Below are positions 1-64,000 of a stretch of 64,000 nucleotides of DNA, piece by piece. The notes under the pieces were generated by a model, which was not told the origin of the DNA, did not search any database, and was given only the letters and a program-made list of their open reading frames with translations. The stretch comes from Paenibacillus aceti (lineage in GTDB: Bacteria > Bacillota > Bacilli > Paenibacillales > Paenibacillaceae). Both the position numbers and the translations under genes were made by a program. The DNA lies in contig NZ_KZ987724.1 in assembly GCF_003614185.1 (NCBI RefSeq), positions 1,775,360 to 1,839,359 on the forward strand, given 5' to 3'. Position 1 is the stretch's first letter. Every line of letters begins with the position of its first letter.

Positions 1-8
1 AAATCATG

Positions 9-714
9 ACCACCCGTCCAACGGGTGGTTTGCACTTGGGGTATAACCCCCTGTTGCCAAACTGCGCCTAAAGACGCTAGCCTGACCACAAATCTGTTCA
101 GGCTCAGTGTAATTTGTCACTTTCACTAACCAGTTAAACTGGTTTATTTCTTTTTGCTCCTGTTACTGCTAAACGGATCTTCGTACTCTTTTACACTCAA
201 CTTATCTATTGCTTGGTCATGTGCTTCTTGTTCACGAATGTATTTTGCTACGGTTGCTTCATTTAGGCCCACTGTACTTACATAATAGCCTTCTGCCCAA
301 AATTTTCGATTCCCATATTTATACTTTAGTTGCGCGTGCTTTTCAAAGATCATTAGCGAACTTTTCCCCTTCAGATATCCCATGAATGTGGACACGGCTA
401 TCTTTGGGGGGATCGCTACCAGCATGTGTACATGATCTGGCATCATATGACCTTCCAGGATGTCCACTCCCTTATACTTACATAAACGTTTGAAAATTTC
501 GATTAAGTCTTTCCTCACTTGATTATAGATCTCTTTCCGTCTATACTTCGGGGTGAACACAATGTGGTATTTGCACATCCACTTCGTGTGAGCTAGACTA
601 TAGCTCTTGTTTGCCATCTAAGACCATTCCTTTCAATTGAGCCTGAACATCTCAATTCTATCGGGATGGTCTTATTGGTCAAACCCTCGATCCCTCCACC
701 CGCATAGCGGGTGG
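9..714 (-). mobile_element. IS200/IS605-type insertion sequence (IS200 group)
   Basis: A single HUH transposase gene is flanked by two short perfect hairpins with the same stem theme: 9-29 (stem ACCACCCGT) and 696-714 (stem CCACCCGC). Subterminal palindromes at the ends are what IS200/IS605 elements use instead of inverted repeats. There is no TnpB gene, so this is an IS200-like arrangement. A second pairing, TTCAGGCTCA near 98-107 with TGAGCCTGAA near 639-648, brackets the gene. The exact cleavage sites cannot be fixed from this sequence, so the ends given are those of the hairpins. The element sits just beyond the glnA terminator and breaks no recognisable gene. Confidence 0.75.
144..617 (-). 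CDS. tnpA: IS200/IS605 family transposase TnpA
   Basis: This 157-residue protein has the usual length of a Y1 HUH single-strand transposase. The HUH metal motif is seen as H62-V63-H64 in PDHVHML, and the likely nucleophile is Tyr126 in the context AKYIREQ. The N-terminal KYHIVFTPKYRRK and the central GYLKGKSS segments are typical of the family. The reading frame is intact, so the element could be active. In this family the protein cuts and rejoins single-stranded element ends at subterminal hairpins. It starts with ATG after a weak GGAATGG. No accessory TnpB is present. Confidence 0.93.
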   Translation of the reverse strand: MANKSYSLAHTKWMCKYHIVFTPKYRRKEIYNQVRKDLIEIFKRLCKYKGVDILEGHMMPDHVHMLVAIPPKIAVSTFMGYLKGKSSLMIFEKHAQLKYKYGNRKFWAEGYYVSTVGLNEATVAKYIREQEAHDQAIDKLSVKEYEDPFSSNRSKKK

Positions 715-761
715 TTTTTTGTTTCGCGCGTTTCACGCACTCAACTGGCTAAAGCCATAAC

Positions 762-791
762 AAAAAACCCTCACGCCATACGGCGCAAGGG
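762..791 (-). terminator. Rho-independent terminator of the glnRA operon
   Basis: On the minus strand a 10-bp stem (CCCTTGCGCC with GGCGTGAGGG, 8 of 10 paired) is followed by TTTTTT, just downstream of the glnA stop codon. Confidence 0.8.
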
Positions 792-801
792 GCTCCTTGA
801 A

Positions 802-2130
802 TTAATACAACGTAATATATTGGTCGCGTTCCCATTGGTGCACTTGAGTGCGGAACATATCCCATTCGATGGCTTTCAGCTCGTAGAAGTGGGTCAAAGC
901 ATGATCGCCGAGAGCTTCGGAAATGATCTCGCTGCGAACCAATTCACCGAGAGCTTCCTTCAGGTCTACAGGTAAGCTTGGAATTCCTTCTTCAACACGT
1001 TCTTCGTCAGACATGACGTAGATGTTGCGGTCAACCGGTTGAACGAGCGGCAGTTTCTTCTTGATGCCGTCAAGTCCGGCCTTGAGCATTACGGCCAGAG
1101 CCAGGTAGGGGTTAGCCGCCGGGTCAGGGTTCCGAACCTCCACACGAGTACTGATACCGCGGGAAGCAGGAATACGAATCATCGGACTGCGGTTGCTGGA
1201 GGACCAAGCGACATAGCAAGGGGCTTCATAACCAGGCACGAGACGTTTATAAGAGTTCACAGTTGGGTTGGTTACAGCAGCGAAGGCGCGCGCATGGGTC
1301 AAAATACCGGCCATGTAATGGCGAGCATCTTGGCTCAGACCAAGCTCGTCCTTCTCGTCGTAGAAAGCATTGGTCTTCCCCTTGAACAGGGATTGGTGAC
1401 AGTGCATTCCGGAACCGCTCACTCCATACAGTGGCTTCGGCATAAATGTAGCATGCAAGCCATGCTGACGAGCGATCGTCTTAACTACCAATTTGAAGGT
1501 TTGAATTTGGTCCGCCGCTTTAATCGCTTTGGCATATTTGAAGTCGATTTCATGTTGGCCTGGAGCTACCTCATGGTGAGAAGCTTCGATTTCAAAGCCC
1601 ATTTCCTCAAGGGTCAGCACGATCTCGCGGCGGCAGTTCTCACCAAGATCCGTCGGGGCAAGGTCGAAATAACCGCCTTGGTCATTCAACTCCATAGTGG
1701 GGTTGCCCTTCTCATCTGTCTTGAATAGGAAGAATTCTGGCTCAGGTCCGACATTCATCGAAGTATAGCCCATTTCCTCGGCTTCCTTCAGCACACGCTT
1801 CAGGATATTGCGAGGGTCACCAGCGAACGGTGTGCCGTCAGGCATGTACACATCACAGATCAAGCGGGCAATACGATCCTCTCTAATCCAAGGGAAAATA
1901 ACCCAGGTTTCCAGATCCGGAACCAAATACATGTCAGATTCTTCGATCCGCACATAGCCTTCAATAGATGAACCGTCGAACATCATCTTGTTGTCCAACG
2001 CCTTCGGCAATTGGCTTACCGGGATCTCAACGTTCTTGATCGTTCCCAGCAGATCTGTAAATTGCAGACGGATAAAGCGGACATTCTCTTCTTCGGCGAT
2101 TCGCAGAATATCTTCCTTGGTGTAACTCAC
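802..2130 (-). CDS. glnA: Glutamine synthetase, type I (GSI-alpha)
   Basis: It makes glutamine from glutamate, ammonia and ATP as a cytoplasmic dodecamer. The 442-residue length fits Bacillus GlnA (444). Visible signatures are [16 protein letters not shown] with a metal-binding Glu, [22 protein letters not shown] and [25 protein letters not shown] carries the Arg equivalent to B. subtilis Arg62, which takes part in feedback control; no adenylylation-type tail is present. The start chosen is GTG at 2130, with GGGAG 8 nt upstream, because the protein then begins like other GlnA (SYTKEDI). An in-frame TTG 15 nt upstream has no good ribosome site. It is second gene of the glnRA operon, 18 bp after glnR. 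Confidence 0.97.
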
Positions 2131-2148
2131 GCTAACATCTCCCAACAG

Positions 2149-2562
2149 TTAATTTAATTTAAAATACCGGGATAATTCCCCCTGGATTAATGAAACCTGA
2201 CCAGGACGTTGCTTCGTGAACAATTCCTGCTTCAGAATACGATAGAGCTCGGAATTCGATATTTCCTTGCGTTTTTCTTCGGTGTCCCGCGTTATGACAG
2301 TCGCTTCCTCAGATTCGCCATCAACCGGGGCGATCACCTGTTTAATACCGGCGATATTAACTCCCTTATCGATCAAGGCCTTAATCTCGAGGAGACGTTC
2401 CACATCATTAAAGGAGAACAGACGTTGGTTCCCGGATGTCCGCGCAGGTACAATCAACTCATGCTGTTCGTAATAACGAATCTGCCGAGCTGTTAAATCC
2501 GTAAGCTTCATCACGATACCAATCGGAAACAAGGCCATATTTCTGCGAATATCGTCACTCAT
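2149..2562 (-). CDS. glnR: MerR-family nitrogen repressor GlnR
   Basis: This 137-residue protein has an N-terminal winged-helix MerR domain (MKLTDLTARQIRYYEQHELI, then QRLFSFNDVERLLEIKALIDKG) and a short C-terminal tail (GELSRYFKLN) of the kind through which feedback-inhibited glutamine synthetase activates GlnR. It represses glnRA and other nitrogen genes by binding TGTNAN7TNACA. ATG at 2562 is preceded by GGAAGG with 9-nt spacing; an in-frame TTG lies 9 nt upstream. It is the first gene of the operon with glnA, and its own promoter carries two matching operators, which supports autoregulation. Confidence 0.96.
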   Translation of the reverse strand: MSDDIRRNMALFPIGIVMKLTDLTARQIRYYEQHELIVPARTSGNQRLFSFNDVERLLEIKALIDKGVNIAGIKQVIAPVDGESEEATVITRDTEEKRKEISNSELYRILKQELFTKQRPGQVSLIQGELSRYFKLN

Positions 2563-2597
2563 CGCTCTCAACCTTCCAGTTTAATTATCATAGACTA

Positions 2598-2626
2598 ATG
2601 ATATGTAAGTTATTCTGACATGTCAA
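2598..2626 (-). promoter_or_regulatory. Sigma-A promoter of glnRA
   Basis: On the minus strand the -35 box is TTGACA (2621-2626, perfect), followed by exactly 17 bp and the -10 box TATCAT (2598-2603). The spacer is itself a full GlnR box, so repressor binding and RNA polymerase binding exclude each other. The glnR start lies about 36 nt downstream. Confidence 0.88.
2604..2620. promoter_or_regulatory. GlnR/TnrA box 1, inside the promoter spacer
   Basis: TGTAA-N7-TGACA is a perfect match to TGTNAN7TNACA. It fills the 17 bp between -35 and -10 of the glnRA promoter. Confidence 0.9.
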
Positions 2627-2632
2627 TAGTGA

Positions 2633-2649
2633 TGTCAGGTTAGCTTACA
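2633..2649. promoter_or_regulatory. GlnR/TnrA box 2, upstream of -35
   Basis: TGTCA-N7-TTACA is a second perfect match, 29 bp from box 1 start to start and 7 bp beyond the -35 box. The pair resembles the two-operator layout known for Bacillus glnRA. Confidence 0.88.
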
Positions 2650-2655
2650 AGAAAT

Positions 2656-3909
2656 TTATAGCAAATTACGATCCCTCATCGTCTGCAATGCGGTTAACAG
2701 ACCGAACTTAACGTGGGAGTAGGTAAGTCCGCCCTGCATATAAGCGATATAAGGCTCGCGGATCGGCGCATCTGCAGACAGCTCAAGACTGCCCCCCTGA
2801 ATAAAGGTCCCCGCCGCCATAATGACCGGATGTTCATATCCCGGCATATCCCAAGGCTCAGGCACAACATGACCGTCAACCGCTGCCGCACGCTGAATCC
2901 CTTGCACAAAAGCAATCAAATGCTCCGAGCTGCTGAACGAAATCGCCTGAATCAAATCCGTACGCTTATCATTCCAGCGCGGCTTACTATCAAAGCCGAC
3001 CCGCTCGAACAAGGCTGCAGCCAGAATACTTCCCTTGACCGCTTGTCCGACAATCGTCGGAGCCATGAATAATCCTTGATAAATCCCTCTTGTTGTGCCC
3101 AGCATAGCGCCGACTTCACTGCCGATGCCCGGCGCTGTCAGACGGTTCGCAGCCAGCTCCACCAGTTCCGCCCGACCGCATATGTATCCGCCTGTTTCGG
3201 CCAATCCTCCGCCCGGGTTCTTGATCAGCGAGCCTGCCATCAGATCCACACCTACCTGGGTCGGCTCCTGCTCCTCCGTAAATTCCCCATAGCAGTTATC
3301 GACGAACACGATAAAATCCGGGGATAGAGCTTTCACCCGCCGTACCATATCTCCGATCTGCTCCACCGTGAAGGAATCCCGCCAATCGTATCCGCGTGAA
3401 CGCTGGATTCCGATCACCTTCGTGCTGCTCGTTATTTTGCCAGCTACCGCATCCCAGTCCACCGAGCCATCGGCAAGCAAGTCCACATCATCGTAGGTTA
3501 TGCCAAAATCCCGCAAGGACCCGGTTCCATCGCCCGGTTCACCAATGACCTTATGCAGAGTATCATACGGCTTACCCGTAATGTAGAGTAGCCCATCTCC
3601 CGGCCGTAGCACACCGAACAAGGCTGTGGAAATCGTATGCGTTCCCGAAGCAAAATGAGGTCGCACCAGCGCCACCTCCGCTCCGAATACATCCGCGTAG
3701 ACGAGATCCAGCACCTCACGTCCCCGGTCATTATAGGCATATCCGGTCGAGCCAGCAAAATGAAAATCACTGACATGATGCTTCTGAAAAGCTTCAATGA
3801 CCTTGAACTGATTTTTGTCCACAATTCGATCTATTTCCCGGAACTGCTGTTCAGCCTGACGCTCCGCTTCTTCCATTCGTGTTACGATCTCTTCAGAAAA
3901 TACCGCCAT
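2656..3909 (-). CDS. ynbB: PLP-dependent aminotransferase-like protein, YnbB / methionine gamma-lyase family
   Basis: This 417-residue fold-type I PLP enzyme belongs to the family often called aluminium resistance protein. SGTHTIS (88-94) would form the phosphate loop, D204 in VDNCYGEF would contact the pyridine nitrogen, and K230 in SLIKNPGGG is the expected Schiff-base lysine. The substrate of this family is not settled. ATG is preceded by GGGAGAGAG. The gene lies directly before glnR, as ynbB does in B. subtilis, but the hflX homologue that normally sits between spoVK and ynbB is missing; a 222-bp gap with a small GCCTG/CAGGC hairpin is found instead. Confidence 0.88.
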   Translation of the reverse strand: MAVFSEEIVTRMEEAERQAEQQFREIDRIVDKNQFKVIEAFQKHHVSDFHFAGSTGYAYNDRGREVLDLVYADVFGAEVALVRPHFASGTHTISTALFGVLRPGDGLLYITGKPYDTLHKVIGEPGDGTGSLRDFGITYDDVDLLADGSVDWDAVAGKITSSTKVIGIQRSRGYDWRDSFTVEQIGDMVRRVKALSPDFIVFVDNCYGEFTEEQEPTQVGVDLMAGSLIKNPGGGLAETGGYICGRAELVELAANRLTAPGIGSEVGAMLGTTRGIYQGLFMAPTIVGQAVKGSILAAALFERVGFDSKPRWNDKRTDLIQAISFSSSEHLIAFVQGIQRAAAVDGHVVPEPWDMPGYEHPVIMAAGTFIQGGSLELSADAPIREPYIAYMQGGLTYSHVKFGLLTALQTMRDRNLL

Positions 3910-4131
3910 CCAACTTCTCTCTCCCTTTACAGTTGTTCAAAAAGCGTAAGCTTCATGCAGAAGATCTGGCTCCTTGAACATGCTCTGTGAATTCTCGCTG
4001 TACGCCTCAGCATAATTTAAAAATTGAACCGCCTGATGCAGGCAGACCAGGTGTAGCATAAGCAGCAGCCTGACCGCATCATGGGTTCAACTTGAACATA
4101 ATATTACAACCTTACTAGTACACACACGCTA

Positions 4132-5103
4132 CTATTCAAACTTCAAGTCCTCGGTGCGGATAGTCATAAGCTCCAGCTTCCCGGGCGAGCCGCCGCTATA
4201 TTGGTTCAGAATGCGTACCGCCTGCTGACGGATCGAACGCTCGATCACATTACGGACATACCTTGCGTTACTGAACACATGCTCGCCTTCCACCTTCTCC
4301 CGTAGCAGATGCTGTTTCAATTTGACGATCGCCTGCGGCATCAGAATATAATCACGTTCCTTGGCCATACCTTCGGCAATCTGGATTAATTGATCGATTG
4401 TATAATCGGGAAATTCCATCACGATCGGGAAGCGGGAGGGCAGCCCCGGGTTCGTATCCAGGAAGAAATCCATCTCATCGCTATACCCAGCTAAAATAAG
4501 AATAAATTGCGACTTGGAATCTTCCATTTGTTTTACTAATACATCAATGGCTTCCTTCCCAAAATCCTTCTCCCCGCCGCGGGCAAGGCTGTACGCTTCG
4601 TCCACAAACAGAATACCGCCCATCGCCTTCTTGACCAAATCACGGGTTTTCTGTGCGGTATGCCCGATGTATTCTCCCACAAGGTCGGCCCGCTCTACCT
4701 CGATCAGATGACCTTTGCTAAGCACACCCATCCGCTGAAAAAATTTAGCTACCAGCCGGGCGACCGTCGTCTTACCGGTACCTGGATTTCCTTTGAACAC
4801 CATATGGAACACTTGTGCCTCGGACAATAGACCCGCTTCAGAGCGCATCGACGCAATTTGCAGGAGAGCAAATATTTCGTACATCAGCTCTTTAATATGA
4901 TCCAGTCCAACCAGTGCATCCAGTTCCTTCTGCAAATCTGCAAACAGGCTATTCTGCGGCATAACCTTGGCAGATGAACGGGCTTCACTGTCCGGAACGC
5001 TCTGCGAGACAACCGGCGGCTCCGAATTGCGCAGAACAATATTAATTTGTCTTGAAGGTCTCTCCTCTGGAGGTCCACTTCTAGCCATTACTCGCCCTGA
5101 CAT
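4132..5103 (-). CDS. spoVK: Stage V sporulation protein K, AAA+ ATPase (CbxX/CfqX type)
   Basis: From the ATG with AAAGAGGTG 9 nt upstream the protein has 323 residues, matching Bacillus SpoVK (322); a longer in-frame version would add 35 unconserved residues. The AAA+ core shows Walker A GNPGTGKTT (105-113), a pore-loop-like LVGEYIGHT, Walker B GILFVDEAYSL (163-173), sensor 1 ILAGYSDEM and an arginine finger in NPGLPSRFP. The first 55 residues look disordered. SpoVK is needed late in spore maturation in the mother cell; its substrate is unknown. Its place next to ynbB-glnRA is conserved in Bacillus. Confidence 0.93.
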   Translation of the reverse strand: MSGRVMARSGPPEERPSRQINIVLRNSEPPVVSQSVPDSEARSSAKVMPQNSLFADLQKELDALVGLDHIKELMYEIFALLQIASMRSEAGLLSEAQVFHMVFKGNPGTGKTTVARLVAKFFQRMGVLSKGHLIEVERADLVGEYIGHTAQKTRDLVKKAMGGILFVDEAYSLARGGEKDFGKEAIDVLVKQMEDSKSQFILILAGYSDEMDFFLDTNPGLPSRFPIVMEFPDYTIDQLIQIAEGMAKERDYILMPQAIVKLKQHLLREKVEGEHVFSNARYVRNVIERSIRQQAVRILNQYSGGSPGKLELMTIRTEDLKFE

Positions 5104-5188
5104 AGCGTAGATCACCTCTTTATATGGTGGGGCTTTGAAACACATATTTAAATGTATTCTCTCTCCCCGTCCGATATTAGAAGTTTTG

Positions 5189-5863
5189 TCATTTCCAGCC
5201 AAGAGCAAGCAAGGCGTAATCTATCTTCCATTTCGTATAAGCCAGAATTTCGCGCACAATAGTAGGAACACGCTTCAGCACCTGGGTCTCTGTGAGCGAC
5301 AGCCTCGGATTGGAATAATCCAGTGCCTCCGCGATCTCGTAGGATCGGTTGCCATGGAAGGTATGCGTGATAATCACCGCTGTTGTGAACTCCTTATCCT
5401 TCATAATCTCCTGGCTGAATTTCAAATTCTCAAGGGTGCTGGTCGCCTTATTCTCTAGCAGGAGCGCTTCCTTCGGTACTCCATGCTGCTCCAGATAGAT
5501 CGCCATTCCCTCTGCTTCCGTGTAAGGATTACCCGGCTTGTCCAGACCTCCCGTCAAAATAAAGGAATGAAAGCGCCCGGCCTTATAATCTGCAAGGCCC
5601 TGCTCCAGGCGCTCCCGCAAGCCCGGACTCGGCTTGTCACCCCACATCGCCGCGCCAAGTATAATACCGACATCGGCAGGCTCAGAAGCAACCGCCGTCG
5701 CCGCTGTATTCCGATACACACTGCCAATCTGGGCCAGTGCATAGACAGACCATAGGACACCTAGCAATATACAGGTTACCCCAATGCGCAGCATCCAGAC
5801 GAATTTGCGACTGCGTCTTCTTCGACTCCCAAGATACGGTGAGCTAGCACGGTATTGAGCCAT
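5189..5863 (-). CDS. YdcF/SanA-like DUF218 membrane protein
   Basis: This 224-residue protein has an Arg-rich cytoplasmic start (residues 1-21), one transmembrane helix (about 24-45) and an external DUF218 domain with GIILGAAMWGDKPSPGLRERLEQG, ILTGG, KATSTLENLKFS and THTFHGNRS. The family includes YdcF and SanA/vancomycin-sensitivity proteins and is linked with envelope functions, but the biochemical activity is not established. It begins 2 bp after the DUF402 gene's stop is reached on the complementary ordering (5866), with GGAGG before the ATG, so the two genes are likely co-transcribed. Confidence 0.85.
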   Translation of the reverse strand: MAQYRASSPYLGSRRRRSRKFVWMLRIGVTCILLGVLWSVYALAQIGSVYRNTAATAVASEPADVGIILGAAMWGDKPSPGLRERLEQGLADYKAGRFHSFILTGGLDKPGNPYTEAEGMAIYLEQHGVPKEALLLENKATSTLENLKFSQEIMKDKEFTTAVIITHTFHGNRSYEIAEALDYSNPRLSLTETQVLKRVPTIVREILAYTKWKIDYALLALGWK

Positions 5864-5865
5864 GA

Positions 5866-6426
5866 TTAACCTCCAGAATTGCTAGAATCAGATTGAACAT
5901 AACCGGTCCGGTAGTGCTCAAGCGACATCGCAAAATAAGGGAACGCTTGATTCTTGATCAATTTCATCACTTCACGGGCCGTTTCCTTCGCCAGATCATA
6001 ATCCCTGACGCTGATAAATCCGCGGCTTAGTGCATCATCAAGTTCATCTTCATCCAGCAAGAATACCTCGCCATTCTTCAGTACAACAATATCCAAATAC
6101 AAATCATCGAACCAAGGGACCCCTTGGTCGGTAACCCCTTGGGTTTTGCATACATCAATGTACCATTCCACGATGTCCCCATGATCGTCAAACATCGCGG
6201 TTACTACATAGTGAGCCCCTTTGGGATAGTATTGAAGCCATGTATATCCCTTGTCGGCGATGCGAAAGGTATGACCTCCATACGTCTTCCAAAGCGGATC
6301 ACGCAGGGCGTTAATACCGTAAAACGTAGCATAGCCCGTAAATTTGTCACCCTCTACATACTTCGATTTGAACTGGCGCTGGGTCACGCGGCGCCAATTC
6401 GCACGGTCTCCGAATTTTCGCTTCAT
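5866..6426 (-). CDS. DUF402 domain protein, probable nucleoside tri/diphosphate phosphatase (YgaC-like)
   Basis: The 186-residue protein carries the DUF402 barrel, seen in LQYYPKGAHYVVTAMFD, GDIVEWYIDV, DDLYLDIVV and DEDELDDALSRG. The acidic residues in those segments are the metal ligands in characterised Ntdp-type members that hydrolyse NTPs and NDPs. ATG at 6426 has GAAAGGG 9 nt upstream and gives the usual start MKRKFGDR; an upstream in-frame start adds 20 unlikely residues. The gene is followed 2 bp later by the DUF218 membrane protein gene. The phosphatase function is inferred from the family. Confidence 0.83.
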   Translation of the reverse strand: MKRKFGDRANWRRVTQRQFKSKYVEGDKFTGYATFYGINALRDPLWKTYGGHTFRIADKGYTWLQYYPKGAHYVVTAMFDDHGDIVEWYIDVCKTQGVTDQGVPWFDDLYLDIVVLKNGEVFLLDEDELDDALSRGFISVRDYDLAKETAREVMKLIKNQAFPYFAMSLEHYRTGYVQSDSSNSGG

Positions 6427-6524
6427 GTTCAATACCCTTTCAACACAATGTACTTTCAGCTTACCACATTTAAAGGACTCACTCAAAAACGAATCTTCAA
6501 AAATTTATAAAAATACATCAAGCG

Positions 6525-6561
6525 CAAAAGAACACCGATGCCCTATCAGGGCACCGGCGTT
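6525..6561 (-). terminator. Probable terminator downstream of the PBP gene
   Basis: A near-perfect hairpin (AACGCCGGTGCCCT with AGGGCATCGGTGTT on the minus strand) is followed by a short CTTTT. The U-tract is weak, but the stem is strong and lies between the PBP stop and the next minus-strand gene. Confidence 0.6.
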
Positions 6562-6623
6562 CGATCCGAACCTATATACTAACCTTTTTATCATATCGAT
6601 ATCTGTATTCTTAGACCAGCAGT

Positions 6624-9206
6624 CTATACTCCACCAGAGCCGCTGTTCTGACCACCACCGCCGTCGACCGGTTGATCCGTTCCGGAACTGGAGGCATCCC
6701 CGCCGCCACCGGAATCGCCTGGCGTCGTCCCGCCTGGAACACTACCACCCTCATTTCCGTTTCCAGACTCGGTGTTATTCCCATTCTCATTGCCCTCTGG
6801 AGGAGGAACTTGATTCCCGCCATTGCCGGATTCACCAGAGCCGCCCTCGCCAGGAGGTGGCGTCACTTCCGAGCCTCCGCCGCCTTCCCCAGGATTCTCT
6901 GTATCCCCTCCATCTGGAGGCGGGATGACTTCTCCCTCGCCCTGATCCTCAGCAGGTACCGAGACCTGAGTAATATTGGATGGCTGGCTCTCTACATCAT
7001 TGACAGGATCATAGATTGTTACATAGTATTCATAATCCGTGCCTGGTACGACCCCTATGTCCTCAGCCGAAGTCGTAACCGAATCCATATAACGCGTAAA
7101 TTCGGATGCAGTCGCTTCGCGGCGATAGATGCGGTAGGCAACATCGGTCTCTTCTGTACCTGTCCAGTTCAGTGAAACCGTTCCCGTTCCTTCATCATAC
7201 GAACCGCTTAAATTGCTCGGTGCAGTAATCTCTACTTCCTCTTGTGGAGGCTCTGGAGCTTTCTCCAGACTCTTCGGAACAGGGAAGTCCTTGACCGGGA
7301 CGCCTTTGAGTGCCTCCTTCATAATCGTTGCGAATAAGGAAGCTGCCTGACCACTACTGCCATTTAGCAAATGGTTCTTATCCGGATTATCGTAGCCTTC
7401 CCAGATCGCAGCCGTCCATTCCGGCGTATATCCAACGAACCATACGTCACGGTTCTTGCTGCTCTTGAGGCCCGGGATACCATGCTGTGTCGTCCCCGTC
7501 TTACCGGCCAGCGGACGATCGATCTTGGCACGTCTACCTGTACCGTCATTAACAACATTCTGCAGCAGCTTCGTCATATAATAAGCTGTCGTCTCGCTGA
7601 ATACCCGCTTCGGCTTCGGCGGATTGTATTTGAACAGATCCTTGCCATCGTGATCCTTGATCAGCTTAATGGAGTATGGAGCATTGTATTCCCCACCGTT
7701 GGCATACACACTAAAGGCTCCCGCCATTTCCAGCGTATTCGTACCATAGGTCAGACCGCCGAGCGCAATCGCCAGGTTATTGTCATTCTTATCCATCTTG
7801 ATGCCCATTTCCTCGGCATACTTCACACCGGTCTTAACCCCGACCTGATTCAATAACCATACGGCAGGAATATTCTCCGACTTCGTCAACGCAGTAGTGA
7901 AATCTATCGTCTTGGAATAACCATGCAGGTTACGCGGACAATAGTCGCCGAAGCACTGCTTCTCATTACTAATCTGCGAGTTGATCGTAAACTGGCCGGA
8001 CTCAAGCGCAGGACCATAGGATACGATCGGTTTAAAGGCCGAGCCAGGCTGTCTGCGGCTCTCGACACGACTGAAGCCTTTGCGTTGGTAGTCACGACCG
8101 CCCAATAGAGCGATCAAGCTGCCATTCTGATGGTTCATAATGACGATCGAAGCCTGAACCGGCTGGTCATCCTTGCTCTTCTCGAAGAAGTCGTCATTGT
8201 CGAACGCCTTCTCAACCGCTTTTTGCGCCTGTGCGTCCATCGTTGTATAAATTTTGTATCCGCCGCGGTTCAGATCGTCTTCCGTCAGCCCATATTTCTC
8301 CTCGGCTTCTTTAATGACATAATCCTTGAAGGCCAGATAGCTCTCATTCTTCACTGGCGGAACATAATCATAATCGACCGCCTTCGCTTCGTCACGCTCT
8401 TCAGCAGAGATATAGCCCTGCTCAAACATCAGGTCGAGCACAACCGCCCGGCGCTGCTTCGACAGATCCGGATTGGATACCGGATTGTACTTGGACGGAC
8501 CCTTTGGAATAGCGGCCAGCGTAGCAATTTGCCATAATTCAAGCTTATCGAGGTCACTGACTCCAAAATACCGCTGGGATGCTGCCTTAATCCCATACGC
8601 TTTCTGGCCGAAGAAGATCCGGTTCAGATAGAGCGTAATAATCTCATCCTTCGTCTTATGGTTCTCGAGCGCCATGGCGATAGACATTTCCGTCGCTTTA
8701 CGGAAGAAGGTCTTATCCCGGCTCAAGAACATATTCTTGGCCAACTGCTGCGTAATCGTACTGCCCCCTTCAACAAGAGAACGGGCCATAACGTCTTTGA
8801 CAGCGGCACGTCCGATGGACCATAAATCAACACCGCTATGCTCTAAAAATCGTCTATCCTCAGTAGCGATAAATGCTTTTTTGACTAGCTCAGGTATTTT
8901 ATCGGAATCAACAGGCTCGCTGCGATCCACCGATAATTCACCCATCATATTTCCATTGCGGTCATAGACCTTTGAGGTTTCATAAATAAACAGCTTATCC
9001 TCATTCTCTCTGAGGATCTTCTCACCGTTGACGGTAATATAGAGATAACCTGCGATCGCACAAATACTAGCGATAGCTACGGTGAAAAATAAGGTCCACA
9101 TGAGCCGCCTTGCCGTCAGTTTTCTTTTTTTATTCCCTTTTGGCTTGACCGGCTTGTGACTTGGCTTACTGTTCCTGTCCAGTCTGGAAGGTCTCTTAGT
9201 AGACAT
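6624..9206 (-). CDS. Class A penicillin-binding protein (PBP1A-like) with FnIII domain and Gly-rich tail
   Basis: The 860-residue bifunctional enzyme polymerises and cross-links peptidoglycan. A basic cytoplasmic start and one transmembrane helix (about 36-57) precede a GT51 glycosyltransferase domain (catalytic Glu116 in ATEDRRF; GGSTITQQLAKN 147-158). The transpeptidase has S389 in SAFK, SEN (443-445) and KTG (569-571). A fibronectin type III domain follows (about 660-750), then a low-complexity tail of Gly, Pro, Ser, Asn and Glu (about 751-860). FnIII and disordered tails occur in Paenibacillus and Bacillus PBPs, but this tail is long. It begins with ATG and is followed by a hairpin terminator. 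Confidence 0.95.
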   Translation of the reverse strand: MSTKRPSRLDRNSKPSHKPVKPKGNKKRKLTARRLMWTLFFTVAIASICAIAGYLYITVNGEKILRENEDKLFIYETSKVYDRNGNMMGELSVDRSEPVDSDKIPELVKKAFIATEDRRFLEHSGVDLWSIGRAAVKDVMARSLVEGGSTITQQLAKNMFLSRDKTFFRKATEMSIAMALENHKTKDEIITLYLNRIFFGQKAYGIKAASQRYFGVSDLDKLELWQIATLAAIPKGPSKYNPVSNPDLSKQRRAVVLDLMFEQGYISAEERDEAKAVDYDYVPPVKNESYLAFKDYVIKEAEEKYGLTEDDLNRGGYKIYTTMDAQAQKAVEKAFDNDDFFEKSKDDQPVQASIVIMNHQNGSLIALLGGRDYQRKGFSRVESRRQPGSAFKPIVSYGPALESGQFTINSQISNEKQCFGDYCPRNLHGYSKTIDFTTALTKSENIPAVWLLNQVGVKTGVKYAEEMGIKMDKNDNNLAIALGGLTYGTNTLEMAGAFSVYANGGEYNAPYSIKLIKDHDGKDLFKYNPPKPKRVFSETTAYYMTKLLQNVVNDGTGRRAKIDRPLAGKTGTTQHGIPGLKSSKNRDVWFVGYTPEWTAAIWEGYDNPDKNHLLNGSSGQAASLFATIMKEALKGVPVKDFPVPKSLEKAPEPPQEEVEITAPSNLSGSYDEGTGTVSLNWTGTEETDVAYRIYRREATASEFTRYMDSVTTSAEDIGVVPGTDYEYYVTIYDPVNDVESQPSNITQVSVPAEDQGEGEVIPPPDGGDTENPGEGGGGSEVTPPPGEGGSGESGNGGNQVPPPEGNENGNNTESGNGNEGGSVPGGTTPGDSGGGGDASSSGTDQPVDGGGGQNSGSGGV

Positions 9207-9296
9207 TTATTTTCTCTGACTCCCTTCATACCAGTCTCGCTTGACAGCAGTTTCCTTGCTTGAACATGTTCCTCTACTGACCAGTATTAGTAGTTG

Positions 9297-9328
9297 GAAA
9301 GAAAAGAACAACCTCTCATCAGGTTGCT
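9297..9328 (-). terminator. Terminator after hfq
   Basis: On the minus strand GCAACCT pairs with AGGTTGT around a 6-nt loop, followed by TCTTTTCTTT. It lies between hfq and the PBP gene. Confidence 0.7.
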
Positions 9329-9386
9329 CCACTCTTAATCCTATACCTTTAAACGTCCTGAAGATCAAAAAGTTTCAAAACCCAAA

Positions 9387-9626
9387 TTATACCTCGCTCG
9401 CAGGCTCCTGCATCAAGGACACATTACGCTGTGGCTGGAAGGTAGAAATCGCATGCTTGTACACCATTTGTTGGCGTCCATCGCTGTCAATCACGATCGT
9501 AAAATTATCGAATGCCTTAATGGTGCCACGGATTTGAAAGCCATTGGTCAGAAATACAGTCACAGGAATATTCTCTTTGCGGAGCTGGTTCAAAAATGTA
9601 TCTTGGATGTTGATGGATTTGTTCAT
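9387..9626 (-). CDS. hfq: RNA chaperone Hfq
   Basis: The 79-residue Sm-like protein forms a hexamer that binds small RNAs and mRNAs. The Sm1 segment [20 protein letters not shown] and the Sm2 signature YKHAIST are clear. ATG at 9626 has GGGGG 8 nt upstream and gives the standard beginning [20 protein letters not shown]; an in-frame start 24 nt further upstream is less likely. It follows miaA by 24 bp, the classical miaA-hfq pairing. Confidence 0.97.
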
Positions 9627-9650
9627 TCGTCGTACCCCCAATAGGATCAA

Positions 9651-10622
9651 TTAGTATTTAGATTTATATTCAAGATTTAAATGAAACTTTCCTGCTATTA
9701 TAGCACGTACAGCCTCTAAATTCCCGGAAAAATTTTTATAATCGCTAACATCGACCCAGGAAATATCCTTCATATGCCGGAACCAGGAGAGCTGTCTCTT
9801 GGCGAATCGTCTCGTATCCCGCTTCAGCTTGTTCACCGCATCCTCCAGTGGCACTCCATCTTCCAGATGCTCCGCAATTTCCTTGTAGCCTAAGCCCTGC
9901 ATGGAAATGAGATCCCGAGTAAAGCCCTGCTCAAGCAGATTTCTGACCTCATCCACCAGCCCGGCATTCATCATCTCATCGATTCGCTGCTCAATACGGT
10001 TATAAAGCATTTGACGGTCCATTGTCAAACCGATGAGGCATAAGTTGTACGGGGACTGCTTATTCTGGGACTCAAGTCCAGCGGATAAAGTCGTCCCGCT
10101 TAGATGATAAATCTCTAACGCCCGAATGACCCGGCGTACATCGTTGGGATGCAGCCTCTCCGCCGATTTGGCATCCACAGCAGCCAGGCGGGCATGCAGC
10201 ACTTCGTTCCCTTGCTCATCGGCTAACGCCTGCATTTCGGCGCGGAATGTCTCATCTGCTCCTACATCCGTAAATTGATACTCATAGCAGACCGATTCTA
10301 CATAGAGGCCTGTGCCTCCCACGATAAAAGGCAACTGGCCCCGTCCGTGAATCTCCGGGATCAACTCCCGGCAGCTCTCCTGAAATAACGCCACAGAGAA
10401 CGGTTCATCCGGACTCAGCACATCGATCAAATGATGAGGTATTCCTTCCATTTCGGCTGGACTGATCTTGGCTGTGCCGATGTCCATACCGCGATAGACC
10501 TGCATTGAATCACCGGAGATGATCTCACAGGAAAATGCCTTGGCGATTTCGATGCTCAGCTTCGTCTTGCCGACCGCCGTCGGGCCGACCAGAACGAGCA
10601 GGTTCGGTTTGTCTTTATTCAT
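9651..10622 (-). CDS. miaA: tRNA dimethylallyltransferase
   Basis: It transfers a dimethylallyl group to N6 of A37 in tRNAs reading UNN codons. Motifs seen are the P-loop GPTAVGKT near the N-terminus, SGDSMQVYRGMDIGTAK, PHHLIDVLSP, GGTGLYVES and the C-terminal KRDTRRFAKRQLSWFR. At 323 residues it is of normal length. ATG at 10622 and an adjacent in-frame TTG at 10625 share a GGAGTG site; both are possible. The start overlaps the end of the upstream methyltransferase gene by 8 bp, which suggests translational coupling. Confidence 0.96.
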   Translation of the reverse strand: MNKDKPNLLVLVGPTAVGKTKLSIEIAKAFSCEIISGDSMQVYRGMDIGTAKISPAEMEGIPHHLIDVLSPDEPFSVALFQESCRELIPEIHGRGQLPFIVGGTGLYVESVCYEYQFTDVGADETFRAEMQALADEQGNEVLHARLAAVDAKSAERLHPNDVRRVIRALEIYHLSGTTLSAGLESQNKQSPYNLCLIGLTMDRQMLYNRIEQRIDEMMNAGLVDEVRNLLEQGFTRDLISMQGLGYKEIAEHLEDGVPLEDAVNKLKRDTRRFAKRQLSWFRHMKDISWVDVSDYKNFSGNLEAVRAIIAGKFHLNLEYKSKY

Positions 10623-11394
10623 CAAGTGAAATCACTCCATACACAATTTTAGTGTGAGAACGTCCTACCTCCTGAAAGCCGAGTCTCGCAAACTCGCTGC
10701 TTCCTTTTTTCTCCTTCAGTACGACGCTCCTGCGTGCAACCCGGCAGGCCTCCTCAATCGTCTCCTCGCTCAGCCCCTCGTTGTTAGCGAAGGTTCGTAG
10801 CGGGGAAATCGCCGATGATTCCATGATCGGATCGCGGAACATCGGATCGAAATAGACGACATCTGCGCTCTTGGCAGGCATTTCTCGCAGCGCCTCAAGA
10901 TGGTGAACATGTCTTGTCTCAATCCGCCGCAGCGCGGCGTCATATAGAGCTACGCCTGATTCATAGTAAGCGAGCCCTTCGGTAAGCAGCGCCCATAAGG
11001 ATAAGGAATCCTCCAGAGCGATAACCCGCCCGGTAGGACCGGCGCCGAGCGAGAATACCGAAGAATCGGAGCCTAGTCCGGCTGTACAGTCGATAATCGT
11101 ATCGCCCGGACGTACACCAGCTGCTTCAAGCATCGTATCCGGCTCGCCGCGCAGGACCCGCTTAGCCCTCACAAAAGCCATGCTCGGGTGAAAAGTCAGC
11201 GGCTCAGCTCCAGTCCGGTGTAATCTTGCGCCGCCCTCCAGGATGACAAGAATATCATCATCGCCGTAGCGCTGAGATAATTTGGACAGAGACGTCCGAT
11301 TTCGGGGAACGAATCTGGCCCCTGATTTGCTGGAGAGGGCCATAGCACGCTGCACTGGCTCGGCTGCGCTATGATCTCCTGTCGTAATAATCAA
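10615..11394 (-). CDS. Class I SAM-dependent methyltransferase, RsmJ-like (PF04445 type)
   Basis: Motif I is IIDCTAGLGSDSSVFS, and VVYFDPMFRDP takes the place of the catalytic DPPY-like motif, as in the RsmJ family that methylates 16S rRNA guanosine 1516. The N-terminal third (SKSGARFVPRNRTSLSKL) is also typical of this family in Firmicutes. Substrate assignment is by family only. The start is uncertain: GTG at 11415 overlaps the mutL stop but has no ribosome site, whereas TTG at 11394 has GGAGG 10 nt upstream; the latter is used here. The gene lies between mutL and miaA and overlaps miaA. Confidence 0.82.
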   Translation of the reverse strand: MIITTGDHSAAEPVQRAMALSSKSGARFVPRNRTSLSKLSQRYGDDDILVILEGGARLHRTGAEPLTFHPSMAFVRAKRVLRGEPDTMLEAAGVRPGDTIIDCTAGLGSDSSVFSLGAGPTGRVIALEDSLSLWALLTEGLAYYESGVALYDAALRRIETRHVHHLEALREMPAKSADVVYFDPMFRDPIMESSAISPLRTFANNEGLSEETIEEACRVARRSVVLKEKKGSSEFARLGFQEVGRSHTKIVYGVISLDE

Positions 11395-11411
11395 AACATG
11401 AATTCCTCCGT

Positions 11412-13445
11412 TCACATAACCCGCTTGAATAGCTTCTCCAGATCATAATTCGAAAAGGAGATAATAATCGGTCGTCCATGCGGACAGGTATAAGGCTGCT
11501 TGCATGCACCTAGCCGCTGCAGTAAAGTATCAGCCTCTTCCTTCGTTATCTTCTGGTTGGCCTTGATCGATGCCTTGCAGGATACCAAGGTGGATGATTT
11601 CTCCCTCAGCTTGGAGAGGTCAATCGCCCGCTCATTCAGCACCCATTCCGCCATCTCTTCAATAATCGAGGCTTCCTCGCCGCTCGGGAACCAGTATGGA
11701 TGCGATACGACGCGGAAGGTGCCACCGCCGAAATGCTCGAGAATGACGCCGACCCGCTCGAACCAGGACAAGCGCTCCTTCAGCTTCTCGCTGTCCGCTG
11801 GCGTAAATTCCAGGGTGATCGGCAGTAGCAGCTCTTGAGATGCATCCGCAGGCTGACCGAATTTCTCGTAATAATATTCGTAATTCACACGCTCATGCGC
11901 GGCATGCTGGTCGATCAGATACAGGCCTTCCTGATTTTGTGCGATCAGGTAAGTGCCGTGATGCTGGCCGATCAGCTCCAGCTCAGGGAAGGCCGGCAGC
12001 TCCGGCGCCTCCTGCGGGGCGCCGTATAGCGCTTGCGGCGCCGCGCCGCTCGCAGCTGGCGCGGCCTGCCCCCGGCCGCCCGGGCCTTCAATGCCCGGGC
12101 TGGCCGTTCCCGGCGCGCGCTCCGCGTACGCGCCGGATGCCGCCGGGCGGCGGCCAGCAGCAGCGGCGGAGGGACCGCCGCCGCTGCCACTGCCGCTGGC
12201 GTAGCCGCCCGCGGCTTGTTCGCGCAGCGCGTAAGCGGCTGCGCTGCTCTGGGCAGGCGCGCTATAGCTAGCGCCTGCGGCCGCCTGCCCACGGGCGGCC
12301 GCAGCATCTGCGCCGCTCGCTCCCTCGCGGCGACCGCCATCCGCGTCCCTCGTCGTGTCCTGAAGTGACGAGGGACGCGAGAAATGGAACTGCTCTTGAA
12401 TGACCGCCTTTGTACTGCCTCTGCCGAGATTCTGCTTGACGACCTGCGGAATCAGCACCTGCTCCGACAGGACGGAGCGAATGCTCTCTTCCACGAAGCT
12501 GTTCAGTTCCGGCTCCTTGCTGAACCTGACCTCCAGCTTGGCCGGATGGACATTGACATCGACGAGCGAGGGATGCATGTCCAGCATCAGCACCAGTAAC
12601 GGATAGCGATTTATCGGCAGCAGCGTATGGTAGGCGCGTAGAATCGCCTGCTGCAAGCCCTGGTTCCGAATATAGCGGCCATTCACGATCGTGGATATTC
12701 CACTGCGGTTGGAGCGAGTCAGCTCCGGACGCCCGATATAACCGGTGATCCGGTAATCCAGATTCTCCGCCTCGATCGCCACCATCCCTTTTGAGGTGTT
12801 AATGCCGTAAATCGCCGCGATAACCTGTAGCAAATCCCCTCCGCCCTGGCTTTGCAGCAATGTATTCCCATTGTGCCGGAATGTAAAAGAAATTTCCGGA
12901 TGGGACAGAGCCTGCCGATACATCACATCAGAAATATGGCCGAGCTCAGTCTGTATCGTCTTCATATATTTCAGCCTTGCCGGAGTATTATAGAACAATT
13001 CCTTCACGGTAATATCCGTACCCCGAGGCGCCGCGATCTCTTCGTTCAGCTTCAGATTTCCGCCTTCGATCTCGATCGCTCGGCCCAGGCCAAGCTCGCT
13101 ATTCGCTGTAACCAGTCTGACCTTGGCAACGGCAGCGATACTCGGCAGTGCCTCGCCGCGAAAGCCAAGGCTGCGGATTTGGAACAAATCCCGGCCCTGC
13201 AGCAGCTTGCTCGTCGCATGACGATAGAAAGCCGCCTCACAATCGTCCGGTTCAATGCCGAAGCCATTATCGATGACCCGAATCAGCGATAGCCCGCCTT
13301 CCTCAGCTTGCACCTCTATACTCGTCGCTCCGGCATCGATCGCATTCTCCACCAGCTCCTTCACCACCGAGGCAGGCCTTTCAACCACCTCCCCAGCGGC
13401 GATCTGGTTCGCGATATGTTCATCCAGGACAATTATTTTAGCCAT
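11412..13445 (-). CDS. mutL: DNA mismatch repair protein MutL (endonuclease type)
   Basis: The 677-residue protein has a GHKL ATPase (KELVENAIDAGA, DNGFGIEPDD, SLGFRGEALPSI, about 1-335) and a C-terminal dimerisation/endonuclease domain (about 486-677) with the complete DQHAAHERVNYE nuclease motif (512-523), CKASIKANQ and CKQPYTCPHGRP metal-binding segments. It therefore nicks DNA itself, as expected in a bacterium without MutH. The linker (about 365-484) is almost entirely Ala, Gly, Ser, Pro, Arg and Gln, and its DNA (about 12000-12350) is far richer in GC than the flanks. It follows mutS by 29 bp. Confidence 0.97.
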   Translation of the reverse strand: MAKIIVLDEHIANQIAAGEVVERPASVVKELVENAIDAGATSIEVQAEEGGLSLIRVIDNGFGIEPDDCEAAFYRHATSKLLQGRDLFQIRSLGFRGEALPSIAAVAKVRLVTANSELGLGRAIEIEGGNLKLNEEIAAPRGTDITVKELFYNTPARLKYMKTIQTELGHISDVMYRQALSHPEISFTFRHNGNTLLQSQGGGDLLQVIAAIYGINTSKGMVAIEAENLDYRITGYIGRPELTRSNRSGISTIVNGRYIRNQGLQQAILRAYHTLLPINRYPLLVLMLDMHPSLVDVNVHPAKLEVRFSKEPELNSFVEESIRSVLSEQVLIPQVVKQNLGRGSTKAVIQEQFHFSRPSSLQDTTRDADGGRREGASGADAAAARGQAAAGASYSAPAQSSAAAYALREQAAGGYASGSGSGGGPSAAAAGRRPAASGAYAERAPGTASPGIEGPGGRGQAAPAASGAAPQALYGAPQEAPELPAFPELELIGQHHGTYLIAQNQEGLYLIDQHAAHERVNYEYYYEKFGQPADASQELLLPITLEFTPADSEKLKERLSWFERVGVILEHFGGGTFRVVSHPYWFPSGEEASIIEEMAEWVLNERAIDLSKLREKSSTLVSCKASIKANQKITKEEADTLLQRLGACKQPYTCPHGRPIIISFSNYDLEKLFKRVM

Positions 13446-13474
13446 TCATTATTCCCCCCTTAGCCAATTTACGC

Positions 13475-16318
13475 TCACAGTTCGTTCGCCTTCATCTTCA
13501 GCTCATTGATCAACTGCATCGCCTGAATCGGCGTCATATTCATCAGATCAGCCTGCTTCACCATGCTCACCATTTGCTTTAAAGCCGGTGGTTGCTGGGA
13601 TGACATCTTATTCTGCCTTCGCTCAGGCAGCTCGTCCACGAACATCGATAACTGAACCACTTCTCCGACTTCCGCTGAATCATCGTTTGAAGAAGGAGCT
13701 CCCGAATCGCTGGCTCGCCCATCCACGGGCTCCTTGTCAGCGTGGTCATGATGATCGTGGTCTACATGACCATTATCCTGAGCGCGCAGCTGTTTATCTT
13801 GTTCAGCCCGTTCTCCGGCAGAGACCGTCTGTAATTTCGAACCCGTTCCGGCGTTATCTTGCCCATCATGGGCAGAATTTCCTTGAAGTGAAATTCGCTC
13901 CACCTGCGAAGAGGCTGCCGTTTCGACTGTCGCTTGCTCGAAGCCTTGCAGCAGGCCGTAAGCCCGGTCAATGATGCTATTAGGCAGTCCAGCGAGACGG
14001 GCGCAATATATCCCGTAGCTCGAATCGGCGGCACCTGGAATCAATTTACGCAGGAAATGCACCTTATCGCCGCTCTCCTGCACTGCCATGCTGTAATTAC
14101 GCAGATTCCCCAGACTTTTCTCCAGCCCGGCCAACTCATGAAAATGTGTGGATACAAGCGCCTTACAGCCGATATGATCATGCACATACTCGATCACCGC
14201 TTGGGCAATCGCCATCCCTTCGCTCGTCGAGGTGCCCCGCCCAAGCTCGTCGATGATGATCAGGCTGCGCGGCGTCGCCTTCTCCGTCATAATCTGAATA
14301 TCGGCCATTTCCACCATGAATGTGCTCTGACCGCCGATCAGATCATCCGCTGCCCCAATCCGGGTAAATATACGATCGACCAGCGGTATTTCCGCCTTCG
14401 TGGCCGGTACGAAGCTGCCGATTTGCGCCAGGATAGAAATAAGTGCGACCTGACGCATATAGGTGCTTTTTCCCGCCATATTAGGTCCTGTAATCAGTAA
14501 AATACTCGCCTCATCCTTACGGAGATCCGTGCCGTTGGCGATGAATGCCGCGTCGTTCATCACCGACTCCACTACCGGATGACGTCCCTGTTCGATGATC
14601 AGATCGAAGCCGTCGCTCAGCACAGGACGTACGAACCTACCGTCTGAAGCAACGACAGCCAATGAGCGGTACACATCGATCTCGGCGATTTTCTCAGCCA
14701 GTGACTGTAATCTTGTAATCTCGGTAGCGACCTTCTCCCGGACTTCCTGGAACAATGCATATTCCAGATCGACCATCTGTTCCTCTGCTTCGAGGATCAA
14801 TCGCTCCTTCTCCTTAAGCTCAGGCGTTACATAACGCTCGGCATTTGCCAGCGTCTGCTTCCGTTCATAGCGTCCCTCGGGAAGCATGGACAGATTGGCC
14901 TTCGTCACTTCGATATAATAACCGAACACTTTGTTATAACCGATCTTCAGCGACTTGATGCCAGTTAATTTCCGTTCCGAAGCTTCCAGCTCGGCAATCC
15001 AGCGTTTCCCGTTCGCGCCCGCTTCGCGCAGCTCGTCGAGATGAACATGGTATCCCTTCTTGATGATGCCACCGTCTCGTACTGATACCGGAGGCTCGTC
15101 CGCAATCGAGGCCTCGATCATCTCGGCCAGATCCTCGCAGATGTCCATGTTAGCGGCGATCTTGCCCAGTGTTGTGGAAGCGGAGGAAGCACAGAGTTGC
15201 TTCAACGCCGGCGCTTGGCGTAAAGAAGCCTTGAGCGCGATCAAATCCCGTCCATTCGCGCTACCGAAGGCGATCCGACCGGTGAGACGTTCTAGATCAT
15301 ATATATCTTGGAGCAGGATACGCAGATCTTCCCGCAGGATGAAATCGCGCTGCAACGCATCTACCGCCTCCAGGCGCTCCTCAATCCGGGTCCTCTGCAA
15401 TAGCGGCTTATCGACCCAGCGGCGCAGCAGGCGCGCACCCATCGACGTCTCGGTCTTGTCGAGCAGCCATAGCAATGATCCTTTCTTGGAGCGCTCTCGC
15501 ACTGTTTCCACTAGCTCCAGATTGCGCCGGGTGAACGGATCGAGGATCATATATTGCTCCGGCTCATAGGCGGAGATCTTCGTAAGCTGGCCGAGGGAAC
15601 GCTTCTGGGTCTCGTTCAGATAGCCGACCAAGAGAGAGATGCCATGCTGACGCTCAGGCTCGAGTCTGAGCCAGGCTGCTTCGCCGAATTGCTTGCGGCT
15701 GATGTCCTCTTTGCCCCGATCCCAAGGGGTATAGACCACCGGCTTACCGAGCGTAGATGCCTGACTTTGAATCCACTCAAGCAGCTCGCTATCACCGATA
15801 ATTTCAGATGGATCGTACAGACCGATCTCATCCCTCAGCCATTCTTTGTTGGCGGGTGCAGAGGTGACGTAGAGCTCCCCGGTCGAGAGATCGCAGACCA
15901 CTAACGCCATATTGTTGTTCTGCTCAGTAACGCACAGTATGTAGTTATTGGTGTGCTCCGCTACGGTCTTGCCCTCCATGATCGTACCTGGCGTTACGAC
16001 CCGCACGATTTCACGGCGGACGACACCTTTGGCGGTTGCCGGGTCCTCCACCTGTTCGCAGATAGCGACCTTATAGCCCTTCTCAATCAGGCGCTGAATA
16101 TAGCTCTCCGCCGAATGATAGGGAACACCGCACATCGGAATTTTCTCGCCGATCCCCCCATCGCGGCCGGTTAATGTAATCTCCAGCTCTTTGGATGCCA
16201 GAATAGCATCATCGAAGAACATTTCATAGAAATCGCCCAAACGGAAAAACAAAAAGGAGTCCTTCGCTTGAGCCTTCACACTCAAATATTGTTGAATCAT
16301 CGGCGTATAGTTAGCCAT
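13475..16318 (-). CDS. mutS: DNA mismatch repair protein MutS
   Basis: The 947-residue mismatch sensor starts at ATG 16318 with GGAGG 6 nt upstream. The mismatch-reading Phe-X-Glu is F30-Y31-E32 in GDFYEMF. The ABC-type ATPase has Walker A GPNMAGKST, Walker B LIIIDELGRGTST and the His-box THFHEL. It is longer than Bacillus MutS (858) because of a charged, His/Asp-rich insertion (HVDHDHHDHADKEP) between the ATPase and the C-terminal segment ending in the beta-clamp-like motif VVQLSMFV plus a helical tail. It is first gene of mutSL. Confidence 0.97.
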   Translation of the reverse strand: MANYTPMIQQYLSVKAQAKDSFLFFRLGDFYEMFFDDAILASKELEITLTGRDGGIGEKIPMCGVPYHSAESYIQRLIEKGYKVAICEQVEDPATAKGVVRREIVRVVTPGTIMEGKTVAEHTNNYILCVTEQNNNMALVVCDLSTGELYVTSAPANKEWLRDEIGLYDPSEIIGDSELLEWIQSQASTLGKPVVYTPWDRGKEDISRKQFGEAAWLRLEPERQHGISLLVGYLNETQKRSLGQLTKISAYEPEQYMILDPFTRRNLELVETVRERSKKGSLLWLLDKTETSMGARLLRRWVDKPLLQRTRIEERLEAVDALQRDFILREDLRILLQDIYDLERLTGRIAFGSANGRDLIALKASLRQAPALKQLCASSASTTLGKIAANMDICEDLAEMIEASIADEPPVSVRDGGIIKKGYHVHLDELREAGANGKRWIAELEASERKLTGIKSLKIGYNKVFGYYIEVTKANLSMLPEGRYERKQTLANAERYVTPELKEKERLILEAEEQMVDLEYALFQEVREKVATEITRLQSLAEKIAEIDVYRSLAVVASDGRFVRPVLSDGFDLIIEQGRHPVVESVMNDAAFIANGTDLRKDEASILLITGPNMAGKSTYMRQVALISILAQIGSFVPATKAEIPLVDRIFTRIGAADDLIGGQSTFMVEMADIQIMTEKATPRSLIIIDELGRGTSTSEGMAIAQAVIEYVHDHIGCKALVSTHFHELAGLEKSLGNLRNYSMAVQESGDKVHFLRKLIPGAADSSYGIYCARLAGLPNSIIDRAYGLLQGFEQATVETAASSQVERISLQGNSAHDGQDNAGTGSKLQTVSAGERAEQDKQLRAQDNGHVDHDHHDHADKEPVDGRASDSGAPSSNDDSAEVGEVVQLSMFVDELPERRQNKMSSQQPPALKQMVSMVKQADLMNMTPIQAMQLINELKMKANEL

Positions 16319-16511
16319 GAGAAACCTCCAAATTACCATTCATATCATAGAAAATCGTTCAAAAAGCTCCGTTCTTGATCCACCGTTTCATGCAACGCTG
16401 GCGTTTGAAGGTTGACGCTCCTCACACTTATTGGGAAGCATAATTGGGTATCGAAAACCAGACTTTTTGAATTCGCACTAGAAGTCTATTATACCAGAAA
16501 GGGATGGAGGC

Positions 16512-17999
16512 TTACGAGTAGTTTCGTATTTTCCAGGGCCTGCGAATATCCGCGGATTCATCCCAAGTATTCCCCGATTCAATCGCGGTTAGGAATGGGG
16601 CTAAATATTTCTCATAGTATCCATAGGCCTTAGCCTGCCTAATATCCGAGAGTAGTGGAGGGAGGGATGGCCGGATGAGCTCGGGCTGACCCTTATAAAA
16701 AGCATGGTAGATCTCCTCCCGCTGCAGTGGCCTGCGTTTAAAGCATGCGGGTTCTTCCGCAATAAGCATGGCTAGAGCCACCACTCCTTTGGTCACTAGC
16801 GGGGAGATGAGGAAGCTCGGTAAGGTGCGGTATTCGAAGCCGCCATAGCTTTTGAGGCGGAAGTCTCCCAGAAATCCGTAGCGTGGCCTGCGGCGGAAGC
16901 TGCTGCTGTCCTCCAGCATAAATACTGGAAGCGCCAAGTAGTTGTCGAGGATGCGAAGCAGCTCGCTCGTCAGCGGAACACCGCTAAAATGCAGATGCCC
17001 TCCTAACGGAAATCCACGCTGCGGCATCCCGCCCGCCTGCCAGAGCAGTTCGCGGTCATGGATGTGGCTATCTGCCGTACGAAAGGCATGTAATAAGTGG
17101 CGAACAATCTCATCCGGGTTCCGGCCCGGGGCAGGCCGTAGCTCCGCAAGTGGCATCAGCCTGCGGCCCTGGTAGCGCAGCACATCACAGCCCGCCTCTC
17201 CATGATGGCTCAGAAAGCGCGAGGCCGGTACGACTTTGCCGGTATGACGATTAAACAGCAAAAATTCCGGGTCCATGCCGATTACCGCTTCGCTTCTCTC
17301 CCCCGGAAATTGCACCAGTTCATCTAGCTGCTCAGCCATAGCCATGGCATACAGTTCAGCGGTGGCTCTATCGCTAAAATCCGGGGTCGGTGAAACCCCC
17401 TCGATGGTATACATCCCTTCTTCGCCTGCAGCTATGATCACTTCCCCCATATCGAGCCCCAAGGCGTACAGGGCCCGGATCGCCGCCTTCCCCAGCCGTC
17501 TCCATAACGGAGTCCCCTGTTCCGGTTCAACGCCCGGTGAGCTGATGATTCCCGATTGCCCTAGCGGAATAGCACGTAGAGCGCGGAGATGGAACACACT
17601 GACCTTGAAGCGCCGCTTGTATACCCGATGTCTGGCCTGTCTGGAAGGCGAGAGGGAAGCTAACAAACCAGCCGTAGTTAAACGCTGCTCACACTCGGTT
17701 GGTGTCAGCTTGAGATATCGCTCCAGTCCATCGTTAATGTGATATTCCGTCACCTTTTCCGCCAACAACGCCTCAGGTAATCCATACACAATCCCGATCA
17801 GCGTCGCCTCTTGGTCGCTCCGGTTGGTACGCACATTATTGGCAGCCGGGGCTTGCAGAACACGATACGGCACAGCCGTGAGCCTCAGCTGATTGTACAA
17901 TAGTTGTGCAATCACACCGGTGGGCACAAAGATTCGCAGCACCTGACTTTTCTCAAGATTTGGACCTGAATCTGGACTTGAACCTGAACTTTGACTCAT
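16512..17999 (-). CDS. Putative amidoligase (phiEco32-like COOH-NH2 ligase type 2)
   Basis: The 495-residue protein (ATG at 17999, GGGAGGGG 8 nt upstream; 501 from an upstream GTG) has an unassigned N-terminal half and a C-terminal domain with glutamine-synthetase-fold signatures of the COOH-NH2 ligase type 2 family (PF14395). In the 501-residue numbering these are IGMDPEFLLFN (247-256), AELRPAPG (291-298), GGHLHFSG (339-346) and GDFRLKSYGGFEYR (384-397), with conserved Glu, His and Arg for ATP-metal and substrate. The family is predicted to join carboxyl and amino groups of peptides or proteins; no substrate is proven. It lies between cotE and mutS, so a role in modifying spore coat protein is an inference from context. 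Confidence 0.7.
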   Translation of the reverse strand: MSQSSGSSPDSGPNLEKSQVLRIFVPTGVIAQLLYNQLRLTAVPYRVLQAPAANNVRTNRSDQEATLIGIVYGLPEALLAEKVTEYHINDGLERYLKLTPTECEQRLTTAGLLASLSPSRQARHRVYKRRFKVSVFHLRALRAIPLGQSGIISSPGVEPEQGTPLWRRLGKAAIRALYALGLDMGEVIIAAGEEGMYTIEGVSPTPDFSDRATAELYAMAMAEQLDELVQFPGERSEAVIGMDPEFLLFNRHTGKVVPASRFLSHHGEAGCDVLRYQGRRLMPLAELRPAPGRNPDEIVRHLLHAFRTADSHIHDRELLWQAGGMPQRGFPLGGHLHFSGVPLTSELLRILDNYLALPVFMLEDSSSFRRRPRYGFLGDFRLKSYGGFEYRTLPSFLISPLVTKGVVALAMLIAEEPACFKRRPLQREEIYHAFYKGQPELIRPSLPPLLSDIRQAKAYGYYEKYLAPFLTAIESGNTWDESADIRRPWKIRNYS

Positions 18000-18063
18000 C
18001 CTCCGATCCCCTCCCACTCGGCTAAAATGACCACTGTTACATCTGTTACATCGCTCCCCATTG

Positions 18064-18299
18064 TGACGAACCGTAGTATCGCTACTTGCGCCAACAAGAG
18101 CTAATCCACACTCTAACGAAACTGAGCATCGCTATTTGCACCAAAAAGTGCTGATCCCAACTCTAATGAAACGGGGTATTGCTATTTGAGCAAAATGGAG
18201 TTCCTAAGCCATGTTTTCCTCTGAATAACGATATGGTGTACCGTTAAAAATTTTTTGCCGTTTGGTTTGGAGTAAATAGCGATATGGTGTTTCGTTAGA
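18064..18299. repeat. Interspersed repeat family A, copy 1 (five units, orientation flips)
   Basis: Five related units lie about 50 bp apart. Three read TCTAACGAAAC-N4-5-ATCGCTATTTG (near 18064, 18112 and 18162) and two are its reverse complement, AATAACGATATGGTG then TTTCGTTAGA (18222-18246 and 18274-18299). The first unit is degenerate. The block is intergenic, just upstream of the amidoligase gene's start. The same architecture recurs at 43297-43483. Confidence 0.85.
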
Positions 18300-18467
18300 A
18301 AGTCAACCGTCTCAAATATTGCAGCTTTTCGTATCTTCACGCTGGAAACTTACTCTCGCGCGGGGCGGTTCTCAAGGTAAAGGTCATATATTTACTAAAA
18401 TAACGGTTACTATGGAAACTTTTGTGCTGAACGAAGGCTTTACAGGTAATACGCAACAATCTGCAGT

Positions 18468-18665
18468 GGCTATAAGTGCTTATATGCAACTATTTTGGCT
18501 CCTTTCGCCCTCCATCGGGGATATAAGTGCTTTTGTGCAACTATTCAGACGGATCTCCTCTCCATTGAACTCCATTGAGGCTTAAATGGGCAGATAGTTG
18601 TATTTTCGCAGTTATTTTCTGATTTGGAGACCATTTTCCGGAAATAAGTGTATTTTTGCAGTTAT
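18468..18665. repeat. Interspersed repeat family B, copy 1 (four units)
   Basis: Units are GGCTATAAGTGCTTATATGC (18468), GGATATAAGTGCTTTTGTGC (18519), a diverged AGATAGTTGTATTTTCGCAG (18592) and GGAAATAAGTGTATTTTTGC (18640). Each continues with AACTATT or AGTTAT. The stretch between units 2 and 4 (ATTCAGACGG, GAGGCTTAA, CTGATTT, GGCCATTT-like) also matches the second copy at 49731-49922, in the same orientation. Confidence 0.82.
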
Positions 18666-18689
18666 CGGGCATCCCCGGCAAAAGTGCAG

Positions 18690-18722
18690 CAAAATAAAAA
18701 CAAAAAGAGGGCAGCCGCCCTC
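18690..18722 (-). terminator. Strong minus-strand terminator, probably for cotE
   Basis: GAGGGC-GGCT-GCCCTC on the minus strand is followed by TTTTTGTTTTTATTTT. It is 430 bp beyond the cotE stop. The only minus-strand content between them is the two 74-bp repeats, so either cotE has a long 3' UTR or a small RNA is made here. Confidence 0.72.
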
Positions 18723-18788
18723 GACGACGACGCCCCTGCCGCATATAGTAGACTATAATCCAACACCTAACTTGCTACATCTCCTGAA

Positions 18789-18862
18789 GAGGAAGTTCAA
18801 AAAGTTCGCCTTTGAGCACGATGGAATATCTGACAGACCATTCGACTGCGAATCTTGAATTC
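18789..18862. repeat. 74-bp direct repeat, copy 1
   Basis: It begins GAGGAAGTTCAAAAAG and ends CTTGAATTC. By reading, it is identical to 18977-19050. GTTCAAAAAG fragments of the same kind also occur near 3932 and 16354 in other intergenic gaps. Confidence 0.88.
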
Positions 18863-18976
18863 AACCGGGCCTACGGGTGCTCACGTACTCAAAACGTACG
18901 CTCCGCTCCCTCCGTCCCTAGTTTCATCCAACCTTCTTGGTGCTGAAAGCCCATCTTTTTGAACATGCATCGAAGT

Positions 18977-19050
18977 GAGGAAGTTCAAAAAGTTCGCCTT
19001 TGAGCACGATGGAATATCTGACAGACCATTCGACTGCGAATCTTGAATTC
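18977..19050. repeat. 74-bp direct repeat, copy 2
   Basis: Same 74 bp as 18789-18862, 188 bp further on. It is directly preceded by CTTTTTGAAC, which makes an inverted pair with its own GTTCAAAAAG. The unique DNA between the copies contains no ORF that I can support. Confidence 0.88.
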
Positions 19051-19154
19051 GTCGGCCGAGGGGCCTACTGGTGCTCAAGCCTACTCATCAGCGAATCCTG
19101 AACTCAGCCGGGGCTAGTGATAAGGTGTGGTGGCTCGCTTTTTGAAGCAGTCCC

Positions 19155-19697
19155 TTAAAGTTCGTCGTCGAGGAGGTCTGGATCTAAATCCTCGTAATCC
19201 TCGGAGTCAGATCCGAAATCATATTCTTTGTCTTCCACATTGCCAGGTACGACAAGAATATTCAGTTTCGTCTCTGCTACGAGTTCTACGGCGAATTCAC
19301 GTTCCACACGAATCGATACCCGACCGTCACCAGTCACGCTCGCTTCAACAGTGCTTGGCTCCTGCGTTGCCTCCGCAGTAACCTCGACCGTTGACGGGCG
19401 ATGTCTGGAATCCAGATAGTTCAGTGGAACATTCTCTACGTAAGACACCGTTTCTTTGGCAACCTCGGTCTGCGAATTTTTATCATAGGAGTACCAGATG
19501 TTGATATCGTAAGTACCAATAACTTCAATTCCGTCGCCGGCTGCTACCGCTTCATACTGGTGGTTGATAATCCAGGCCCCCAGTATGCTAGACGGCTTAT
19601 GAGGCGGAGTCACGGTATGTGTTACGGTAGAGAACTTACGACCTTTTCCGCAGATCGCTTTCGTTATAATCTCTCTACTTTGATAGTTCAATGACAT
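19155..19697 (-). CDS. cotE: Outer spore coat morphogenetic protein CotE
   Basis: The 180-residue protein directs outer coat assembly around the forespore, on the mother-cell side. It begins MSLNYQSREIITKAICGKGR, the typical CotE start, with GGAGGAGG upstream of ATG 19697. The middle (GIEVIGTYDINIWYSYDKNSQTEVAKETVSY) is well conserved, and it ends in a very acidic tail rich in Asp and Glu. Its position upstream of mutS matches Bacillus, but here the amidoligase gene and repeats lie between. A CATACACA element about 45 bp upstream could be part of a mother-cell sigma promoter; the match is weak. Confidence 0.96.
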   Translation of the reverse strand: MSLNYQSREIITKAICGKGRKFSTVTHTVTPPHKPSSILGAWIINHQYEAVAAGDGIEVIGTYDINIWYSYDKNSQTEVAKETVSYVENVPLNYLDSRHRPSTVEVTAEATQEPSTVEASVTGDGRVSIRVEREFAVELVAETKLNILVVPGNVEDKEYDFGSDSEDYEDLDPDLLDDEL

Positions 19698-19887
19698 GTT
19701 AGAACCTCCTCCATACATCATTCAATACATGTGTATGCGGGACATAGGCAAATGTTGAATATGTGAGCATAAATAATTATGTGAATGCCCATAAGTCAAG
19801 CATAGTCCAATAGCGATCCTTAAAAGCTATCCTTAAAAAATATATATGTAATGATAACTCAAAATATTTGTCTCAAATTAAAGACGC

Positions 19888-19926
19888 ATTAAAAAATCCC
19901 CGGGAAAATCTATTCCCGCGGGATTT
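19888..19926 (-). terminator. Terminator downstream of the FUSC/ArAE gene
   Basis: AAATCCC-GC-GGGAA pairs with TTCCC-C-GGGATTT on the minus strand, followed by TTTTTT. Confidence 0.82.
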
Positions 19927-19953
19927 GTTCGGTTTCATATAACGGATGAGTTA

Positions 19954-20934
19954 CTATAAATCACCTGTATCCTGTGCCGAAGCTTTCTGTGCCTGGCGCG
20001 CTTTGTCCTTTCTGGCGACTTCCAGATAGAAGCTCAGCTCATGGCATAGCTGGAGAAGATGGGCGCGCAGTTCGAATTCCTCTCGCGTGGAAGGCAGATT
20101 CATCGCTTTGAACTGCTGTTCAAGCTGATGCAGCATTTTCTCCGTCTGGCCTGTATAGAACTCCCGACTGACATCGACACTGAGGCGATCGAACAATGCC
20201 GCCATGGCCTCCCCCTGCGGAATACGTTCAAAGACTAGCGAGACAAGCTCCAGCATCCCCTCAATCCGCTCTAACTGCTGCTTACGCATATAGAAATAGA
20301 CGTTCCAGGCCTCATTGGGCGAGATCAACTGATTCTCCAGTGCCCGATTAGCGGAAGTCAGCCCCTCATCGACCAGCTTGCCTGCCTCAATTAACTCACT
20401 CCCATCCCACAGATGCTCCGGGTCACGCAGCGATTCAGCGATATGCTTGAAAATAACCGAGAACAGCCCGTCCACTTTACGGCGTATTTGCAGCAGTTTA
20501 TCCTCTTCCTTCGGCATATACAGTAAATTTACTAGCATAGCCGAGCCAAGACCGATGATAAGCAGTTCGATCTGGGTGGCCATAACTTGCAGACTGATCT
20601 CTTCGCCACCGAACACACGGAATACGACGACAGAGCTCGTGACAATGCCCTCTTTGAATTTAGCCCGGGCAATAATCGGAAAGGCGATCAGGATATAAAC
20701 CGCCAGCACCCAGATATGGAAGCCTAATATATAGAAAATAATAAATGCCATAATCAGGCCCAGCAAAGAAGCGAAGAACCGTGAGGATACGCTGGAAATA
20801 CTGCGCTTACGTGTCACATCAACTCCCAAAATCGCAAGCAACCCTGCAGATAGAGCTCCTTCTATACCTAGCGCATCAGATACAATAATAGCTAGCAGTG
20901 TGGCAATAGCTGTTTTAATAACTCTGAATCCCAT
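19954..20934 (-). CDS. Aromatic acid exporter family protein (ArAE_1, DUF939 / FUSC-like)
   Basis: About 326 residues. The N-terminal 130 residues form four to five membrane helices (VIKTAIATLLAIIVSDALGI, FFASLLGLIMAFIIFYILGF, IELLIIGLGSAMLVNLLYM). The rest is a helical cytoplasmic domain with many Leu and Glu residues. The family resembles the fusaric acid/aromatic acid exporters but is half their length and its transport substrate is unknown. ATG at 20934 has AAGGGTG close upstream; another ATG lies 15 nt earlier. It is a single-gene unit with its own terminator. Confidence 0.82.
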   Translation of the reverse strand: MGFRVIKTAIATLLAIIVSDALGIEGALSAGLLAILGVDVTRKRSISSVSSRFFASLLGLIMAFIIFYILGFHIWVLAVYILIAFPIIARAKFKEGIVTSSVVVFRVFGGEEISLQVMATQIELLIIGLGSAMLVNLLYMPKEEDKLLQIRRKVDGLFSVIFKHIAESLRDPEHLWDGSELIEAGKLVDEGLTSANRALENQLISPNEAWNVYFYMRKQQLERIEGMLELVSLVFERIPQGEAMAALFDRLSVDVSREFYTGQTEKMLHQLEQQFKAMNLPSTREEFELRAHLLQLCHELSFYLEVARKDKARQAQKASAQDTGDL

Positions 20935-21076
20935 CGAATCACCCTTCATGACAGTCTATAAATGCGTGATATACCTCTTAAGGTAACATTTCAATATTTA
21001 CACAAAAATAACCCACATTTCAAATTTCATTCCATCACCCTCCTTATTTTACAGACCGCGAGCCAAAAATGGCCAT

Positions 21077-21098
21077 AAAAAAAGGAGCTTACCGCTCC
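21077..21098 (-). terminator. Terminator overlapping the ABC permease stop codon
   Basis: GGAGC-GGTAA-GCTCC followed by TTTTTTT on the minus strand. The TAA stop codon of the permease gene lies inside the hairpin loop. Confidence 0.85.
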
Positions 21099-21925
21099 CT
21101 GACCAGTTTACGTTCAATATATACGACCAACTGATACATCGCTGTCGCCACGATAGCAATGATGACCAGACTGGATAGAACCAGCGTGAAATTAAAGACC
21201 TGAAATCCATAGACGATCAAATAGCCAAGTCCGATCTTGGCCACCAGGAACTCACCGACGATCACCCCTACCCAGGCCATGCCCACATTCACCTTCAACG
21301 TGGATACAATGGTGGGAAAAGAAGCCGGCAGGATCGCCTTCGTAAATACTTCTCGCCGCGAGCCGCCAAATGTGCGGATGACCTTGATCAAGTTTTGATC
21401 TACCTCATTGAAACTGTTATAGACGACAAGGGTCGTGACGATCACGGTAATCGACAACGTAGTGATGACAATCGCAGTATAGCCCGCTCCGAACATGACG
21501 ATGAAGATCGGGCCGAGGGCTACCTTCGGCATGCTGTTGAACACGACCATATAGGGGTCCAGTACCCTCGACAGGAAAGGCGACCACCAGATCACTACTG
21601 CCAGCGCCGTTCCTATTAACGTGCCGAGCAAGAAGCCGACCGCTGTCTCCGCCACCGTAATTCCTAAATGCGGCCACAGTTCTCCTGACAGAGCATCCTT
21701 GACGATTTGCTTGGCAACCTTGGAGGGATAACTAAAAATAAGGACGTCGATCCATTTCAACCGTCCAGCCAGCTCCCATAGCCCGATCAAAACTAGCAGT
21801 ATTGATAATTGAGTAGCCAGCACAAGACGCTTGCGCTTGGTCTTAAGCCGGCGATGCCCAAGCCATTGCTGCTTGATCCAGTCTTGCTCCTCATGCTTAA
21901 CCTTCAGAGTTTGCGTGAGAGACAT
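21089..21925 (-). CDS. ABC transporter permease, nitrate/sulfonate/taurine type (SsuC/ThiX-like)
   Basis: The 278-residue BPD_transp_1 membrane protein has six predicted helices, such as LSILLVLIGLWELAGRL and VGFLLGTLIGTALAVVIWW. The EAA-type loop for ATPase contact is seen at IKVIRTFGGSRREVFTKAILPASFPTI. It is third gene of an ABC operon (binding protein, ATPase, permease) and overlaps the ATPase gene by 29 bp. Substrate candidates are pyrimidine or thiamine precursors, sulfonates or riboflavin-like compounds; the sequence does not decide. Confidence 0.9.
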   Translation of the reverse strand: MSLTQTLKVKHEEQDWIKQQWLGHRRLKTKRKRLVLATQLSILLVLIGLWELAGRLKWIDVLIFSYPSKVAKQIVKDALSGELWPHLGITVAETAVGFLLGTLIGTALAVVIWWSPFLSRVLDPYMVVFNSMPKVALGPIFIVMFGAGYTAIVITTLSITVIVTTLVVYNSFNEVDQNLIKVIRTFGGSRREVFTKAILPASFPTIVSTLKVNVGMAWVGVIVGEFLVAKIGLGYLIVYGFQVFNFTLVLSSLVIIAIVATAMYQLVVYIERKLVRER

Positions 21926-22706
21926 TCTTCAGCCCCCTCTCCTCCAGCGTCTCCAGATCACGCCAGATTTCCTGAAACAACTCGTTGAAGCCTTCCTCTT
22001 CTCGGGCGTAGAACGGCTGCATCTGCCGGATATTATCCGGAATCATATAGGTGCTCCTGATCCTGCCCGGCTTCGCAGCCAGCACGATGACCCGATCGCT
22101 TACGGCGATCGCCTCGGACAAATCATGAGTCACCAGGATTCCGGTCTTGCCCCGCTGCCGCAGCGTATCGACGACCAGATCCTCAAGCTGCAGCTTCGTC
22201 TGGTAATCCAGCGCCGAGAAGGGCTCATCGAGCAGCAGTAAATCCGGATCTGTAGCAAGCGTCCTGACGAGCGCAACCCGCTGTCGCATCCCTCCAGACA
22301 GCTGATGCGGATACTGATTTGTCGTATTTCCAAGTCCCATCCCATCCAGCAAGTCCTGCACCATCAGACTGCTCTCCTCATTAAGCCGCCCTGTCAGCTC
22401 CAGGCCAAGCTGGGCATTGCTCAATATAGTCCGCCAAGGAAACAAATAATCCTGCTGCAGCATATAGCCGATCTCTGGCGTCGGTCCTGTAATCGGCTTC
22501 CCATGCAGCAGCACCTGCCCCCTGGACGGGGACAATAGTCCGGCAATCAGTGATAGAAGCGTGGTCTTGCCGCAACCGCTAGGGCCAACCAGGCTGATGA
22601 ATTCACCGGCATCGACGGCTAAATTCAGCCCCTTGAGTGCAAGTATCGCTTCCCGATCCGTTAAATATAAATGATCTAAATCCCTCAGTTCTACGACAGG
22701 AACCAC
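21897..22706 (-). CDS. ABC transporter ATP-binding protein (SsuB/TauB/NrtD type)
   Basis: The 269-residue ATPase has Walker A GPSGCGKTT, Q-loop MLQQDYLFPW, signature LSGGMRQR, Walker B LLLLDEPFSALD and the switch His in VTHD. It powers uptake together with the overlapping permease gene and the upstream binding-protein gene. Translation starts at GTG with GGGAGTG upstream. Confidence 0.93.
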   Translation of the reverse strand: MVPVVELRDLDHLYLTDREAILALKGLNLAVDAGEFISLVGPSGCGKTTLLSLIAGLLSPSRGQVLLHGKPITGPTPEIGYMLQQDYLFPWRTILSNAQLGLELTGRLNEESSLMVQDLLDGMGLGNTTNQYPHQLSGGMRQRVALVRTLATDPDLLLLDEPFSALDYQTKLQLEDLVVDTLRQRGKTGILVTHDLSEAIAVSDRVIVLAAKPGRIRSTYMIPDNIRQMQPFYAREEEGFNELFQEIWRDLETLEERGLKNVSHANSEG

Positions 22707-22739
22707 TGCTCACACTCCCTTTTCGTCCGGATAAGATAA

Positions 22740-23741
22740 TTACTTGCTACTGGCCTGTACAGCAGATTCCGCAAATTCATTGTTCACTACACTGCCTATC
22801 TCGACCCGCTGCTTCAGCTCTCCGGCACTATCCATCACATCCAGCAAGTTGTTCCAGGCGTCCTCTTGCAGAGCTGGTGTCTTTGCATAAGTCCCTTGCT
22901 CAAGATAGCGCTTCACAGAGCTGATGAGAATATCCATATCCGTATCCTTGAAGTAAGGAGCGATCACTTCCGCTGTCTCCTCGGGAGTATGGGCTCCGAC
23001 CCAGACCTGGGCCTTATAAATGGCATTGGTGAACTTCTGGATCATATCCTTATGCTTCTTCATATAGCTCTGCTTCGTCATAAACACGGTATAGGGCAGC
23101 TGTCCACTCTCGGTTCCAAATGAAGCGACAACATGGCCCCTGCCTTCCCGTTCAAATATCGAGGCTTGCGGCTCGAATAATTGCACATATTGACCCGTTC
23201 CTGATGAGAACGCAGCGGCGATATTGGCAAACTCGATATTCTGAATCAGCTCCAGATCAGCATGAGGATCGATACCGTTCTTCTTCAGCGTAAATTCACC
23301 GGCCATCTGCGGCATTCCGCCTTTACGCTGACCGAGGAACTCGCTCCCCTTCAGCTCCGACCAATTGAACTCCCCCGGTTCTTCCCTGGCTACGAGGAAG
23401 GTACCGTCCGTCTGGGTCAATTGCGCGAAGTTAATCACCGGATCATCGGCTCCTTGCTGATATACATAGATAGATGTCTCCGCACCGACCAGGGCCACAT
23501 CGATCGCTCCTGACAACAGCGCTGTCATCGTCTTATCCCCGCCCGCTGTCGTCTGTAATTCCACGTCCAGGCCTTCTTCCTTGAAGAAGCCCTTCTCCAG
23601 CGCGACATACTGCGGCGCGTAGAATACCGAGCGCGTAACTTCACCGATCTTCACCTTCGATGCTCCCCCAGCGCACCCCGACAAGCCCCATGTAAAGAGC
23701 AGCAGCAGTGCGATCAACATCATCAAATGGCGTTTGAACAT
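22740..23741 (-). CDS. ABC transporter substrate-binding lipoprotein (SsuA/THI5-like)
   Basis: The 333-residue lipoprotein has a signal peptide (MFKRHLMMLIALLLLFTWG) and lipobox LSGC. The mature part fits the NMT1/THI5-like or SsuA fold: VTRSVFYAPQYVALEKGFFKEEGLDVELQT, then TALLSGAIDVALVGAE. ATG at 23741 has GAGGTG 6 nt upstream, better than the ORF's first possible start. It is the first gene of the operon. The exact ligand is not readable; aminopyrimidine-type or sulfonate-type ligands are equally likely. Confidence 0.9.
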   Translation of the reverse strand: MFKRHLMMLIALLLLFTWGLSGCAGGASKVKIGEVTRSVFYAPQYVALEKGFFKEEGLDVELQTTAGGDKTMTALLSGAIDVALVGAETSIYVYQQGADDPVINFAQLTQTDGTFLVAREEPGEFNWSELKGSEFLGQRKGGMPQMAGEFTLKKNGIDPHADLELIQNIEFANIAAAFSSGTGQYVQLFEPQASIFEREGRGHVVASFGTESGQLPYTVFMTKQSYMKKHKDMIQKFTNAIYKAQVWVGAHTPEETAEVIAPYFKDTDMDILISSVKRYLEQGTYAKTPALQEDAWNNLLDVMDSAGELKQRVEIGSVVNNEFAESAVQASSK

Positions 23742-23769
23742 GCCTTTCACCTCTTTCGCAATAACCAAT

Positions 23770-23809
23770 AATTAGGCTTCTAATTAAAGTGTATGCGTCA
23801 GTTAGGCAA
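23770..23809 (-). promoter_or_regulatory. Candidate promoter and dyad upstream of the ABC operon
   Basis: On the minus strand TTGCCT (23804-23809), 17 bp and TAATTA (23781-23786) form a plausible sigma-A promoter. A perfect dyad AATTAG-GCTT-CTAATT (23770-23785) overlaps the -10 box and could be an operator. Confidence 0.45.
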
Positions 23810-23820
23810 ATGGTTAAGCA

Positions 23821-25425
23821 CTATCGATCAGAACGGCTCTGCCGATAAACGACCTGGTCGTTCACCACAGTCATTTGGACAAGATCCTCCAGTAGCATAT
23901 CCGTCTCACCATAAAAAGGGTCCTGCCGCAGAATCGTAAAATCCGCCGCATGGCCTGCTTCAATCAAACCGCGCTTCCCTTCATGACAGGCCGCATACGC
24001 ACTGCCCTTCGTATACAATGAGATCGCTTCATACATCGTAAGCTTCTCCTTCTCCCCATATACGGCGGTCTGGCCAGGCTGCGTTCGCGTGACGGCCGCA
24101 TGTATGCCCAAAAGTGGAGATACCCTCTCGATCGGCGCATCCGAACCGCCAGCACATGCAATGCCCCTTGCTGCAAGAGTATGCCAGGCATACAGCAGCA
24201 GTCCCTCGGGATCGCCGATCCGCTGCATGACCCAAGGGAAATCCGAGGTCACGAAGCTAGGCTGTATGTCGGTGATTATAGGTATATCGCTCATTTGCTC
24301 AATCAGCTCAGGCCGTAGGATTTGCCCATGAATCAGCCTGTCCCTCTTGCCTTCAGGACAAGGATACTTCTTAAGCAGTCTGAGCATCTTGACAGCGGCC
24401 TCATCTCCGATCGCATGAAAAGCGACGGCCAGACCCCACTTTCTCGCCCTAATCACTAGCTGCTCCAGTTCCTCATCCGTATGGACCGCAACGCCCCGGG
24501 TCGTTGGATCATCTGCATAAAGCCTGCTGAGCAGGGCGGTTCTCCCGCCAAGCGCACCATCGACAAACAGCTTCATCGCGCCAAATTCAAGCAGCGGAGA
24601 TTCGCTGGCCTGTCCCTTATGTTCCATCAGCCATTCATCCAAGGCCAAATGATGGACGAGCAAATGAGCTCGGAAAGGCCTCTGTCGTGCATGGAGCACC
24701 TGATGAAATGCCCTTATCGTCCGAGCGCAGCTACCGTAATAGCTCAAATCCTCCGTATGACAGCCTGTTAAGCCTTTGGACCAACAATCTTCAATCGCGG
24801 CTTCAAGCGCCGTAGCCAAATATTCATCTGTCGCCCCCGGTATGGCTGCAAGGACCAGCTGTTGGGCCTGCTCCTTAAGGATGCCATTCAATTTCCCGCT
24901 TGCGCTTCGTCCCAGGACACCGCCTTCAGGTATAAGGGGATGCTCATCCATTCCAGCTGCATCGAGTGCAGCCGAATTGACGGCAAGCATATGTCTACAT
25001 ACTCTCCACAGTAGAACCGGATGTTCCGGGGCGACCTGATCAAGCAGTTCCCGCTCCGGCAATCCCGAATCCGACCACTCATTCTCGTTCCATCCTTCAC
25101 CGATGATCCACATGCCTTGCGGCAGTAATGCAGTCTGTGCCCTCACTCTCTCCAGCACCTCTTCCCTGCTCCGGCAATCATTTAACTGCAGCCTGAGAAA
25201 GGTTTCACCATGCCCGATTAAATGCATATGACTGTCCACAAAGCCCGGAAACATCACACCGCCTTGCAGATCCTCTATCCGTACGATCTGTCCCTCATAC
25301 TGCCGCCTCAATTCACTCATGCAGCCCGCACCGAGTATGACTCCGTCCGCCGTATATACCGCCTCCACGGTATGAAGCTCCTCCTTCATCGTATAAATTG
25401 TACCGCCCATCCACAGCGTCCCCAT
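23821..25425 (-). CDS. Amidohydrolase family protein (YtcJ-like)
   Basis: The 534-residue metal-dependent hydrolase is of the Amidohydro_3 type. The HxH metal pair is in GFVDSHMHLIGHG, later ligands are likely in FHAIGDEA and IHGQILRPE, and the C-terminal motif GGSDAPIERVSPLLGIHAAVTR is typical of YtcJ. The substrate of this group is unknown. ATG has AAAGGAGGAG upstream. The gene lies upstream of the ABC operon on the same strand with a 79-bp gap containing that operon's promoter. Confidence 0.88.
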   Translation of the reverse strand: MGTLWMGGTIYTMKEELHTVEAVYTADGVILGAGCMSELRRQYEGQIVRIEDLQGGVMFPGFVDSHMHLIGHGETFLRLQLNDCRSREEVLERVRAQTALLPQGMWIIGEGWNENEWSDSGLPERELLDQVAPEHPVLLWRVCRHMLAVNSAALDAAGMDEHPLIPEGGVLGRSASGKLNGILKEQAQQLVLAAIPGATDEYLATALEAAIEDCWSKGLTGCHTEDLSYYGSCARTIRAFHQVLHARQRPFRAHLLVHHLALDEWLMEHKGQASESPLLEFGAMKLFVDGALGGRTALLSRLYADDPTTRGVAVHTDEELEQLVIRARKWGLAVAFHAIGDEAAVKMLRLLKKYPCPEGKRDRLIHGQILRPELIEQMSDIPIITDIQPSFVTSDFPWVMQRIGDPEGLLLYAWHTLAARGIACAGGSDAPIERVSPLLGIHAAVTRTQPGQTAVYGEKEKLTMYEAISLYTKGSAYAACHEGKRGLIEAGHAADFTILRQDPFYGETDMLLEDLVQMTVVNDQVVYRQSRSDR

Positions 25426-25532
25426 ATAACTCCTCCTTTCTTGCCAGCCAGTAACATTTAAATCTACGAATCTGCGATGTCTTCCCGTGCTAATCCTTGT
25501 GACGGACGATTGCCCGCACCAACTCAGTATCT

Positions 25533-25612
25533 GAGAATTCCTGCAAATATGTAGGTTTTCACTCTCAAAGTCACCTGTGCTTAGGAAATTCCTGCAAATG
25601 TGCAGGCTTTTC
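25533..25612. repeat. Interspersed repeat family C, copy 1 (two units)
   Basis: GAGAATTCCTGCAAATATG (25533) and GGAAATTCCTGCAAATGTG (25584), each followed by AGG or CAGG and TTTTC, are 51 bp apart. The 25426-25824 gap holds this repeat and a long hairpin and no gene. Confidence 0.75.
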
Positions 25613-25716
25613 TGGAATTACAGCTCTAGCTCAGATACCGCCGCCGAATCCAACCAGCCCAACCGACAATTCCACACTCGCACTCACTGATCCGTCCAAT
25701 ATACTGCCAATACTAC

Positions 25717-25774
25717 AAGAAGCCCGTCTGGAATGGTTGCGTTAGCACTGCCATTTACCAAGGACGGGCTTCTT
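25717..25774. terminator. Long hairpin, probable terminator of the carboxypeptidase gene
   Basis: A perfect 12-bp outer stem (AAGAAGCCCGTC with GACGGGCTTCTT) encloses a second stem (TGG, AATGG with CCATT, CCA). It lies downstream of the minus-strand carboxypeptidase gene. The U-tract is poor on either strand, so termination is probable but not certain. Confidence 0.6.
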
Positions 25775-25824
25775 ATTAAGATTTAATTATGCATATATGC
25801 GTACAATTGTCTGAATCGCATGTG

Positions 25825-27342
25825 TTACAGATGATAAACTGCCTTGTATTTCTTCTCCAAATAATCGGCCAGATAGTCAGGATTCAGATCCTCACCAGTG
25901 ACTTGCTTAATGATTTCCGCAGGCTTCAGCGACTTGCCGTGACGGTATATTTTGTCCGTGAGCCATTCCTTGATCGGCTTCAGGTTGCCAGCAGCGATCA
26001 GGCTGTCGAACTCAGGCAGCTCCTTGCGGATCGTATGGGCGAACTGCGCTGCATACATATTCCCGAGCGCATAGGAAGGGAAGTAGCCGAAGCTGCCGCC
26101 AGCCCAGTGCACATCCTGCAGCACACCCTCGCCGTCGTTGGACGGAGTAACCCCGAGATAGGATTGATATTTCTCGTTCCACACCTTCGGTAGCTCACTG
26201 ACCGCCAGGCCCTCGTTAAAGAGCATTTTCTCAATTTCATAACGGATGATGATATGAAGGTTATAAGTCAATTCATCGGCTTCAATCCGGATGAGCGAGC
26301 TCTCCACCCGGTTAATAGCCCGGTAGAATTGATCGACAGAGATCCCCTTCAATTGTTCAGGGAAATATTGCTGCAGCTCCTCATAGTAACGATTCCAGAA
26401 CTCGTGGCTGCGGCCGATAATATTCTCCCAGAAACGGGACTGGGACTCATGAATTCCCATCGAAGTACCCGCGCTGAGTGGAGTACCATTCAGCTTAGGG
26501 TCCACATTCTGTTCATAGAGAGCGTGACCGCCCTCATGCAACGCGCTGAATAAAGCGCTCGTCAGATCATCCTCGTAATAATGCGTCGTAATCCGCACAT
26601 CCCCCGGATTGATCGTCGTCTCGAACGGATGCTCGGTCTCATCGACCCGGCCGCCGTCGAAGTCATATCCCATCTCTCTCAGCATGGCCAGGCTGAATTG
26701 ATGCTGCTTCGCAATATCAAATTGATTGTCCAGGAAGGCCGTATCTGGTCTGTCCTTGGCTTCCGCAATTTGCTGTACCAGCGGAACAAGCCGATCGCGC
26801 AGCCGTCCAAACACTTCATCCAGCTTCTCCGCGGTCAGATCAGGTTCATACATATGTAATAGCGTGTCGTAGCGGGTAGCCCGCGGCCCCCAATAATCGA
26901 TGAATTCCTGCGTCTTCTCTACAATCTTGGTTAAGTACGGTTCGAAGCCAGCATAATCGCTGGTTTTCTTGAAATCAGTCCACAGAGTCTCCGCATGAGA
27001 GACAAGCTCCGTATACTCCTGGAATTTCTGCGGCGGAATCTTCACACTGCGGTCATATTCCTCCTGCACATTGCCCACCAAGCGTCTGCCCGTCTCATCC
27101 AGCTCAGCCAGCACCTCCGACTGGTTCAGATAGGATAAGTATCCGCCCATCTCTTCAGAGATCTGCAGCTTGAACTGCTCTGTCGCCAGTGCCCCGATCG
27201 TAGCGGCGCGCGCTTCGGCGCCATTCTTCGGTGCTCCGGTACGAAGATCCCAATGCAGTAACGCCACAGCCTCCCCGTAGCTTTCTACTTTACGCAGAAG
27301 TTCCTTGAACTGCTCCCATACTTCCGTTGTTTTTTGATTCAT
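25825..27342 (-). CDS. Carboxypeptidase M32 (thermostable carboxypeptidase 1 family)
   Basis: The 505-residue zinc metallocarboxypeptidase has HEGGH in ALHEGGHALYEQ, the family motif DVRITTHY, GIHESQSRFWEN and the helix with IEADELTYNLHIIIRYEIE. These are the diagnostic M32 motifs. It removes C-terminal residues from peptides in the cytoplasm. ATG at 27342 has GAGGTG 6 nt upstream and gives the usual start; an upstream in-frame start adds ten residues. It is divergent from the carbonic anhydrase gene. Confidence 0.95.
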   Translation of the reverse strand: MNQKTTEVWEQFKELLRKVESYGEAVALLHWDLRTGAPKNGAEARAATIGALATEQFKLQISEEMGGYLSYLNQSEVLAELDETGRRLVGNVQEEYDRSVKIPPQKFQEYTELVSHAETLWTDFKKTSDYAGFEPYLTKIVEKTQEFIDYWGPRATRYDTLLHMYEPDLTAEKLDEVFGRLRDRLVPLVQQIAEAKDRPDTAFLDNQFDIAKQHQFSLAMLREMGYDFDGGRVDETEHPFETTINPGDVRITTHYYEDDLTSALFSALHEGGHALYEQNVDPKLNGTPLSAGTSMGIHESQSRFWENIIGRSHEFWNRYYEELQQYFPEQLKGISVDQFYRAINRVESSLIRIEADELTYNLHIIIRYEIEKMLFNEGLAVSELPKVWNEKYQSYLGVTPSNDGEGVLQDVHWAGGSFGYFPSYALGNMYAAQFAHTIRKELPEFDSLIAAGNLKPIKEWLTDKIYRHGKSLKPAEIIKQVTGEDLNPDYLADYLEKKYKAVYHL

Positions 27343-27499
27343 CCCATTCACCTCTAATTTTATTTGGGTCATTCTCTTGCTGATACTTTTTCAGATACGT
27401 ATAATTAAATTTTAAGACGAGTTGGAGTTTTTCTCAAATATAATTATTAATCTCCTGCTTACAGATCCCAGAACCGCTGAATTTGAAAGGAGGTTCACT

Positions 27500-28066
27500 A
27501 TGAACCGTGTAGAGACGATATTGGAGCATAACCGCCATTTTGTGGCGAACAAAGATTATGAAGCTTATATTACTGATAAATACCCCGATAAGAAGCTGGC
27601 GATCGTCACCTGTATGGATACAAGATTGGTAGAGCTTCTACCCAAAGCGATGAATCTAAGGAATGGCGATGCCAAAATTATCAAAAATGCCGGAGCCCTG
27701 ATCTCACAACCTTTCGGAAGCGTTATGCGTAGTCTTATCGTAGCTATCTATGAGCTGAAAGCGGAGGAAGTGTTCATCGTCGGACACACCGGATGCGGGA
27801 TGGCTGCTATAAACTCGGATAGAGTTATCGAAACGATGCAGGAACGCGGCATTTCGGACGAAGTGCTTAGCACCCTGGAGCATTCCGGGATCAGGTTGAA
27901 CAAATGGCTGCGCGGAGTTACCAATGAGAAGGAAGGCATCATCCATACGGTCGGTATCGTCAAGAACCACCCTCTCCTCCCCGCCAATGTTCCCGTACAT
28001 GGCATGCTGATCGATTCGATGACCGGAGAGCTGGAAGTGATTGTTAACGGATATGAACAAGCCTAG
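27500..28066 (+). CDS. Beta-carbonic anhydrase
   Basis: The 188-residue enzyme interconverts CO2 and bicarbonate. Zinc ligands are visible as C38 and D40 in TCMDTR, and H96 and C99 in GHTGCG. The length and motifs match the short Firmicute clade (YvdA/YtiB-like). ATG at 27500 has AAAGGAGG upstream; a longer in-frame version adds 26 unlikely residues. It is followed by the PatB-type gene 54 bp later, probably in one operon. Confidence 0.94.
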   Translation: MNRVETILEHNRHFVANKDYEAYITDKYPDKKLAIVTCMDTRLVELLPKAMNLRNGDAKIIKNAGALISQPFGSVMRSLIVAIYELKAEEVFIVGHTGCGMAAINSDRVIETMQERGISDEVLSTLEHSGIRLNKWLRGVTNEKEGIIHTVGIVKNHPLLPANVPVHGMLIDSMTGELEVIVNGYEQA

Positions 28067-28120
28067 CTTTCGTTTGCAAGCAAATTTACCGCATGAGCAT
28101 AGAAAGGAAGATAGCAAGCT

Positions 28121-29293
28121 ATGACTTATCATTTTGACGAATTGTATCCACGAAAAGGAACGCTCTCTCTCAAATGGGATCAGAACGAAAGCCTGTTCGG
28201 TGATCCGGATGTTCTACCACTATGGGTAGCCGATATGGATTTCCGCTGTCCGCCTGCCGTTATTGAGACCGTTAAGCAGCGTGCTGAATTAGGGATGTAT
28301 GGCTATACGATCAGAACTGAAGAATACTTAGCCGCCATTACCAGCTGGTTCGAAAGACGCCACAATTGGAAAATCCAGCCTGAGTGGCTGACGGATACGC
28401 CTGGGGTCGTCCCCGCGCTCAGCATCGCCATCCAAGTTCTATCAGAGCCGGGCGATCCAGTGATCGTGCAATCTCCAGTATATAATCCCTTCTACGATGT
28501 CATCCGCCGGAACGACCGGCGCATCGCCGAGAATCCTCTACGACTCCGTGACGGGCGCTATGAAATGGATTATGAGCATCTAGAGAGTCTGATGCGTGAA
28601 GGCGCCAAGTTAATGCTGCTGTGCAGCCCGCATAATCCCGGCGGCCGTGTCTGGGATCGCGACGAACTGGAGAAGCTGGGCCAGCTCTGTGAACAGTATG
28701 ATGTGAAGATCATCAGCGATGAAATCCACTGTGACCTGGTGCTGGCTGATAAGAAGCATGTTCCTCTCGCTTCATTATCCGACTCGATCGCAAAGCTGAC
28801 CGTCAGTTGCCTGGCTCCGTCCAAGACTTTTAATATGCCTGGGCTTAACTCTTCATTCACCTGCATCTCCAACCCGGAGATCAAGCGGCTGTTCGATGAG
28901 CGCATCCAGACCATCGCCGTAGGCGGGGTCAGCTTCTTCGGCCCGCCTGCTACAATTGCAGCCTATAACGAGAGCGAGGATTGGCTCGAAGCACTATTGG
29001 ACTATGTACGTGGCAATATGAACTACGCGGTTTCGTTCATCCATGAACAGCTTCCGATGCTCCGTCCGATCATTTCCGAGGGCACCTACCTGCTATGGGT
29101 GGACTGCCGTGAACTCGGCCTTAGCTCTACTGCCATAAAGCAGTTGATGTACCGTGAAGCCAGGATCGCCTTCAACGAAGGCTCGCTCTATGGCGAGCAA
29201 GGAAGCGGCTTCCTGCGCGTGAACCTCGCTTGTCCGCGCGCTCTGCTCAGCCAAGCATTGGATCAATTCAAAGCTGCCATTGACCGTATTTAA
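28121..29293 (+). CDS. patB: PatB/MalY-family aminotransferase, probable cystathionine beta-lyase
   Basis: The 390-residue fold-type I PLP enzyme starts FDELYPRKGTLSLKWD, typical of PatB. Key segments are PLWVADMDFRCPPAV, SPVYNPFYDVI, LCSPHNPGGRVW, SDEIHCDLVL and the PLP lysine in APSKTFNMPGL. These enzymes cleave C-S bonds of cystathionine or related thioethers. ATG is preceded by AAGGAAG. A strong terminator follows the stop codon. Confidence 0.9.
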   Translation: MTYHFDELYPRKGTLSLKWDQNESLFGDPDVLPLWVADMDFRCPPAVIETVKQRAELGMYGYTIRTEEYLAAITSWFERRHNWKIQPEWLTDTPGVVPALSIAIQVLSEPGDPVIVQSPVYNPFYDVIRRNDRRIAENPLRLRDGRYEMDYEHLESLMREGAKLMLLCSPHNPGGRVWDRDELEKLGQLCEQYDVKIISDEIHCDLVLADKKHVPLASLSDSIAKLTVSCLAPSKTFNMPGLNSSFTCISNPEIKRLFDERIQTIAVGGVSFFGPPATIAAYNESEDWLEALLDYVRGNMNYAVSFIHEQLPMLRPIISEGTYLLWVDCRELGLSSTAIKQLMYREARIAFNEGSLYGEQGSGFLRVNLACPRALLSQALDQFKAAIDRI

Positions 29294-29298
29294 TATTC

Positions 29299-29332
29299 CA
29301 GGGGACCCGAATTGGGTCCCCTGCGTTATTTT
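29299..29332 (+). terminator. Terminator after the PatB gene
   Basis: Perfect 10-bp stem CAGGGGACCC with GGGTCCCCTG, 5-nt loop, then CGTTATTTTA. Confidence 0.85.
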
Positions 29333-29369
29333 ACTACATGATATCGACTCTTCATCGGAGAGGCCTCAC

Positions 29370-29996
29370 TCAGGAGTGCAGCATGCAATACTGCTTCAAT
29401 GAGCTGCCCGGCAGCGAGATCACCTTCACCACATGATAATCATAATGCTCATATAACGGTAAATTCCCTATCGTCTGCGTCTCCAGCGAACAGATGACTT
29501 CTTCCTTATGGCATTTCTCCAATAACGGCCTGATTATCCTGGAAGCATAACCCTGACCCTGATACTGACGCTGTACCGCCAGCATATCCATATGGAGATA
29601 CTTTCGCTTGCCCAGCATGGATAACCAGGATGAGTCCATCTTATGAAGAATGGACAAGCCGCGTATAAATCCGCGAGCTCCGATATAACGGCAAATCGGC
29701 ACGGATTTACAGACAGCGACAGCGATCCGTCTTCTATATTTCATTCTCGAACGAAATGTTCCTGGCTCAAGCTCCGAATGAAATACGAGAGCCACCGCCT
29801 CATATTGCTCCGAAGTGGCTACCACGTCGGAATAAGGATACAACATCTCAATATAATGATTGAAGAAAATACTCAAAACCTGATGCCTTGTCGTCTCATC
29901 AGGCAAAATATACTGATAGAGCGGATCATCCTGGGCAAAGGCCTGCGCCATCACCTCAGCTGCTTTAGGAATATCCTGCCTACCTACTCTAAGCAA
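29370..29996 (-). CDS. GNAT family N-acetyltransferase
   Basis: About 208 residues. The acetyl-CoA motif is seen in LHMDMLAVQRQYQGQGYASRIIRPLLEKC, and the C-terminal YEHYDYHVVKVISLPG is the usual GNAT end. The acceptor is unknown. The predicted start is TTG at 29996; the nearest GAGGTGG is 16 nt upstream, so the true start may differ. It converges with the PatB gene. Confidence 0.83.
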   Translation of the reverse strand: MLRVGRQDIPKAAEVMAQAFAQDDPLYQYILPDETTRHQVLSIFFNHYIEMLYPYSDVVATSEQYEAVALVFHSELEPGTFRSRMKYRRRIAVAVCKSVPICRYIGARGFIRGLSILHKMDSSWLSMLGKRKYLHMDMLAVQRQYQGQGYASRIIRPLLEKCHKEEVICSLETQTIGNLPLYEHYDYHVVKVISLPGSSLKQYCMLHS

Positions 29997-30250
29997 CGTA
30001 CTACAAATAGTTCCACCTCATTAGTGTCATGTCAATTTTACAGCCGCTATGAGACTATTATAGCACTTCTTGAAAGTATTCAGTCTTCCCCATATTTTCT
30101 CCTCTAAGTACGTATACAACGATTCAGCTTATGCCGAAAATGAGTATATATCCCTGCAAATTATCGATGCTATGACGCCATCGTTTGACATCTTCTTTCA
30201 CGACACACCATAATATAGTTACTTGAAGTAACAAGGGAGCCTATTCAATT

Positions 30251-31291
30251 ATGCAACGCATCCGAACGATTATTGGTAAATTACAGCTTAAGAAATGGTT
30301 ATCCACGCTATACCGTATAAAATTGCTGCGGTTTATTCCCCCGATCGTAATTATCGGTCTCGTGTATTGGGAGGGACAGAAGGAATTCAATGTGATTAAT
30401 TGGAACAAAACCTTCTATTATCTGCGGCATATTCACATAGAAACACTATTATTTCTATTTTGCTTCTCGCTCGCTGCTGTCTCTATTATGACTTTGTATG
30501 ACCTGTTGATCCGACGTCACTTCCAGCTTCCGCTGACCCGTTGGCAGACCTTCAGATACGGCTGGGTCGCGAATACTTCCAGCAATTTGCTCGGTTTCGC
30601 CGGTCTGACCGGAGCCGGAATCCGCACAGCGCTGCTCCGCAGCTGCGGAACCTCGTTCCCTATGATCGCAGCCGCCGTCGGCTTCATCTCAACCATACCC
30701 TTCACCGGGTTATCATTGCTCGCCTGGTTCAACATCTTCGGTGTTTTTCCGGCCGGGCAAATCATTGAAGTTCATCGTTGGCTGATATACGCGGTCTGGG
30801 GCTCTGCATTATACCTGCCCTTATTCGTGCTCCTGCAACGGACGACGCTATTCTCCAAGTGGTTCAATCGCAATCGGGGATACATGAAATGGAGCACAAT
30901 CTGTTCAGTGATTACTGTGTCCTTGATGGAGTGGCTGTTCGCAGGCCTGACCTTCTGGTTCATCTGTGTGGCCTTCTTTCCCAGCCTGTCCTTCCCGGCC
31001 ATCTTCGGGATCTACATCGTTGCTGCGATCGCCGGCATGATTAGTATGATGCCTAGCGGAATCGGAGGCTTCGATCTGATCGCCTTGCTGGGATTGCAGT
31101 TGCTGGGTCAGTCGCCGGAGAAGAGCGCGGTCGTGCTGATCCTGTTCAGAATTCTGTATTATATTCTACCGTGGTTGATCGGCCTTATCATGGTCGCCAT
31201 CGAATGGTTATTCGATCGTAAGAAGCGTCCGGCAGTCGCATGCTGCAAGGAGTCTAAAGAGGAACATGAGGAGCAACTACTTGGAAAATAA
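30251..31291 (+). CDS. Multi-pass membrane protein, YbhN/UPF0104 (lysylphosphatidylglycerol synthase TM-like)
   Basis: The 346-residue protein has about eight membrane helices and the family motifs LPLTRWQTFRYGWVANTSSNLLGFAGLTGAGIR and MPSGIGGFDLIALLGL. It matches the N-terminal flippase-like half of MprF and stand-alone YbhN proteins and has no catalytic lysyl-transfer domain. A role in lipid movement or envelope stress is inferred from the family. It ends in a basic tail. It converges with the HD-GYP gene at a shared terminator. Confidence 0.85.
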   Translation: MQRIRTIIGKLQLKKWLSTLYRIKLLRFIPPIVIIGLVYWEGQKEFNVINWNKTFYYLRHIHIETLLFLFCFSLAAVSIMTLYDLLIRRHFQLPLTRWQTFRYGWVANTSSNLLGFAGLTGAGIRTALLRSCGTSFPMIAAAVGFISTIPFTGLSLLAWFNIFGVFPAGQIIEVHRWLIYAVWGSALYLPLFVLLQRTTLFSKWFNRNRGYMKWSTICSVITVSLMEWLFAGLTFWFICVAFFPSLSFPAIFGIYIVAAIAGMISMMPSGIGGFDLIALLGLQLLGQSPEKSAVVLILFRILYYILPWLIGLIMVAIEWLFDRKKRPAVACCKESKEEHEEQLLGK

Positions 31292-31332
31292 AACAAGGCC
31301 GCTGCGCGGAGGAGTCCGTGAGCGGCCTTGTT
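31288..31332. terminator. Bidirectional terminator between convergent genes
   Basis: Perfect 12-bp stem AACAAGGCCGCT with AGCGGCCTTGTT. It serves the plus-strand membrane protein gene and the minus-strand HD-GYP gene. Confidence 0.88.
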
Positions 31333-31338
31333 AGCTGA

Positions 31339-32382
31339 TTACATAAATACATCAACAATCTGGATATTCCGTTCTGTAGAAAGGTCATAAAATTTCTGTT
31401 CCGATTGCACTAATGGCCGGAAAATATCCGATGGATTCGTCCAGACAATCGTCGCCAGCTGGTCGTCACTAAGCCGTACCTTCTTGCCGATAAAGCTAGG
31501 CAGCAGGTTGCGCGTCAGAGCCTGAACAGCCCGCTCATTCAACACGCCGAAGCCAAGCTCATATACCTTGCGGAGCACAGTCAGCAGTGCTGGCTTATTG
31601 CCCTCACTATCCGGCGCGGTCATATCAACATATGCATTCGCCACCGCTACAATTTGCGCATAGGGATGAATCTGTTCCTTATGCAATCCATCCGGGTGAC
31701 CGGAGCCGTTCTCCCGCTCATGATGCTGCAGAGCTACTAGAGCGATCGGCTCATCGGACATCGACTCGCGGATGATATCGTAACCGTACTTCGTATGCTT
31801 CCTTAGCTCCGCCTTCTCCTCAGCGGACAGTGGATGCGTGCTGTTGCGAATTTCCTGGGGAACCTGACATTTCCCTATATCATGCAAATAACCTGCTTTA
31901 CTGATCGTCATGCATTCTTCCTTGGTGTAGCCGAGCCATGAAGCGATGTAATAAGACAGTAGTCCTACCTGCAGGGAGTGATTATAAATATTAACATCTT
32001 CCTGTCCAAAATAGATCAACAAGGATACTACATCCTTCTTCTCATCGATGACCTCCAGCATAGGCTGCAGCTTGTTATCCACCATCGCCTGATTGAACTT
32101 CCCGGTCGTCAGTGCCTCTAGGAATATCGACTGATATCCTTGCACCGTCATATCAAAGTTTTCCTGTAATCGGCTGGAGAATCCACTGCGATCCAGACCA
32201 AATAGCGCTGAAGAATCCACCCGAGGCTCGATATCGATATAATCGATGCTCTGTCTGTACAGAAGAGCGATTTCCTCTTTATGTATGCTTGTACCTTTCG
32301 GCAATACGTGAAGCCCGGCGCGATTGAATATGTCGGATTTCAACCGGTCTCCATCTTTTAGATCCGTAATATGCATTTTCAT
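31339..32382 (-). CDS. HD-GYP domain phosphodiesterase (probable c-di-GMP hydrolase)
   Basis: The 347-residue protein has an N-terminal helical segment and a C-terminal HD-GYP domain: HSLQVGLLSYY, YLHDIGKCQVP, HTKYGYDIIRE and HHERENGSGHPDG. In the last motif the GYP triplet reads GHP, a known variant, so activity on c-di-GMP is likely but not certain. There is no receiver or membrane domain. ATG has GGAGG 9 nt upstream. Confidence 0.87.
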   Translation of the reverse strand: MKMHITDLKDGDRLKSDIFNRAGLHVLPKGTSIHKEEIALLYRQSIDYIDIEPRVDSSALFGLDRSGFSSRLQENFDMTVQGYQSIFLEALTTGKFNQAMVDNKLQPMLEVIDEKKDVVSLLIYFGQEDVNIYNHSLQVGLLSYYIASWLGYTKEECMTISKAGYLHDIGKCQVPQEIRNSTHPLSAEEKAELRKHTKYGYDIIRESMSDEPIALVALQHHERENGSGHPDGLHKEQIHPYAQIVAVANAYVDMTAPDSEGNKPALLTVLRKVYELGFGVLNERAVQALTRNLLPSFIGKKVRLSDDQLATIVWTNPSDIFRPLVQSEQKFYDLSTERNIQIVDVFM

Positions 32383-32610
32383 TCATATCAGCCTCCTCTC
32401 GACAAATTTATAGGCCTTCCTAGACGTTAAGATCTATACGTAAGATGTATGTAACAGACTCCCGATACTAAATGTACTACTGCAATATTAATATCGAATA
32501 ATAATAGCCGTATCTTAATAGTTCTAAAGATTCATTTGCATAAAACCCCCTCTCATCGCAAACCTTATAGGTACCATTACATAATTTTGGATGGGAAGGA
32601 GAAGTTGTCT

Positions 32611-34200
32611 ATGTCGCCATGGGGACGCAAGAAGCGGATGCAGGATAAGAATAAAAAAGTATCGGCAAAAGAAACCGGACACCCCCCAAACACCGAGTGG
32701 CCTGTGCTGGAAACAGACGTTAGCGATCTCAAGCCACGCCTTAATTGGTTCAAGAAACAATTCAGCAATTGTTCAGATATTATTTTCCGGGAATTCACCT
32801 TGCCATCCGGGCAGAGCTGCGCATTGATTTACTTCAATGGAATGATAGATCAGAATTCACTTCAGCACTTCATATTGCAGGATTTGTTAACGGTAGCTTC
32901 GGAAACTGAAGATATATATAAAACTCTCTTTGAGCGTAAATCACTCTCCGTCTCGAACTATACGATCACAGTTGATTTGAATGAATGCCTAACCCACATC
33001 TTAAGCTCCTGCGCTTCGCTCATTATCGATGGCGATAGACGCATGATCAATTTTGAGGTGGCCTCTTATGCGACCCGCTCGATCGAAGAGACACCGAATG
33101 AATCGATTATTCGCGGCTCCAGGGAATCTTTCATCGAGGACCTGCCGACCAATTTAACGATATTACGCCGCCATTTGAAGACGCCGGCATTAAAGACAGA
33201 AAGCATCGTAGTAGGCAGAAAAACGCAAACCCCGGTCGTTATCAGCTACATCGAAGGGGTATGCAAGCCAGAACTGATCGCCGAGCTAAAGCGCAGATTA
33301 TCCTATATACAAATCGATGGAATCGTAAACTCCTACTATATCGAAGAGTTCATCAAAGACAATCCGTATTCGCCATTCCCTCAGGTTGAATATACGGAAA
33401 GACCGGATACATTAATCGCCTCCCTGCAGGAAGGAAGGGTGGCTATTCTGCTTAATGGGACTCCAGTCTGTCTGCTGGCTCCGGTTACACTGACGATGCT
33501 GATGCAGGCGCCGGATGATTATAGTATGTGGTTTATCGCCGCTTCCTGGATCCGGATCACCCGCTATATCTTCTTGCTGATTTCCTTGCTGCTGCCATCA
33601 CTATACATTGCGATCACGACATTCCATCCGCAGATGATCCCCTATCCGCTGCTCATCACAATCGCCTCCTCACGGGAAATCGTTCCGTTCCCGGTGATCT
33701 ATGAGGCATTTATTATGGAGATCGCCTTCGAAGCGCTACGGGAAGCATCGATCCGGATTCCGAAATCGATCGGTCAGGCGGTATCGATTATTGGAGCGTT
33801 GATCATCGGCACTGCCGCTGTGCAGGCCGGCATTATCTCCGCCGCGATGGTCATTATCGTATCCTTGACCGGAATCGCTTCGTTCATTATGCCGCACTAT
33901 GATCTCGGGATTGCCATCAGAATACTGCGCTTCCCGGTTATGATCCTGGCCTCGATGTTCGGACTTTATGGAATCGCCTGCGGATTAATTTTTCTCTATA
34001 TCCATCTGGTCAATTTGAAATCATTCGGCGTGCCCTACTTGTCTCCATTCACTCCGCTGGTGAAGGATGATCTGGTAGATACAGTGATACGGCTGCCATG
34101 GACTATGATGCGTACCCGTTCTCCATTGACATCTAATAATCGGCACAGGGTGGCGAGGAATGCGCGGGGATGGGTCCGGCCAAAGGGGGAAAATGAATGA
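32611..34200 (+). CDS. gerA-like: Spore germination receptor subunit A (GerA family)
   Basis: The 529-residue A subunit has a soluble N-terminal part (residues 1-300), with NTD motifs such as DYLPTNLTILRRHLKTPALKTE-like LRRHLKTP and VVISYIEGVC, and a membrane part with five to six helices (YIFLLISLLLPSLYIAITTF, QAVSIIGALIIGTAAVQAGI). It senses nutrients in the spore inner membrane with subunits B and C. ATG at 32611 has AAGGAG 9 nt upstream. It is the first gene of a four-gene operon and overlaps gerC by 4 bp (ATGA). Confidence 0.94.
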   Translation: MSPWGRKKRMQDKNKKVSAKETGHPPNTEWPVLETDVSDLKPRLNWFKKQFSNCSDIIFREFTLPSGQSCALIYFNGMIDQNSLQHFILQDLLTVASETEDIYKTLFERKSLSVSNYTITVDLNECLTHILSSCASLIIDGDRRMINFEVASYATRSIEETPNESIIRGSRESFIEDLPTNLTILRRHLKTPALKTESIVVGRKTQTPVVISYIEGVCKPELIAELKRRLSYIQIDGIVNSYYIEEFIKDNPYSPFPQVEYTERPDTLIASLQEGRVAILLNGTPVCLLAPVTLTMLMQAPDDYSMWFIAASWIRITRYIFLLISLLLPSLYIAITTFHPQMIPYPLLITIASSREIVPFPVIYEAFIMEIAFEALREASIRIPKSIGQAVSIIGALIIGTAAVQAGIISAAMVIIVSLTGIASFIMPHYDLGIAIRILRFPVMILASMFGLYGIACGLIFLYIHLVNLKSFGVPYLSPFTPLVKDDLVDTVIRLPWTMMRTRSPLTSNNRHRVARNARGWVRPKGENE

Positions 34201-35393
34201 AGAAATCGCTAGCATGTCTATGCACTACAATTCTCACGATACTCCCCCTCCTCGTACTGAGCGGATGCTGGTCGGCTACAGAATTGAATAATCGGGCCTT
34301 CCCAACGATTATGACCGTCGATTTGCTGGAGGATGGATATCTGGAAGTCGCACTTGGGTTCCCTCTCCCTAACCGGATGATTCCAAGTCAGACGGGCGGA
34401 TCCAACAGTGGCGTGGGAGAGCCGTTCACTTTCATATCCAGAAAAGGCAAGAAAATAGGGGAAATTCTACGGGATATTCAATTGGATGCCACCAGGGATA
34501 TCTTCTTTGGCCAAACTCGGGTCGTGGTCATTGGCCGACGCCTCGCCTCGCAGGGCATAAGTCCTGTCATTGATCTGATCAGCCGCCAACCGAATTTCCA
34601 TATTAGCGCCAACCTGTTCGTGACTGAGCAGGACGTCAAGGATATCCGAATGACTCCGACGGTATCGGAGCGCTTCGTCTCGACGGTACTCACCAAGTTC
34701 ATCGATGATAAGCTGACCATTAATGCGACAGTGAAGAACTTCCTGATGTCCAATCCCAGAACCTCTGCTATTCTTCTCCCGCAGATTGGCTTCAGAAAGC
34801 TGGAAGAAATCGAGGTAACCACTCCAGGCAGGGATTACTGGATCAGTTCAGAAGGCGCCGTCATGATGTCCAACGGCAAGATGATCAGCGATCGGCATCT
34901 GACCAATGAAGAGCTCAGAGGCGCTCTATGGATCACTTCACAAATTGATTCCGCCATCTCATCGATCAAATCGCCGACTGATCAACGGGAGGTTACTATT
35001 AAAATCAATAATATTCGCACCAAGATTAAGCCTACGATCAAAAATAACAAAATCGCCTTCGAGCTCAAAAGTACAGGAAATGCCTATCTGTTCTCTTCCG
35101 ATTCCGATCTCGATGTCAAGGATACCAGGGCAGTCGAAGAGCTCCAAAATACATTGAACAAGGATTTGGAAGGGCTGATACGCCAAACTTTTGAAACTAC
35201 CAAGCAGGCAAAATGCGATGTATTCCGGCTCAGTGACTATTTGGATTGGAGATACCCGAAAATATGGGAAAAACTGCAGGATCAATGGGGTGAATACTAT
35301 GCTAAGAAACTTCCTATTGATATCGACGTAGATATCACCATTAATCGTACAGGAACCTTCTACCAATCCACACAGCAAATCAGGAATTATTAA
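34197..35393 (+). CDS. gerC-like: Spore germination lipoprotein subunit C (Ger(x)C family)
   Basis: The 398-residue protein has a lipoprotein signal peptide with lipobox LSGC, followed by WSATELNNRAFP, the Ger(x)C signature. The three GerC domains follow, for example FFGQTRVVVIGRRLASQG and DYWISSEGAVMMSNGKM. It is expected on the outer face of the spore inner membrane, anchored by lipid. Its ATG overlaps the gerA stop (ATGA). Confidence 0.95.
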   Translation: MKKSLACLCTTILTILPLLVLSGCWSATELNNRAFPTIMTVDLLEDGYLEVALGFPLPNRMIPSQTGGSNSGVGEPFTFISRKGKKIGEILRDIQLDATRDIFFGQTRVVVIGRRLASQGISPVIDLISRQPNFHISANLFVTEQDVKDIRMTPTVSERFVSTVLTKFIDDKLTINATVKNFLMSNPRTSAILLPQIGFRKLEEIEVTTPGRDYWISSEGAVMMSNGKMISDRHLTNEELRGALWITSQIDSAISSIKSPTDQREVTIKINNIRTKIKPTIKNNKIAFELKSTGNAYLFSSDSDLDVKDTRAVEELQNTLNKDLEGLIRQTFETTKQAKCDVFRLSDYLDWRYPKIWEKLQDQWGEYYAKKLPIDIDVDITINRTGTFYQSTQQIRNY

Positions 35394-35410
35394 GCTTCGG
35401 AGGAAAGATT

Positions 35411-35602
35411 ATGGTCTGGATCGGGTTAATCTTCACCGTGATTATTATCTTTAACTGGTTCGAACAACGGAAGCAGCAAGCGGATCTTAAGAAAAGGTTC
35501 ATCGTTCTGTCAATCACGATCACATTCCTTATCTTGAGTGAGCTGCTGTACGCTTTTAAGGATCAATTTAATGTATTTCAAATGTTGGAAGGAGTGCTGT
35601 GA
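35411..35602 (+). CDS. Small two-helix membrane protein, probable germinant receptor D subunit
   Basis: The 63-residue protein has two membrane helices (VWIGLIFTVIIIFNWF and FIVLSITITFLILSELLYAF) separated by a charged turn, EQRKQQADLKKR. Its size, topology and place between gerC and gerB match the small D subunits known beside some Bacillus GerA-type receptors (for example GerUD of B. megaterium), which modulate germination. The ribosome site is GGAGGAAAG. Function is inferred from position and shape, since such small proteins share little sequence. Confidence 0.7.
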   Translation: MVWIGLIFTVIIIFNWFEQRKQQADLKKRFIVLSITITFLILSELLYAFKDQFNVFQMLEGVL

Positions 35603-35603
35603 C

Positions 35604-36707
35604 ATGAGAAAAATTACTGCATTGCAGGTTTTCACGCTGTACAGCTTGTCTATGTATACGACATTCACAGCCTTCCTTATAAACCCGCTAGCCTCAAATA
35701 GTAAATACTCCTCCCTGCTCGCCTCGCTCATAGGACCGATTCTGGCCTGGATATTGATCTACCCTGCCCTGAAGGTGACCAAGGCAAAACCTGATCAATT
35801 CATCATTGTGTATGGGCATGAGCTCGTTGGTAAGTGGCTGCATATCATCTGTATGCTGATGATCGTCATTGTAAATCTTGTGCTGGGCGCAACCACCTTA
35901 CGGCAGATGTCTGATTTTCTGCTGACGGAATATTTGATCGGCACCCCGTCCTGGGCCGTTCTACTGTTGTTCAGCCTGACCGTCGCTTATGCGGTCTATT
36001 CAGGAATCTCGACCATTTTCAGAGCGTCCCAGGGAATATTCCTGCTCAGTGCTCTGGCCTATCTGTTGATTCCGATTTTCGCTTCCAGCGAAGTGAATGC
36101 AGCCATGATCCCAGCTTTTTTTACCCATCTGGATATGAAGCATTTCGGGGACGGACTATATCTGAATCTGGCCATGTTCGGGGAGATCGCCTTCCTATTC
36201 CTGCTGAGGCCTTACTTGAAAACCCCGGACAAATCTTACCGGTCGCTCCTGGGAGCTGTCCTATTTGCTGTTTTTATTAATTTGACCCATCTATTCCTGG
36301 TCTTAACCTCCTTCGGACCTGAGGTTACCAGCAATATGTCTTACCCTGATCTGGAGCTGATCGCCTTCATTCAGACCGGATCATTCCTGCAGACAGGGGA
36401 CCCGATCCTGATCATCCTATGGCTAACGAGCCTGTTCGTAAAAATATGCTTCACCCTATTCATGTCAGCGATTGGCCTCGCACAGCTTGTCAAGGTGATG
36501 GATCACCGTCCATTCGCGCTACCCGTGACCGCCTTCACGACGATGCTATCCATCATTCTGGTCCGGACGCAAGTCGAGTTGAATGAACTCGTCTCCGGCA
36601 AACTGCCTGGGCTTCTGATCGTTTGTGAGATTGTAATTCCGATCATATACTGGATCGGCCTTTTTATCCGCAACCTCACCCACAAGCATAAAGAGCAGCG
36701 AACCTGA
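35604..36707 (+). CDS. gerB-like: Spore germination receptor subunit B (GerAB/GRKB endospore permease family)
   Basis: The 367-residue integral membrane protein has about ten helices and APC-transporter-like features: MRKITALQVFTLYSLSMYTTFTAFLINPL at the start and GEIAFLFLLRPYL in the middle. It is expected to bind the germinant. ATG at 35604 lies 1 bp after the preceding stop, with GGAAGGAG upstream. It ends the operon and is followed by a strong terminator. Confidence 0.92.
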   Translation: MRKITALQVFTLYSLSMYTTFTAFLINPLASNSKYSSLLASLIGPILAWILIYPALKVTKAKPDQFIIVYGHELVGKWLHIICMLMIVIVNLVLGATTLRQMSDFLLTEYLIGTPSWAVLLLFSLTVAYAVYSGISTIFRASQGIFLLSALAYLLIPIFASSEVNAAMIPAFFTHLDMKHFGDGLYLNLAMFGEIAFLFLLRPYLKTPDKSYRSLLGAVLFAVFINLTHLFLVLTSFGPEVTSNMSYPDLELIAFIQTGSFLQTGDPILIILWLTSLFVKICFTLFMSAIGLAQLVKVMDHRPFALPVTAFTTMLSIILVRTQVELNELVSGKLPGLLIVCEIVIPIIYWIGLFIRNLTHKHKEQRT

Positions 36708-36708
36708 A

Positions 36709-36745
36709 CAAGTCGCTCCGAAAGCGGAGCGACTTGAGCGCATTT
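36709..36745. terminator. Terminator after the ger operon, shared with the prohibitin gene
   Basis: Perfect 12-bp stem CAAGTCGCTCCG with CGGAGCGACTTG, 4-nt loop, then GCGCATTTTAT. It lies between converging genes. Confidence 0.82.
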
Positions 36746-36775
36746 TATAGGGAATAGTTGAATTGAACTTAGTTT

Positions 36776-37615
36776 TTATGGATTAGTCAGGGACTGAACA
36801 TCGATAAATGGTGTCGCTCCTCCCGTTACCGTCGGAAGCTTGCCGTCCCATTTCTCCAGTGCCTTCTCCTGAACCTCGATCTGCTTCAACTGGATCAGCT
36901 CCGATGTAACTTCCTGCTTCTTCAGCTTGAGCGACTCGGCCTCGGCTTGAGCCTGGGCGATCTTCTGCTTCGCCTCAATCTCGATCCGCTTCAGATCATT
37001 GCTTGCCTTCAGCGCCTGCTGCTGAGCAACCTGCTTCGCTTCAATCGACTGGTTGAAGGCGTCGGAAAATTTAAAATCCACGATATTAATCTCATTGACG
37101 ATCAGATCGTATTTAGCAAGGCGCGCCGTCAGCAGTTCGCTAATCTCTCCAGCGACGACATCCCTTCTCGCTATCAAATCTTCCGCTTGATACCTCGCCG
37201 TCACTTCCTTGACGATCTCCTGTACTGCCGGATTGATAATGATCGAATCGAAAGATCCGCCGATATTGTTCATCAAATTATAAGCTGACTCTTTATTGAC
37301 TGAATAGTTCACGGCAACATGAGTGGATACAGGCTGCAGATCCTTTGATGAGGCTGTCGTATCCGTCTCCGCCTTGGTTACCTGCGTATTCACTTGGATG
37401 ACCGACTGTACAAACGGAATCTTAAAGTGGATTCCCGGAGATAGCACTTCACTATTCAACTTGCCAAATGTCTTGTAGAGCCCCACATGACCGTATTCTA
37501 TCTGCGTAAAACTAGCCATCCCCAAAATACCTGCAACGATGACAATGATAATCAGACCTGTTACCCCGCGCAGCTTGACTGTCTTCTTCGATCCAGGATT
37601 CGCTCCCGCCTCCAT
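36776..37615 (-). CDS. Prohibitin family protein (SPFH domain)
   Basis: About 279 residues. One N-terminal membrane helix (VTGLIIIVIVAGILGMASF) is followed by an SPFH/band-7 domain (GHVGLYKTFGKLNSEVLSPGIHFKIPF) and a long coiled-coil (EAKQVAQQQALKASNDLKRIEIEAKQ). Such proteins scaffold membrane microdomains. The second ATG (37615) has GGAGGG at good distance; the first is 6 nt earlier. It is not linked to NfeD or a protease gene here. Confidence 0.9.
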   Translation of the reverse strand: MEAGANPGSKKTVKLRGVTGLIIIVIVAGILGMASFTQIEYGHVGLYKTFGKLNSEVLSPGIHFKIPFVQSVIQVNTQVTKAETDTTASSKDLQPVSTHVAVNYSVNKESAYNLMNNIGGSFDSIIINPAVQEIVKEVTARYQAEDLIARRDVVAGEISELLTARLAKYDLIVNEINIVDFKFSDAFNQSIEAKQVAQQQALKASNDLKRIEIEAKQKIAQAQAEAESLKLKKQEVTSELIQLKQIEVQEKALEKWDGKLPTVTGGATPFIDVQSLTNP

Positions 37616-37744
37616 CTGCATCCCTCCGTCTAATTAAATCTTGCTACTCCTCCGACCAGGTTAACCGGCCCTACTTATAGTACGCTGCGTCCTGGAAAAG
37701 GTAGCAAAGTTTACAATAGAGCGATACTTTGTGTTGCAGGAAGC

Positions 37745-38530
37745 TTATTTCCGCGACAACCAGGCGCGCCCCTGATTCCAGTTCAAATCCACTGGCATCT
37801 CGAAAAAGTCGGACAGTCTCTCACTATCCAGAACTTCTCTCGTCTGGCCCTGAGTAAATACCTCGCCGCGCCGGATCAACAAAGAATGGGAGAACATCGG
37901 CAAGATTTCCTCTGTATGATGCGTCACATAGATCATGGTCGGCGCATCCGGCTGCCCCGCCAGCTCGCTAATGCTGTCCAGCAGGCCTTCCTTGGAAATA
38001 AAATCTAGCCCGTTCGCAGCCTCATCGAGAATAAGCAAACGTGGTGCCGCCATCAATGCTCTGGCGATCAACAGCTTCTGCTTCTCGCCTTGGGAGCAAG
38101 TCTGATAGGTGCGGTCCAGTAAATGTCCACAACGCAGTTGCTCCATAAGGGCAGCCGCCCGTTCAAAGTCGGCCTCCGTCGGCTTGTCATAGAGACCGAT
38201 GGAAGCGAATTTACCGCTGACGACCAGATTTTGCGCCTTCTCACTGCCATGCAGCCGCTCTTGCAGCGAAGAGCTGACCCAGCCGATCGATTTGCGCAGC
38301 TCTCTTAGATCAACCTCGCCGAATCTCTGTCCAAGAACGCTGATCTGTCCCGTGGTCGGCCATATGTAGCCACAGAGCAAATTGAGCAGCGTCGTCTTGC
38401 CTGAGCCGTTCAAGCCGAACAATGCCCAGTGCTCGCCCTCACGTACAGTCCAATCGATTTGCTGCAGCACTGTTTTTCCATCGCGTCTCCAACTGACGCC
38501 CTTCATCTCGATCACCTGATTTTTCCCCAT
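37745..38530 (-). CDS. ABC transporter ATP-binding protein, YlmA/ModF-like
   Basis: The 261-residue ATPase has Walker A GLNGSGKTT, a signature C-loop TCSQGEKQK, Walker B LLILDEAANGLD and the switch His in VTHHTEEI. No permease gene adjoins it, as is typical of YlmA-type stand-alone ATPases. ATG at 38530 has AAGGTAGG upstream; an in-frame longer start adds 23 residues. It is divergent from a GNAT gene. Its partner and substrate are unknown. Confidence 0.85.
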   Translation of the reverse strand: MGKNQVIEMKGVSWRRDGKTVLQQIDWTVREGEHWALFGLNGSGKTTLLNLLCGYIWPTTGQISVLGQRFGEVDLRELRKSIGWVSSSLQERLHGSEKAQNLVVSGKFASIGLYDKPTEADFERAAALMEQLRCGHLLDRTYQTCSQGEKQKLLIARALMAAPRLLILDEAANGLDFISKEGLLDSISELAGQPDAPTMIYVTHHTEEILPMFSHSLLIRRGEVFTQGQTREVLDSERLSDFFEMPVDLNWNQGRAWLSRK

Positions 38531-38639
38531 AGCTCTACCTACCTTCTCCCGATTTTTGTATAATAAACCCAAGCTACTCTGACGCTGTAATTTTGTCAAC
38601 AGCCGATAATAGATGACTAGCTAAGGAGGGTAGATACAT

Positions 38640-39470
38640 ATGAACCCACTGAATTTTGACGATTTAAAAGAGCTCCAGACCTGCTGTGAACAGCAAGATC
38701 ATATCTATCTGAAGCTGAACTGGGACATGCTGCTTAACCCGGAGGAAGAAAATAGCCTTCATCTGGCGGAATATCGCGATGGGCGACTCATCGCTTTTCT
38801 GGGCAAATATATCATCGGAGGCAATCTGGAGATTTGCGGCATGGTGCATCCTGATTTCAGAAGGCAGGGGGTTTTTGCGAAACTGCTGAAGGAGGGCCTG
38901 AACAAACAAGAAATCGCGAGATACCGGATGATTCTGCTGAATACACCCGCTGCCTCGACAACAGGAAAGGCCTTCCTCGGCACGGTTAACTGCCGCTATT
39001 CCTTCTCTGAATATCAAATGCAGTATGTCGCGGCTGAGAACAGACTCGGCACTGCCCGACAGGATGTGTCGCTGCGCCCCGCCGTCTCGGAGGACACGGC
39101 ATTCTTAAGCAGACTTGATGCCGATGGATTCCAATGTGATTATCAGGAAACTCTGCAGGAATATACGCGATTAAGCCCGGCGGAGCTAGCTGAGAATGAA
39201 GTGGTCGTCGTTAATGGGACCGACGTAGGCAAAATTCGCTTATCTCGGATCGAAGACCGGAGCTGGATTTACGGATTTGTTACCCGCTCAGACCATAGAG
39301 GTGGGGGCATTGGCAGCGCCGTTTTGAAGCAGGTGATCGACCGCGAGCAGGCTGCGGGACGAAGCATATGGCTGGATGTGGCCATAGAGAACCCGGCTGC
39401 CATGAAGCTCTATACGACAGCCGGGTTTGAAACGCGCAGTGCACAGGATTACTATACTTATGAAGTTTAA
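38640..39470 (+). CDS. Two-domain GNAT family N-acetyltransferase
   Basis: The 276-residue protein seems to contain two GNAT folds. The first has MVHPDFRRQGVFAKLLKEGL and the second has FVTRSDHRGGGIGSAVLKQVI and AIENPAAMKLYTTAGFETR, an intact acetyl-CoA site. The N-terminal copy may be structural. A very good ribosome site (AAGGAGGG, 9 nt) precedes the ATG. The acceptor is unknown. Confidence 0.87.
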   Translation: MNPLNFDDLKELQTCCEQQDHIYLKLNWDMLLNPEEENSLHLAEYRDGRLIAFLGKYIIGGNLEICGMVHPDFRRQGVFAKLLKEGLNKQEIARYRMILLNTPAASTTGKAFLGTVNCRYSFSEYQMQYVAAENRLGTARQDVSLRPAVSEDTAFLSRLDADGFQCDYQETLQEYTRLSPAELAENEVVVVNGTDVGKIRLSRIEDRSWIYGFVTRSDHRGGGIGSAVLKQVIDREQAAGRSIWLDVAIENPAAMKLYTTAGFETRSAQDYYTYEV

Positions 39471-39478
39471 AGAGGACG

Positions 39479-41197
39479 TTAAATAGCCCCGAATTGTGCT
39501 TGGTGCAGGCGGCTGTAATGGCCGCCGGCAGCCACCAGTTCCTGATGGCGACCCTGCTCCGATATACCCTCCTCCGTCACGACGACAATACGATCCGCAT
39601 TCTTGATCGTAGCCAGACGGTGTGCGATTACGAGCGTCGTTCTTCCCTCTGACAATTCGGCTAGGGATTGCTGGATCGCCAGCTCCGTCTCTGTATCCAG
39701 AGCCGAAGTCGCTTCATCCAGAATCAGAATCGGCGGGTTCTTCAGGAACATCCGGGCGATGGCCAAGCGTTGCTTCTGGCCGCCGGACAGCTTGACTCCC
39801 CGTTCGCCAATCACCGTATCCATTCCCTCGGGCTGCGACTCGATGAAATCTTCAAGCTGAGCCCGGCGCGCCGCCGTCCAAATCTCTTCATCGCTAGCCC
39901 CTAATTTACCGTAAGCGATATTCTCACGGATACTGCCCGAGAACAAATAGACATCCTGCTGCACGATCCCAATATTTCGGCGCAATGAAGATAAAGTCAC
40001 ATCGCGAATATCTCGACCATCGACCGTGATCCTGCCCTCATCCACTTCATAGAAGCGTGGCAGCAAGCTGCAAAGCGTCGTTTTACCAGCCCCGGAAGGT
40101 CCCACAAAGGCGATGGTCTCGCCTGCGTGAATCTCCAGATTAATATTTTGCAATACGCTGTCCTTGTCATCGTAACCGAAGCTCACATTTTGAAAAGCGA
40201 TATCCCCCTGCAATTGCCCGGCATCCACCGCGTTCTCTCGATCCGCTATATCCGGCTCCGTATTCATGATCTCCATATAGCGTTTGAACCCGGCGATGCC
40301 CTTCGGATAACTCTCGATAATCGCGTTGATCTTCTCAATCGGCCGCACGAATACATTCGCCAGCAGCAGGAAGCCGATGAATTCCCCATAAGTGAGCTCC
40401 CCGCGAATCACAAACCAAGTACCGCAGATCATCACGAACAAGGAGACGAGCCGCATCAGCATATAGTTCACAGATAAGCTCCCGGCCATAATTTTGTATG
40501 CACGCAGCTTCGTCAGGCGATACCGCCCATTATTCTCAGCGAACAGCTTCTTCTCATGCTCCTCATTGGCGAAGGCTTGTACGACGCGAATCCCGCCGAT
40601 ATTCTCTTCCACCCGGGAGTTGAAATCTGCAAGTGCTCCGAATAGCCCGCGGTAGGTCGTCGTCATTTGCCGATTGAAATGTAGGGCAGCCCAGACCAGG
40701 ATCGGAACCACCAGGAAAGTCAGTACAGCTAGTTTCCAATGGATCGACAGCATCAGCAAAAATGAGCCCAATAAGGTCATGCCCGCGATAAACACATCCT
40801 CCGGCCCATGGTGAGCCACCTCTCCGATATTGTCCAGATCATTCGACAAACGCGACATCAGATGCCCGGTCTTACGATTGTCGTAAAATTTGAAGCTCAG
40901 CTTCTGCAGGTGATTGAACATATTCCTGCGCATATCTGTCTCAATATTGACCCCCAGCATATGTCCCCAATAAGTAACAATATAATTCAACACCGTATTC
41001 AAAATATAAATTCCGAGCAGCACAGCACAGGCCATCGTGATCAACGACCAGTCCTTGCCGGGAAGCAGCTTATCCACGAACTGGTTAACTGCAATCGGAA
41101 ATCCCAGCTCCAGCAGCCCAGCGACCACTGCGCAGGTGAAGTCTAACAGGAATAACTTCCTATAAGGACGATAGTATGAAAAAAAATCTCGAAGCAT
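39479..41197 (-). CDS. ABC exporter, fused permease and ATPase (multidrug/lipid type)
   Basis: The 572-residue half-transporter has a six-helix membrane domain (about 1-310; YRKLFLLDFTCAVVAGLLELG) and an ATPase with Walker A GPSGAGKTT, signature LSGGQKQR, Walker B ILILDEATSALD and switch His IAHRLAT. It should work as a homodimer. The ATG at 41197 has GGGAGAG upstream. It converges with the GNAT gene with only 8 bp between stops and no terminator in between. Confidence 0.93.
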   Translation of the reverse strand: MLRDFFSYYRPYRKLFLLDFTCAVVAGLLELGFPIAVNQFVDKLLPGKDWSLITMACAVLLGIYILNTVLNYIVTYWGHMLGVNIETDMRRNMFNHLQKLSFKFYDNRKTGHLMSRLSNDLDNIGEVAHHGPEDVFIAGMTLLGSFLLMLSIHWKLAVLTFLVVPILVWAALHFNRQMTTTYRGLFGALADFNSRVEENIGGIRVVQAFANEEHEKKLFAENNGRYRLTKLRAYKIMAGSLSVNYMLMRLVSLFVMICGTWFVIRGELTYGEFIGFLLLANVFVRPIEKINAIIESYPKGIAGFKRYMEIMNTEPDIADRENAVDAGQLQGDIAFQNVSFGYDDKDSVLQNINLEIHAGETIAFVGPSGAGKTTLCSLLPRFYEVDEGRITVDGRDIRDVTLSSLRRNIGIVQQDVYLFSGSIRENIAYGKLGASDEEIWTAARRAQLEDFIESQPEGMDTVIGERGVKLSGGQKQRLAIARMFLKNPPILILDEATSALDTETELAIQQSLAELSEGRTTLVIAHRLATIKNADRIVVVTEEGISEQGRHQELVAAGGHYSRLHQAQFGAI

Positions 41198-41428
41198 TAC
41201 GGCGTTCTCTCCCATCTGGCATTTAGCAGTTTTCTGTAAAGATTATCATAGTTGCGGGGCTTTTCACAGGGCCAAAGTCAGTTATAATTGTTTATGGTCA
41301 ATCAAGATTCATCCACCAGTAGCATGGAGACAGATAAATAAGGTACAATAACTACCGATGATTGCCCGCTGCAATTGAACACCGGGGCACTAATGAACTA
41401 CCTTTGTTGGAAGGAAGGAAAACGATAA

Positions 41429-42292
41429 ATGTATGTAGCTAATGAATGGAATGACTATGAAGTTATCGATACAGGTAATGGAGAGAAGCTGGAGCGTTGG
41501 GGAGATGTGATTCTGCGCCGTCCCGATCCGCAAATTATTTGGCCGATCGCGAAGGAAGACAAATCATGGCGGGATGTGCATGGACACTATCACCGCAGTT
41601 CCTCCGGCGGTGGCAATTGGGAGATGAAGAAGCCGATTCCTGAGCGCTGGACCGTGTCCTTCGATCAGCTTAAATTTTATATTAAACCGACCAATTTCAA
41701 GCATACTGGTCTGTTCCCGGAGCAAGCGGCCAATTGGCGCTGGATGATGGACAAGATCTCCGTTGCCAAGCGGCCCATCAGCGTGCTTAATCTATTCGCC
41801 TATACCGGCGGCGCTTCGGTCGCCTGCGCTTCGGCCGGGGCTTCCGTCGTACACGTCGATGCGGCCAAAGGAATGGTGCAATGGGCCAAGGAGAATTTAG
41901 CTCTATCCGGGCTCGCTGATCGTCATGTGCGATTCATTACCGATGATGTATTCAAGTTCGTGCAACGCGAGCAAAGACGCGGCAACCGCTATGATGCGAT
42001 CATTATGGACCCCCCATCGTACGGCAGGGGACCGTCAGGGGAGACGTGGAAGCTGGAGCAGAGCCTGTATCCCTTCGTGGAATCCTGTCTCTCGATACTG
42101 TCGGATAAACCGCTGTTCTTCCTGATCAACTCTTATACGACCGGGATCTCTCCGACCGTGCTGAACAATATATTGAGTATGACTGTGAAACAGCGGTTCG
42201 GCGGACGCATCTCCGCTGGCGAGCTCGGTCTGCCGATCACAAAATCAGGCATGAATCTGCCTTGCGGAATTCTCGGCCGCTGGGAGGAATAA
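41429..42292 (+). CDS. Class I SAM-dependent methyltransferase, RlmI/RlmK-like (PF10672 type)
   Basis: The 287-residue protein has motif I VLNLFAYTGGASVACASAGA, the acidic VHVDAAKGMV and the catalytic loop IIMDPPSYGRGP; NLF-YTGG and DPPS-GRG are hallmarks of rRNA m5C methyltransferase relatives. It lacks a PUA domain. The target is unknown but RNA is likely, as the next gene, 2 bp on, encodes a pseudouridine synthase. Confidence 0.88.
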   Translation: MYVANEWNDYEVIDTGNGEKLERWGDVILRRPDPQIIWPIAKEDKSWRDVHGHYHRSSSGGGNWEMKKPIPERWTVSFDQLKFYIKPTNFKHTGLFPEQAANWRWMMDKISVAKRPISVLNLFAYTGGASVACASAGASVVHVDAAKGMVQWAKENLALSGLADRHVRFITDDVFKFVQREQRRGNRYDAIIMDPPSYGRGPSGETWKLEQSLYPFVESCLSILSDKPLFFLINSYTTGISPTVLNNILSMTVKQRFGGRISAGELGLPITKSGMNLPCGILGRWEE

Positions 42293-42294
42293 GG

Positions 42295-43056
42295 ATGAAT
42301 TCTGCCGCAGGTTGGACATCGGGACAGCCGAAGATGCGAATTCTATATGAGGACAATCATCTGCTCGGGATCGAGAAACCGGTGAATATTCCGACCCAGG
42401 AGGATGCCAGTGGCGATGCCGATCTATTGAATCTGTTAAAAGAGGATATTAAGGAGCGCTATCAGAAGCCGGGGAATGTGTACTTAGGTCTCGTTCACCG
42501 GCTCGACCGTCCGGTTGGCGGAGCGATGATCTTCGCCAAGACGTCCAAAGCGGCGTCCCGTCTATCGGATGCTGTGCGAACGCGGAAGTTCGCGAAGAGC
42601 TACCTGGCTGTCGTTCATGGACAGCCGCAGGAGTCGCGGGGACGCCTGATCGACACGCTGCTGAAGGATGAGCGGACGAACACCGTGTCCGTCGTGGCGG
42701 CAGGGACGCCCGGCGGCAAGGAAGCGATGCTCGATTATACCGTGCTCGGCACATCGGGCAAGCATGGGCTGTCATTGGTGCAGATCGAGCTGCATACCGG
42801 TCGTTCACACCAAATCCGCGTGCAGATGAATCAGCTCGGCTGCCCATTATACGGGGATCAGAAGTACGGAGCCCGTGTGAACAAGCCCGGCCAACAGATC
42901 GCCCTCTGGTCTCTATACGTCGGCTTCCCCCATCCGGTATCCAAGGAGCCTGTCGATCTGGTCTCCTACCCACCAGCTCAATTCCCTTGGGATCAGTGGG
43001 AAACGCGAATATACGCGCAGGTCGCTGAGAACCTCGTCTCGAGCGGTCATATATAA
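42295..43056 (+). CDS. RluA-family RNA pseudouridine synthase
   Basis: The 253-residue enzyme has the catalytic motif VHRLDRPVGGAMIFAKT, with the essential Asp in RLD, and later LHTGRSHQIRVQMNQLGCPLYGDQKYG. It lacks an S4 domain, so it is a compact RluA type. ATG at 42295 has GAGGAATAAGG upstream, 2 bp after the methyltransferase stop. The pair probably modifies rRNA. A strong terminator follows. Confidence 0.93.
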   Translation: MNSAAGWTSGQPKMRILYEDNHLLGIEKPVNIPTQEDASGDADLLNLLKEDIKERYQKPGNVYLGLVHRLDRPVGGAMIFAKTSKAASRLSDAVRTRKFAKSYLAVVHGQPQESRGRLIDTLLKDERTNTVSVVAAGTPGGKEAMLDYTVLGTSGKHGLSLVQIELHTGRSHQIRVQMNQLGCPLYGDQKYGARVNKPGQQIALWSLYVGFPHPVSKEPVDLVSYPPAQFPWDQWETRIYAQVAENLVSSGHI

Positions 43057-43106
43057 GCTGGCCCAGCCGTGTTTTGTTTTGGCCATGCCATGGGGCTCGG
43101 CATCTT

Positions 43107-43150
43107 AAGGCCATCCGATTGGGTATTGTTATCGGATGGCCTTCTTAATT
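43107..43150 (+). terminator. Terminator after the pseudouridine synthase gene
   Basis: Perfect 13-bp stem AAGGCCATCCGAT with ATCGGATGGCCTT, then CTTAATTCTT. Confidence 0.87.
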
Positions 43151-43162
43151 CTTCGCGCAGCT

Positions 43163-43250
43163 CGAAAACTGCAAATATGCAGCATTATCGCAGGAATTTA
43201 CCCTGGCCGGGCGGATTGTATGCGAAATTCCTGCATAATTGCAGGTTTAG
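43163..43250. repeat. Interspersed repeat family C, copy 2
   Basis: CGAAAACTGCAAATATGCAG (43163), with an inverted CGCAGGAATTT shortly after, and GCGAAATTCCTGCATAATTG followed by CAGGTTT (43222). It is about 50-60 bp from unit to unit. It is related to 25533-25612. Confidence 0.7.
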
Positions 43251-43296
43251 ACCATTGTATGACTTTGAGAACGCCAAAACAGAGGCTGCTCTTGAT

Positions 43297-43483
43297 TGTA
43301 ACGAAACTGCGTATCGCTATTTGCCCCCAATGGAGCCATTTCAAAATCTAACGAAACTGGGGATCGCTATTGCGACAAAAAAGGGGCTAAACGGCAGACT
43401 TTCACCCGAATAACAATATGGTGTTTCGTTAGATTTAATTTGTTGCTGATTTTGCGAAAATAACGATATGGTGTTTCGTTAGA
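43297..43483. repeat. Interspersed repeat family A, copy 2 (four units, orientation flips)
   Basis: Forward units GTAACGAAACTGCGTATCGC (43297) and TCTAACGAAACTGGGGATCG (43347) are followed by reverse units AATAACAATATGGTGTTTCG (43409) and AATAACGATATGGTGTTTCG (43459), each ending TTAGA. The spacing is 50 bp within each pair. The whole 43057-43505 gap holds only a terminator and repeats of families C and A. Confidence 0.85.
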
Positions 43484-43505
43484 GCTCCGGGAGACTTCCT
43501 AATGC

Positions 43506-44101
43506 TTATTCAACAGCCTGATCAGACAGATGTCCGGCGCAATTGAACAGCTCGCATGCCCACTTCGAGCCACAGCCACCATTATGTTTAATTATTGTTA
43601 CCGCTGTATTGTGCATATGCTGGTCTATATTTTGCTCAGGAATCAACGCTTTGACAGTATAACTGATCAGCGCTCCGTGGCTGAAGATAAGGACATTCTG
43701 TCCCTTATGATGATGCAGAATCTCGGAGATGATTGAAATTCCCCGCGCTGTAATCGACTCCCTCGATTCAATTCCTAACTCCAGTTCTCTCCAGTCTTGC
43801 CCCCATCTGGCAATCCTCTCTTCAAGCGTCGTTCCTTCGGTCTCCCCCTTATGCATTTCTCTAAGCCGCTCATCTGTAGCGACCGTTAAGCCCAGCACTG
43901 TTCCAACAAGCTCGCCGTTTCTTGAGCTCGTGACAGGTCACTAGAGTAAATACAATCCCATCCTCCAGCCCGCAACCGCTCTGCCAGTAACCGAGCCTGC
44001 CATCTGCCTATATCATTCAATGGAATATTTGACTGGCCTTGTGCCCGTCGCTCCCGGTTCCAATCAGTAATTCCGTGTCGGATCAGTCCCAGTCTGGTCA
44101 A
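43506..44101 (-). pseudogene. Histidine phosphatase (phosphoglycerate mutase-like), one frameshift
   Basis: The first 71 codons (TTG start, GGAGGTG upstream) encode LGLIRHGITDWNRERRAQGQ, with the catalytic RHG, and run to AQETASLLEQ before a stop. The continuation LGLTVATDERLREMHKGETEG, with the second-pocket Glu, and IFSHGALI, with the second His, is in another frame starting near 43898. One missing base around 43890-43898 accounts for the break. Together the parts give a normal family length of about 195-200 residues, with all catalytic residues present. It may be a real inactivation or a sequencing error. Confidence 0.85.
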
Positions 44102-44252
44102 TCTGCACCTCCATTCTCGAATTTACAGTACCATTAATGCTTTGTAGTTCTAACAAGTAGCTCCGTATTCCTGCTTAAATCAGTAAAAAAGGAAAAAGAG
44201 GACATGCATAAAGCATGCACACCCCCTTCTCTCAGCTATCCTTTGAAACTGG

Positions 44253-46061
44253 TTATAACGTGTAATTAATGGTCATTTGAGACACTTGCTTCTCCCAGGA
44301 ATCACTACCCGATAGCTCGACCTTCAGGTATTGAGTGCCTGCTGGCGGCAATTCTACGGAGTAATAAGTTTTCTGGTACCACTTGCTACCTGTGTAAACT
44401 CCCGGAGTGCTTGCGTGAGCTAACTTCGTCCAGTTCTCCTGATCAGAGGACACATAAAAGGCGATTCCGTCCCAGACACTAAATTGATAGAATACGGCTT
44501 GGAATGAGGTGATGTTCGGAATATTGTACACGAAGCTCTCCGTTGTACCATCCAGCCTTTTAACTCTCGAGGCATCGCCATTAAAATAACCGCTATTGCT
44601 GGAATCCATCACAAGCCCGCTAGTATGAGAAAATGTCTTTGACCAGTCGTCCAAATCATCAACGAGAGTCTGCTCTTGGGGAGCAGGTGCCGAGCCATTT
44701 TCACCTACAAATGTGACAACACTCTTCGCAGGTATGATCGTTTGGAACTTTCCTCCAGTTGAAGGGATTGCCGCCCCTTGGGCCAAATTCATTTGATCAT
44801 CGGTGGTATAAGGCGTCAATGAGCCTGACATAAATCCATTAGGGACTAGATTAACCTCTGCGGTGGCATCCCCATTATTGATCGCTACAATCGTGAACTT
44901 ATCAGTTGCCGGGTCTTTATAGGCCGAGATATAGACATTCGATTTCGGATTCTCCGGTGCGCCAATCCGTACATATCCCGGCTTGATGAACTTGCTGAAA
45001 TTGCCTAGTGTATAGTAGCGCTTCGTAATCTTATAGGTGCTGGTATTTTTATCAACATTAATCAATCCTTCATCATTGTCGCCCGGAATCGCCCCTGTCC
45101 AGTACAGCCATGCATTGACGCCTGCCTTGGTCATGAAGTCATGGGTTTGCTTAGCGAATTTGAGCCCGGAGTTGATGCCAGGATCATAGGAGTCTACCTT
45201 GGATACCTCGGTCATCCATACCTTTTTGCCTTTGGAGACAGCGGTTGAGAAAGGTGTTGTCGGAAGCTCTACGTTCAGAATTGGAATCGGGTAGTTGTGA
45301 CCGCCGACGATATCCAGTCTTTCTGCGGAAGCCGGATCATTCAAAGAATCCTTGATCAGATCCTCAGACCACCAGGAGGACTCGCCAGCGATCACCTTGG
45401 TGGAGGACACCCCCTCATCAATCATCGCTTGCTTCAAATAATCCTTCAGAAAGACCTGAAAATTCGTTGAATTCCATTCTGATGAATCCCAGGTTAAGAA
45501 GGTCATGGCGTTCGGTTCATTGGCTATGGAAACGGCATAGAGATCAAGATCAAATTGTTGCTTGTATTCCTTGATAAATTTAGACATCAGAAGTGCGTAA
45601 TCACCGTAGTTCTCCTGCTTCAGATACCCGCCATGGGTTGTAGAATTATTCGTCTTCATCCAGGCAGGCGGGCTCCAGGTCGATGCTACAAGCTTGTCAA
45701 CTCCCCTTGCCTTGGCCTGCTGCATCACCCATACCTGATCCGGTCTTACTGTAAAGTCAAATTGGCCCGGGGCAGGATTGTATTCGGCGAATAAAGCTCC
45801 GCGAAGAATAGAGAGGCCGATCCCATTATCCTGCGTAAATAACAGATCCATTATTTGGCTTCTTGCGGGTTCCTGTAAATCATAAATGGCACCCGACCAT
45901 CCGGCCTGCGAAACCCCAAAACCATCGATTTCCTGCTTCACGTCATTCCAGTTGATGCTGACGTCTGTTGCAGCATGTGCGTTAAGTGGTACGATCATAA
46001 GCGTCAGGAGTAGTGTGCTCATCATTACAGCCATTCGTTTTTTAAGACTCTTTGTCCTCAT
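44253..46061 (-). CDS. Secreted glycoside hydrolase family 30 (glucuronoxylanase-like) with C-terminal carbohydrate-binding domain
   Basis: The 602-residue secreted protein has a signal peptide (basic MRTKSLKKR, hydrophobic core, cleavage near AHAA). The catalytic barrel starts WNDVKQEIDGFGVSQAGW; the acid/base Glu is in SIANEPNAMTF and the nucleophile Glu in WMTEVSK. A beta-domain (to about 455) and a C-terminal sandwich domain (about 470-602) that looks like a CBM follow. Plant xylan or another beta-glycan is the probable substrate. ATG at 46061 has AAAGGTGG upstream. A cre box lies 43 nt further up, so catabolite repression by CcpA is likely. Confidence 0.9.
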   Translation of the reverse strand: MRTKSLKKRMAVMMSTLLLTLMIVPLNAHAATDVSINWNDVKQEIDGFGVSQAGWSGAIYDLQEPARSQIMDLLFTQDNGIGLSILRGALFAEYNPAPGQFDFTVRPDQVWVMQQAKARGVDKLVASTWSPPAWMKTNNSTTHGGYLKQENYGDYALLMSKFIKEYKQQFDLDLYAVSIANEPNAMTFLTWDSSEWNSTNFQVFLKDYLKQAMIDEGVSSTKVIAGESSWWSEDLIKDSLNDPASAERLDIVGGHNYPIPILNVELPTTPFSTAVSKGKKVWMTEVSKVDSYDPGINSGLKFAKQTHDFMTKAGVNAWLYWTGAIPGDNDEGLINVDKNTSTYKITKRYYTLGNFSKFIKPGYVRIGAPENPKSNVYISAYKDPATDKFTIVAINNGDATAEVNLVPNGFMSGSLTPYTTDDQMNLAQGAAIPSTGGKFQTIIPAKSVVTFVGENGSAPAPQEQTLVDDLDDWSKTFSHTSGLVMDSSNSGYFNGDASRVKRLDGTTESFVYNIPNITSFQAVFYQFSVWDGIAFYVSSDQENWTKLAHASTPGVYTGSKWYQKTYYSVELPPAGTQYLKVELSGSDSWEKQVSQMTINYTL

Positions 46062-46103
46062 TTCAAAACCACCTTTACTTTTAAAATGATGTGGCCAAGG
46101 ATT

Positions 46104-46117
46104 TGAATGCGCTTTCA
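46104..46117. promoter_or_regulatory. Candidate cre box (CcpA site) upstream of the GH30 gene
   Basis: TGAATGCGCTTTCA is a near-palindrome with one mismatch to TGWNANCGNTNWCA. It lies 43 nt upstream of the GH30 start codon, where binding would block transcription. Confidence 0.65.
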
Positions 46118-46267
46118 AATAAAATTTGAAGCCGAGTCTTTATTCCTCCCTTCCTCGTTCTTACATGCTTACTCGACGATTATAAACAGGTAAATCGAAT
46201 CGGGCTACCATAATTGTGACTTAAACCTGTTCTTATGGTGACTTCTTATTCGATTTTCAGCTAGAGT

Positions 46268-46316
46268 GAAAAAAGAAACGCCCCAGCATCAAATTATTTG
46301 ATCACTGGAGCGTCTC
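46268..46316 (-). terminator. Terminator-like hairpin in the leader of the GH30 gene
   Basis: On the minus strand GA-ACGCTCCAG and ATCAAAT pair with ATTTGAT and CTGGGGCGT, followed by TTCTTTTTTC. No minus-strand gene lies directly upstream of it; the next gene upstream is on the plus strand. It could insulate the GH30 gene or act as an attenuator. The remainder of the 46062-46390 gap has the cre box and otherwise nothing recognisable. Confidence 0.65.
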
Positions 46317-46390
46317 AAAGGTCTATTTTCCCGTATAATATCAGTATCTGTATTTAGAGTTCTAACAAAGCTAATGTGAGAGGTTACTCT

Positions 46391-47071
46391 ATGAATAAAT
46401 GGTTGAAAGCATTGCTATTCCTGCTAGGCGCTGCAATTCTGACCCGGTTCATTCCCTTCTCGGGATGGTTCCGTATTATCGATACGATGTTTCATGAGCT
46501 AGGTCATGCTATTCTGACCCTGCTCCTGTCCGGTAAGGTGCTGCGCATCGTGCTGAATCCCGATCACAGCGGGGTCACCTATTCCATTCTGCAGCCGGGC
46601 TGGAGCCAATTCATCGTGTCTCTTGCTGGCTATATCACAGCTTCCTTATGCTCAATTGCCATGTTCTTCGGCTATTACAAGCAAAAGCAAGCAGCCGGGC
46701 TCATCGCCATTAGTGTCGTCGCACTGACCACGGTTGTCTTATTCGTACACTCGGGGTACGGACTGTGGTGGCTTCTCTTTTTCATTCTGGTGAATCTGCT
46801 GTTCTATTTTATTGGCGGACGGGTCCGCAATTTCTATTATTTGCTGCTAGCCTTCCTATGTTTAGAGGAATCGGTGGTTGGTCCGATCTTCCTGCTGGCA
46901 CAATCGATCCTTCACCCCGATCAAGCAGGCGATGCCACCAACTTGGCGAATATGACCATCCTGCCTGCTGTGGTGTGGGCCTTATTATTCGTGCTGATCG
47001 CATGCTTATGCGCTAGACTGGCATTACAATTCTATTGGAAAATCGGCAGCCGTGCTCAACGGAACGGATAG
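46391..47071 (+). CDS. M50-family membrane metallopeptidase (M50B-like)
   Basis: The 226-residue protein has the zinc motif HELGHA in the first third (DTMFHELGHAILTLLLSGK) and about six membrane helices. It fits the M50B-like family found in Bacilli and has no PDZ domain. The LDG-type second motif of site-2 proteases is not evident, so the protein may not be an active intramembrane protease. ATG at 46391 has GAGAGG upstream. It converges with an MFS gene. Confidence 0.83.
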   Translation: MNKWLKALLFLLGAAILTRFIPFSGWFRIIDTMFHELGHAILTLLLSGKVLRIVLNPDHSGVTYSILQPGWSQFIVSLAGYITASLCSIAMFFGYYKQKQAAGLIAISVVALTTVVLFVHSGYGLWWLLFFILVNLLFYFIGGRVRNFYYLLLAFLCLEESVVGPIFLLAQSILHPDQAGDATNLANMTILPAVVWALLFVLIACLCARLALQFYWKIGSRAQRNG

Positions 47072-47136
47072 CGCTTAGCTCATCAGAAACTCCATATGGA
47101 CATCAACAATGTCCCGTAAAATATCCAGGTTGGCCC

Positions 47137-48561
47137 TTACGCTTGCAGCTGGACGCTATGCTCTTTAGCAAGGTCTGCTACAGGCCTTCTAATGAACAAG
47201 GAAAGAGCAATATTAACTACAGCTAGACAAAAGCTGATGATAAATACAAATGAAGTCCCGGCAGCAGTAGCACCTGGCAAGTCATTCGCGAAGCCGGACA
47301 GATAGCTGCTTTGCTTCGTAGCGAAAAGAGAGACCATGACAGCAATCCCTACCGCACCGGATACTTGTTGAGAGGTTTGTGTAATAGCAATGCCATCTGG
47401 ATAATATTGCATCGGCAGTGCATTTAATGTATTCGTCTGTACTGATGCCAGCACCATACCAACTCCAAGCATCATTATAAGATGGGTGACCACCATAATC
47501 CATAGAGCTGTCTCTGTCCCATACAGGGCATATAGTCCATAACCTACAGCAACAAGAATAGTCCCAGGTGTAATTACAGCACGGGGCCCATATCTGTCAA
47601 ATAATCGGCCAATCGTCGGCGCTAGAATACAATTCAGTAGGCTACCTGGAAGCATGATCAAACCAGTCATAAATGCTGAAACCAGAAGAGCCATCTGCAA
47701 ATACATCGGTAGTATTACAAGCATCGATAGCATATTCAAGAAGGTGATCATATTCATCAATAGACCTAATATGAACACTGGATACCGGAATGCCTGCAAA
47801 TTTAACATAGGTTGCTCTAACTTGGTCTGACGGATAGCAAATAAAATCAATGCTATCATTCCTACAATAATTGTTCCTATAACAAGCTGGCTCGTCCAGC
47901 CATAATCCCCTCCGACACTTACACTATACACTATGCCGCCGAAACCAATCGTGGATAATACAACGGACAGCATATCGATCGATACCTTACGAGTTTCATT
48001 CACATTTGGAATGTGAACGAAACCGAAGATCAGCGAGAACAATAAGAATGGAGTGGTGAACCAGAAGATCCAATGCCAGGATAGCATATCCAATATCATT
48101 CCTGCTAATGTAGGGCCAAAAACTGGACCCGCTAAAGTGACGAGGCCCATTACCCCCATCGCCATCCCCCGTTTCTGAGGCGGGTAAATCGTGAAAATCA
48201 CATTCTGTGTTAAGGGAAGAATAATCGCCAGCCCGGCAGCTTGAATTACGCGCGCTATCAACAACACGCTAAATATCGGCGCTAATGCAGCAAGAAAAGT
48301 ACCTACTATTGATAAAATTAAAGATGTCATAAACATCTGGCGTGTAGTGAACTTCTGCATTAAGATGCCTGTTACCGGAACCAAAATACCAAGTGTTAAG
48401 AAATACCCTGTAGCTAACCACTGAATCGTCGTAGCATCAGTATTAAAAATATTGATTAAGTCCCCCAGTGCTATATTGAGTGCCGTTTCACTAAACAGAC
48501 CCACAAAGCCAGCAACTAAGAGAGCCGCCATAATAGGTCCTGTTTTGATACTTTTATTCAC
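47137..48561 (-). CDS. MFS drug efflux transporter, DHA2 family (LmrB/EmrB-like)
   Basis: The 474-residue protein has about 14 membrane helices, with motif A-like GILMQKFTTRQMFM and motif C VTLAGPVFGPTLAGMILDMLSWHWIFW. It resembles B. subtilis LmrB, a lincomycin/puromycin-type pump. It starts at GTG 48561 with GGAG upstream. The start overlaps the end of a TetR-like stub in another frame, and operator-like palindromes lie upstream, so its repressor has probably been lost and expression may be constitutive. Confidence 0.92.
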   Translation of the reverse strand: MNKSIKTGPIMAALLVAGFVGLFSETALNIALGDLINIFNTDATTIQWLATGYFLTLGILVPVTGILMQKFTTRQMFMTSLILSIVGTFLAALAPIFSVLLIARVIQAAGLAIILPLTQNVIFTIYPPQKRGMAMGVMGLVTLAGPVFGPTLAGMILDMLSWHWIFWFTTPFLLFSLIFGFVHIPNVNETRKVSIDMLSVVLSTIGFGGIVYSVSVGGDYGWTSQLVIGTIIVGMIALILFAIRQTKLEQPMLNLQAFRYPVFILGLLMNMITFLNMLSMLVILPMYLQMALLVSAFMTGLIMLPGSLLNCILAPTIGRLFDRYGPRAVITPGTILVAVGYGLYALYGTETALWIMVVTHLIMMLGVGMVLASVQTNTLNALPMQYYPDGIAITQTSQQVSGAVGIAVMVSLFATKQSSYLSGFANDLPGATAAGTSFVFIISFCLAVVNIALSLFIRRPVADLAKEHSVQLQA

Positions 48562-48637
48562 TTAAAAGAACTCCTTCAATCATTTTTTGGAAAGTCGCGA
48601 TGTCGACGTCAGCGATAATTTTTCCTTTTATTGTGAG
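48554..48637 (-). pseudogene. C-terminal stub of a TetR-type regulator
   Basis: In the frame that ends AGT GAA TAA across the MFS start, about 26 codons read IKGKIIADVDIATFQKMIEG plus VLLSE, which looks like a TetR-family C-terminus. In-frame TAG and TGA codons close it at the 5' side. In Bacillus lmrAB the TetR repressor gene lies directly before the pump gene, often overlapping it. The rest of the regulator is absent here. Confidence 0.45.
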
Positions 48638-48664
48638 TGCACTCTATCATTTCCGATCGGTCTG
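48635..48664. promoter_or_regulatory. Operator-like palindromes upstream of the MFS gene
   Basis: GAGTGCACTC (48635-48644) is a perfect 10-bp palindrome. AGACCGATCGG on the minus strand (about 48653-48663) resembles the AGACCRGTC core of the LmrA/YxaF operator. Both lie upstream of the pump gene where its own repressor would bind. Confidence 0.4.
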
Positions 48665-48779
48665 TTTTTAAATATAACAAAAATAAAATTTCTGATGTAA
48701 GTGTTTTTTCTACGCTCTATATGTAAAATTCATATTTTGGACAAACTTTTTCTCAGAAAATCCCTCTTTCAGGTACATA

Positions 48780-49406
48780 TTAGGACAAAACTTGAGTCTC
48801 CTTCAAAGTCGCCTGCACATCCCGCTCCGGATTTATGCTTCGGATCAGATCTTCACTGACAACTGCGCCGTTATAAATCTCTTCAACTGCATACTCCGGC
48901 AGCTCCAGCTCATAGTAATCCTCGGCCCAATCCACATAATCGGCCGCTGCTTCATAGATCATTCCTAAGAGGAAGCTCGAACCATCATTTAGTCCTGAAG
49001 AATCTACGTCGCCACAGTTCCATACTGTATCTCCACACTCTCTCCACAAGCAGAAGGTTACATCTTCCTTGCAGAGTGAATCATCATTCAGCCGGGCCAG
49101 CAGAGCGGGTGGCACCTGCTCGTAAATTCCCGGCCAAGCCTCGCCATCCTCTCGAGCATAGGGACTCATTTCCGATTCATGATCAAATCCCTTGATTATG
49201 ATTCCTTCAGGGGCGAACACAAGATAAAGCTCATCCCCGGCGCCATTACTGATGCTGAACAATTCTGCATCTTCTTCCCACTGCGGATTGTACTGGTATC
49301 TGCGCAGCCAATCCTCCGAGCACAATATAATATCCAGTGTACTCATCGCAATTAAATTCCGTCTTAACTGTTCCGGTTCCATAAAAGGCTTGGGCCATTT
49401 ACGCAT
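48780..49406 (-). CDS. Uncharacterised acidic protein
   Basis: I do not recognise this 208-residue protein. It is strongly acidic, without signal peptide or membrane helix, with segments such as FAPEGIIIKGFDHESEMSPY and PALLARLNDDSLCKEDVTFCLW that resemble predicted cytosolic proteins of the DUF2262/YfbM-like kind found near toxin-immunity loci, but I cannot assign a family. ATG at 49406 has GGAG 8 nt upstream. It has no clear operon partner; the next element upstream is a LysE-like stub. Confidence 0.7.
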   Translation of the reverse strand: MRKWPKPFMEPEQLRRNLIAMSTLDIILCSEDWLRRYQYNPQWEEDAELFSISNGAGDELYLVFAPEGIIIKGFDHESEMSPYAREDGEAWPGIYEQVPPALLARLNDDSLCKEDVTFCLWRECGDTVWNCGDVDSSGLNDGSSFLLGMIYEAAADYVDWAEDYYELELPEYAVEEIYNGAVVSEDLIRSINPERDVQATLKETQVLS

Positions 49407-49421
49407 AGTTTCCACTCCATT

Positions 49422-49655
49422 CTATTCTATACCCCTGGCTGGTGAGTATTTGAACGCTAAATATAACATATAACCTACGCCAAAGATCGTCAAAGGTAGC
49501 TCAATCATCGGCATAAATCGGACAAGCAATATATTAAAAAAACTGCACAATACAATAATAGCAAAAATTCCCGCGCCAACGCCGAAACAAGTAAAACGAT
49601 GATTGGACAAATTGAGCGAGGGGAGTCCATCCGCTTTAGGGCTGACCGACCCCAC
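49422..49655 (-). pseudogene. LysE-family exporter, N-terminal fragment
   Basis: The 77-codon frame reads GAGIFAIIVLCSFFNILLVR and MIELPLTIFGVGYMLYLAFK, which matches helices 2 and 3 of LysE/EamB exporters. In place of the conserved TPGPNN motif it has SPKADG, and the C-terminal half (three helices) is missing: the frame stops after AFKYSPARGIE. It is therefore a decayed remnant. Assignment is by pattern only. Confidence 0.6.
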
Positions 49656-49730
49656 ACCTACTATAATGCTGGGGAGATGATGACCCGATTGAGCATGACC
49701 ATCTATTATCCGGCTTATTAGGGGTTAGAG

Positions 49731-49922
49731 GATGAATAACTGCATATATGCAACTAAATTTGCCCTAGAGGCGCTCCATAGCGGATATAACTGCTTTTCT
49801 GCAACTATTCAGACGGTTCTCGGCTGATCGAGGCTTAAGCTCAGGAAATAGTTGTATATTCGCAACTATTTCCTGATTTCAAGGCCATTTACCGAGGAAT
49901 AAGTGCATTATTGCAACTAATT
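49731..49922. repeat. Interspersed repeat family B, copy 2 (four units)
   Basis: GATGAATAACTGCATATATG (49731), GCGGATATAACTGCTTTTCTG (49781), GGAAATAGTTGTATATTCGC (49844) and GGAATAAGTGCATTATTGC (49896) each lead into CAACTA. They correspond in order and orientation to the four units at 18468-18665, including the linking ATTCAGACGG and GAGGCTTAA. The 49656-49961 gap contains nothing else. Confidence 0.82.
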
Positions 49923-49961
49923 AGCTATCTATGAAATCGACTAGGCAAGTAGGGTCAGAAA

Positions 49962-50714
49962 TCAGAAATTAAATACTTGACTCCAGTCAAATGCGGCGGA
50001 TTCCTCCATACTCTTAGGCCAGTCTCTGCACCATAACGGCACCTCAGGGCGCTCCACTCGATCCAGGCTAGGTGTGTAAGGCTTCAGATCGAGAACAGGG
50101 CTATGGTCATTAGCATCAATATAAGCGATTTGGATGACTCCTTCCTCATCATCGATAGCCATGATTTGTGAAGCGGTCAGAGCGATCGGATTGGGACGGA
50201 TCGGGGACTGAGCAAATGACAGATAAGCACCTTTAATATTTTCGAACGGCCCGTATACCATAGCGCATGCCATCAATTCCACTTGCTCCGTTCGTCTATA
50301 TGTTGCCCGCGATGGATTGTTTCGTAAATGAGACGTCATCGAGCATACCTCCACATCGACATTCGTCTCCTTGAACTCTTGATCATGATAAAGGGCAATA
50401 CCCGGTGCATGGGGATCTACGTCAATTTTCTCTTGCGTGATGATTTCGACCCGCCGCAAAGAAACGACCGGATAACTGGGTACTTGCTTCAATATGAAGT
50501 TGTATTGCTTGGCGATTTCGGCCACACTGCATCCAAGATCCCGCAGCATAATAATTTTCTGCAAGACGGGAATTTGCTCCACGGAATAATGACGATAACC
50601 GGTTTGATTATCGATCTGCGCTGGCTTTAAAAGACCCGTCTCATCATAATAACGCAGCATTCGAATGGACACCTGAGTCAGCTTCGAGAATTCCCCAATT
50701 CTAAATATGGTCAT
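49962..50714 (-). CDS. MerR-type regulator fused in frame to a partial GyrI domain and the C-terminal part of TsaA/TrmO
   Basis: Residues 1-75 form a MerR winged helix (FSKLTQVSIRMLRYYDETGL, GYRHYSVEQI). Residues about 100-168 look like the effector-binding GyrI domain (GIALYHDQEFKETNVDVEV, VYGPFENIKGAY), but its end is missing. From about 169 the sequence becomes SPIRPNPIALTASQI and SPVLDLKPYTPSLD, the C-terminal half of the TsaA/TrmO tRNA methyltransferase family. The TsaA N-terminal part with the SAM site is absent. The frame is open throughout. An in-frame deletion joining two neighbouring genes is the simplest explanation; whether the 250-residue product works is unknown. Confidence 0.75.
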   Translation of the reverse strand: MTIFRIGEFSKLTQVSIRMLRYYDETGLLKPAQIDNQTGYRHYSVEQIPVLQKIIMLRDLGCSVAEIAKQYNFILKQVPSYPVVSLRRVEIITQEKIDVDPHAPGIALYHDQEFKETNVDVEVCSMTSHLRNNPSRATYRRTEQVELMACAMVYGPFENIKGAYLSFAQSPIRPNPIALTASQIMAIDDEEGVIQIAYIDANDHSPVLDLKPYTPSLDRVERPEVPLWCRDWPKSMEESAAFDWSQVFNF

Positions 50715-50798
50715 CAGCTCCTGTTATATAGGCACGTACTCTGCCGCTTATGACGATATTATACCTGAACCCTTGGACGCTAACGAGCGAAATAACGA

Positions 50799-50839
50799 AG
50801 GACCTCCCTGCCGGATTGGATATCTGCGTGGGAGGTCCT
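50799..50839 (-). terminator. Terminator downstream of the 43-residue ORF
   Basis: AGGACCTCCC pairs perfectly with GGGAGGTCCT; on the minus strand it is followed by TCGTTATTT. It lies 14 bp beyond the small ORF's stop and is not near the end of any other minus-strand gene. Confidence 0.7.
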
Positions 50840-50852
50840 CATATGAATCTAT

Positions 50853-50984
50853 TCAGTTTTTCTGGACGTGGTTAAGCACCACTCGCTCTTGCGAACGATA
50901 AGTCTCGCATGGCGTCCGCTTGGTTCTGGCGTTTGCAATCAGACTTAACAGAACCAGAGCAATATTGAACACCATAGCCAGCAT
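50853..50984 (-). CDS. Small membrane protein ORF (43 residues), unrecognised
   Basis: ATG at 50984 has GGAGG with ideal 8-nt spacing. The product has one hydrophobic helix (MLAMVFNIALVLLSLIANA), a basic stretch RTKR and a hydrophilic tail. A perfect terminator hairpin follows, so the unit has its own translation start and end. It may be a real small protein or the end of a lost gene; no family is recognised. Confidence 0.45.
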   Translation of the reverse strand: MLAMVFNIALVLLSLIANARTKRTPCETYRSQERVVLNHVQKN

Positions 50985-51031
50985 AATCGCCGCCTCCATC
51001 GATACGGCCGCCGTTTAAAGAGCAGGAGCTG

Positions 51032-51529
51032 GTGTCCTTCACCGAGGAGCCGAGATCCATGGGACGGCCGGCCAAAATGTGGAGGCTCACTTCGGAAGCA
51101 AACCGACTCTTTCCCGACGGGTATGCTGATCTGACCTTAAGTCTGATCGATTCTATGAAGGAAGCGTTCGGAGAAGAAGGATTAGAGAAAATGCTGGAGA
51201 TTCGCAATCGCCAGCAAATTAAGGAGTACCAGAGCAAGGTGTCCCGCAGCCTGCCCTTGGAGGGTAAATTAAAGGCATTTGCAGTAACACGAACCGCTGA
51301 GGGGTATATGGCGGAGATCATCGATAATGAGGATGGAACCTATTATTTCATTGAGAAGCATTGTCCGATCTGCGAGGCGGCCCGCGCCTGCTCCAGTCTG
51401 TGCAGGAACGAAGCAGACCTGTTTCAACAAGTGCTGGGCGATGATCTGGTGATTGAGCGAAGCGAGCATATCTTGGAGGGGGACAATCGTTGCGTGTTTG
51501 TCATCACTCCTAATAATACGACAACATGA
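51032..51529 (+). pseudogene. SufR/COG2345-type transcriptional regulator, HTH domain lost
   Basis: The open frame reads FTEEPRSMGRPAKMWRLTSE, the region that normally follows the winged helix in DeoR/SufR-like regulators, and continues to a C-terminal Cys cluster (HCPICEAARACSSLCRNE) that fits an Fe-S or zinc site. Upstream, in frame, a stop appears 50 nt before the frame's first GTG and no HTH is present; that DNA instead encodes the small ORF on the other strand. A 5' deletion is therefore likely. A good terminator follows the stop. Confidence 0.72.
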
Positions 51530-51557
51530 AATAGAGCACCCAAGCGGGCGCTCTATT
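51530..51557. terminator. Bidirectional terminator
   Basis: AATAGAGCACCC pairs with GGGCGCTCTATT around AAGC-type loop bases, between the regulator fragment (plus) and the BlaR1-like gene (minus). Confidence 0.82.
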
Positions 51558-51585
51558 CTAGAGCTTATCATTCATAGGTTCACCG

Positions 51586-52947
51586 CTAATTCGTCGGCTC
51601 AGTTCCAGCCTTCAAGATGAATACTCCCGACTCCTCCAGTACCATAGCATCCGCTTCCTTCGCCGATGGCATACTCGCTCTCAGCTCCACTGTAGGCGAT
51701 GCAGATGCGCTAGGCACAACGGAGAAATCTAATGATGACTGCTGGTCCTGTATCAAGATCGGATTGTCCTGACTGGCTGCCTCCCCCTCTGAGGGCTGAG
51801 GTACAGGCACCATCATCTCTGGCTGTTCCTTCGGAGTCCCGGACAGCTCCTTATCCGCTGATTCCGAATCCATCGAAGCTTCGTCAGAAGATTCACCTTT
51901 CTCCGTCTGATCCGATGAATTACCAGTTCCCATAACCGGCTGCACAGATTCTCCCAGCGAAGCTTCGGATTCGTCAGGCTTGGCCGGGTTCAACTGTATC
52001 ACCGCGCCGATGATTAATATGGCCGAGAGGATGATGGCGAGCAGCGATGGCCCCCATTTTTTGACCCGGGTATCCATGATCGAACGCACCCTTCTCTGCA
52101 GATTCAGCTTATTGTTGGAGAAGCTGGTTGATAATAAGATCGCCCTTTGTCCTGCCTGACGCTTCATCGAGCCAATAATCGCTTCCACATACTGCTGCCG
52201 GTACTGAATATCGGAATAGTGAATCACTTCCTCATCGCAGGAAAGCTCGCATTGCAGTTCGATTTCCCGGGCCATCCGGTACACAAAAGGATTGAACCAA
52301 TGCAGTGCGGTCGCCATAAATATCAATATTTTCGCCAAAATATCCCCACGCTTGAGATGAACCAGCTCATGCTTCAAGAAGAACTGAAGCTCGTGCCTTG
52401 AAATGTCGGCGGAAGGCAGCAGAATAACCGGACGGAACAAGCCGATCAGCATCGGGCTGAGAATGCCGGGGCATACCTGCAGCCTCACCGGACGGGTAAT
52501 CCTCATACTCTCCTTCATCTCCTGCAATAGAAGCAGACCTTGCTCATCGGAGTATGCTGCGCCCCAGCGTCGTACCATACCCAGAAATCGTCTATGCTGA
52601 TGGATATGATAGATGACGAACAAGCTCAACCCCATGCCCCAGATGGCGAACAGCAATATATGCCAAGGGAACAACGCAATGGCCTCTACGGAAGAAGCTG
52701 GCGGAAGGGCATTCATAGAATCCTGCGACTGTTGCAACATCGGAATCCATGCATCAATTGTGAACAGGGGGGAGGAGAAATGAAAACGGAACGGGATGAT
52801 CAGTCCAACTGCGATCACCAGCCAAGCGTAATATCGTCCACTTGCTGTAAAACGCCGCTGCAAAACCGGCATCAACGCCATATAGAGCATCCCTATTACC
52901 GTCATGGAAAACGAGCATTCCAATAGCGCAATCATGAAGGTATGCAT
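51586..52947 (-). CDS. BlaR1/MecR1-like M56 family metallopeptidase
   Basis: The 453-residue membrane protein has four N-terminal helices and the gluzincin motif HELVH in FFLKHELVHLKRGD, with a further likely zinc ligand in ELQCELSCDEEV. After a helix (SLLAIILSAILIIGAVIQL) comes a Ser/Glu/Pro-rich external tail of about 130 residues instead of a penicillin-binding sensor domain, so its signal is probably not a beta-lactam. The gene starts 1 bp after the BlaI-like gene. No beta-lactamase gene is near. Confidence 0.9.
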   Translation of the reverse strand: MHTFMIALLECSFSMTVIGMLYMALMPVLQRRFTASGRYYAWLVIAVGLIIPFRFHFSSPLFTIDAWIPMLQQSQDSMNALPPASSVEAIALFPWHILLFAIWGMGLSLFVIYHIHQHRRFLGMVRRWGAAYSDEQGLLLLQEMKESMRITRPVRLQVCPGILSPMLIGLFRPVILLPSADISRHELQFFLKHELVHLKRGDILAKILIFMATALHWFNPFVYRMAREIELQCELSCDEEVIHYSDIQYRQQYVEAIIGSMKRQAGQRAILLSTSFSNNKLNLQRRVRSIMDTRVKKWGPSLLAIILSAILIIGAVIQLNPAKPDESEASLGESVQPVMGTGNSSDQTEKGESSDEASMDSESADKELSGTPKEQPEMMVPVPQPSEGEAASQDNPILIQDQQSSLDFSVVPSASASPTVELRASMPSAKEADAMVLEESGVFILKAGTEPTN

Positions 52948-52948
52948 C

Positions 52949-53326
52949 TCATTCCCTCCGTTCTTTGGCCCATTTCAGCAACTCATCCAGTTCCTGATCA
53001 CTCGGCCGCTTGCCATTGTATAACGTATTGATGAAGCTCAAGAAGGAATTCTCATGGTACTGCTTCATGAAATGCTCTGTTTCCAGAGCAAGATATTCTT
53101 CCTTATCGATCAGAGGAAAATAACTGCGCTCCTTCCCCTGCTTCTCCGTGCGTAGGAATCCCCGCTCCACCAGACGCATCATAAGGGAAATCACCGTAGG
53201 CGCTTTCCACTTCCGCTCTTTACCGAGCTGTTCCATGACCATGGCGGTCGTAATCGGCGGTTCATTCGCCCACACTACCTTCATAATTTCGAATTCAGCA
53301 TCCGGTAATTTCTTGATGTTGTCCAC
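52949..53326 (-). CDS. BlaI/MecI/CopY-family transcriptional repressor
   Basis: The 125-residue protein has a winged helix (LPDAEFEIMKVVWANEPPIT, APTVISLMMRLVERGFLRTE) and a C-terminal dimerisation region. Like BlaI and MecI it should be cut by the M56 protease encoded next. It starts at GTG with GGAGTG upstream. Two 20-bp dyads overlap and precede its promoter, which supports autoregulation. Confidence 0.94.
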   Translation of the reverse strand: MDNIKKLPDAEFEIMKVVWANEPPITTAMVMEQLGKERKWKAPTVISLMMRLVERGFLRTEKQGKERSYFPLIDKEEYLALETEHFMKQYHENSFLSFINTLYNGKRPSDQELDELLKWAKERRE

Positions 53327-53364
53327 AAAGCTTCACTCCTTTTTAGGCAACTGTCTTTTTTGAT

Positions 53365-53393
53365 ATTTTACATCCGTCTAAAATCAAAGTCAA
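53365..53393 (-). promoter_or_regulatory. blaI-like promoter with operator dyad 1
   Basis: On the minus strand TTGACT (53388-53393), 17 bp and TAAAAT (53365-53370) make a strong promoter. The dyad ATTTTA-N8-TAAAAT (53365-53384) covers the -10 box and most of the spacer. Confidence 0.8.
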
Positions 53394-53397
53394 TCTT

Positions 53398-53417
53398 ATT
53401 TTACATTTGCCTAAAAT
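53398..53417. promoter_or_regulatory. Operator dyad 2 upstream of -35
   Basis: ATTTTACATTTGCCTAAAAT has the same ATTTTA-N8-TAAAAT form as dyad 1, 33 bp away (about three helical turns). Confidence 0.75.
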
Positions 53418-53431
53418 GAGAGAGCAGCTAT

Positions 53432-53929
53432 CTATTCACGCATTTCTTTCTCCAGCACATAGCACTCCTCTTCACGACTCATCGGGCTCAATATTTTGAC
53501 AATCTTAAATCCGCACTTATTAACATAGAAATGATGATTCCGTTTGGAGTAACCCGGGGTCTCGGCGATCCACTTCATCGTCTCTGGATATCTCCGCTCT
53601 ATGTATTGCCAGATGGCAAGTCCGATTCCGCGATTCTCCAATAATGGATCAACGAACAGGCAGCTCAGGCGATTCACCTTATTGGCATTGATCCATACAA
53701 TGACGGCTCCGACCACCTGATCATCCAATATCACCTTATAGGAGTGGGTTGGTGAATGTGCTCCCCATTTTCTGATATATTCGCCATTATCATATCCGGT
53801 GGGTCCCCCTTTATCACATCCCAGAAACAACCGGGTATCCGTATCAAAGGCACGGGTCATCATTTCAGTCAAAACAGCAACATCCTCGTCAGTTATGCAA
53901 TGGAACTGCAAATTCTCATAGTCTTCCAT
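53432..53929 (-). CDS. GNAT family N-acetyltransferase
   Basis: The 165-residue protein shows the GNAT core CLFVDPLLENRGIGLAIWQYIE and the C-terminal FYVNKCGFKIVK. The acceptor is unknown. It is a monocistronic gene lying upstream of the BlaI-like promoter on the same strand, with no terminator in the 100-bp gap. Confidence 0.85.
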   Translation of the reverse strand: MEDYENLQFHCITDEDVAVLTEMMTRAFDTDTRLFLGCDKGGPTGYDNGEYIRKWGAHSPTHSYKVILDDQVVGAVIVWINANKVNRLSCLFVDPLLENRGIGLAIWQYIERRYPETMKWIAETPGYSKRNHHFYVNKCGFKIVKILSPMSREEECYVLEKEMRE

Positions 53930-54023
53930 CCTGCTGCTTGCCCCCCATTCATATTTAGCGAGTCAAATTACGGCTCCGCGAATGAAATGAATATTTCAGA
54001 TCAGTCATGTACTTCCCTTATTT

Positions 54024-54695
54024 CTATGGAGCCTGCTCAATCACAAACGTGGAGTCCTCTACGAAGGTCATCCTGCCAATCCCTTGGATCGTAACCCGCA
54101 GCGGATAATACTCCGCAGGCTTCTGATTCGAGAAAAACCAGGTTCTCCCCTTTCTGACGACGATCAATAAGCCGTGCTCAACCCCCACCGGAGTCAGTCC
54201 TTCACTGTCCTCTTTCCAGTTGGGCAGGCCGATCCCGTTCAAGGTCCTGACAAACGGAATCACCTCATGAACGACCACACCGATCTCACTCACTCCTTGG
54301 ATCTCACGGCTATGAAAAGGACGTGAAATGGCATTGGGGAGATTGTGACGAGCGATAAATTCAACAATATTACCGGAAGGATCTTCACAATATACAGAGT
54401 GGGCGTTCCAGGAGGTGAAGAACACCTCGTCATCCCCTTCTTCCTGAATTAAGCTTGCCCTGGACTGAATCCAGCTCTTCGCTTCGCGAAATTGATTCTC
54501 CGGAATATTCAGTGCAAAATGATAGAACGGACGGTCATACTCCCTCGTCGCTTCAAATCTGATTTGGGTCGCCCCCGCCTGAACGATGAAGGTATCTTCA
54601 CGATCCTCGACAAGCTCCAGCTCCAGTACATCTTTGTAGAACGACTTCGTTTCTGATAAATTTGCTGTCAGCAGCTCAACCCTCTCCAGAATCAT
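54024..54695 (-). CDS. VOC superfamily (glyoxalase/bleomycin-resistance fold) protein
   Basis: About 223 residues with two VOC half-domains. The first has LTANLSETKSFYKDVLELEL and YCEDPSGNIVEFIARH, whose Glu is a typical metal ligand. The second (EIGVVVHEVIPFVRTLNGIG) is shorter and lacks obvious ligands. Substrate unknown. ATG at 54695 has GGGAGGG upstream; an in-frame start 63 nt earlier is unlikely. Confidence 0.85.
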   Translation of the reverse strand: MILERVELLTANLSETKSFYKDVLELELVEDREDTFIVQAGATQIRFEATREYDRPFYHFALNIPENQFREAKSWIQSRASLIQEEGDDEVFFTSWNAHSVYCEDPSGNIVEFIARHNLPNAISRPFHSREIQGVSEIGVVVHEVIPFVRTLNGIGLPNWKEDSEGLTPVGVEHGLLIVVRKGRTWFFSNQKPAEYYPLRVTIQGIGRMTFVEDSTFVIEQAP

Positions 54696-54815
54696 TTCTT
54701 TTCCCTCCCAAGTTAAATTTACACTTAATACGCATGGGCCTCTTCCCTGATTATACATGGAGACTGTGGCAGGGAGAAGCCATTCTTCTCCCTTGCAGAC
54801 TTCGGATCTGATTGA

Positions 54816-56213
54816 TTACGTCTGTTCAGAGCATGACCCTGCGGGAAGCTCGATGATCGCTTGCATGCCCTGGCCTTCATCGCTGATCAGGCTGAACTGC
54901 CCTTGATGAGCCTTGGCGATTCGGGCAACCATAGGCAGCCCTAGTCCATGACCGTTACGCACCGGACGCCGTCTTGCCGACGAATAAGGCAGCTTCAGCA
55001 AGTCCGGAAGATCACGCTCAGCCACCCCTTGTCCATTATCCATTACGATGATGCGGCAGCTTCGCCCATCCGAGGATGCGGAGGTCTGCACGATGATTTG
55101 GCAGCCCTCCGGGTTATGATGGATACTGTTCTGCACCAGATTCGTAATAGCCCGGATCAGCAGCTTCTCATCCCCCTTTACCTGCAGCTGTTCATCGCTA
55201 ATATCCACGTCCAGCATAAATCTGTCATCCAGCCCCTGATTGAGAAAATCCGAAGCAACTTGCCGAGCCAATACCGATAACCGCAATCTTCTCGTATGCA
55301 GCGGCTGCATGTCGTACTCCAGCATGGAGACCAGATTCAGGTCGCTGACGAGAGAACGCAGCTTCTCGCCTTGCTGCCGGATAATGGCGGCCTGCTGTCG
55401 CTGCTCTGCGGGCACGGCCGGACTCTCCTCCAGCTCGCTGGCATAACCCAGCACCATCGACAGTGGCGTGCGAATATCGTGAGAGATGCCGGCAATCCAG
55501 TTCGATCGCGCTTCATCCCTGGCTTTAAGCGAGGCATCCTTCTGTCGTAACAATAACGATGTATGATTAATACTCTGGGCCAAGCCGCTGAATACGCCCT
55601 TCGGTTCAACATAAGCATCCTGCTCATGGGCGAGCGAGTAGATTCCATGAAGAAGCGGTTTGATCGATTTAATCAGTCTGGAGCCAATCAATAGAGATAA
55701 TAGTAGAGCAAGCACCGCATTCCCCAGAACCATCACCACGATGCGAAAAGGAAGCCCCTTCACCCATCCGACCGGAACATTAAATTGATATTTGGCCATA
55801 CTTGTCTTCGGGAAACCGACGACAACCAGTCCCTCGGCATGCTCCCAGACATATACAGGGTAATCCATTAAATAATTGCGCGAGAATTGGGCTACCTCAG
55901 TCAGCGAATATGACCGATCCAGTGAGATTGGCAGATCTCTATTCCAGATGACTTTTCCCTTGTCGTCGATCAACATGACCCAGGCGCTATTTTGCTCGAG
56001 CAGCTGTTCTCCCTCTTTTTTCAAAGTAAAACCATTGGAACTGGCTTGCAGGGCTTCAGCTACTGTCTGCACCAGGCTATAGGGAGACTGCTCCACATTC
56101 ATCCCCTTAAAAATCCAGACTCCGAGCAAAATAAAGTTCAAGATAAGCAAAAACACAGATATCACGATGGTCGTTCTCGCAAAGCGCCGTAAGATATGAG
56201 CAGCACCGTCCAT
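54816..56213 (-). CDS. Sensor histidine kinase
   Basis: The 465-residue kinase has two membrane helices (TIVISVFLLILNFILLGVWI and IVVMVLGNAVLALLLSLLIG) around an external loop of about 125 residues. The HisKA phospho-acceptor is in IAGISHDIRTPLSMVLGYAS, and the HATPase has NLVQNSIHHNP, MDNGQGV and GHGLGLPMVARIA. The stop of the response regulator gene is next to its start, so both are co-transcribed, regulator first. With the LanFEG-like transporter on the other side it probably senses an antimicrobial peptide; this is inferred. Confidence 0.93.
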   Translation of the reverse strand: MDGAAHILRRFARTTIVISVFLLILNFILLGVWIFKGMNVEQSPYSLVQTVAEALQASSNGFTLKKEGEQLLEQNSAWVMLIDDKGKVIWNRDLPISLDRSYSLTEVAQFSRNYLMDYPVYVWEHAEGLVVVGFPKTSMAKYQFNVPVGWVKGLPFRIVVMVLGNAVLALLLSLLIGSRLIKSIKPLLHGIYSLAHEQDAYVEPKGVFSGLAQSINHTSLLLRQKDASLKARDEARSNWIAGISHDIRTPLSMVLGYASELEESPAVPAEQRQQAAIIRQQGEKLRSLVSDLNLVSMLEYDMQPLHTRRLRLSVLARQVASDFLNQGLDDRFMLDVDISDEQLQVKGDEKLLIRAITNLVQNSIHHNPEGCQIIVQTSASSDGRSCRIIVMDNGQGVAERDLPDLLKLPYSSARRRPVRNGHGLGLPMVARIAKAHQGQFSLISDEGQGMQAIIELPAGSCSEQT

Positions 56214-56214
56214 A

Positions 56215-56925
56215 TTACCCCTCCGTCACGATCAGCTTGTAACCAAGCCCTCTAACAGTAATCAGATGCTCGGGGCTGGAGGGATGGGCCTCTATCTTTT
56301 CCCGGATTCTTCGGATATGCACCATTAGAGTATTCTCATAGCCAAAATAATCGTCCCCCCACACCGCCTGACATAACGCATCACTTGTCACAATTCTCCC
56401 TCGCTCATGATAGAGCTTCACCAATAGCGCATGCTCCTTGGCGGTCAAGGCCTGTTCCCCTTGATCGCTGCGTACTACCGCCCCTTCCAAATCGACGATG
56501 TAAGCGCCGAGCCGGAAAACCGGCAACTGCTCTACCACCGGGGCTGCATAGACTCGCCGCAAAATAATATGAAGCCGCAGCATAAGCTCACGTGGCAAAA
56601 AAGGTTTCACCATATAGTCATCTGCACCAAGTCCGAGACCTAGCAGCCGATCCTCATCTTCCCCTCTCGCGGACAGGAACAGTACGGGCATTGAAGAAAA
56701 ACGACGGATCGAGGTCAGCAGCACAAAACCATCGCCATCGGGCAGCATAACATCCAGGATAGCGATATCCGGCTTGTCCGCCCGGCAAATTGCCAAGGCC
56801 TCCTGGCAGCTAGCTGCACAGAAAATGCGAGTATAGCCTTCTTTACGTAAAAAACGATCGATCATATTGCGGATTTCAAGCTCATCCTCTACGATGAGCA
56901 CTTTTTTGTGCTTCAAATCTTCCAT
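56215..56925 (-). CDS. OmpR/PhoB-family response regulator
   Basis: The 236-residue protein has a receiver domain (VEDELEIRNMIDRFLRKEGY, phospho-acceptor Asp in ILDVMLPDGDGF, Lys in MVKPFLPREL) and a winged-helix output domain (LTAKEHALLVKLYHERGRIV, VWGDDYFGYENTLMVHIRRI). ATG at 56925 has AGGTGAT upstream. It is divergent from the ABC operon, whose upstream region contains a direct repeat that fits its dimer. Confidence 0.95.
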   Translation of the reverse strand: MEDLKHKKVLIVEDELEIRNMIDRFLRKEGYTRIFCAASCQEALAICRADKPDIAILDVMLPDGDGFVLLTSIRRFSSMPVLFLSARGEDEDRLLGLGLGADDYMVKPFLPRELMLRLHIILRRVYAAPVVEQLPVFRLGAYIVDLEGAVVRSDQGEQALTAKEHALLVKLYHERGRIVTSDALCQAVWGDDYFGYENTLMVHIRRIREKIEAHPSSPEHLITVRGLGYKLIVTEG

Positions 56926-57000
56926 AATGTCATCACCTATTGCCATTATACCAAGGGATTATGGGAAGGTTCAGCAGATCGAGCGCGCCTCACAATGATT

Positions 57001-57018
57001 TAAGGTTCTCGTAAGGTT
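57001..57018 (+). promoter_or_regulatory. Direct repeat, probable response regulator site
   Basis: TAAGGTT occurs at 57001-57007 and 57012-57018, an 11-bp period that places two OmpR-type monomers on one face of DNA. It lies about 75 bp upstream of the ABC ATPase start codon, just above where a poor -35 box would be (TATGCT further down could be -10). Confidence 0.6.
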
Positions 57019-57091
57019 GGCTTCAGCTGGCGGAAGGGTAGCCTGGATATGCTGTAACTGTGAAACAAGTAAATGGATGGGAGAGAAGCTA

Positions 57092-58003
57092 ATGAACACA
57101 ATCGTCTCAACGCATAATCTTTCAAAATGTTATGGGGGTGTGTACGGAGTTAATGATGTGAATTTATCCGTCTATGAAGGGGATGTCTATGGTTTCCTGG
57201 GACCGAATGGAGCCGGAAAATCAACTACACTGAAGATGCTGCTGGGATTAATTCAGCCGACAGATGGTAAGGTAACGGTCTTCGGCCAGGATTTCAAAAA
57301 AAATCGCCGCTTTATTCTCAGCCAGACAGGATCCCTGATTGAGTCCCCTTCCTTCTACGGCCATCTTACTGGCCTTGAGAATATGCGCATCATGCAGAGC
57401 CTGCGTAGTGTGCCGGATCGCAATGTGATGGAGGCGCTGCAAATTGTCAGACTGGAGAAGCAGAAGGACAAGAAAGTAGGGCAATATTCGCTCGGTATGA
57501 AGCAGCGGCTTGGGATTGCTATGGCCCTGATCGCCTTTCCCAAGCTATTGATCCTGGATGAGCCTACGAACGGACTTGATCCCGCCGGGATCGGAGAAAT
57601 TCGCGAGCTGATTCAATCCCTGCCGCAGCGGTATGGCATTACCGTACTAATCTCCAGCCATCTTCTGTCCGAGATCGAGCAGATCGCCACCTCGGTCGGC
57701 ATTATCAACGAGGGTAAGCTGGTATTTCAAGGGAGTATGGATCAGCTTCGAAGCCAGAGCGAGTCCCGAATAGCCCTTAAAACAGCGAATAATCCTCAAG
57801 CAGGGCAAATGCTGCTCGAACGAGGATTGTCCCCAGTGATCAAGGACGGCTTCCTGACGCTCCAGGATCTCAATGATACAGAGGTGGCCAGCCTCAATCG
57901 AACGCTGGTTCAAGCCGGTATCGATGTCGTTCGGATTGAAGAGCACAGACAAAGTCTGGAGAATCTGTTCCTTCAGCTTACGGGAAAGGAGAAGAGTCTC
58001 TAA
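57092..58003 (+). CDS. ABC transporter ATP-binding protein, lantibiotic immunity type (LanF-like)
   Basis: The 303-residue ATPase has Walker A GPNGAGKST, signature YSLGMKQRLGIA, Walker B LLILDEPTNGLD and the switch His in ISSHLLSEIEQIA. It has the short E-loop region typical of the NisF/BcrA group. ATG at 57092 has GGGAGAG upstream. Its stop overlaps the next gene's start by 1 bp. It probably energises removal of peptide antibiotics with the two permeases that follow. Confidence 0.92.
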   Translation: MNTIVSTHNLSKCYGGVYGVNDVNLSVYEGDVYGFLGPNGAGKSTTLKMLLGLIQPTDGKVTVFGQDFKKNRRFILSQTGSLIESPSFYGHLTGLENMRIMQSLRSVPDRNVMEALQIVRLEKQKDKKVGQYSLGMKQRLGIAMALIAFPKLLILDEPTNGLDPAGIGEIRELIQSLPQRYGITVLISSHLLSEIEQIATSVGIINEGKLVFQGSMDQLRSQSESRIALKTANNPQAGQMLLERGLSPVIKDGFLTLQDLNDTEVASLNRTLVQAGIDVVRIEEHRQSLENLFLQLTGKEKSL

Positions 58004-58761
58004 TGAGTATGCTGGGCCTGGAATTTTATAAGCTGCGCCGCAGGCGCCTGTTACTGATGATCGCCCTGTTCCTAAGTGTAGAATTAGCCTGGATTCTCAT
58101 CTCAACCAGCGTCTCCCTCTCCCGTAATCCCGAGCTCGCGGGCTGGGAAGGAGTCTTAGGGCTCTTGATGACCACCGCATCGATGAATGGACTATTCCTT
58201 CCCATCCTGTCAGCTGTTGTCGTGTCCCGTATCTGCGATATGGAGCATAAAGGCAGCACCTGGAAGCTGCTGCTCTCAGCCTCGGTGACTCGCGGTCGGG
58301 TCTACGCCGCTAAATATACATGCGCCTCCATTCTGATGCTGTTCGCGATTATGATTGAATGTGCCGCGATCATAGGCTTTGGCATGATGTATCAATTCGA
58401 ATGGTCTGACCTTTTCCCTCTGCTGCTGCAATTTGTGGGCGGAGCTATTTTGACCAATCAGGTGGTGATTGCTCTGCAGCAATGGCTCTCACTATCTGTC
58501 AAGAATCAGGCCTTCAGCCTCTGTCTCGGCATGATTGGCGGGTTCATCGGGATGACAGCCGATCTGTTTCCGGCCTCGGTCAGACGCATATTCATCTGGT
58601 CCTACTACACGGGACTAAGCCCGATCACCTACGAATATTCGGATTCGACGATGCGCTTTGTAACTCGTTCCATTGGAGTTATGCTGCCAATCACACTCTT
58701 GATCATGGGCATTGTCATATACATTGTCGGCAGCTTCCGCGTATCCAGACAGGAAGTTTAA
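58003..58761 (+). CDS. ABC permease, lantibiotic immunity type (MutE/EpiE-like)
   Basis: The 252-residue protein has six helices of the ABC2-membrane kind (LLLMIALFLSVELAWILIST, MLPITLLIMGIVIYIVGSF). DMEHKGSTWKLLLSASVTRGRVYAAK is the hallmark segment of this immunity permease family. It is the second gene of the three-gene operon and overlaps the ATPase gene by 1 bp. Confidence 0.88.
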   Translation: MSMLGLEFYKLRRRRLLLMIALFLSVELAWILISTSVSLSRNPELAGWEGVLGLLMTTASMNGLFLPILSAVVVSRICDMEHKGSTWKLLLSASVTRGRVYAAKYTCASILMLFAIMIECAAIIGFGMMYQFEWSDLFPLLLQFVGGAILTNQVVIALQQWLSLSVKNQAFSLCLGMIGGFIGMTADLFPASVRRIFIWSYYTGLSPITYEYSDSTMRFVTRSIGVMLPITLLIMGIVIYIVGSFRVSRQEV

Positions 58762-58783
58762 TAAATCTACTAGGAGGCCCCTT

Positions 58784-59515
58784 ATGTTGATGAGATGTAT
58801 CCGAGCTGAACGGCTCAAGCTGCGGCATTCCCGCATGTGGCTGATCCTGGTCGTGCTGCCCCTGCTGGCAGTGCTGATCGGCTGCGCCAACTACTATATG
58901 AATCAGAGTGCTTTGCAACATAAATGGTACAGTCTGTGGACACAGGTAAGCCTATTCTATGGCGAATTCTTCCTGCCTGTTCTGATCGCGATCTGCTGTG
59001 CTTATGTCTGCAGGCTAGAGCATTTAAATAAGAACTGGAATATGGTGCTGAGCGCCCCGGTTACGGCTTCACAGATTTTCATGTCAAAGCTGGTCATCGT
59101 AAGCATGCTTATTCTGGCGGTGCAGCTATTCTTTACTGTCCTTTATATGATATCCGGCCTATTAATGGGGCTACATTTTCAGCTCCCGCCAGAAATCATC
59201 GGCTGGATTCTTCGAGGCTGGGTCGCTTCCATCACGATCAGTGCCATCCAGCTCTTGCTCTCCATGCGTATCCGCAGCTTCGCGGTGCCGATCGGGATCA
59301 GCGTCTGCGCCGTCTTTTTCGGTTTGGGGATGTATGTAATGAAGCTGGGCATGTATTTTCCTTATTCCCTGCTGACGATTGGAATGGGAGTATTGAGCCA
59401 GAATAGCTTAACGGCTGGGGACACCCTGTTATTCTTCATCATGAATAGTCTGTTCATCCTGTTGATTTCTGTAGTGGCGATCCGGTGGCTAAGGAATTCG
59501 GATGTGGCTGCTTAA
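58784..59515 (+). CDS. ABC permease, lantibiotic immunity type (MutG/EpiG-like)
   Basis: The 243-residue protein starts MLMRCIRAERLKLRHSRMW and has six helices; RLEHLNKNWNMVLSAPVTASQIFMSK is the same hallmark segment as in the preceding permease. The ribosome site is AGGAGG. It completes an EFG-like trio. No lantibiotic precursor or modification gene is present, so this is a resistance module rather than a biosynthetic cluster. Confidence 0.88.
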   Translation: MLMRCIRAERLKLRHSRMWLILVVLPLLAVLIGCANYYMNQSALQHKWYSLWTQVSLFYGEFFLPVLIAICCAYVCRLEHLNKNWNMVLSAPVTASQIFMSKLVIVSMLILAVQLFFTVLYMISGLLMGLHFQLPPEIIGWILRGWVASITISAIQLLLSMRIRSFAVPIGISVCAVFFGLGMYVMKLGMYFPYSLLTIGMGVLSQNSLTAGDTLLFFIMNSLFILLISVVAIRWLRNSDVAA

Positions 59516-59539
59516 CGGGTAAGCTCGCAATAACTCAAT

Positions 59540-59578
59540 AAACCCAGTGCTCAGTGAGACTTATCTGAGACTGGGTTT
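59540..59578 (+). terminator. Terminator of the ABC exporter operon
   Basis: AAACCCAGT and CTCAG pair with CTGAG and ACTGGGTTT (one bulge), followed by CGCTATTTG. Confidence 0.78.
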
Positions 59579-59598
59579 CGCTATTTGTTACGAAGAAG

Positions 59599-59943
59599 CT
59601 AGTATATCTTGCCATACCCCTTGCCTCTCTCACTCGGTCGAACCATATAACCTATATGGCCGCCATACCTCATCAGTTTATCATTTAATCGATGTCTCAG
59701 CTTTCCGTATGCAACCGGATGCCCGTCGACATACATCCAATAGATCGTCTGGGGTACATATCCTTCAGACAAATCGAACCCTTGCGAAATTTGAATCTGC
59801 CGCGGCAAGCTTAGCTTGAACTCTTCAAAGCTGCTCACCGGAAAAGTATTCGTAAATCCGTTCTCACCTAGCCCCATCTCTTGAATCATCTCAAAGATTT
59901 CTATACCATCATCTTCGCTTAATGCTCTAAGTTCAATGTTCAT
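59599..59943 (-). pseudogene. GNAT acetyltransferase (COG3981-like), C-terminus missing
   Basis: The 114-codon frame has a good start (AGGAGA before ATG) and reads GYVPQTIYWMYVDGHPVAYG, then GGHIGYMVRPSERGKGYGKI, and stops exactly in the acetyl-CoA loop. Full members run for about 60 more residues. The stop is next to the terminator of the ABC operon, so a deletion has joined the two. It is probably non-functional. Confidence 0.72.
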
Positions 59944-60248
59944 CGAATCTCCTCTGTAAACCTGCTCTTAATTGATTGGCTGTGTTAAACTTTAAACTAA
60001 TGCTTTTCGTTACTAAATAAAGATATTGCCTAAAAACGTTTTTCTTTCTTTTCTATGAAGTCTTCTTCGCTAATCTCTCTCTTATCAGTTAATAAAAGTG
60101 ATTGGAATGCTTCAAATAGGTCTTGAATATCTTTTTGTTCGTTTATAATGTTCATACTTTTGTTATATTCATCTTCATCTTTATATCTTGTAATTTCTAT
60201 CCATTTTGTATCATCATCTTTGCTATTCAGATACATTGTATGAAAATC

Positions 60249-61705
60249 TGAGCGTTTTGCAGTAATCTGAGGCCTTGAGCCGTAAGGATTTTCGGACATA
60301 AAAAAGGGACTTCACCCCAACTTGGAGAAGTTTTCAAGTGACCAAACCCAAAAACCTCAAGGATGGAGGAAGTCACTTTGTATATTCTCCAAGAATGTCT
60401 GTTTTCCTTCGAAGAACTTTTAAAAATTCAACCCAAGGAGAGATTGCCGATCTTCTTCAGTTCTCTCGATCTGAGACCGTATGCCAAGGAACTGAGAAGC
60501 CGTTCACCCCGAGGCGCTGAGGGATACTGCAGACAAGGTATTCTACGAGCACTCTTGGCTGCGCCGCTTGAAGGAATAAGTACCTTTTCAGGGTTGCATA
60601 AGCGTTTGGATACGGATCTCCGGTTTCGTTATCAGTGTGGTCTTCCGCTGGATCGAGAAGCTCCTTCCATATCCACATTAAGCCGAGTTTTCTCAGAACT
60701 GACGAGAAAGGACTTGGCAAAACGGCTTTTTGAGGATTTGGTCACACGCTGTCAGCAGGAAGGTATCATAGAAGGCAGTAACGTCGCCATAGACAGCGCC
60801 GCTCTCCGCGCTTACGAGAAAAAGCAGCCCAAACGCAAAAGCGAGCAAACGGGTAATGCGAACTGGGGCGCAAAAATTGATTCCTTCGGCAATAAAATCA
60901 CATGGTTTGGTTACAAAATTCATCTGGCGGTCGATACGAAAAGTGAATTGCCGATCGCCTTGGAAGTAACGCCGGCGCATGTCAATGATGGAGAAATGGC
61001 GCCGGGCCTGATCGAGAAAACAGCGTCCAGGACGAGCACACGATTTTTCATACTCGATGCGGGCTACGACCAAATGAAAGTTTATGAGGCCGCCCGCAAC
61101 GTCAAGGCACAAGCCATCATTCCCCTTAATCTGCGGGGGGAGAAGGAACCGCCTGCTGGCATGACCTCGAACGGAACACCGTGCTGTTCCATGGGTTATG
61201 CGATGACATACTGGGGAGTTGACGGCGATATGCATAAATTTCGCTGCCCGCATGCCACGGGTAAAGTCGACTGTCCGCTTGGCATGGCTGCCTGCTCGTC
61301 TTCAAACTATGGAATGGTCGTCAAAGTAAATGCGAAGGATGATCTCCGGCGATACAGCATCCCTCATCGGGATACAAAGCGTTGGAAGGAACTTTACAAT
61401 GAACGAACCAGCGTAGAACGCTGCAACTCCCGATTGAAAACCTATTTGACGGCAGACGCCGCACATGTCCGGGGCATTCAGAAAGTCACAACTCACCAGT
61501 ATTTGAATGCCATTGTTCTGCTTGCATCTGCGCTCGCCGTTTCTCATCATTCAAAACGGGCTGCCGCTTAAAAAACGAGCTGTTCTAAAATTCTGCAAGT
61601 CTGCCCTTTTCTTCACCCATATAATACCATTTTCGAAAATTACCCCTTAACGACAGTGAATATGCTATCGCTTCTTCTCTGAAACGGAATTATGCAAAAC
61701 ACTCA
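60249..61705 (+). mobile_element. 1457-bp IS1182-like insertion sequence with inverted repeats and 3-bp target duplication
   Basis: The ends are TGAGCGTTTTGCAGTAATC (left) and, on the other strand, TGAGTGTTTTGCATAATTC (right), 12 of the first 13 bases matching. The direct repeat ATC flanks it (60246-60248 and 61706-61708). It carries one intact DDE transposase gene. The boundaries are fixed independently because removing it restores the interrupted gene. Confidence 0.88.
60378..61571 (+). CDS. IS1182-like DDE transposase
   Basis: The 397-residue transposase starts with TTG at 60378, with GGAGG 7 nt upstream; an ATG 15 nt earlier is the alternative. The N-terminal DUF772-like region (GYCRQGILRALLAAPLEGIS) is followed by the DDE core: first Asp in VAIDSAALRAYE, second Asp in FFILDAGYDQMK and the Glu in ELYNERTSVERCNSRLK. 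It is shorter than many IS1182 transposases but the core is complete, so it may be active. Confidence 0.9.
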   Translation: MYILQECLFSFEELLKIQPKERLPIFFSSLDLRPYAKELRSRSPRGAEGYCRQGILRALLAAPLEGISTFSGLHKRLDTDLRFRYQCGLPLDREAPSISTLSRVFSELTRKDLAKRLFEDLVTRCQQEGIIEGSNVAIDSAALRAYEKKQPKRKSEQTGNANWGAKIDSFGNKITWFGYKIHLAVDTKSELPIALEVTPAHVNDGEMAPGLIEKTASRTSTRFFILDAGYDQMKVYEAARNVKAQAIIPLNLRGEKEPPAGMTSNGTPCCSMGYAMTYWGVDGDMHKFRCPHATGKVDCPLGMAACSSSNYGMVVKVNAKDDLRRYSIPHRDTKRWKELYNERTSVERCNSRLKTYLTADAAHVRGIQKVTTHQYLNAIVLLASALAVSHHSKRAAA

Positions 61706-61839
61706 ATCTAAATACCGACCATAAATTTCAGAGGCTTTTTCTTGAATACTAAAATACTCATCTACTTTATCTTTTTGGATGTGGTACTGATAAATTTTAA
61801 CAAACATCATTATCTCCCCTAATTTTAGTTGAATAAAAA

Positions 61840-62712
61840 CTATATATTAAATTTTGATAGACGCAAACTGTCATAAGTGTCTGTCATTTCAAATACGAAT
61901 GAAGATAGTAAAAATTCTTTTATATTGTGTTTGGTGCTTTCGTTACTACGACTATCCACAAACAAGAACCAAGCAAGGTAATTGTCGAGGTACTTCGTAG
62001 CCACACCTTTAAAACGATTTATCCATTGTTTCATACGAGAATGTAGACCATTTACATTTTGAAGGTGATATAAGCCCTTAATAACGTGTTTACCATCATT
62101 TGATTTAATTCTTTAATGTTCAATACCCTTTTCTTTAGCGTAGGTTTTGTATGCTCTCCAAGCATCTGTAACAAGTACATTATCAGGTGTCAGTTTAGAG
62201 CCAATCATAGTATCCACCTTAGTTTTCACAACACGCCCCATACAAGCAATTTTTGAAACAGTTGCTTTAGTGCGGTCTCTGGCAACAAGAAGACATACTT
62301 GTTCGTGGCTAATGCCTCTATGTTTGGATTTGCCACCTCTTTTACGAGGTTTGCGTTCCGTTATACCACGTTGACCTTTTTGAGAGTACAGGAAATAGGT
62401 CTCGTCAACTTCAACGATACCGTCAAATTGCTCAAAATCCATTTGTTTTAATGCACTTAACAATTGTGTCTCCAAGAAAAAAGCGTAACCCAAGTAACCC
62501 CTATGATTTCGGCAGATTTTCGCAGAGAATAGCCTTTGAACATACAATCAACAAATATAATCCATTCGTCACCTTTTCGAGTGCGGTAAAGAACGGTATT
62601 CGTTGTATCAGTAAATGTTTTACTACAACACTTGCAACGATAACGTTGGCGACCATTATACTTTCCAATCTGCCAGAGTAATTTGTCGCGGCATGTAGCA
62701 CCTCTTTTTATT
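61840..62712 (-). pseudogene. Decayed IS1595-type transposase
   Basis: Three consecutive frame pieces form one transposase. The 5' piece (about 62712 to 62465) has the zinc-ribbon-like CRDKLLWQIGKYNGRQRYRC followed by KCCSKTFTDTTNT and SLRKSAEIIGVTWVTLFSWR. The middle piece has KQMDFEQFDGIVEVDETYF and RKPRKRGGKSKHRGIS. The last piece has RMKQWINRFKGVATKYLDNY. Pieces 1 and 2 are out of frame by one missing base near 62465; pieces 2 and 3 are separated by a TAA at about 62113-62115. The N-terminus is cut off: a stop lies just upstream and there is no start codon. The DNA is AT-rich compared with neighbours. Confidence 0.85.
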
Positions 62713-62724
62713 TAATTTCCGTCA

Positions 62725-62910
62725 CTATTCCACCTTCCTACTTATCTCCTCAAGCTTGCGGTTCATTTCAGATACGGATTCCTGTAGTAACTCCATCTTT
62801 CTCAAGCCTGCATATTGGTTACCGATGATTCCTGAAAATCCAACAATTAATACAAAAGTGATTAGAATTAACAAGCAGACATCCCCTCTCGACTGTAGAT
62901 GATTTTTCAC
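62725..62910 (-). CDS. Small single-helix membrane protein with coiled coil
   Basis: The 61-residue protein has one helix (VCLLILITFVLIVGFSGIIG) and a heptad-like tail (MELLQESVSEMNRKLEEISR). It is not a recognised family. It starts at GTG overlapping the stop of the lipoprotein gene (GTGA), so the two form an operon and may act together at the membrane. Confidence 0.6.
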   Translation of the reverse strand: MKNHLQSRGDVCLLILITFVLIVGFSGIIGNQYAGLRKMELLQESVSEMNRKLEEISRKVE

Positions 62911-63314
62911 TCTGATTCGTAGATTAATTTCCTCAGCTTCTCGCTAGTCTTCTCTGAAATCGTATAGCCATGCTCCGTATCGGGTAAATGCACAAGCAGC
63001 CCTCTTTGCGAATCCGTATCTTCAATATTCAAGTGGTATTGCTTGCTACTTCCGTCCTTCATCTCCAATGTCATTAGAAAGATTGCACCATAATCAAGCA
63101 CGCCCTCCATCTGAGCAGCATGATTTAATGCCTCCACAAATAATCTAATGGACTCCTGATCCTCGAATACCTTCTCAGTAAAAGGCATGTTCTCCCTCTC
63201 TAAGCAAATCTGAATACACTCCAACGAGACGCTACTAATATCTTTCGCATTGAGGCGAGCGGCGACTTGTGTCGTGCAACCCGTATTCACGATCATCATG
63301 AGCAAGACGGGCAT
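62907..63314 (-). CDS. Putative lipoprotein of unknown function
   Basis: From ATG 63314 the protein has 135 residues and begins MPVLLMMIVNTGCTTQ, with lipobox NTGC but no basic n-region and no ribosome site. Eight codons upstream in frame lies ATA (63338), 10 nt after GGAGGA; from there the sequence would read like a complete lipoprotein signal peptide, with KFRN before the hydrophobic core. The real start may therefore be a non-standard ATA or a start codon lost by mutation. The mature domain is not recognised. Confidence 0.65.
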   Translation of the reverse strand: MPVLLMMIVNTGCTTQVAARLNAKDISSVSLECIQICLERENMPFTEKVFEDQESIRLFVEALNHAAQMEGVLDYGAIFLMTLEMKDGSSKQYHLNIEDTDSQRGLLVHLPDTEHGYTISEKTSEKLRKLIYESE

Positions 63315-63397
63315 AATCAGAAAATTTCTGAATTTTATGATACTTCATTCCTCCTTTTTTCTAACGCAACTAGATGCCTCTATTTCCACCTTTTCGA

Positions 63398-63841
63398 CTA
63401 AGCAGGTCCTAGCTGCCTCAATTTATCCTTGATAAACGGCTGAGTGCTCTCCGGCACTTCCGATAATCCGAAAAATTGGGCCTCCAACACTTCCTCGCCA
63501 TCTGGTGTAATCTCACCCGTAAACTGCGTACATATATAGTTGATGATGACATTATAGTATTCATGTCCATTTCTTAGCTTGGTAAAGAGCTCTTTTCCGG
63601 AGAATACGCCTTGAAGCTGGAGTCTCCCCAATTCCAAACCAATCTCTTCTTTTACTTCTCTCGCAATACACTCTTCAACGGATTCTCCAAGCTCCATCAG
63701 GCCTCCCGGAATTCCCCAGGTATGATCTTGATACTTCACTAACAATATCTGTCCATATTGATTAATGATTGCGACGCTAGGTCTTACCAAAATAAGCGGC
63801 TGATTACCCACCAACCGTCTCAAATCCTCTACATATCCCAT
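63398..63841 (-). CDS. NUDIX hydrolase
   Basis: The 147-residue hydrolase has the complete Nudix box GGLMELGESVEECIAREVKEEIGLELG (G-x5-E-x7-REUxEExGU pattern present). It cleaves a nucleoside diphosphate linked to some moiety; the substrate is unknown. ATG at 63841 has GGAGG with 5-6 nt spacing. It follows a gene at the window edge by 1 bp or overlap distance of the ribosome site, so an operon is likely. Confidence 0.93.
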   Translation of the reverse strand: MGYVEDLRRLVGNQPLILVRPSVAIINQYGQILLVKYQDHTWGIPGGLMELGESVEECIAREVKEEIGLELGRLQLQGVFSGKELFTKLRNGHEYYNVIINYICTQFTGEITPDGEEVLEAQFFGLSEVPESTQPFIKDKLRQLGPA

Positions 63842-63853
63842 AGAAACCTCCAC

Positions 63854-64000
63854 TTATATATTGAAATGCCTCCACCAAACGCCGGCACATTCCGGTACAG
63901 TTGTCCATTGCTTCTCTTTAATCCTATCTGTGATTTCCTGACCAAAGAAAAAATCTGTTTTATCCACCGCTTCACTGACACTATTAAAACGATAGTCCAT
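63854..64000 (-). CDS. C-terminal end of an unrecognised protein (runs to the window edge)
   Basis: The frame is open from the window edge to TAA at 63854-63856 and gives 48 residues, including FFFGQEITDRIKEKQWTTVP and CAGVWWRHFNI. An ATG happens to lie exactly at 64000, so it may be complete or may continue beyond the window. Its stop lies inside the spacer before the NUDIX ribosome site, which suggests co-transcription. No family recognised. Confidence 0.5.
   Translation of the reverse strand: MDYRFNSVSEAVDKTDFFFGQEITDRIKEKQWTTVPECAGVWWRHFNI

What the first reader, a model, noticed from the sequence alone, without database searches (positions are those of the whole stretch)
18064..49922. 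Three interspersed intergenic repeat families share a 25-30 bp core and a 50-bp period
Families A (18064-18299, 43297-43483), B (18468-18665, 49731-49922) and C (25533-25612, 43163-43250) each appear at two distant intergenic sites. In all three, successive cores are 48-52 bp apart. Families A and B switch orientation halfway, so each block is a large imperfect palindrome. Cores of B and C both contain TGC-N4-5-TGCA, so they may be one superfamily. Blocks of different families lie next to each other (A then B near 18 kb; C then A near 43 kb). The fixed period with varying linkers suggests a selected protein-binding or RNA-folding unit rather than simple duplication.
Basis: partly seen in the sequence, partly recalled or inferred. 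Interest (0 to 1): 0.7.

Follow-up and report, generated by a model that had tools for sequence, protein, structure and literature searches.

The report
Four-box DNA repeats with fixed spacing
Bacteria of the Paenibacillus family carry up to hundreds of short intergenic DNA elements built from four similar boxes at a nearly invariant spacing, with boxes and spacing kept between species while the DNA between them drifts, which points to an unknown protein complex that reads them.

Summary
A, B and C are families of one kind of ~185-bp intergenic element: four ~23-bp cores in a dyad (→ → ← ←) at about 50/62/50 bp. The window's genome has 250 matches to one A core pattern and none to the reversed control. 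B and C merge into one core, TGCA-N4-TGCA. That core, paired at 50-51 bp, occurs in 103 of 395 genomes of the family, but in 2 of 361 of the class outside it, once each. With spacing free from 32 to 62 bp, 75 of 75 sites that I could see listed (3 of 20 genomes) stand at 50, 51, 61 or 62. In five element pairs at matching places, not chosen by spacing, cores are 91% identical and linkers 69%; gap openings are 2 in 454 linker columns against 45 in 1090 flank columns. I found no base-pair covariation that would support RNA or hairpins, and Y1 transposases are missing from 14 of 20 carriers tested. Best reading: a dispersed duplex-DNA site read by a protein complex; the protein and the way of spreading are unknown. 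My paper searches found no report of it.

The parts
18064..18299 (+). Family A element, polarity LLRR on +, four units (model match 18111-18299) plus a degenerate extra left unit about 50 bp upstream (3+2 units)
   Evidence: nhmmer model A, score 145, E 2e-42
18472..18665 (+). Family B element, four cores at 18472, 18523, 18594, 18644 (steps 51/71/50; the central step is about 10 bp longer than usual)
   Evidence: model B, score 155.7
25537..25616 (+). Family C element, incomplete: cores at 25537 and 25588 (51 bp apart)
   Evidence: model C positions 4-80, score 57.6
43165..43248 (+). Family C element, incomplete: left-unit remnant at 43165 fused to units 3-4 (last core at 43227)
   Evidence: model C positions 116-185, score 51.5; the fusion is read by eye
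43297..43483 (+). Family A element, complete, unit starts 50/62/50 apart
   Evidence: model A, score 178.1, E 1.4e-52
49736..49920 (+). Family B element, complete: cores at 49736, 49787, 49848, 49899 (51/61/51)
   Evidence: model B, score 152.5

Best explanation
Each block is a copy of an intergenic DNA element of about 185 bp with four sequence-specific sites in a dyad (→ → ← ←) at about 50/62/50 bp. Shown: the geometry; its near constancy over copies, over two unrelated core sequences and over genera; and, at matching places in different species, cores that change more slowly than linkers while linker length is kept. Inferred: each core is bound as duplex DNA by a protein, perhaps a homodimer since the cores are near-palindromes, and four bound sites are locked into one complex (bridged or wrapped) that measures the distance between them. 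Whether it measures absolute distance or helical phase is open. A and B/C would be read by the same or related proteins. Also inferred: a chromosome-wide role (architecture, insulation) rather than control of one neighbouring gene, because copies sit in any intergenic context and either orientation. How copies spread is not known.
For: Geometry; other genera: of 7 loci found by a single A core, 3 show the full 50/62/50 row, 1 shows 50 and 113, 3 show one core only; of 12 loci chosen for a 50-51 pair, 5 show the full row; of 58 full A elements in stretches not chosen by spacing, 52 were scorable; 38 have exactly 50/74/50 between boxes, 13 differ by 1-2 bp, 1 by 8. Selection: five pairs at three sites from unselected stretches: core 417/458, linker 314/454 (Fisher 4e-17); gap openings linker 2, flank 45 of 1090 columns (2.7e-5). 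Nine further pairs, with one (3) or both (6) sides found through the fixed-spacing pattern, point the same way but are biased for exact boxes and spacing. Duplex rather than pairing. No context preference: (112 of 115 copies intergenic; flanking-gene arrangements close to those of background gaps). Rfam: no match; one match at E 0.92 to a nematode snoRNA.
Against: No binding protein, transcript or phenotype is known. The unbiased selection test rests on five family A pairs at three sites, three of them one site in three species; in two of the five (own against G212 and G202) linkers are no more alike than many random cross-species pairs (percentiles 0.45 and 0.82), so separate insertions at one place cannot be excluded there; the two pairs above the 99th percentile give core 173/184 and linker 147/182 (p 1.3e-4), and the third G202/G212 pair lies at 0.9897. 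Family A members differ more in linkers than in cores anyway (random pairs: core 83%, linker 49%). No such test was made for B/C. Many sites are lineage-specific and copy number is patchy, which fits a mobile element. The B copy at 18472 has a central step of 71 bp, and A cores 2 and 4 show a small pairing excess (z about 4).
Confidence: 0.48

Rival explanations
1. Non-autonomous mobile element in the manner of REPINs, BIMEs or MITEs: an unidentified transposase or recombinase recognises the four sites and its synaptic complex sets the geometry; copies are selfish, and the conservation of cores mostly reflects the active source copies.
For: Lineage-specific sites, subfamilies with linked linker variants, patchy copy number from 0 to 232 pairs between species of one genus, arrays of units and whole elements in Paenibacillus sp. 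GM2, intergenic location without gene context.
Against: Cores and spacing kept in place at matching sites (small unbiased set). No Y1 (REP/IS200-type) transposase in 7 of 8 other genomes with A matches and in 7 of 12 genomes rich in B/C pairs; other transposase families were not searched. No gene carried by an element was recognised among the genes in 20 intervals between neighbouring elements (judged by eye). No target-site duplication could be defined.
Confidence: 0.36
2. Structured RNA or ssDNA hairpin element: pairing of facing cores or within cores is the function.
For: Cores are inverted repeats; folding energies are low (mean z -2.3 to -7.3, 20 elements per family), as any inverted repeat would give.
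Against: No compensatory covariation for cores 1:4, 2:3, 1:3 or linkers, nor within C cores (same-arm fraction 0.198 against 0.210 permuted, 86 cores). Similar fold scores on both strands. No preference for a gene end. No credible Rfam match.
Confidence: 0.09
3. Bidirectional transcription terminators or mRNA 3'-end stabilisers, suggested by C cores such as AAAGCCTGCA-N4-TGCAGGCTTT.
For: Single C cores look like terminator hairpins.
Against: No clear enrichment between convergent genes or at 3' ends. The arms of C cores vary independently. A cores have short stems. The spacing would be unexplained.
Confidence: 0.05
4. Chance or recent segmental duplication of two loci.
For: None beyond the window.
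Against: Hundreds of matches genome-wide with reversed controls at or near zero.
Confidence: 0.01

Closest known systems
REP sequences / REPINs mobilised by RAYT (TnpA-REP) transposases (passages of PMC3116915 and PMC3733652 read; other papers seen in listings)
   Same: High-copy, extragenic, near-palindromic short units in inverted arrangements; clusters
   Different: Four units at about 50/62/50 rather than a doublet; no Y1 transposase in most carriers tested; no covariation supporting hairpins; core sequence differs between families while the geometry is kept
BIMEs, bacterial interspersed mosaic elements (named in PMC3116915 and in the start of the abstract of PMC2817692, listing; details recalled)
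   Same: Units of several families next to each other (C beside A in the window and elsewhere); more than one orientation
   Different: Order and spacing are kept over a whole bacterial family; no binding partner is known here, whereas that abstract says BIMEs and REPs serve as binding sites
MITEs such as bcr1 of Bacillus cereus (named in a passage of PMC3733652; size recalled)
   Same: Short, intergenic, many copies, no coding capacity
   Different: No target duplication or parent insertion sequence found; four internal sites and their spacing are constrained

Membership tests
REP / REPIN | RAYT (Y1) transposase gene in the carrier genome | tested here: not met
   PF01797: the own genome has 14 equally scoring 157-aa copies, read as an IS200-type element rather than a single-copy RAYT (interpretation recalled); absent in 7 of 8 other genomes with A matches and in 7 of 12 B/C-rich genomes
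REP / REPIN | High-copy extragenic palindromic units of 20-40 bp | tested here: met
REP / REPIN | Inverted units form hairpins (REP doublets) | tested here: inconclusive
   Inverted arrangement present, but no covariation
REP / REPIN | GTAG or CGTC tag at the foot of the unit | tested here: not met
   Read by eye on the consensus elements; the tags are taken from the title of PMC3733652
MITE | Terminal inverted repeats | tested here: inconclusive
   A ends TCTAACGAAAC...GTTTCGTTAGA are inverted; B ends are not perfectly so (consensus)
MITE | Target-site duplication and a parent element | tested here: inconclusive
   Empty-site comparison did not resolve the borders; no autonomous copy recognised (by eye)
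Rfam RNA families | Match at the gathering threshold | tested here: not met
   whole window; two stretches, E up to 1: none, and one at E 0.92
Protein-bound operator or architectural array | Sequence-specific binding at each core and dependence on spacing | not testable with these tools
   Inferred

The most novel reading that the evidence does not exclude
An undescribed chromosomal site shared by a whole bacterial family: a four-site DNA docking array with geometry 50/62/50 on which an unknown protein complex of fixed size assembles at tens to hundreds of intergenic places per genome. Unrelated core sequences (TAACG...CGTTA and TGCA-N4-TGCA) would have arisen for related proteins while the geometry of the complex stayed unchanged across genera; copies are seeded by an unknown mobility and then kept by selection.
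Probability: 0.35. Interest if true: 0.88.

Novelty: new variant of a known kind. Interest (0 to 1): 0.73.

Why it matters
Interspersed repeats in bacteria are usually explained as selfish hairpins moved by a transposase. Here the striking constant is a distance: four sites with linkers whose letters drift while their length is kept, in two unrelated core sequences, across a bacterial family. That makes a direct biochemical prediction (one complex, one ruler) with a simple spacing-mutant test, and could reveal a chromosome-organising or mobility system that annotation does not show. About a quarter of the longer intergenic gaps in the window's genome carry a copy (107 of 411 gaps of at least 200 bp, by simple ORF calls, in the 1.6 Mb examined).

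Tried and rejected
Long-hairpin model: linkers do not pair with each other. Covariation by mutual information: the signal is subfamily structure, with no nested Watson-Crick pairs among the top pairs. Strand or replichore bias of A polarity: suggested by the exact matches listed, not upheld overall (A: 5 plus and 18 minus in 1-400 kb, but 8/10, 8/6 and 7/7 in the other three stretches). Terminator, promoter or riboswitch placement: no context preference (open frames of which more than 40% was element were removed before that count). Y1 transposase. Autonomous parent element: 20 intervals between neighbouring elements; the 14 frames whose sequences I printed look like ordinary chromosomal genes plus a group II intron type reverse transcriptase, judged by eye without a family search. 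Empty-site border mapping: flanks too diverged. Plasmid and phage records: no similar sequence for one A element. Viral contigs: two hold an A-type four-box element; 113 match the B/C pair pattern, not examined and with no chance estimate. One search used a wrong pattern (three N instead of four) and is not counted. Integron attC and replication-terminus sites were considered from memory only.

Full report
OBSERVATION. The six blocks are present as described. The window lies at 1775360-1839359 of a 5.57-Mb contig of an unnamed 5.6-Mb genome. One A core pattern (3 mismatches allowed) has 250 matches in that genome and none for the reversed control. I fetched four stretches of 400 kb of it and parts of three relatives of the same genus.

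ANATOMY. Weight-matrix scans of two own stretches and two relatives show A neighbours at 48-51 or 60-63 bp, with two exceptions (37 and 42 bp) and some steps near 100 bp or more; B/C neighbours lie at 49-52 or 61-63 bp, with exceptions at 11-12, 39, 71, 114 and 169 bp. The 71-bp step is the window's B block at 18472. Blocks are four units in a dyad, and incomplete blocks keep the register. The B and C matrices converge on one palindrome with TGCA-N4-TGCA at its heart. Iterated oriented profiles give elements of 188 (A), 184 (B) and 186 bp (C), each with a clear polarity. I did not test whether A is homologous to B/C. Of 58 full-length A elements in stretches not chosen by spacing, 52 had four scorable boxes: 38 have exactly 50/74/50 between boxes, 13 differ by 1-2 bp, and one has a step of 42. 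The larger count (155 of 175) includes loci found by that very spacing and is not used as evidence.

DISTRIBUTION. In the window's genus 5 of 41 genomes match the generic A core: four with 84 to 246 hits, one with a single hit; one other genome has one reversed-control hit. The A consensus (3 mismatches) occurs in 12 of 197 genomes of the family, the own one included. Of seven loci from other genomes found by a single core, three show the full 50/62/50 row with other linkers, one shows 50 and 113, three show one core only at the threshold used. The B/C pair at 50-51 bp is in 103 of 395 family genomes and 16 of 19 genera, up to 232 pairs per genome; by my count of the listing 36 genomes have ten or more, and four genomes match the reversed control. 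Many of the 103 have only one or two. In 398 genomes of the class, 37 of them in the family by my count, two of the 361 outside it match, once each. With spacing free from 32 to 62 bp in 20 genomes, all 75 plus-strand sites that the capped listing shows stand at 50, 51, 61 or 62 bp (by eye: 37 of 37 and 25 of 25 in two genomes, 13 of 54 in a third; the other 17 genomes give counts only; four of the 75 lie in two 62-bp tandem repeats). Spacings above 62 bp were not open to that search. Of twelve loci from one other genus, chosen for a 50-51 pair, five show the full row. One A element found nothing in the plasmid and phage records.

SELECTION. Flank matching after masking elements gave 44 occupied comparisons and 16 with matched flanks but no A element. 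I kept 14 distinct pairs of full elements in the same polarity; dropped were reciprocal or repeated pairs, pairs without two full elements, and two pairs in opposite polarity. All 14: core 91.5% of 1286 columns, linker and centre 68.5% of 1268, flanks 74.0% of 3002; gap openings 4, 8 and 177. Nine of the 14 have one (3) or both (6) sides found through the fixed-spacing pattern, which favours exact boxes and spacing. The five pairs from unselected stretches, at three sites, give core 417/458 (91.0%), linker 314/454 (69.2%), flanks 878/1090 (80.6%), and gap openings 4, 2 and 45 (core against linker 4e-17; linker against flank gaps 2.7e-5). Flank gaps are raised somewhat by alignment ends. Random cross-species pairs of unselected elements average 83.2% in cores and 49.3% in linkers (584 pairs). 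The three G202/G212 pairs lie at percentiles 0.9983, 0.9897 and 0.9914 of linker identity, so they descend from one insertion; the two pairs with the own genome lie at 0.45 and 0.82 and could be separate insertions. The two above 0.99 give core 173/184 and linker 147/182 (p 1.3e-4). In the 200 kb compared, four of four G202 places with an A element are also occupied in G212. Of six own A places in 1.6-2.0 Mb with matched flanks, two are occupied in both relatives, one in one relative but in opposite polarity, and three are without an A element where they could be compared.

MECHANISM. Pairing does not appear to be what is kept: no compensatory signal between facing cores, between linkers, or inside C cores against permutation, except a small excess for A cores 2 and 4. 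Elements lie between genes (112 of 115 with more than 80 model positions) without preference for a side or for convergent gaps (simple ORF calls). The inference is sequence-specific binding of duplex DNA at four sites with contacts that fix their distance. No pair at 40-41 bp, one helical turn less than 50-51, appears among the 75 listed sites, but one turn more than 62 was not open there, and the window's own B copy has just that (71 bp), so helical phase remains possible. The binding protein is unknown.

SPREAD. Lineage-specific sites, subfamilies and arrays show that copies multiply. The REPIN route is unlikely: Y1 transposases are absent in 7 of 8 other genomes with A matches and 7 of 12 B/C-rich genomes, and in the own genome they are 14 equally scoring IS200-like copies. 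Other transposases were not searched. No parent element was recognised, and borders or target duplications could not be fixed.

PRIOR WORK. Library searches for Paenibacillus with interspersed, palindromic, MITE or repetitive-DNA terms listed nothing on such elements among the titles and abstract starts shown. In PMC3733652 I read the two passages found; Paenibacillus does not occur in its main text. In PMC3116915 I read twelve passages on doublets and singlets. All other papers were seen only in listings. Subscription papers and preprints are not covered.

VERDICT. The geometry is shown widely; the constraint in place is shown on a small unbiased set; the bound complex and its role are inferred.

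Noticed in passing
window 18789 and 18977: Two tandem copies, 188 bp apart, of another repeat (GAGGAAGTTCAAAAAGTTCGCC...); a large part of the many matches listed for this stretch in three relatives falls on it, in tandem with a period of about 184-187 bp in G212.
   Followed up: partly
window 144-617, minus strand: IS200-like Y1 transposase ORF of 157 aa; 14 equally scoring copies in the genome.
   Followed up: partly
own contig 774616-777862: A group II intron type reverse transcriptase (by eye) lies between two A elements; one of the two overlapping frames reported runs through a masked stretch.
   Followed up: no
own contig 1-80000: No A, B or C element in the first 80 kb, where the GC skew changes sign, although about one per 10 kb is usual in the rest of that stretch; 3173 bases there are masked.
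   Followed up: no
L442 (viral contig): A-type four-box element with exact box spacing but different inner half-sites (GCTTATT/AATAAGC in the inner units), hinting at further core families.
   Followed up: no
G212 contig 10 near 2188440-2189750; L234, L251, L263, L291: Whole elements or single units amplified in tandem (periods about 200-360 bp); at the first place G202 holds one element with an extra unit and the own genome only the two inner units.
   Followed up: partly
L026: An A element is cut within its second unit by what looks, by eye, like an insertion sequence.
   Followed up: no
own contig, for example window 43165-43483: Part of the A elements share longer flanks (12 of 46 on the left side) and stand beside C-type units, a mosaic arrangement.
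   Followed up: partly
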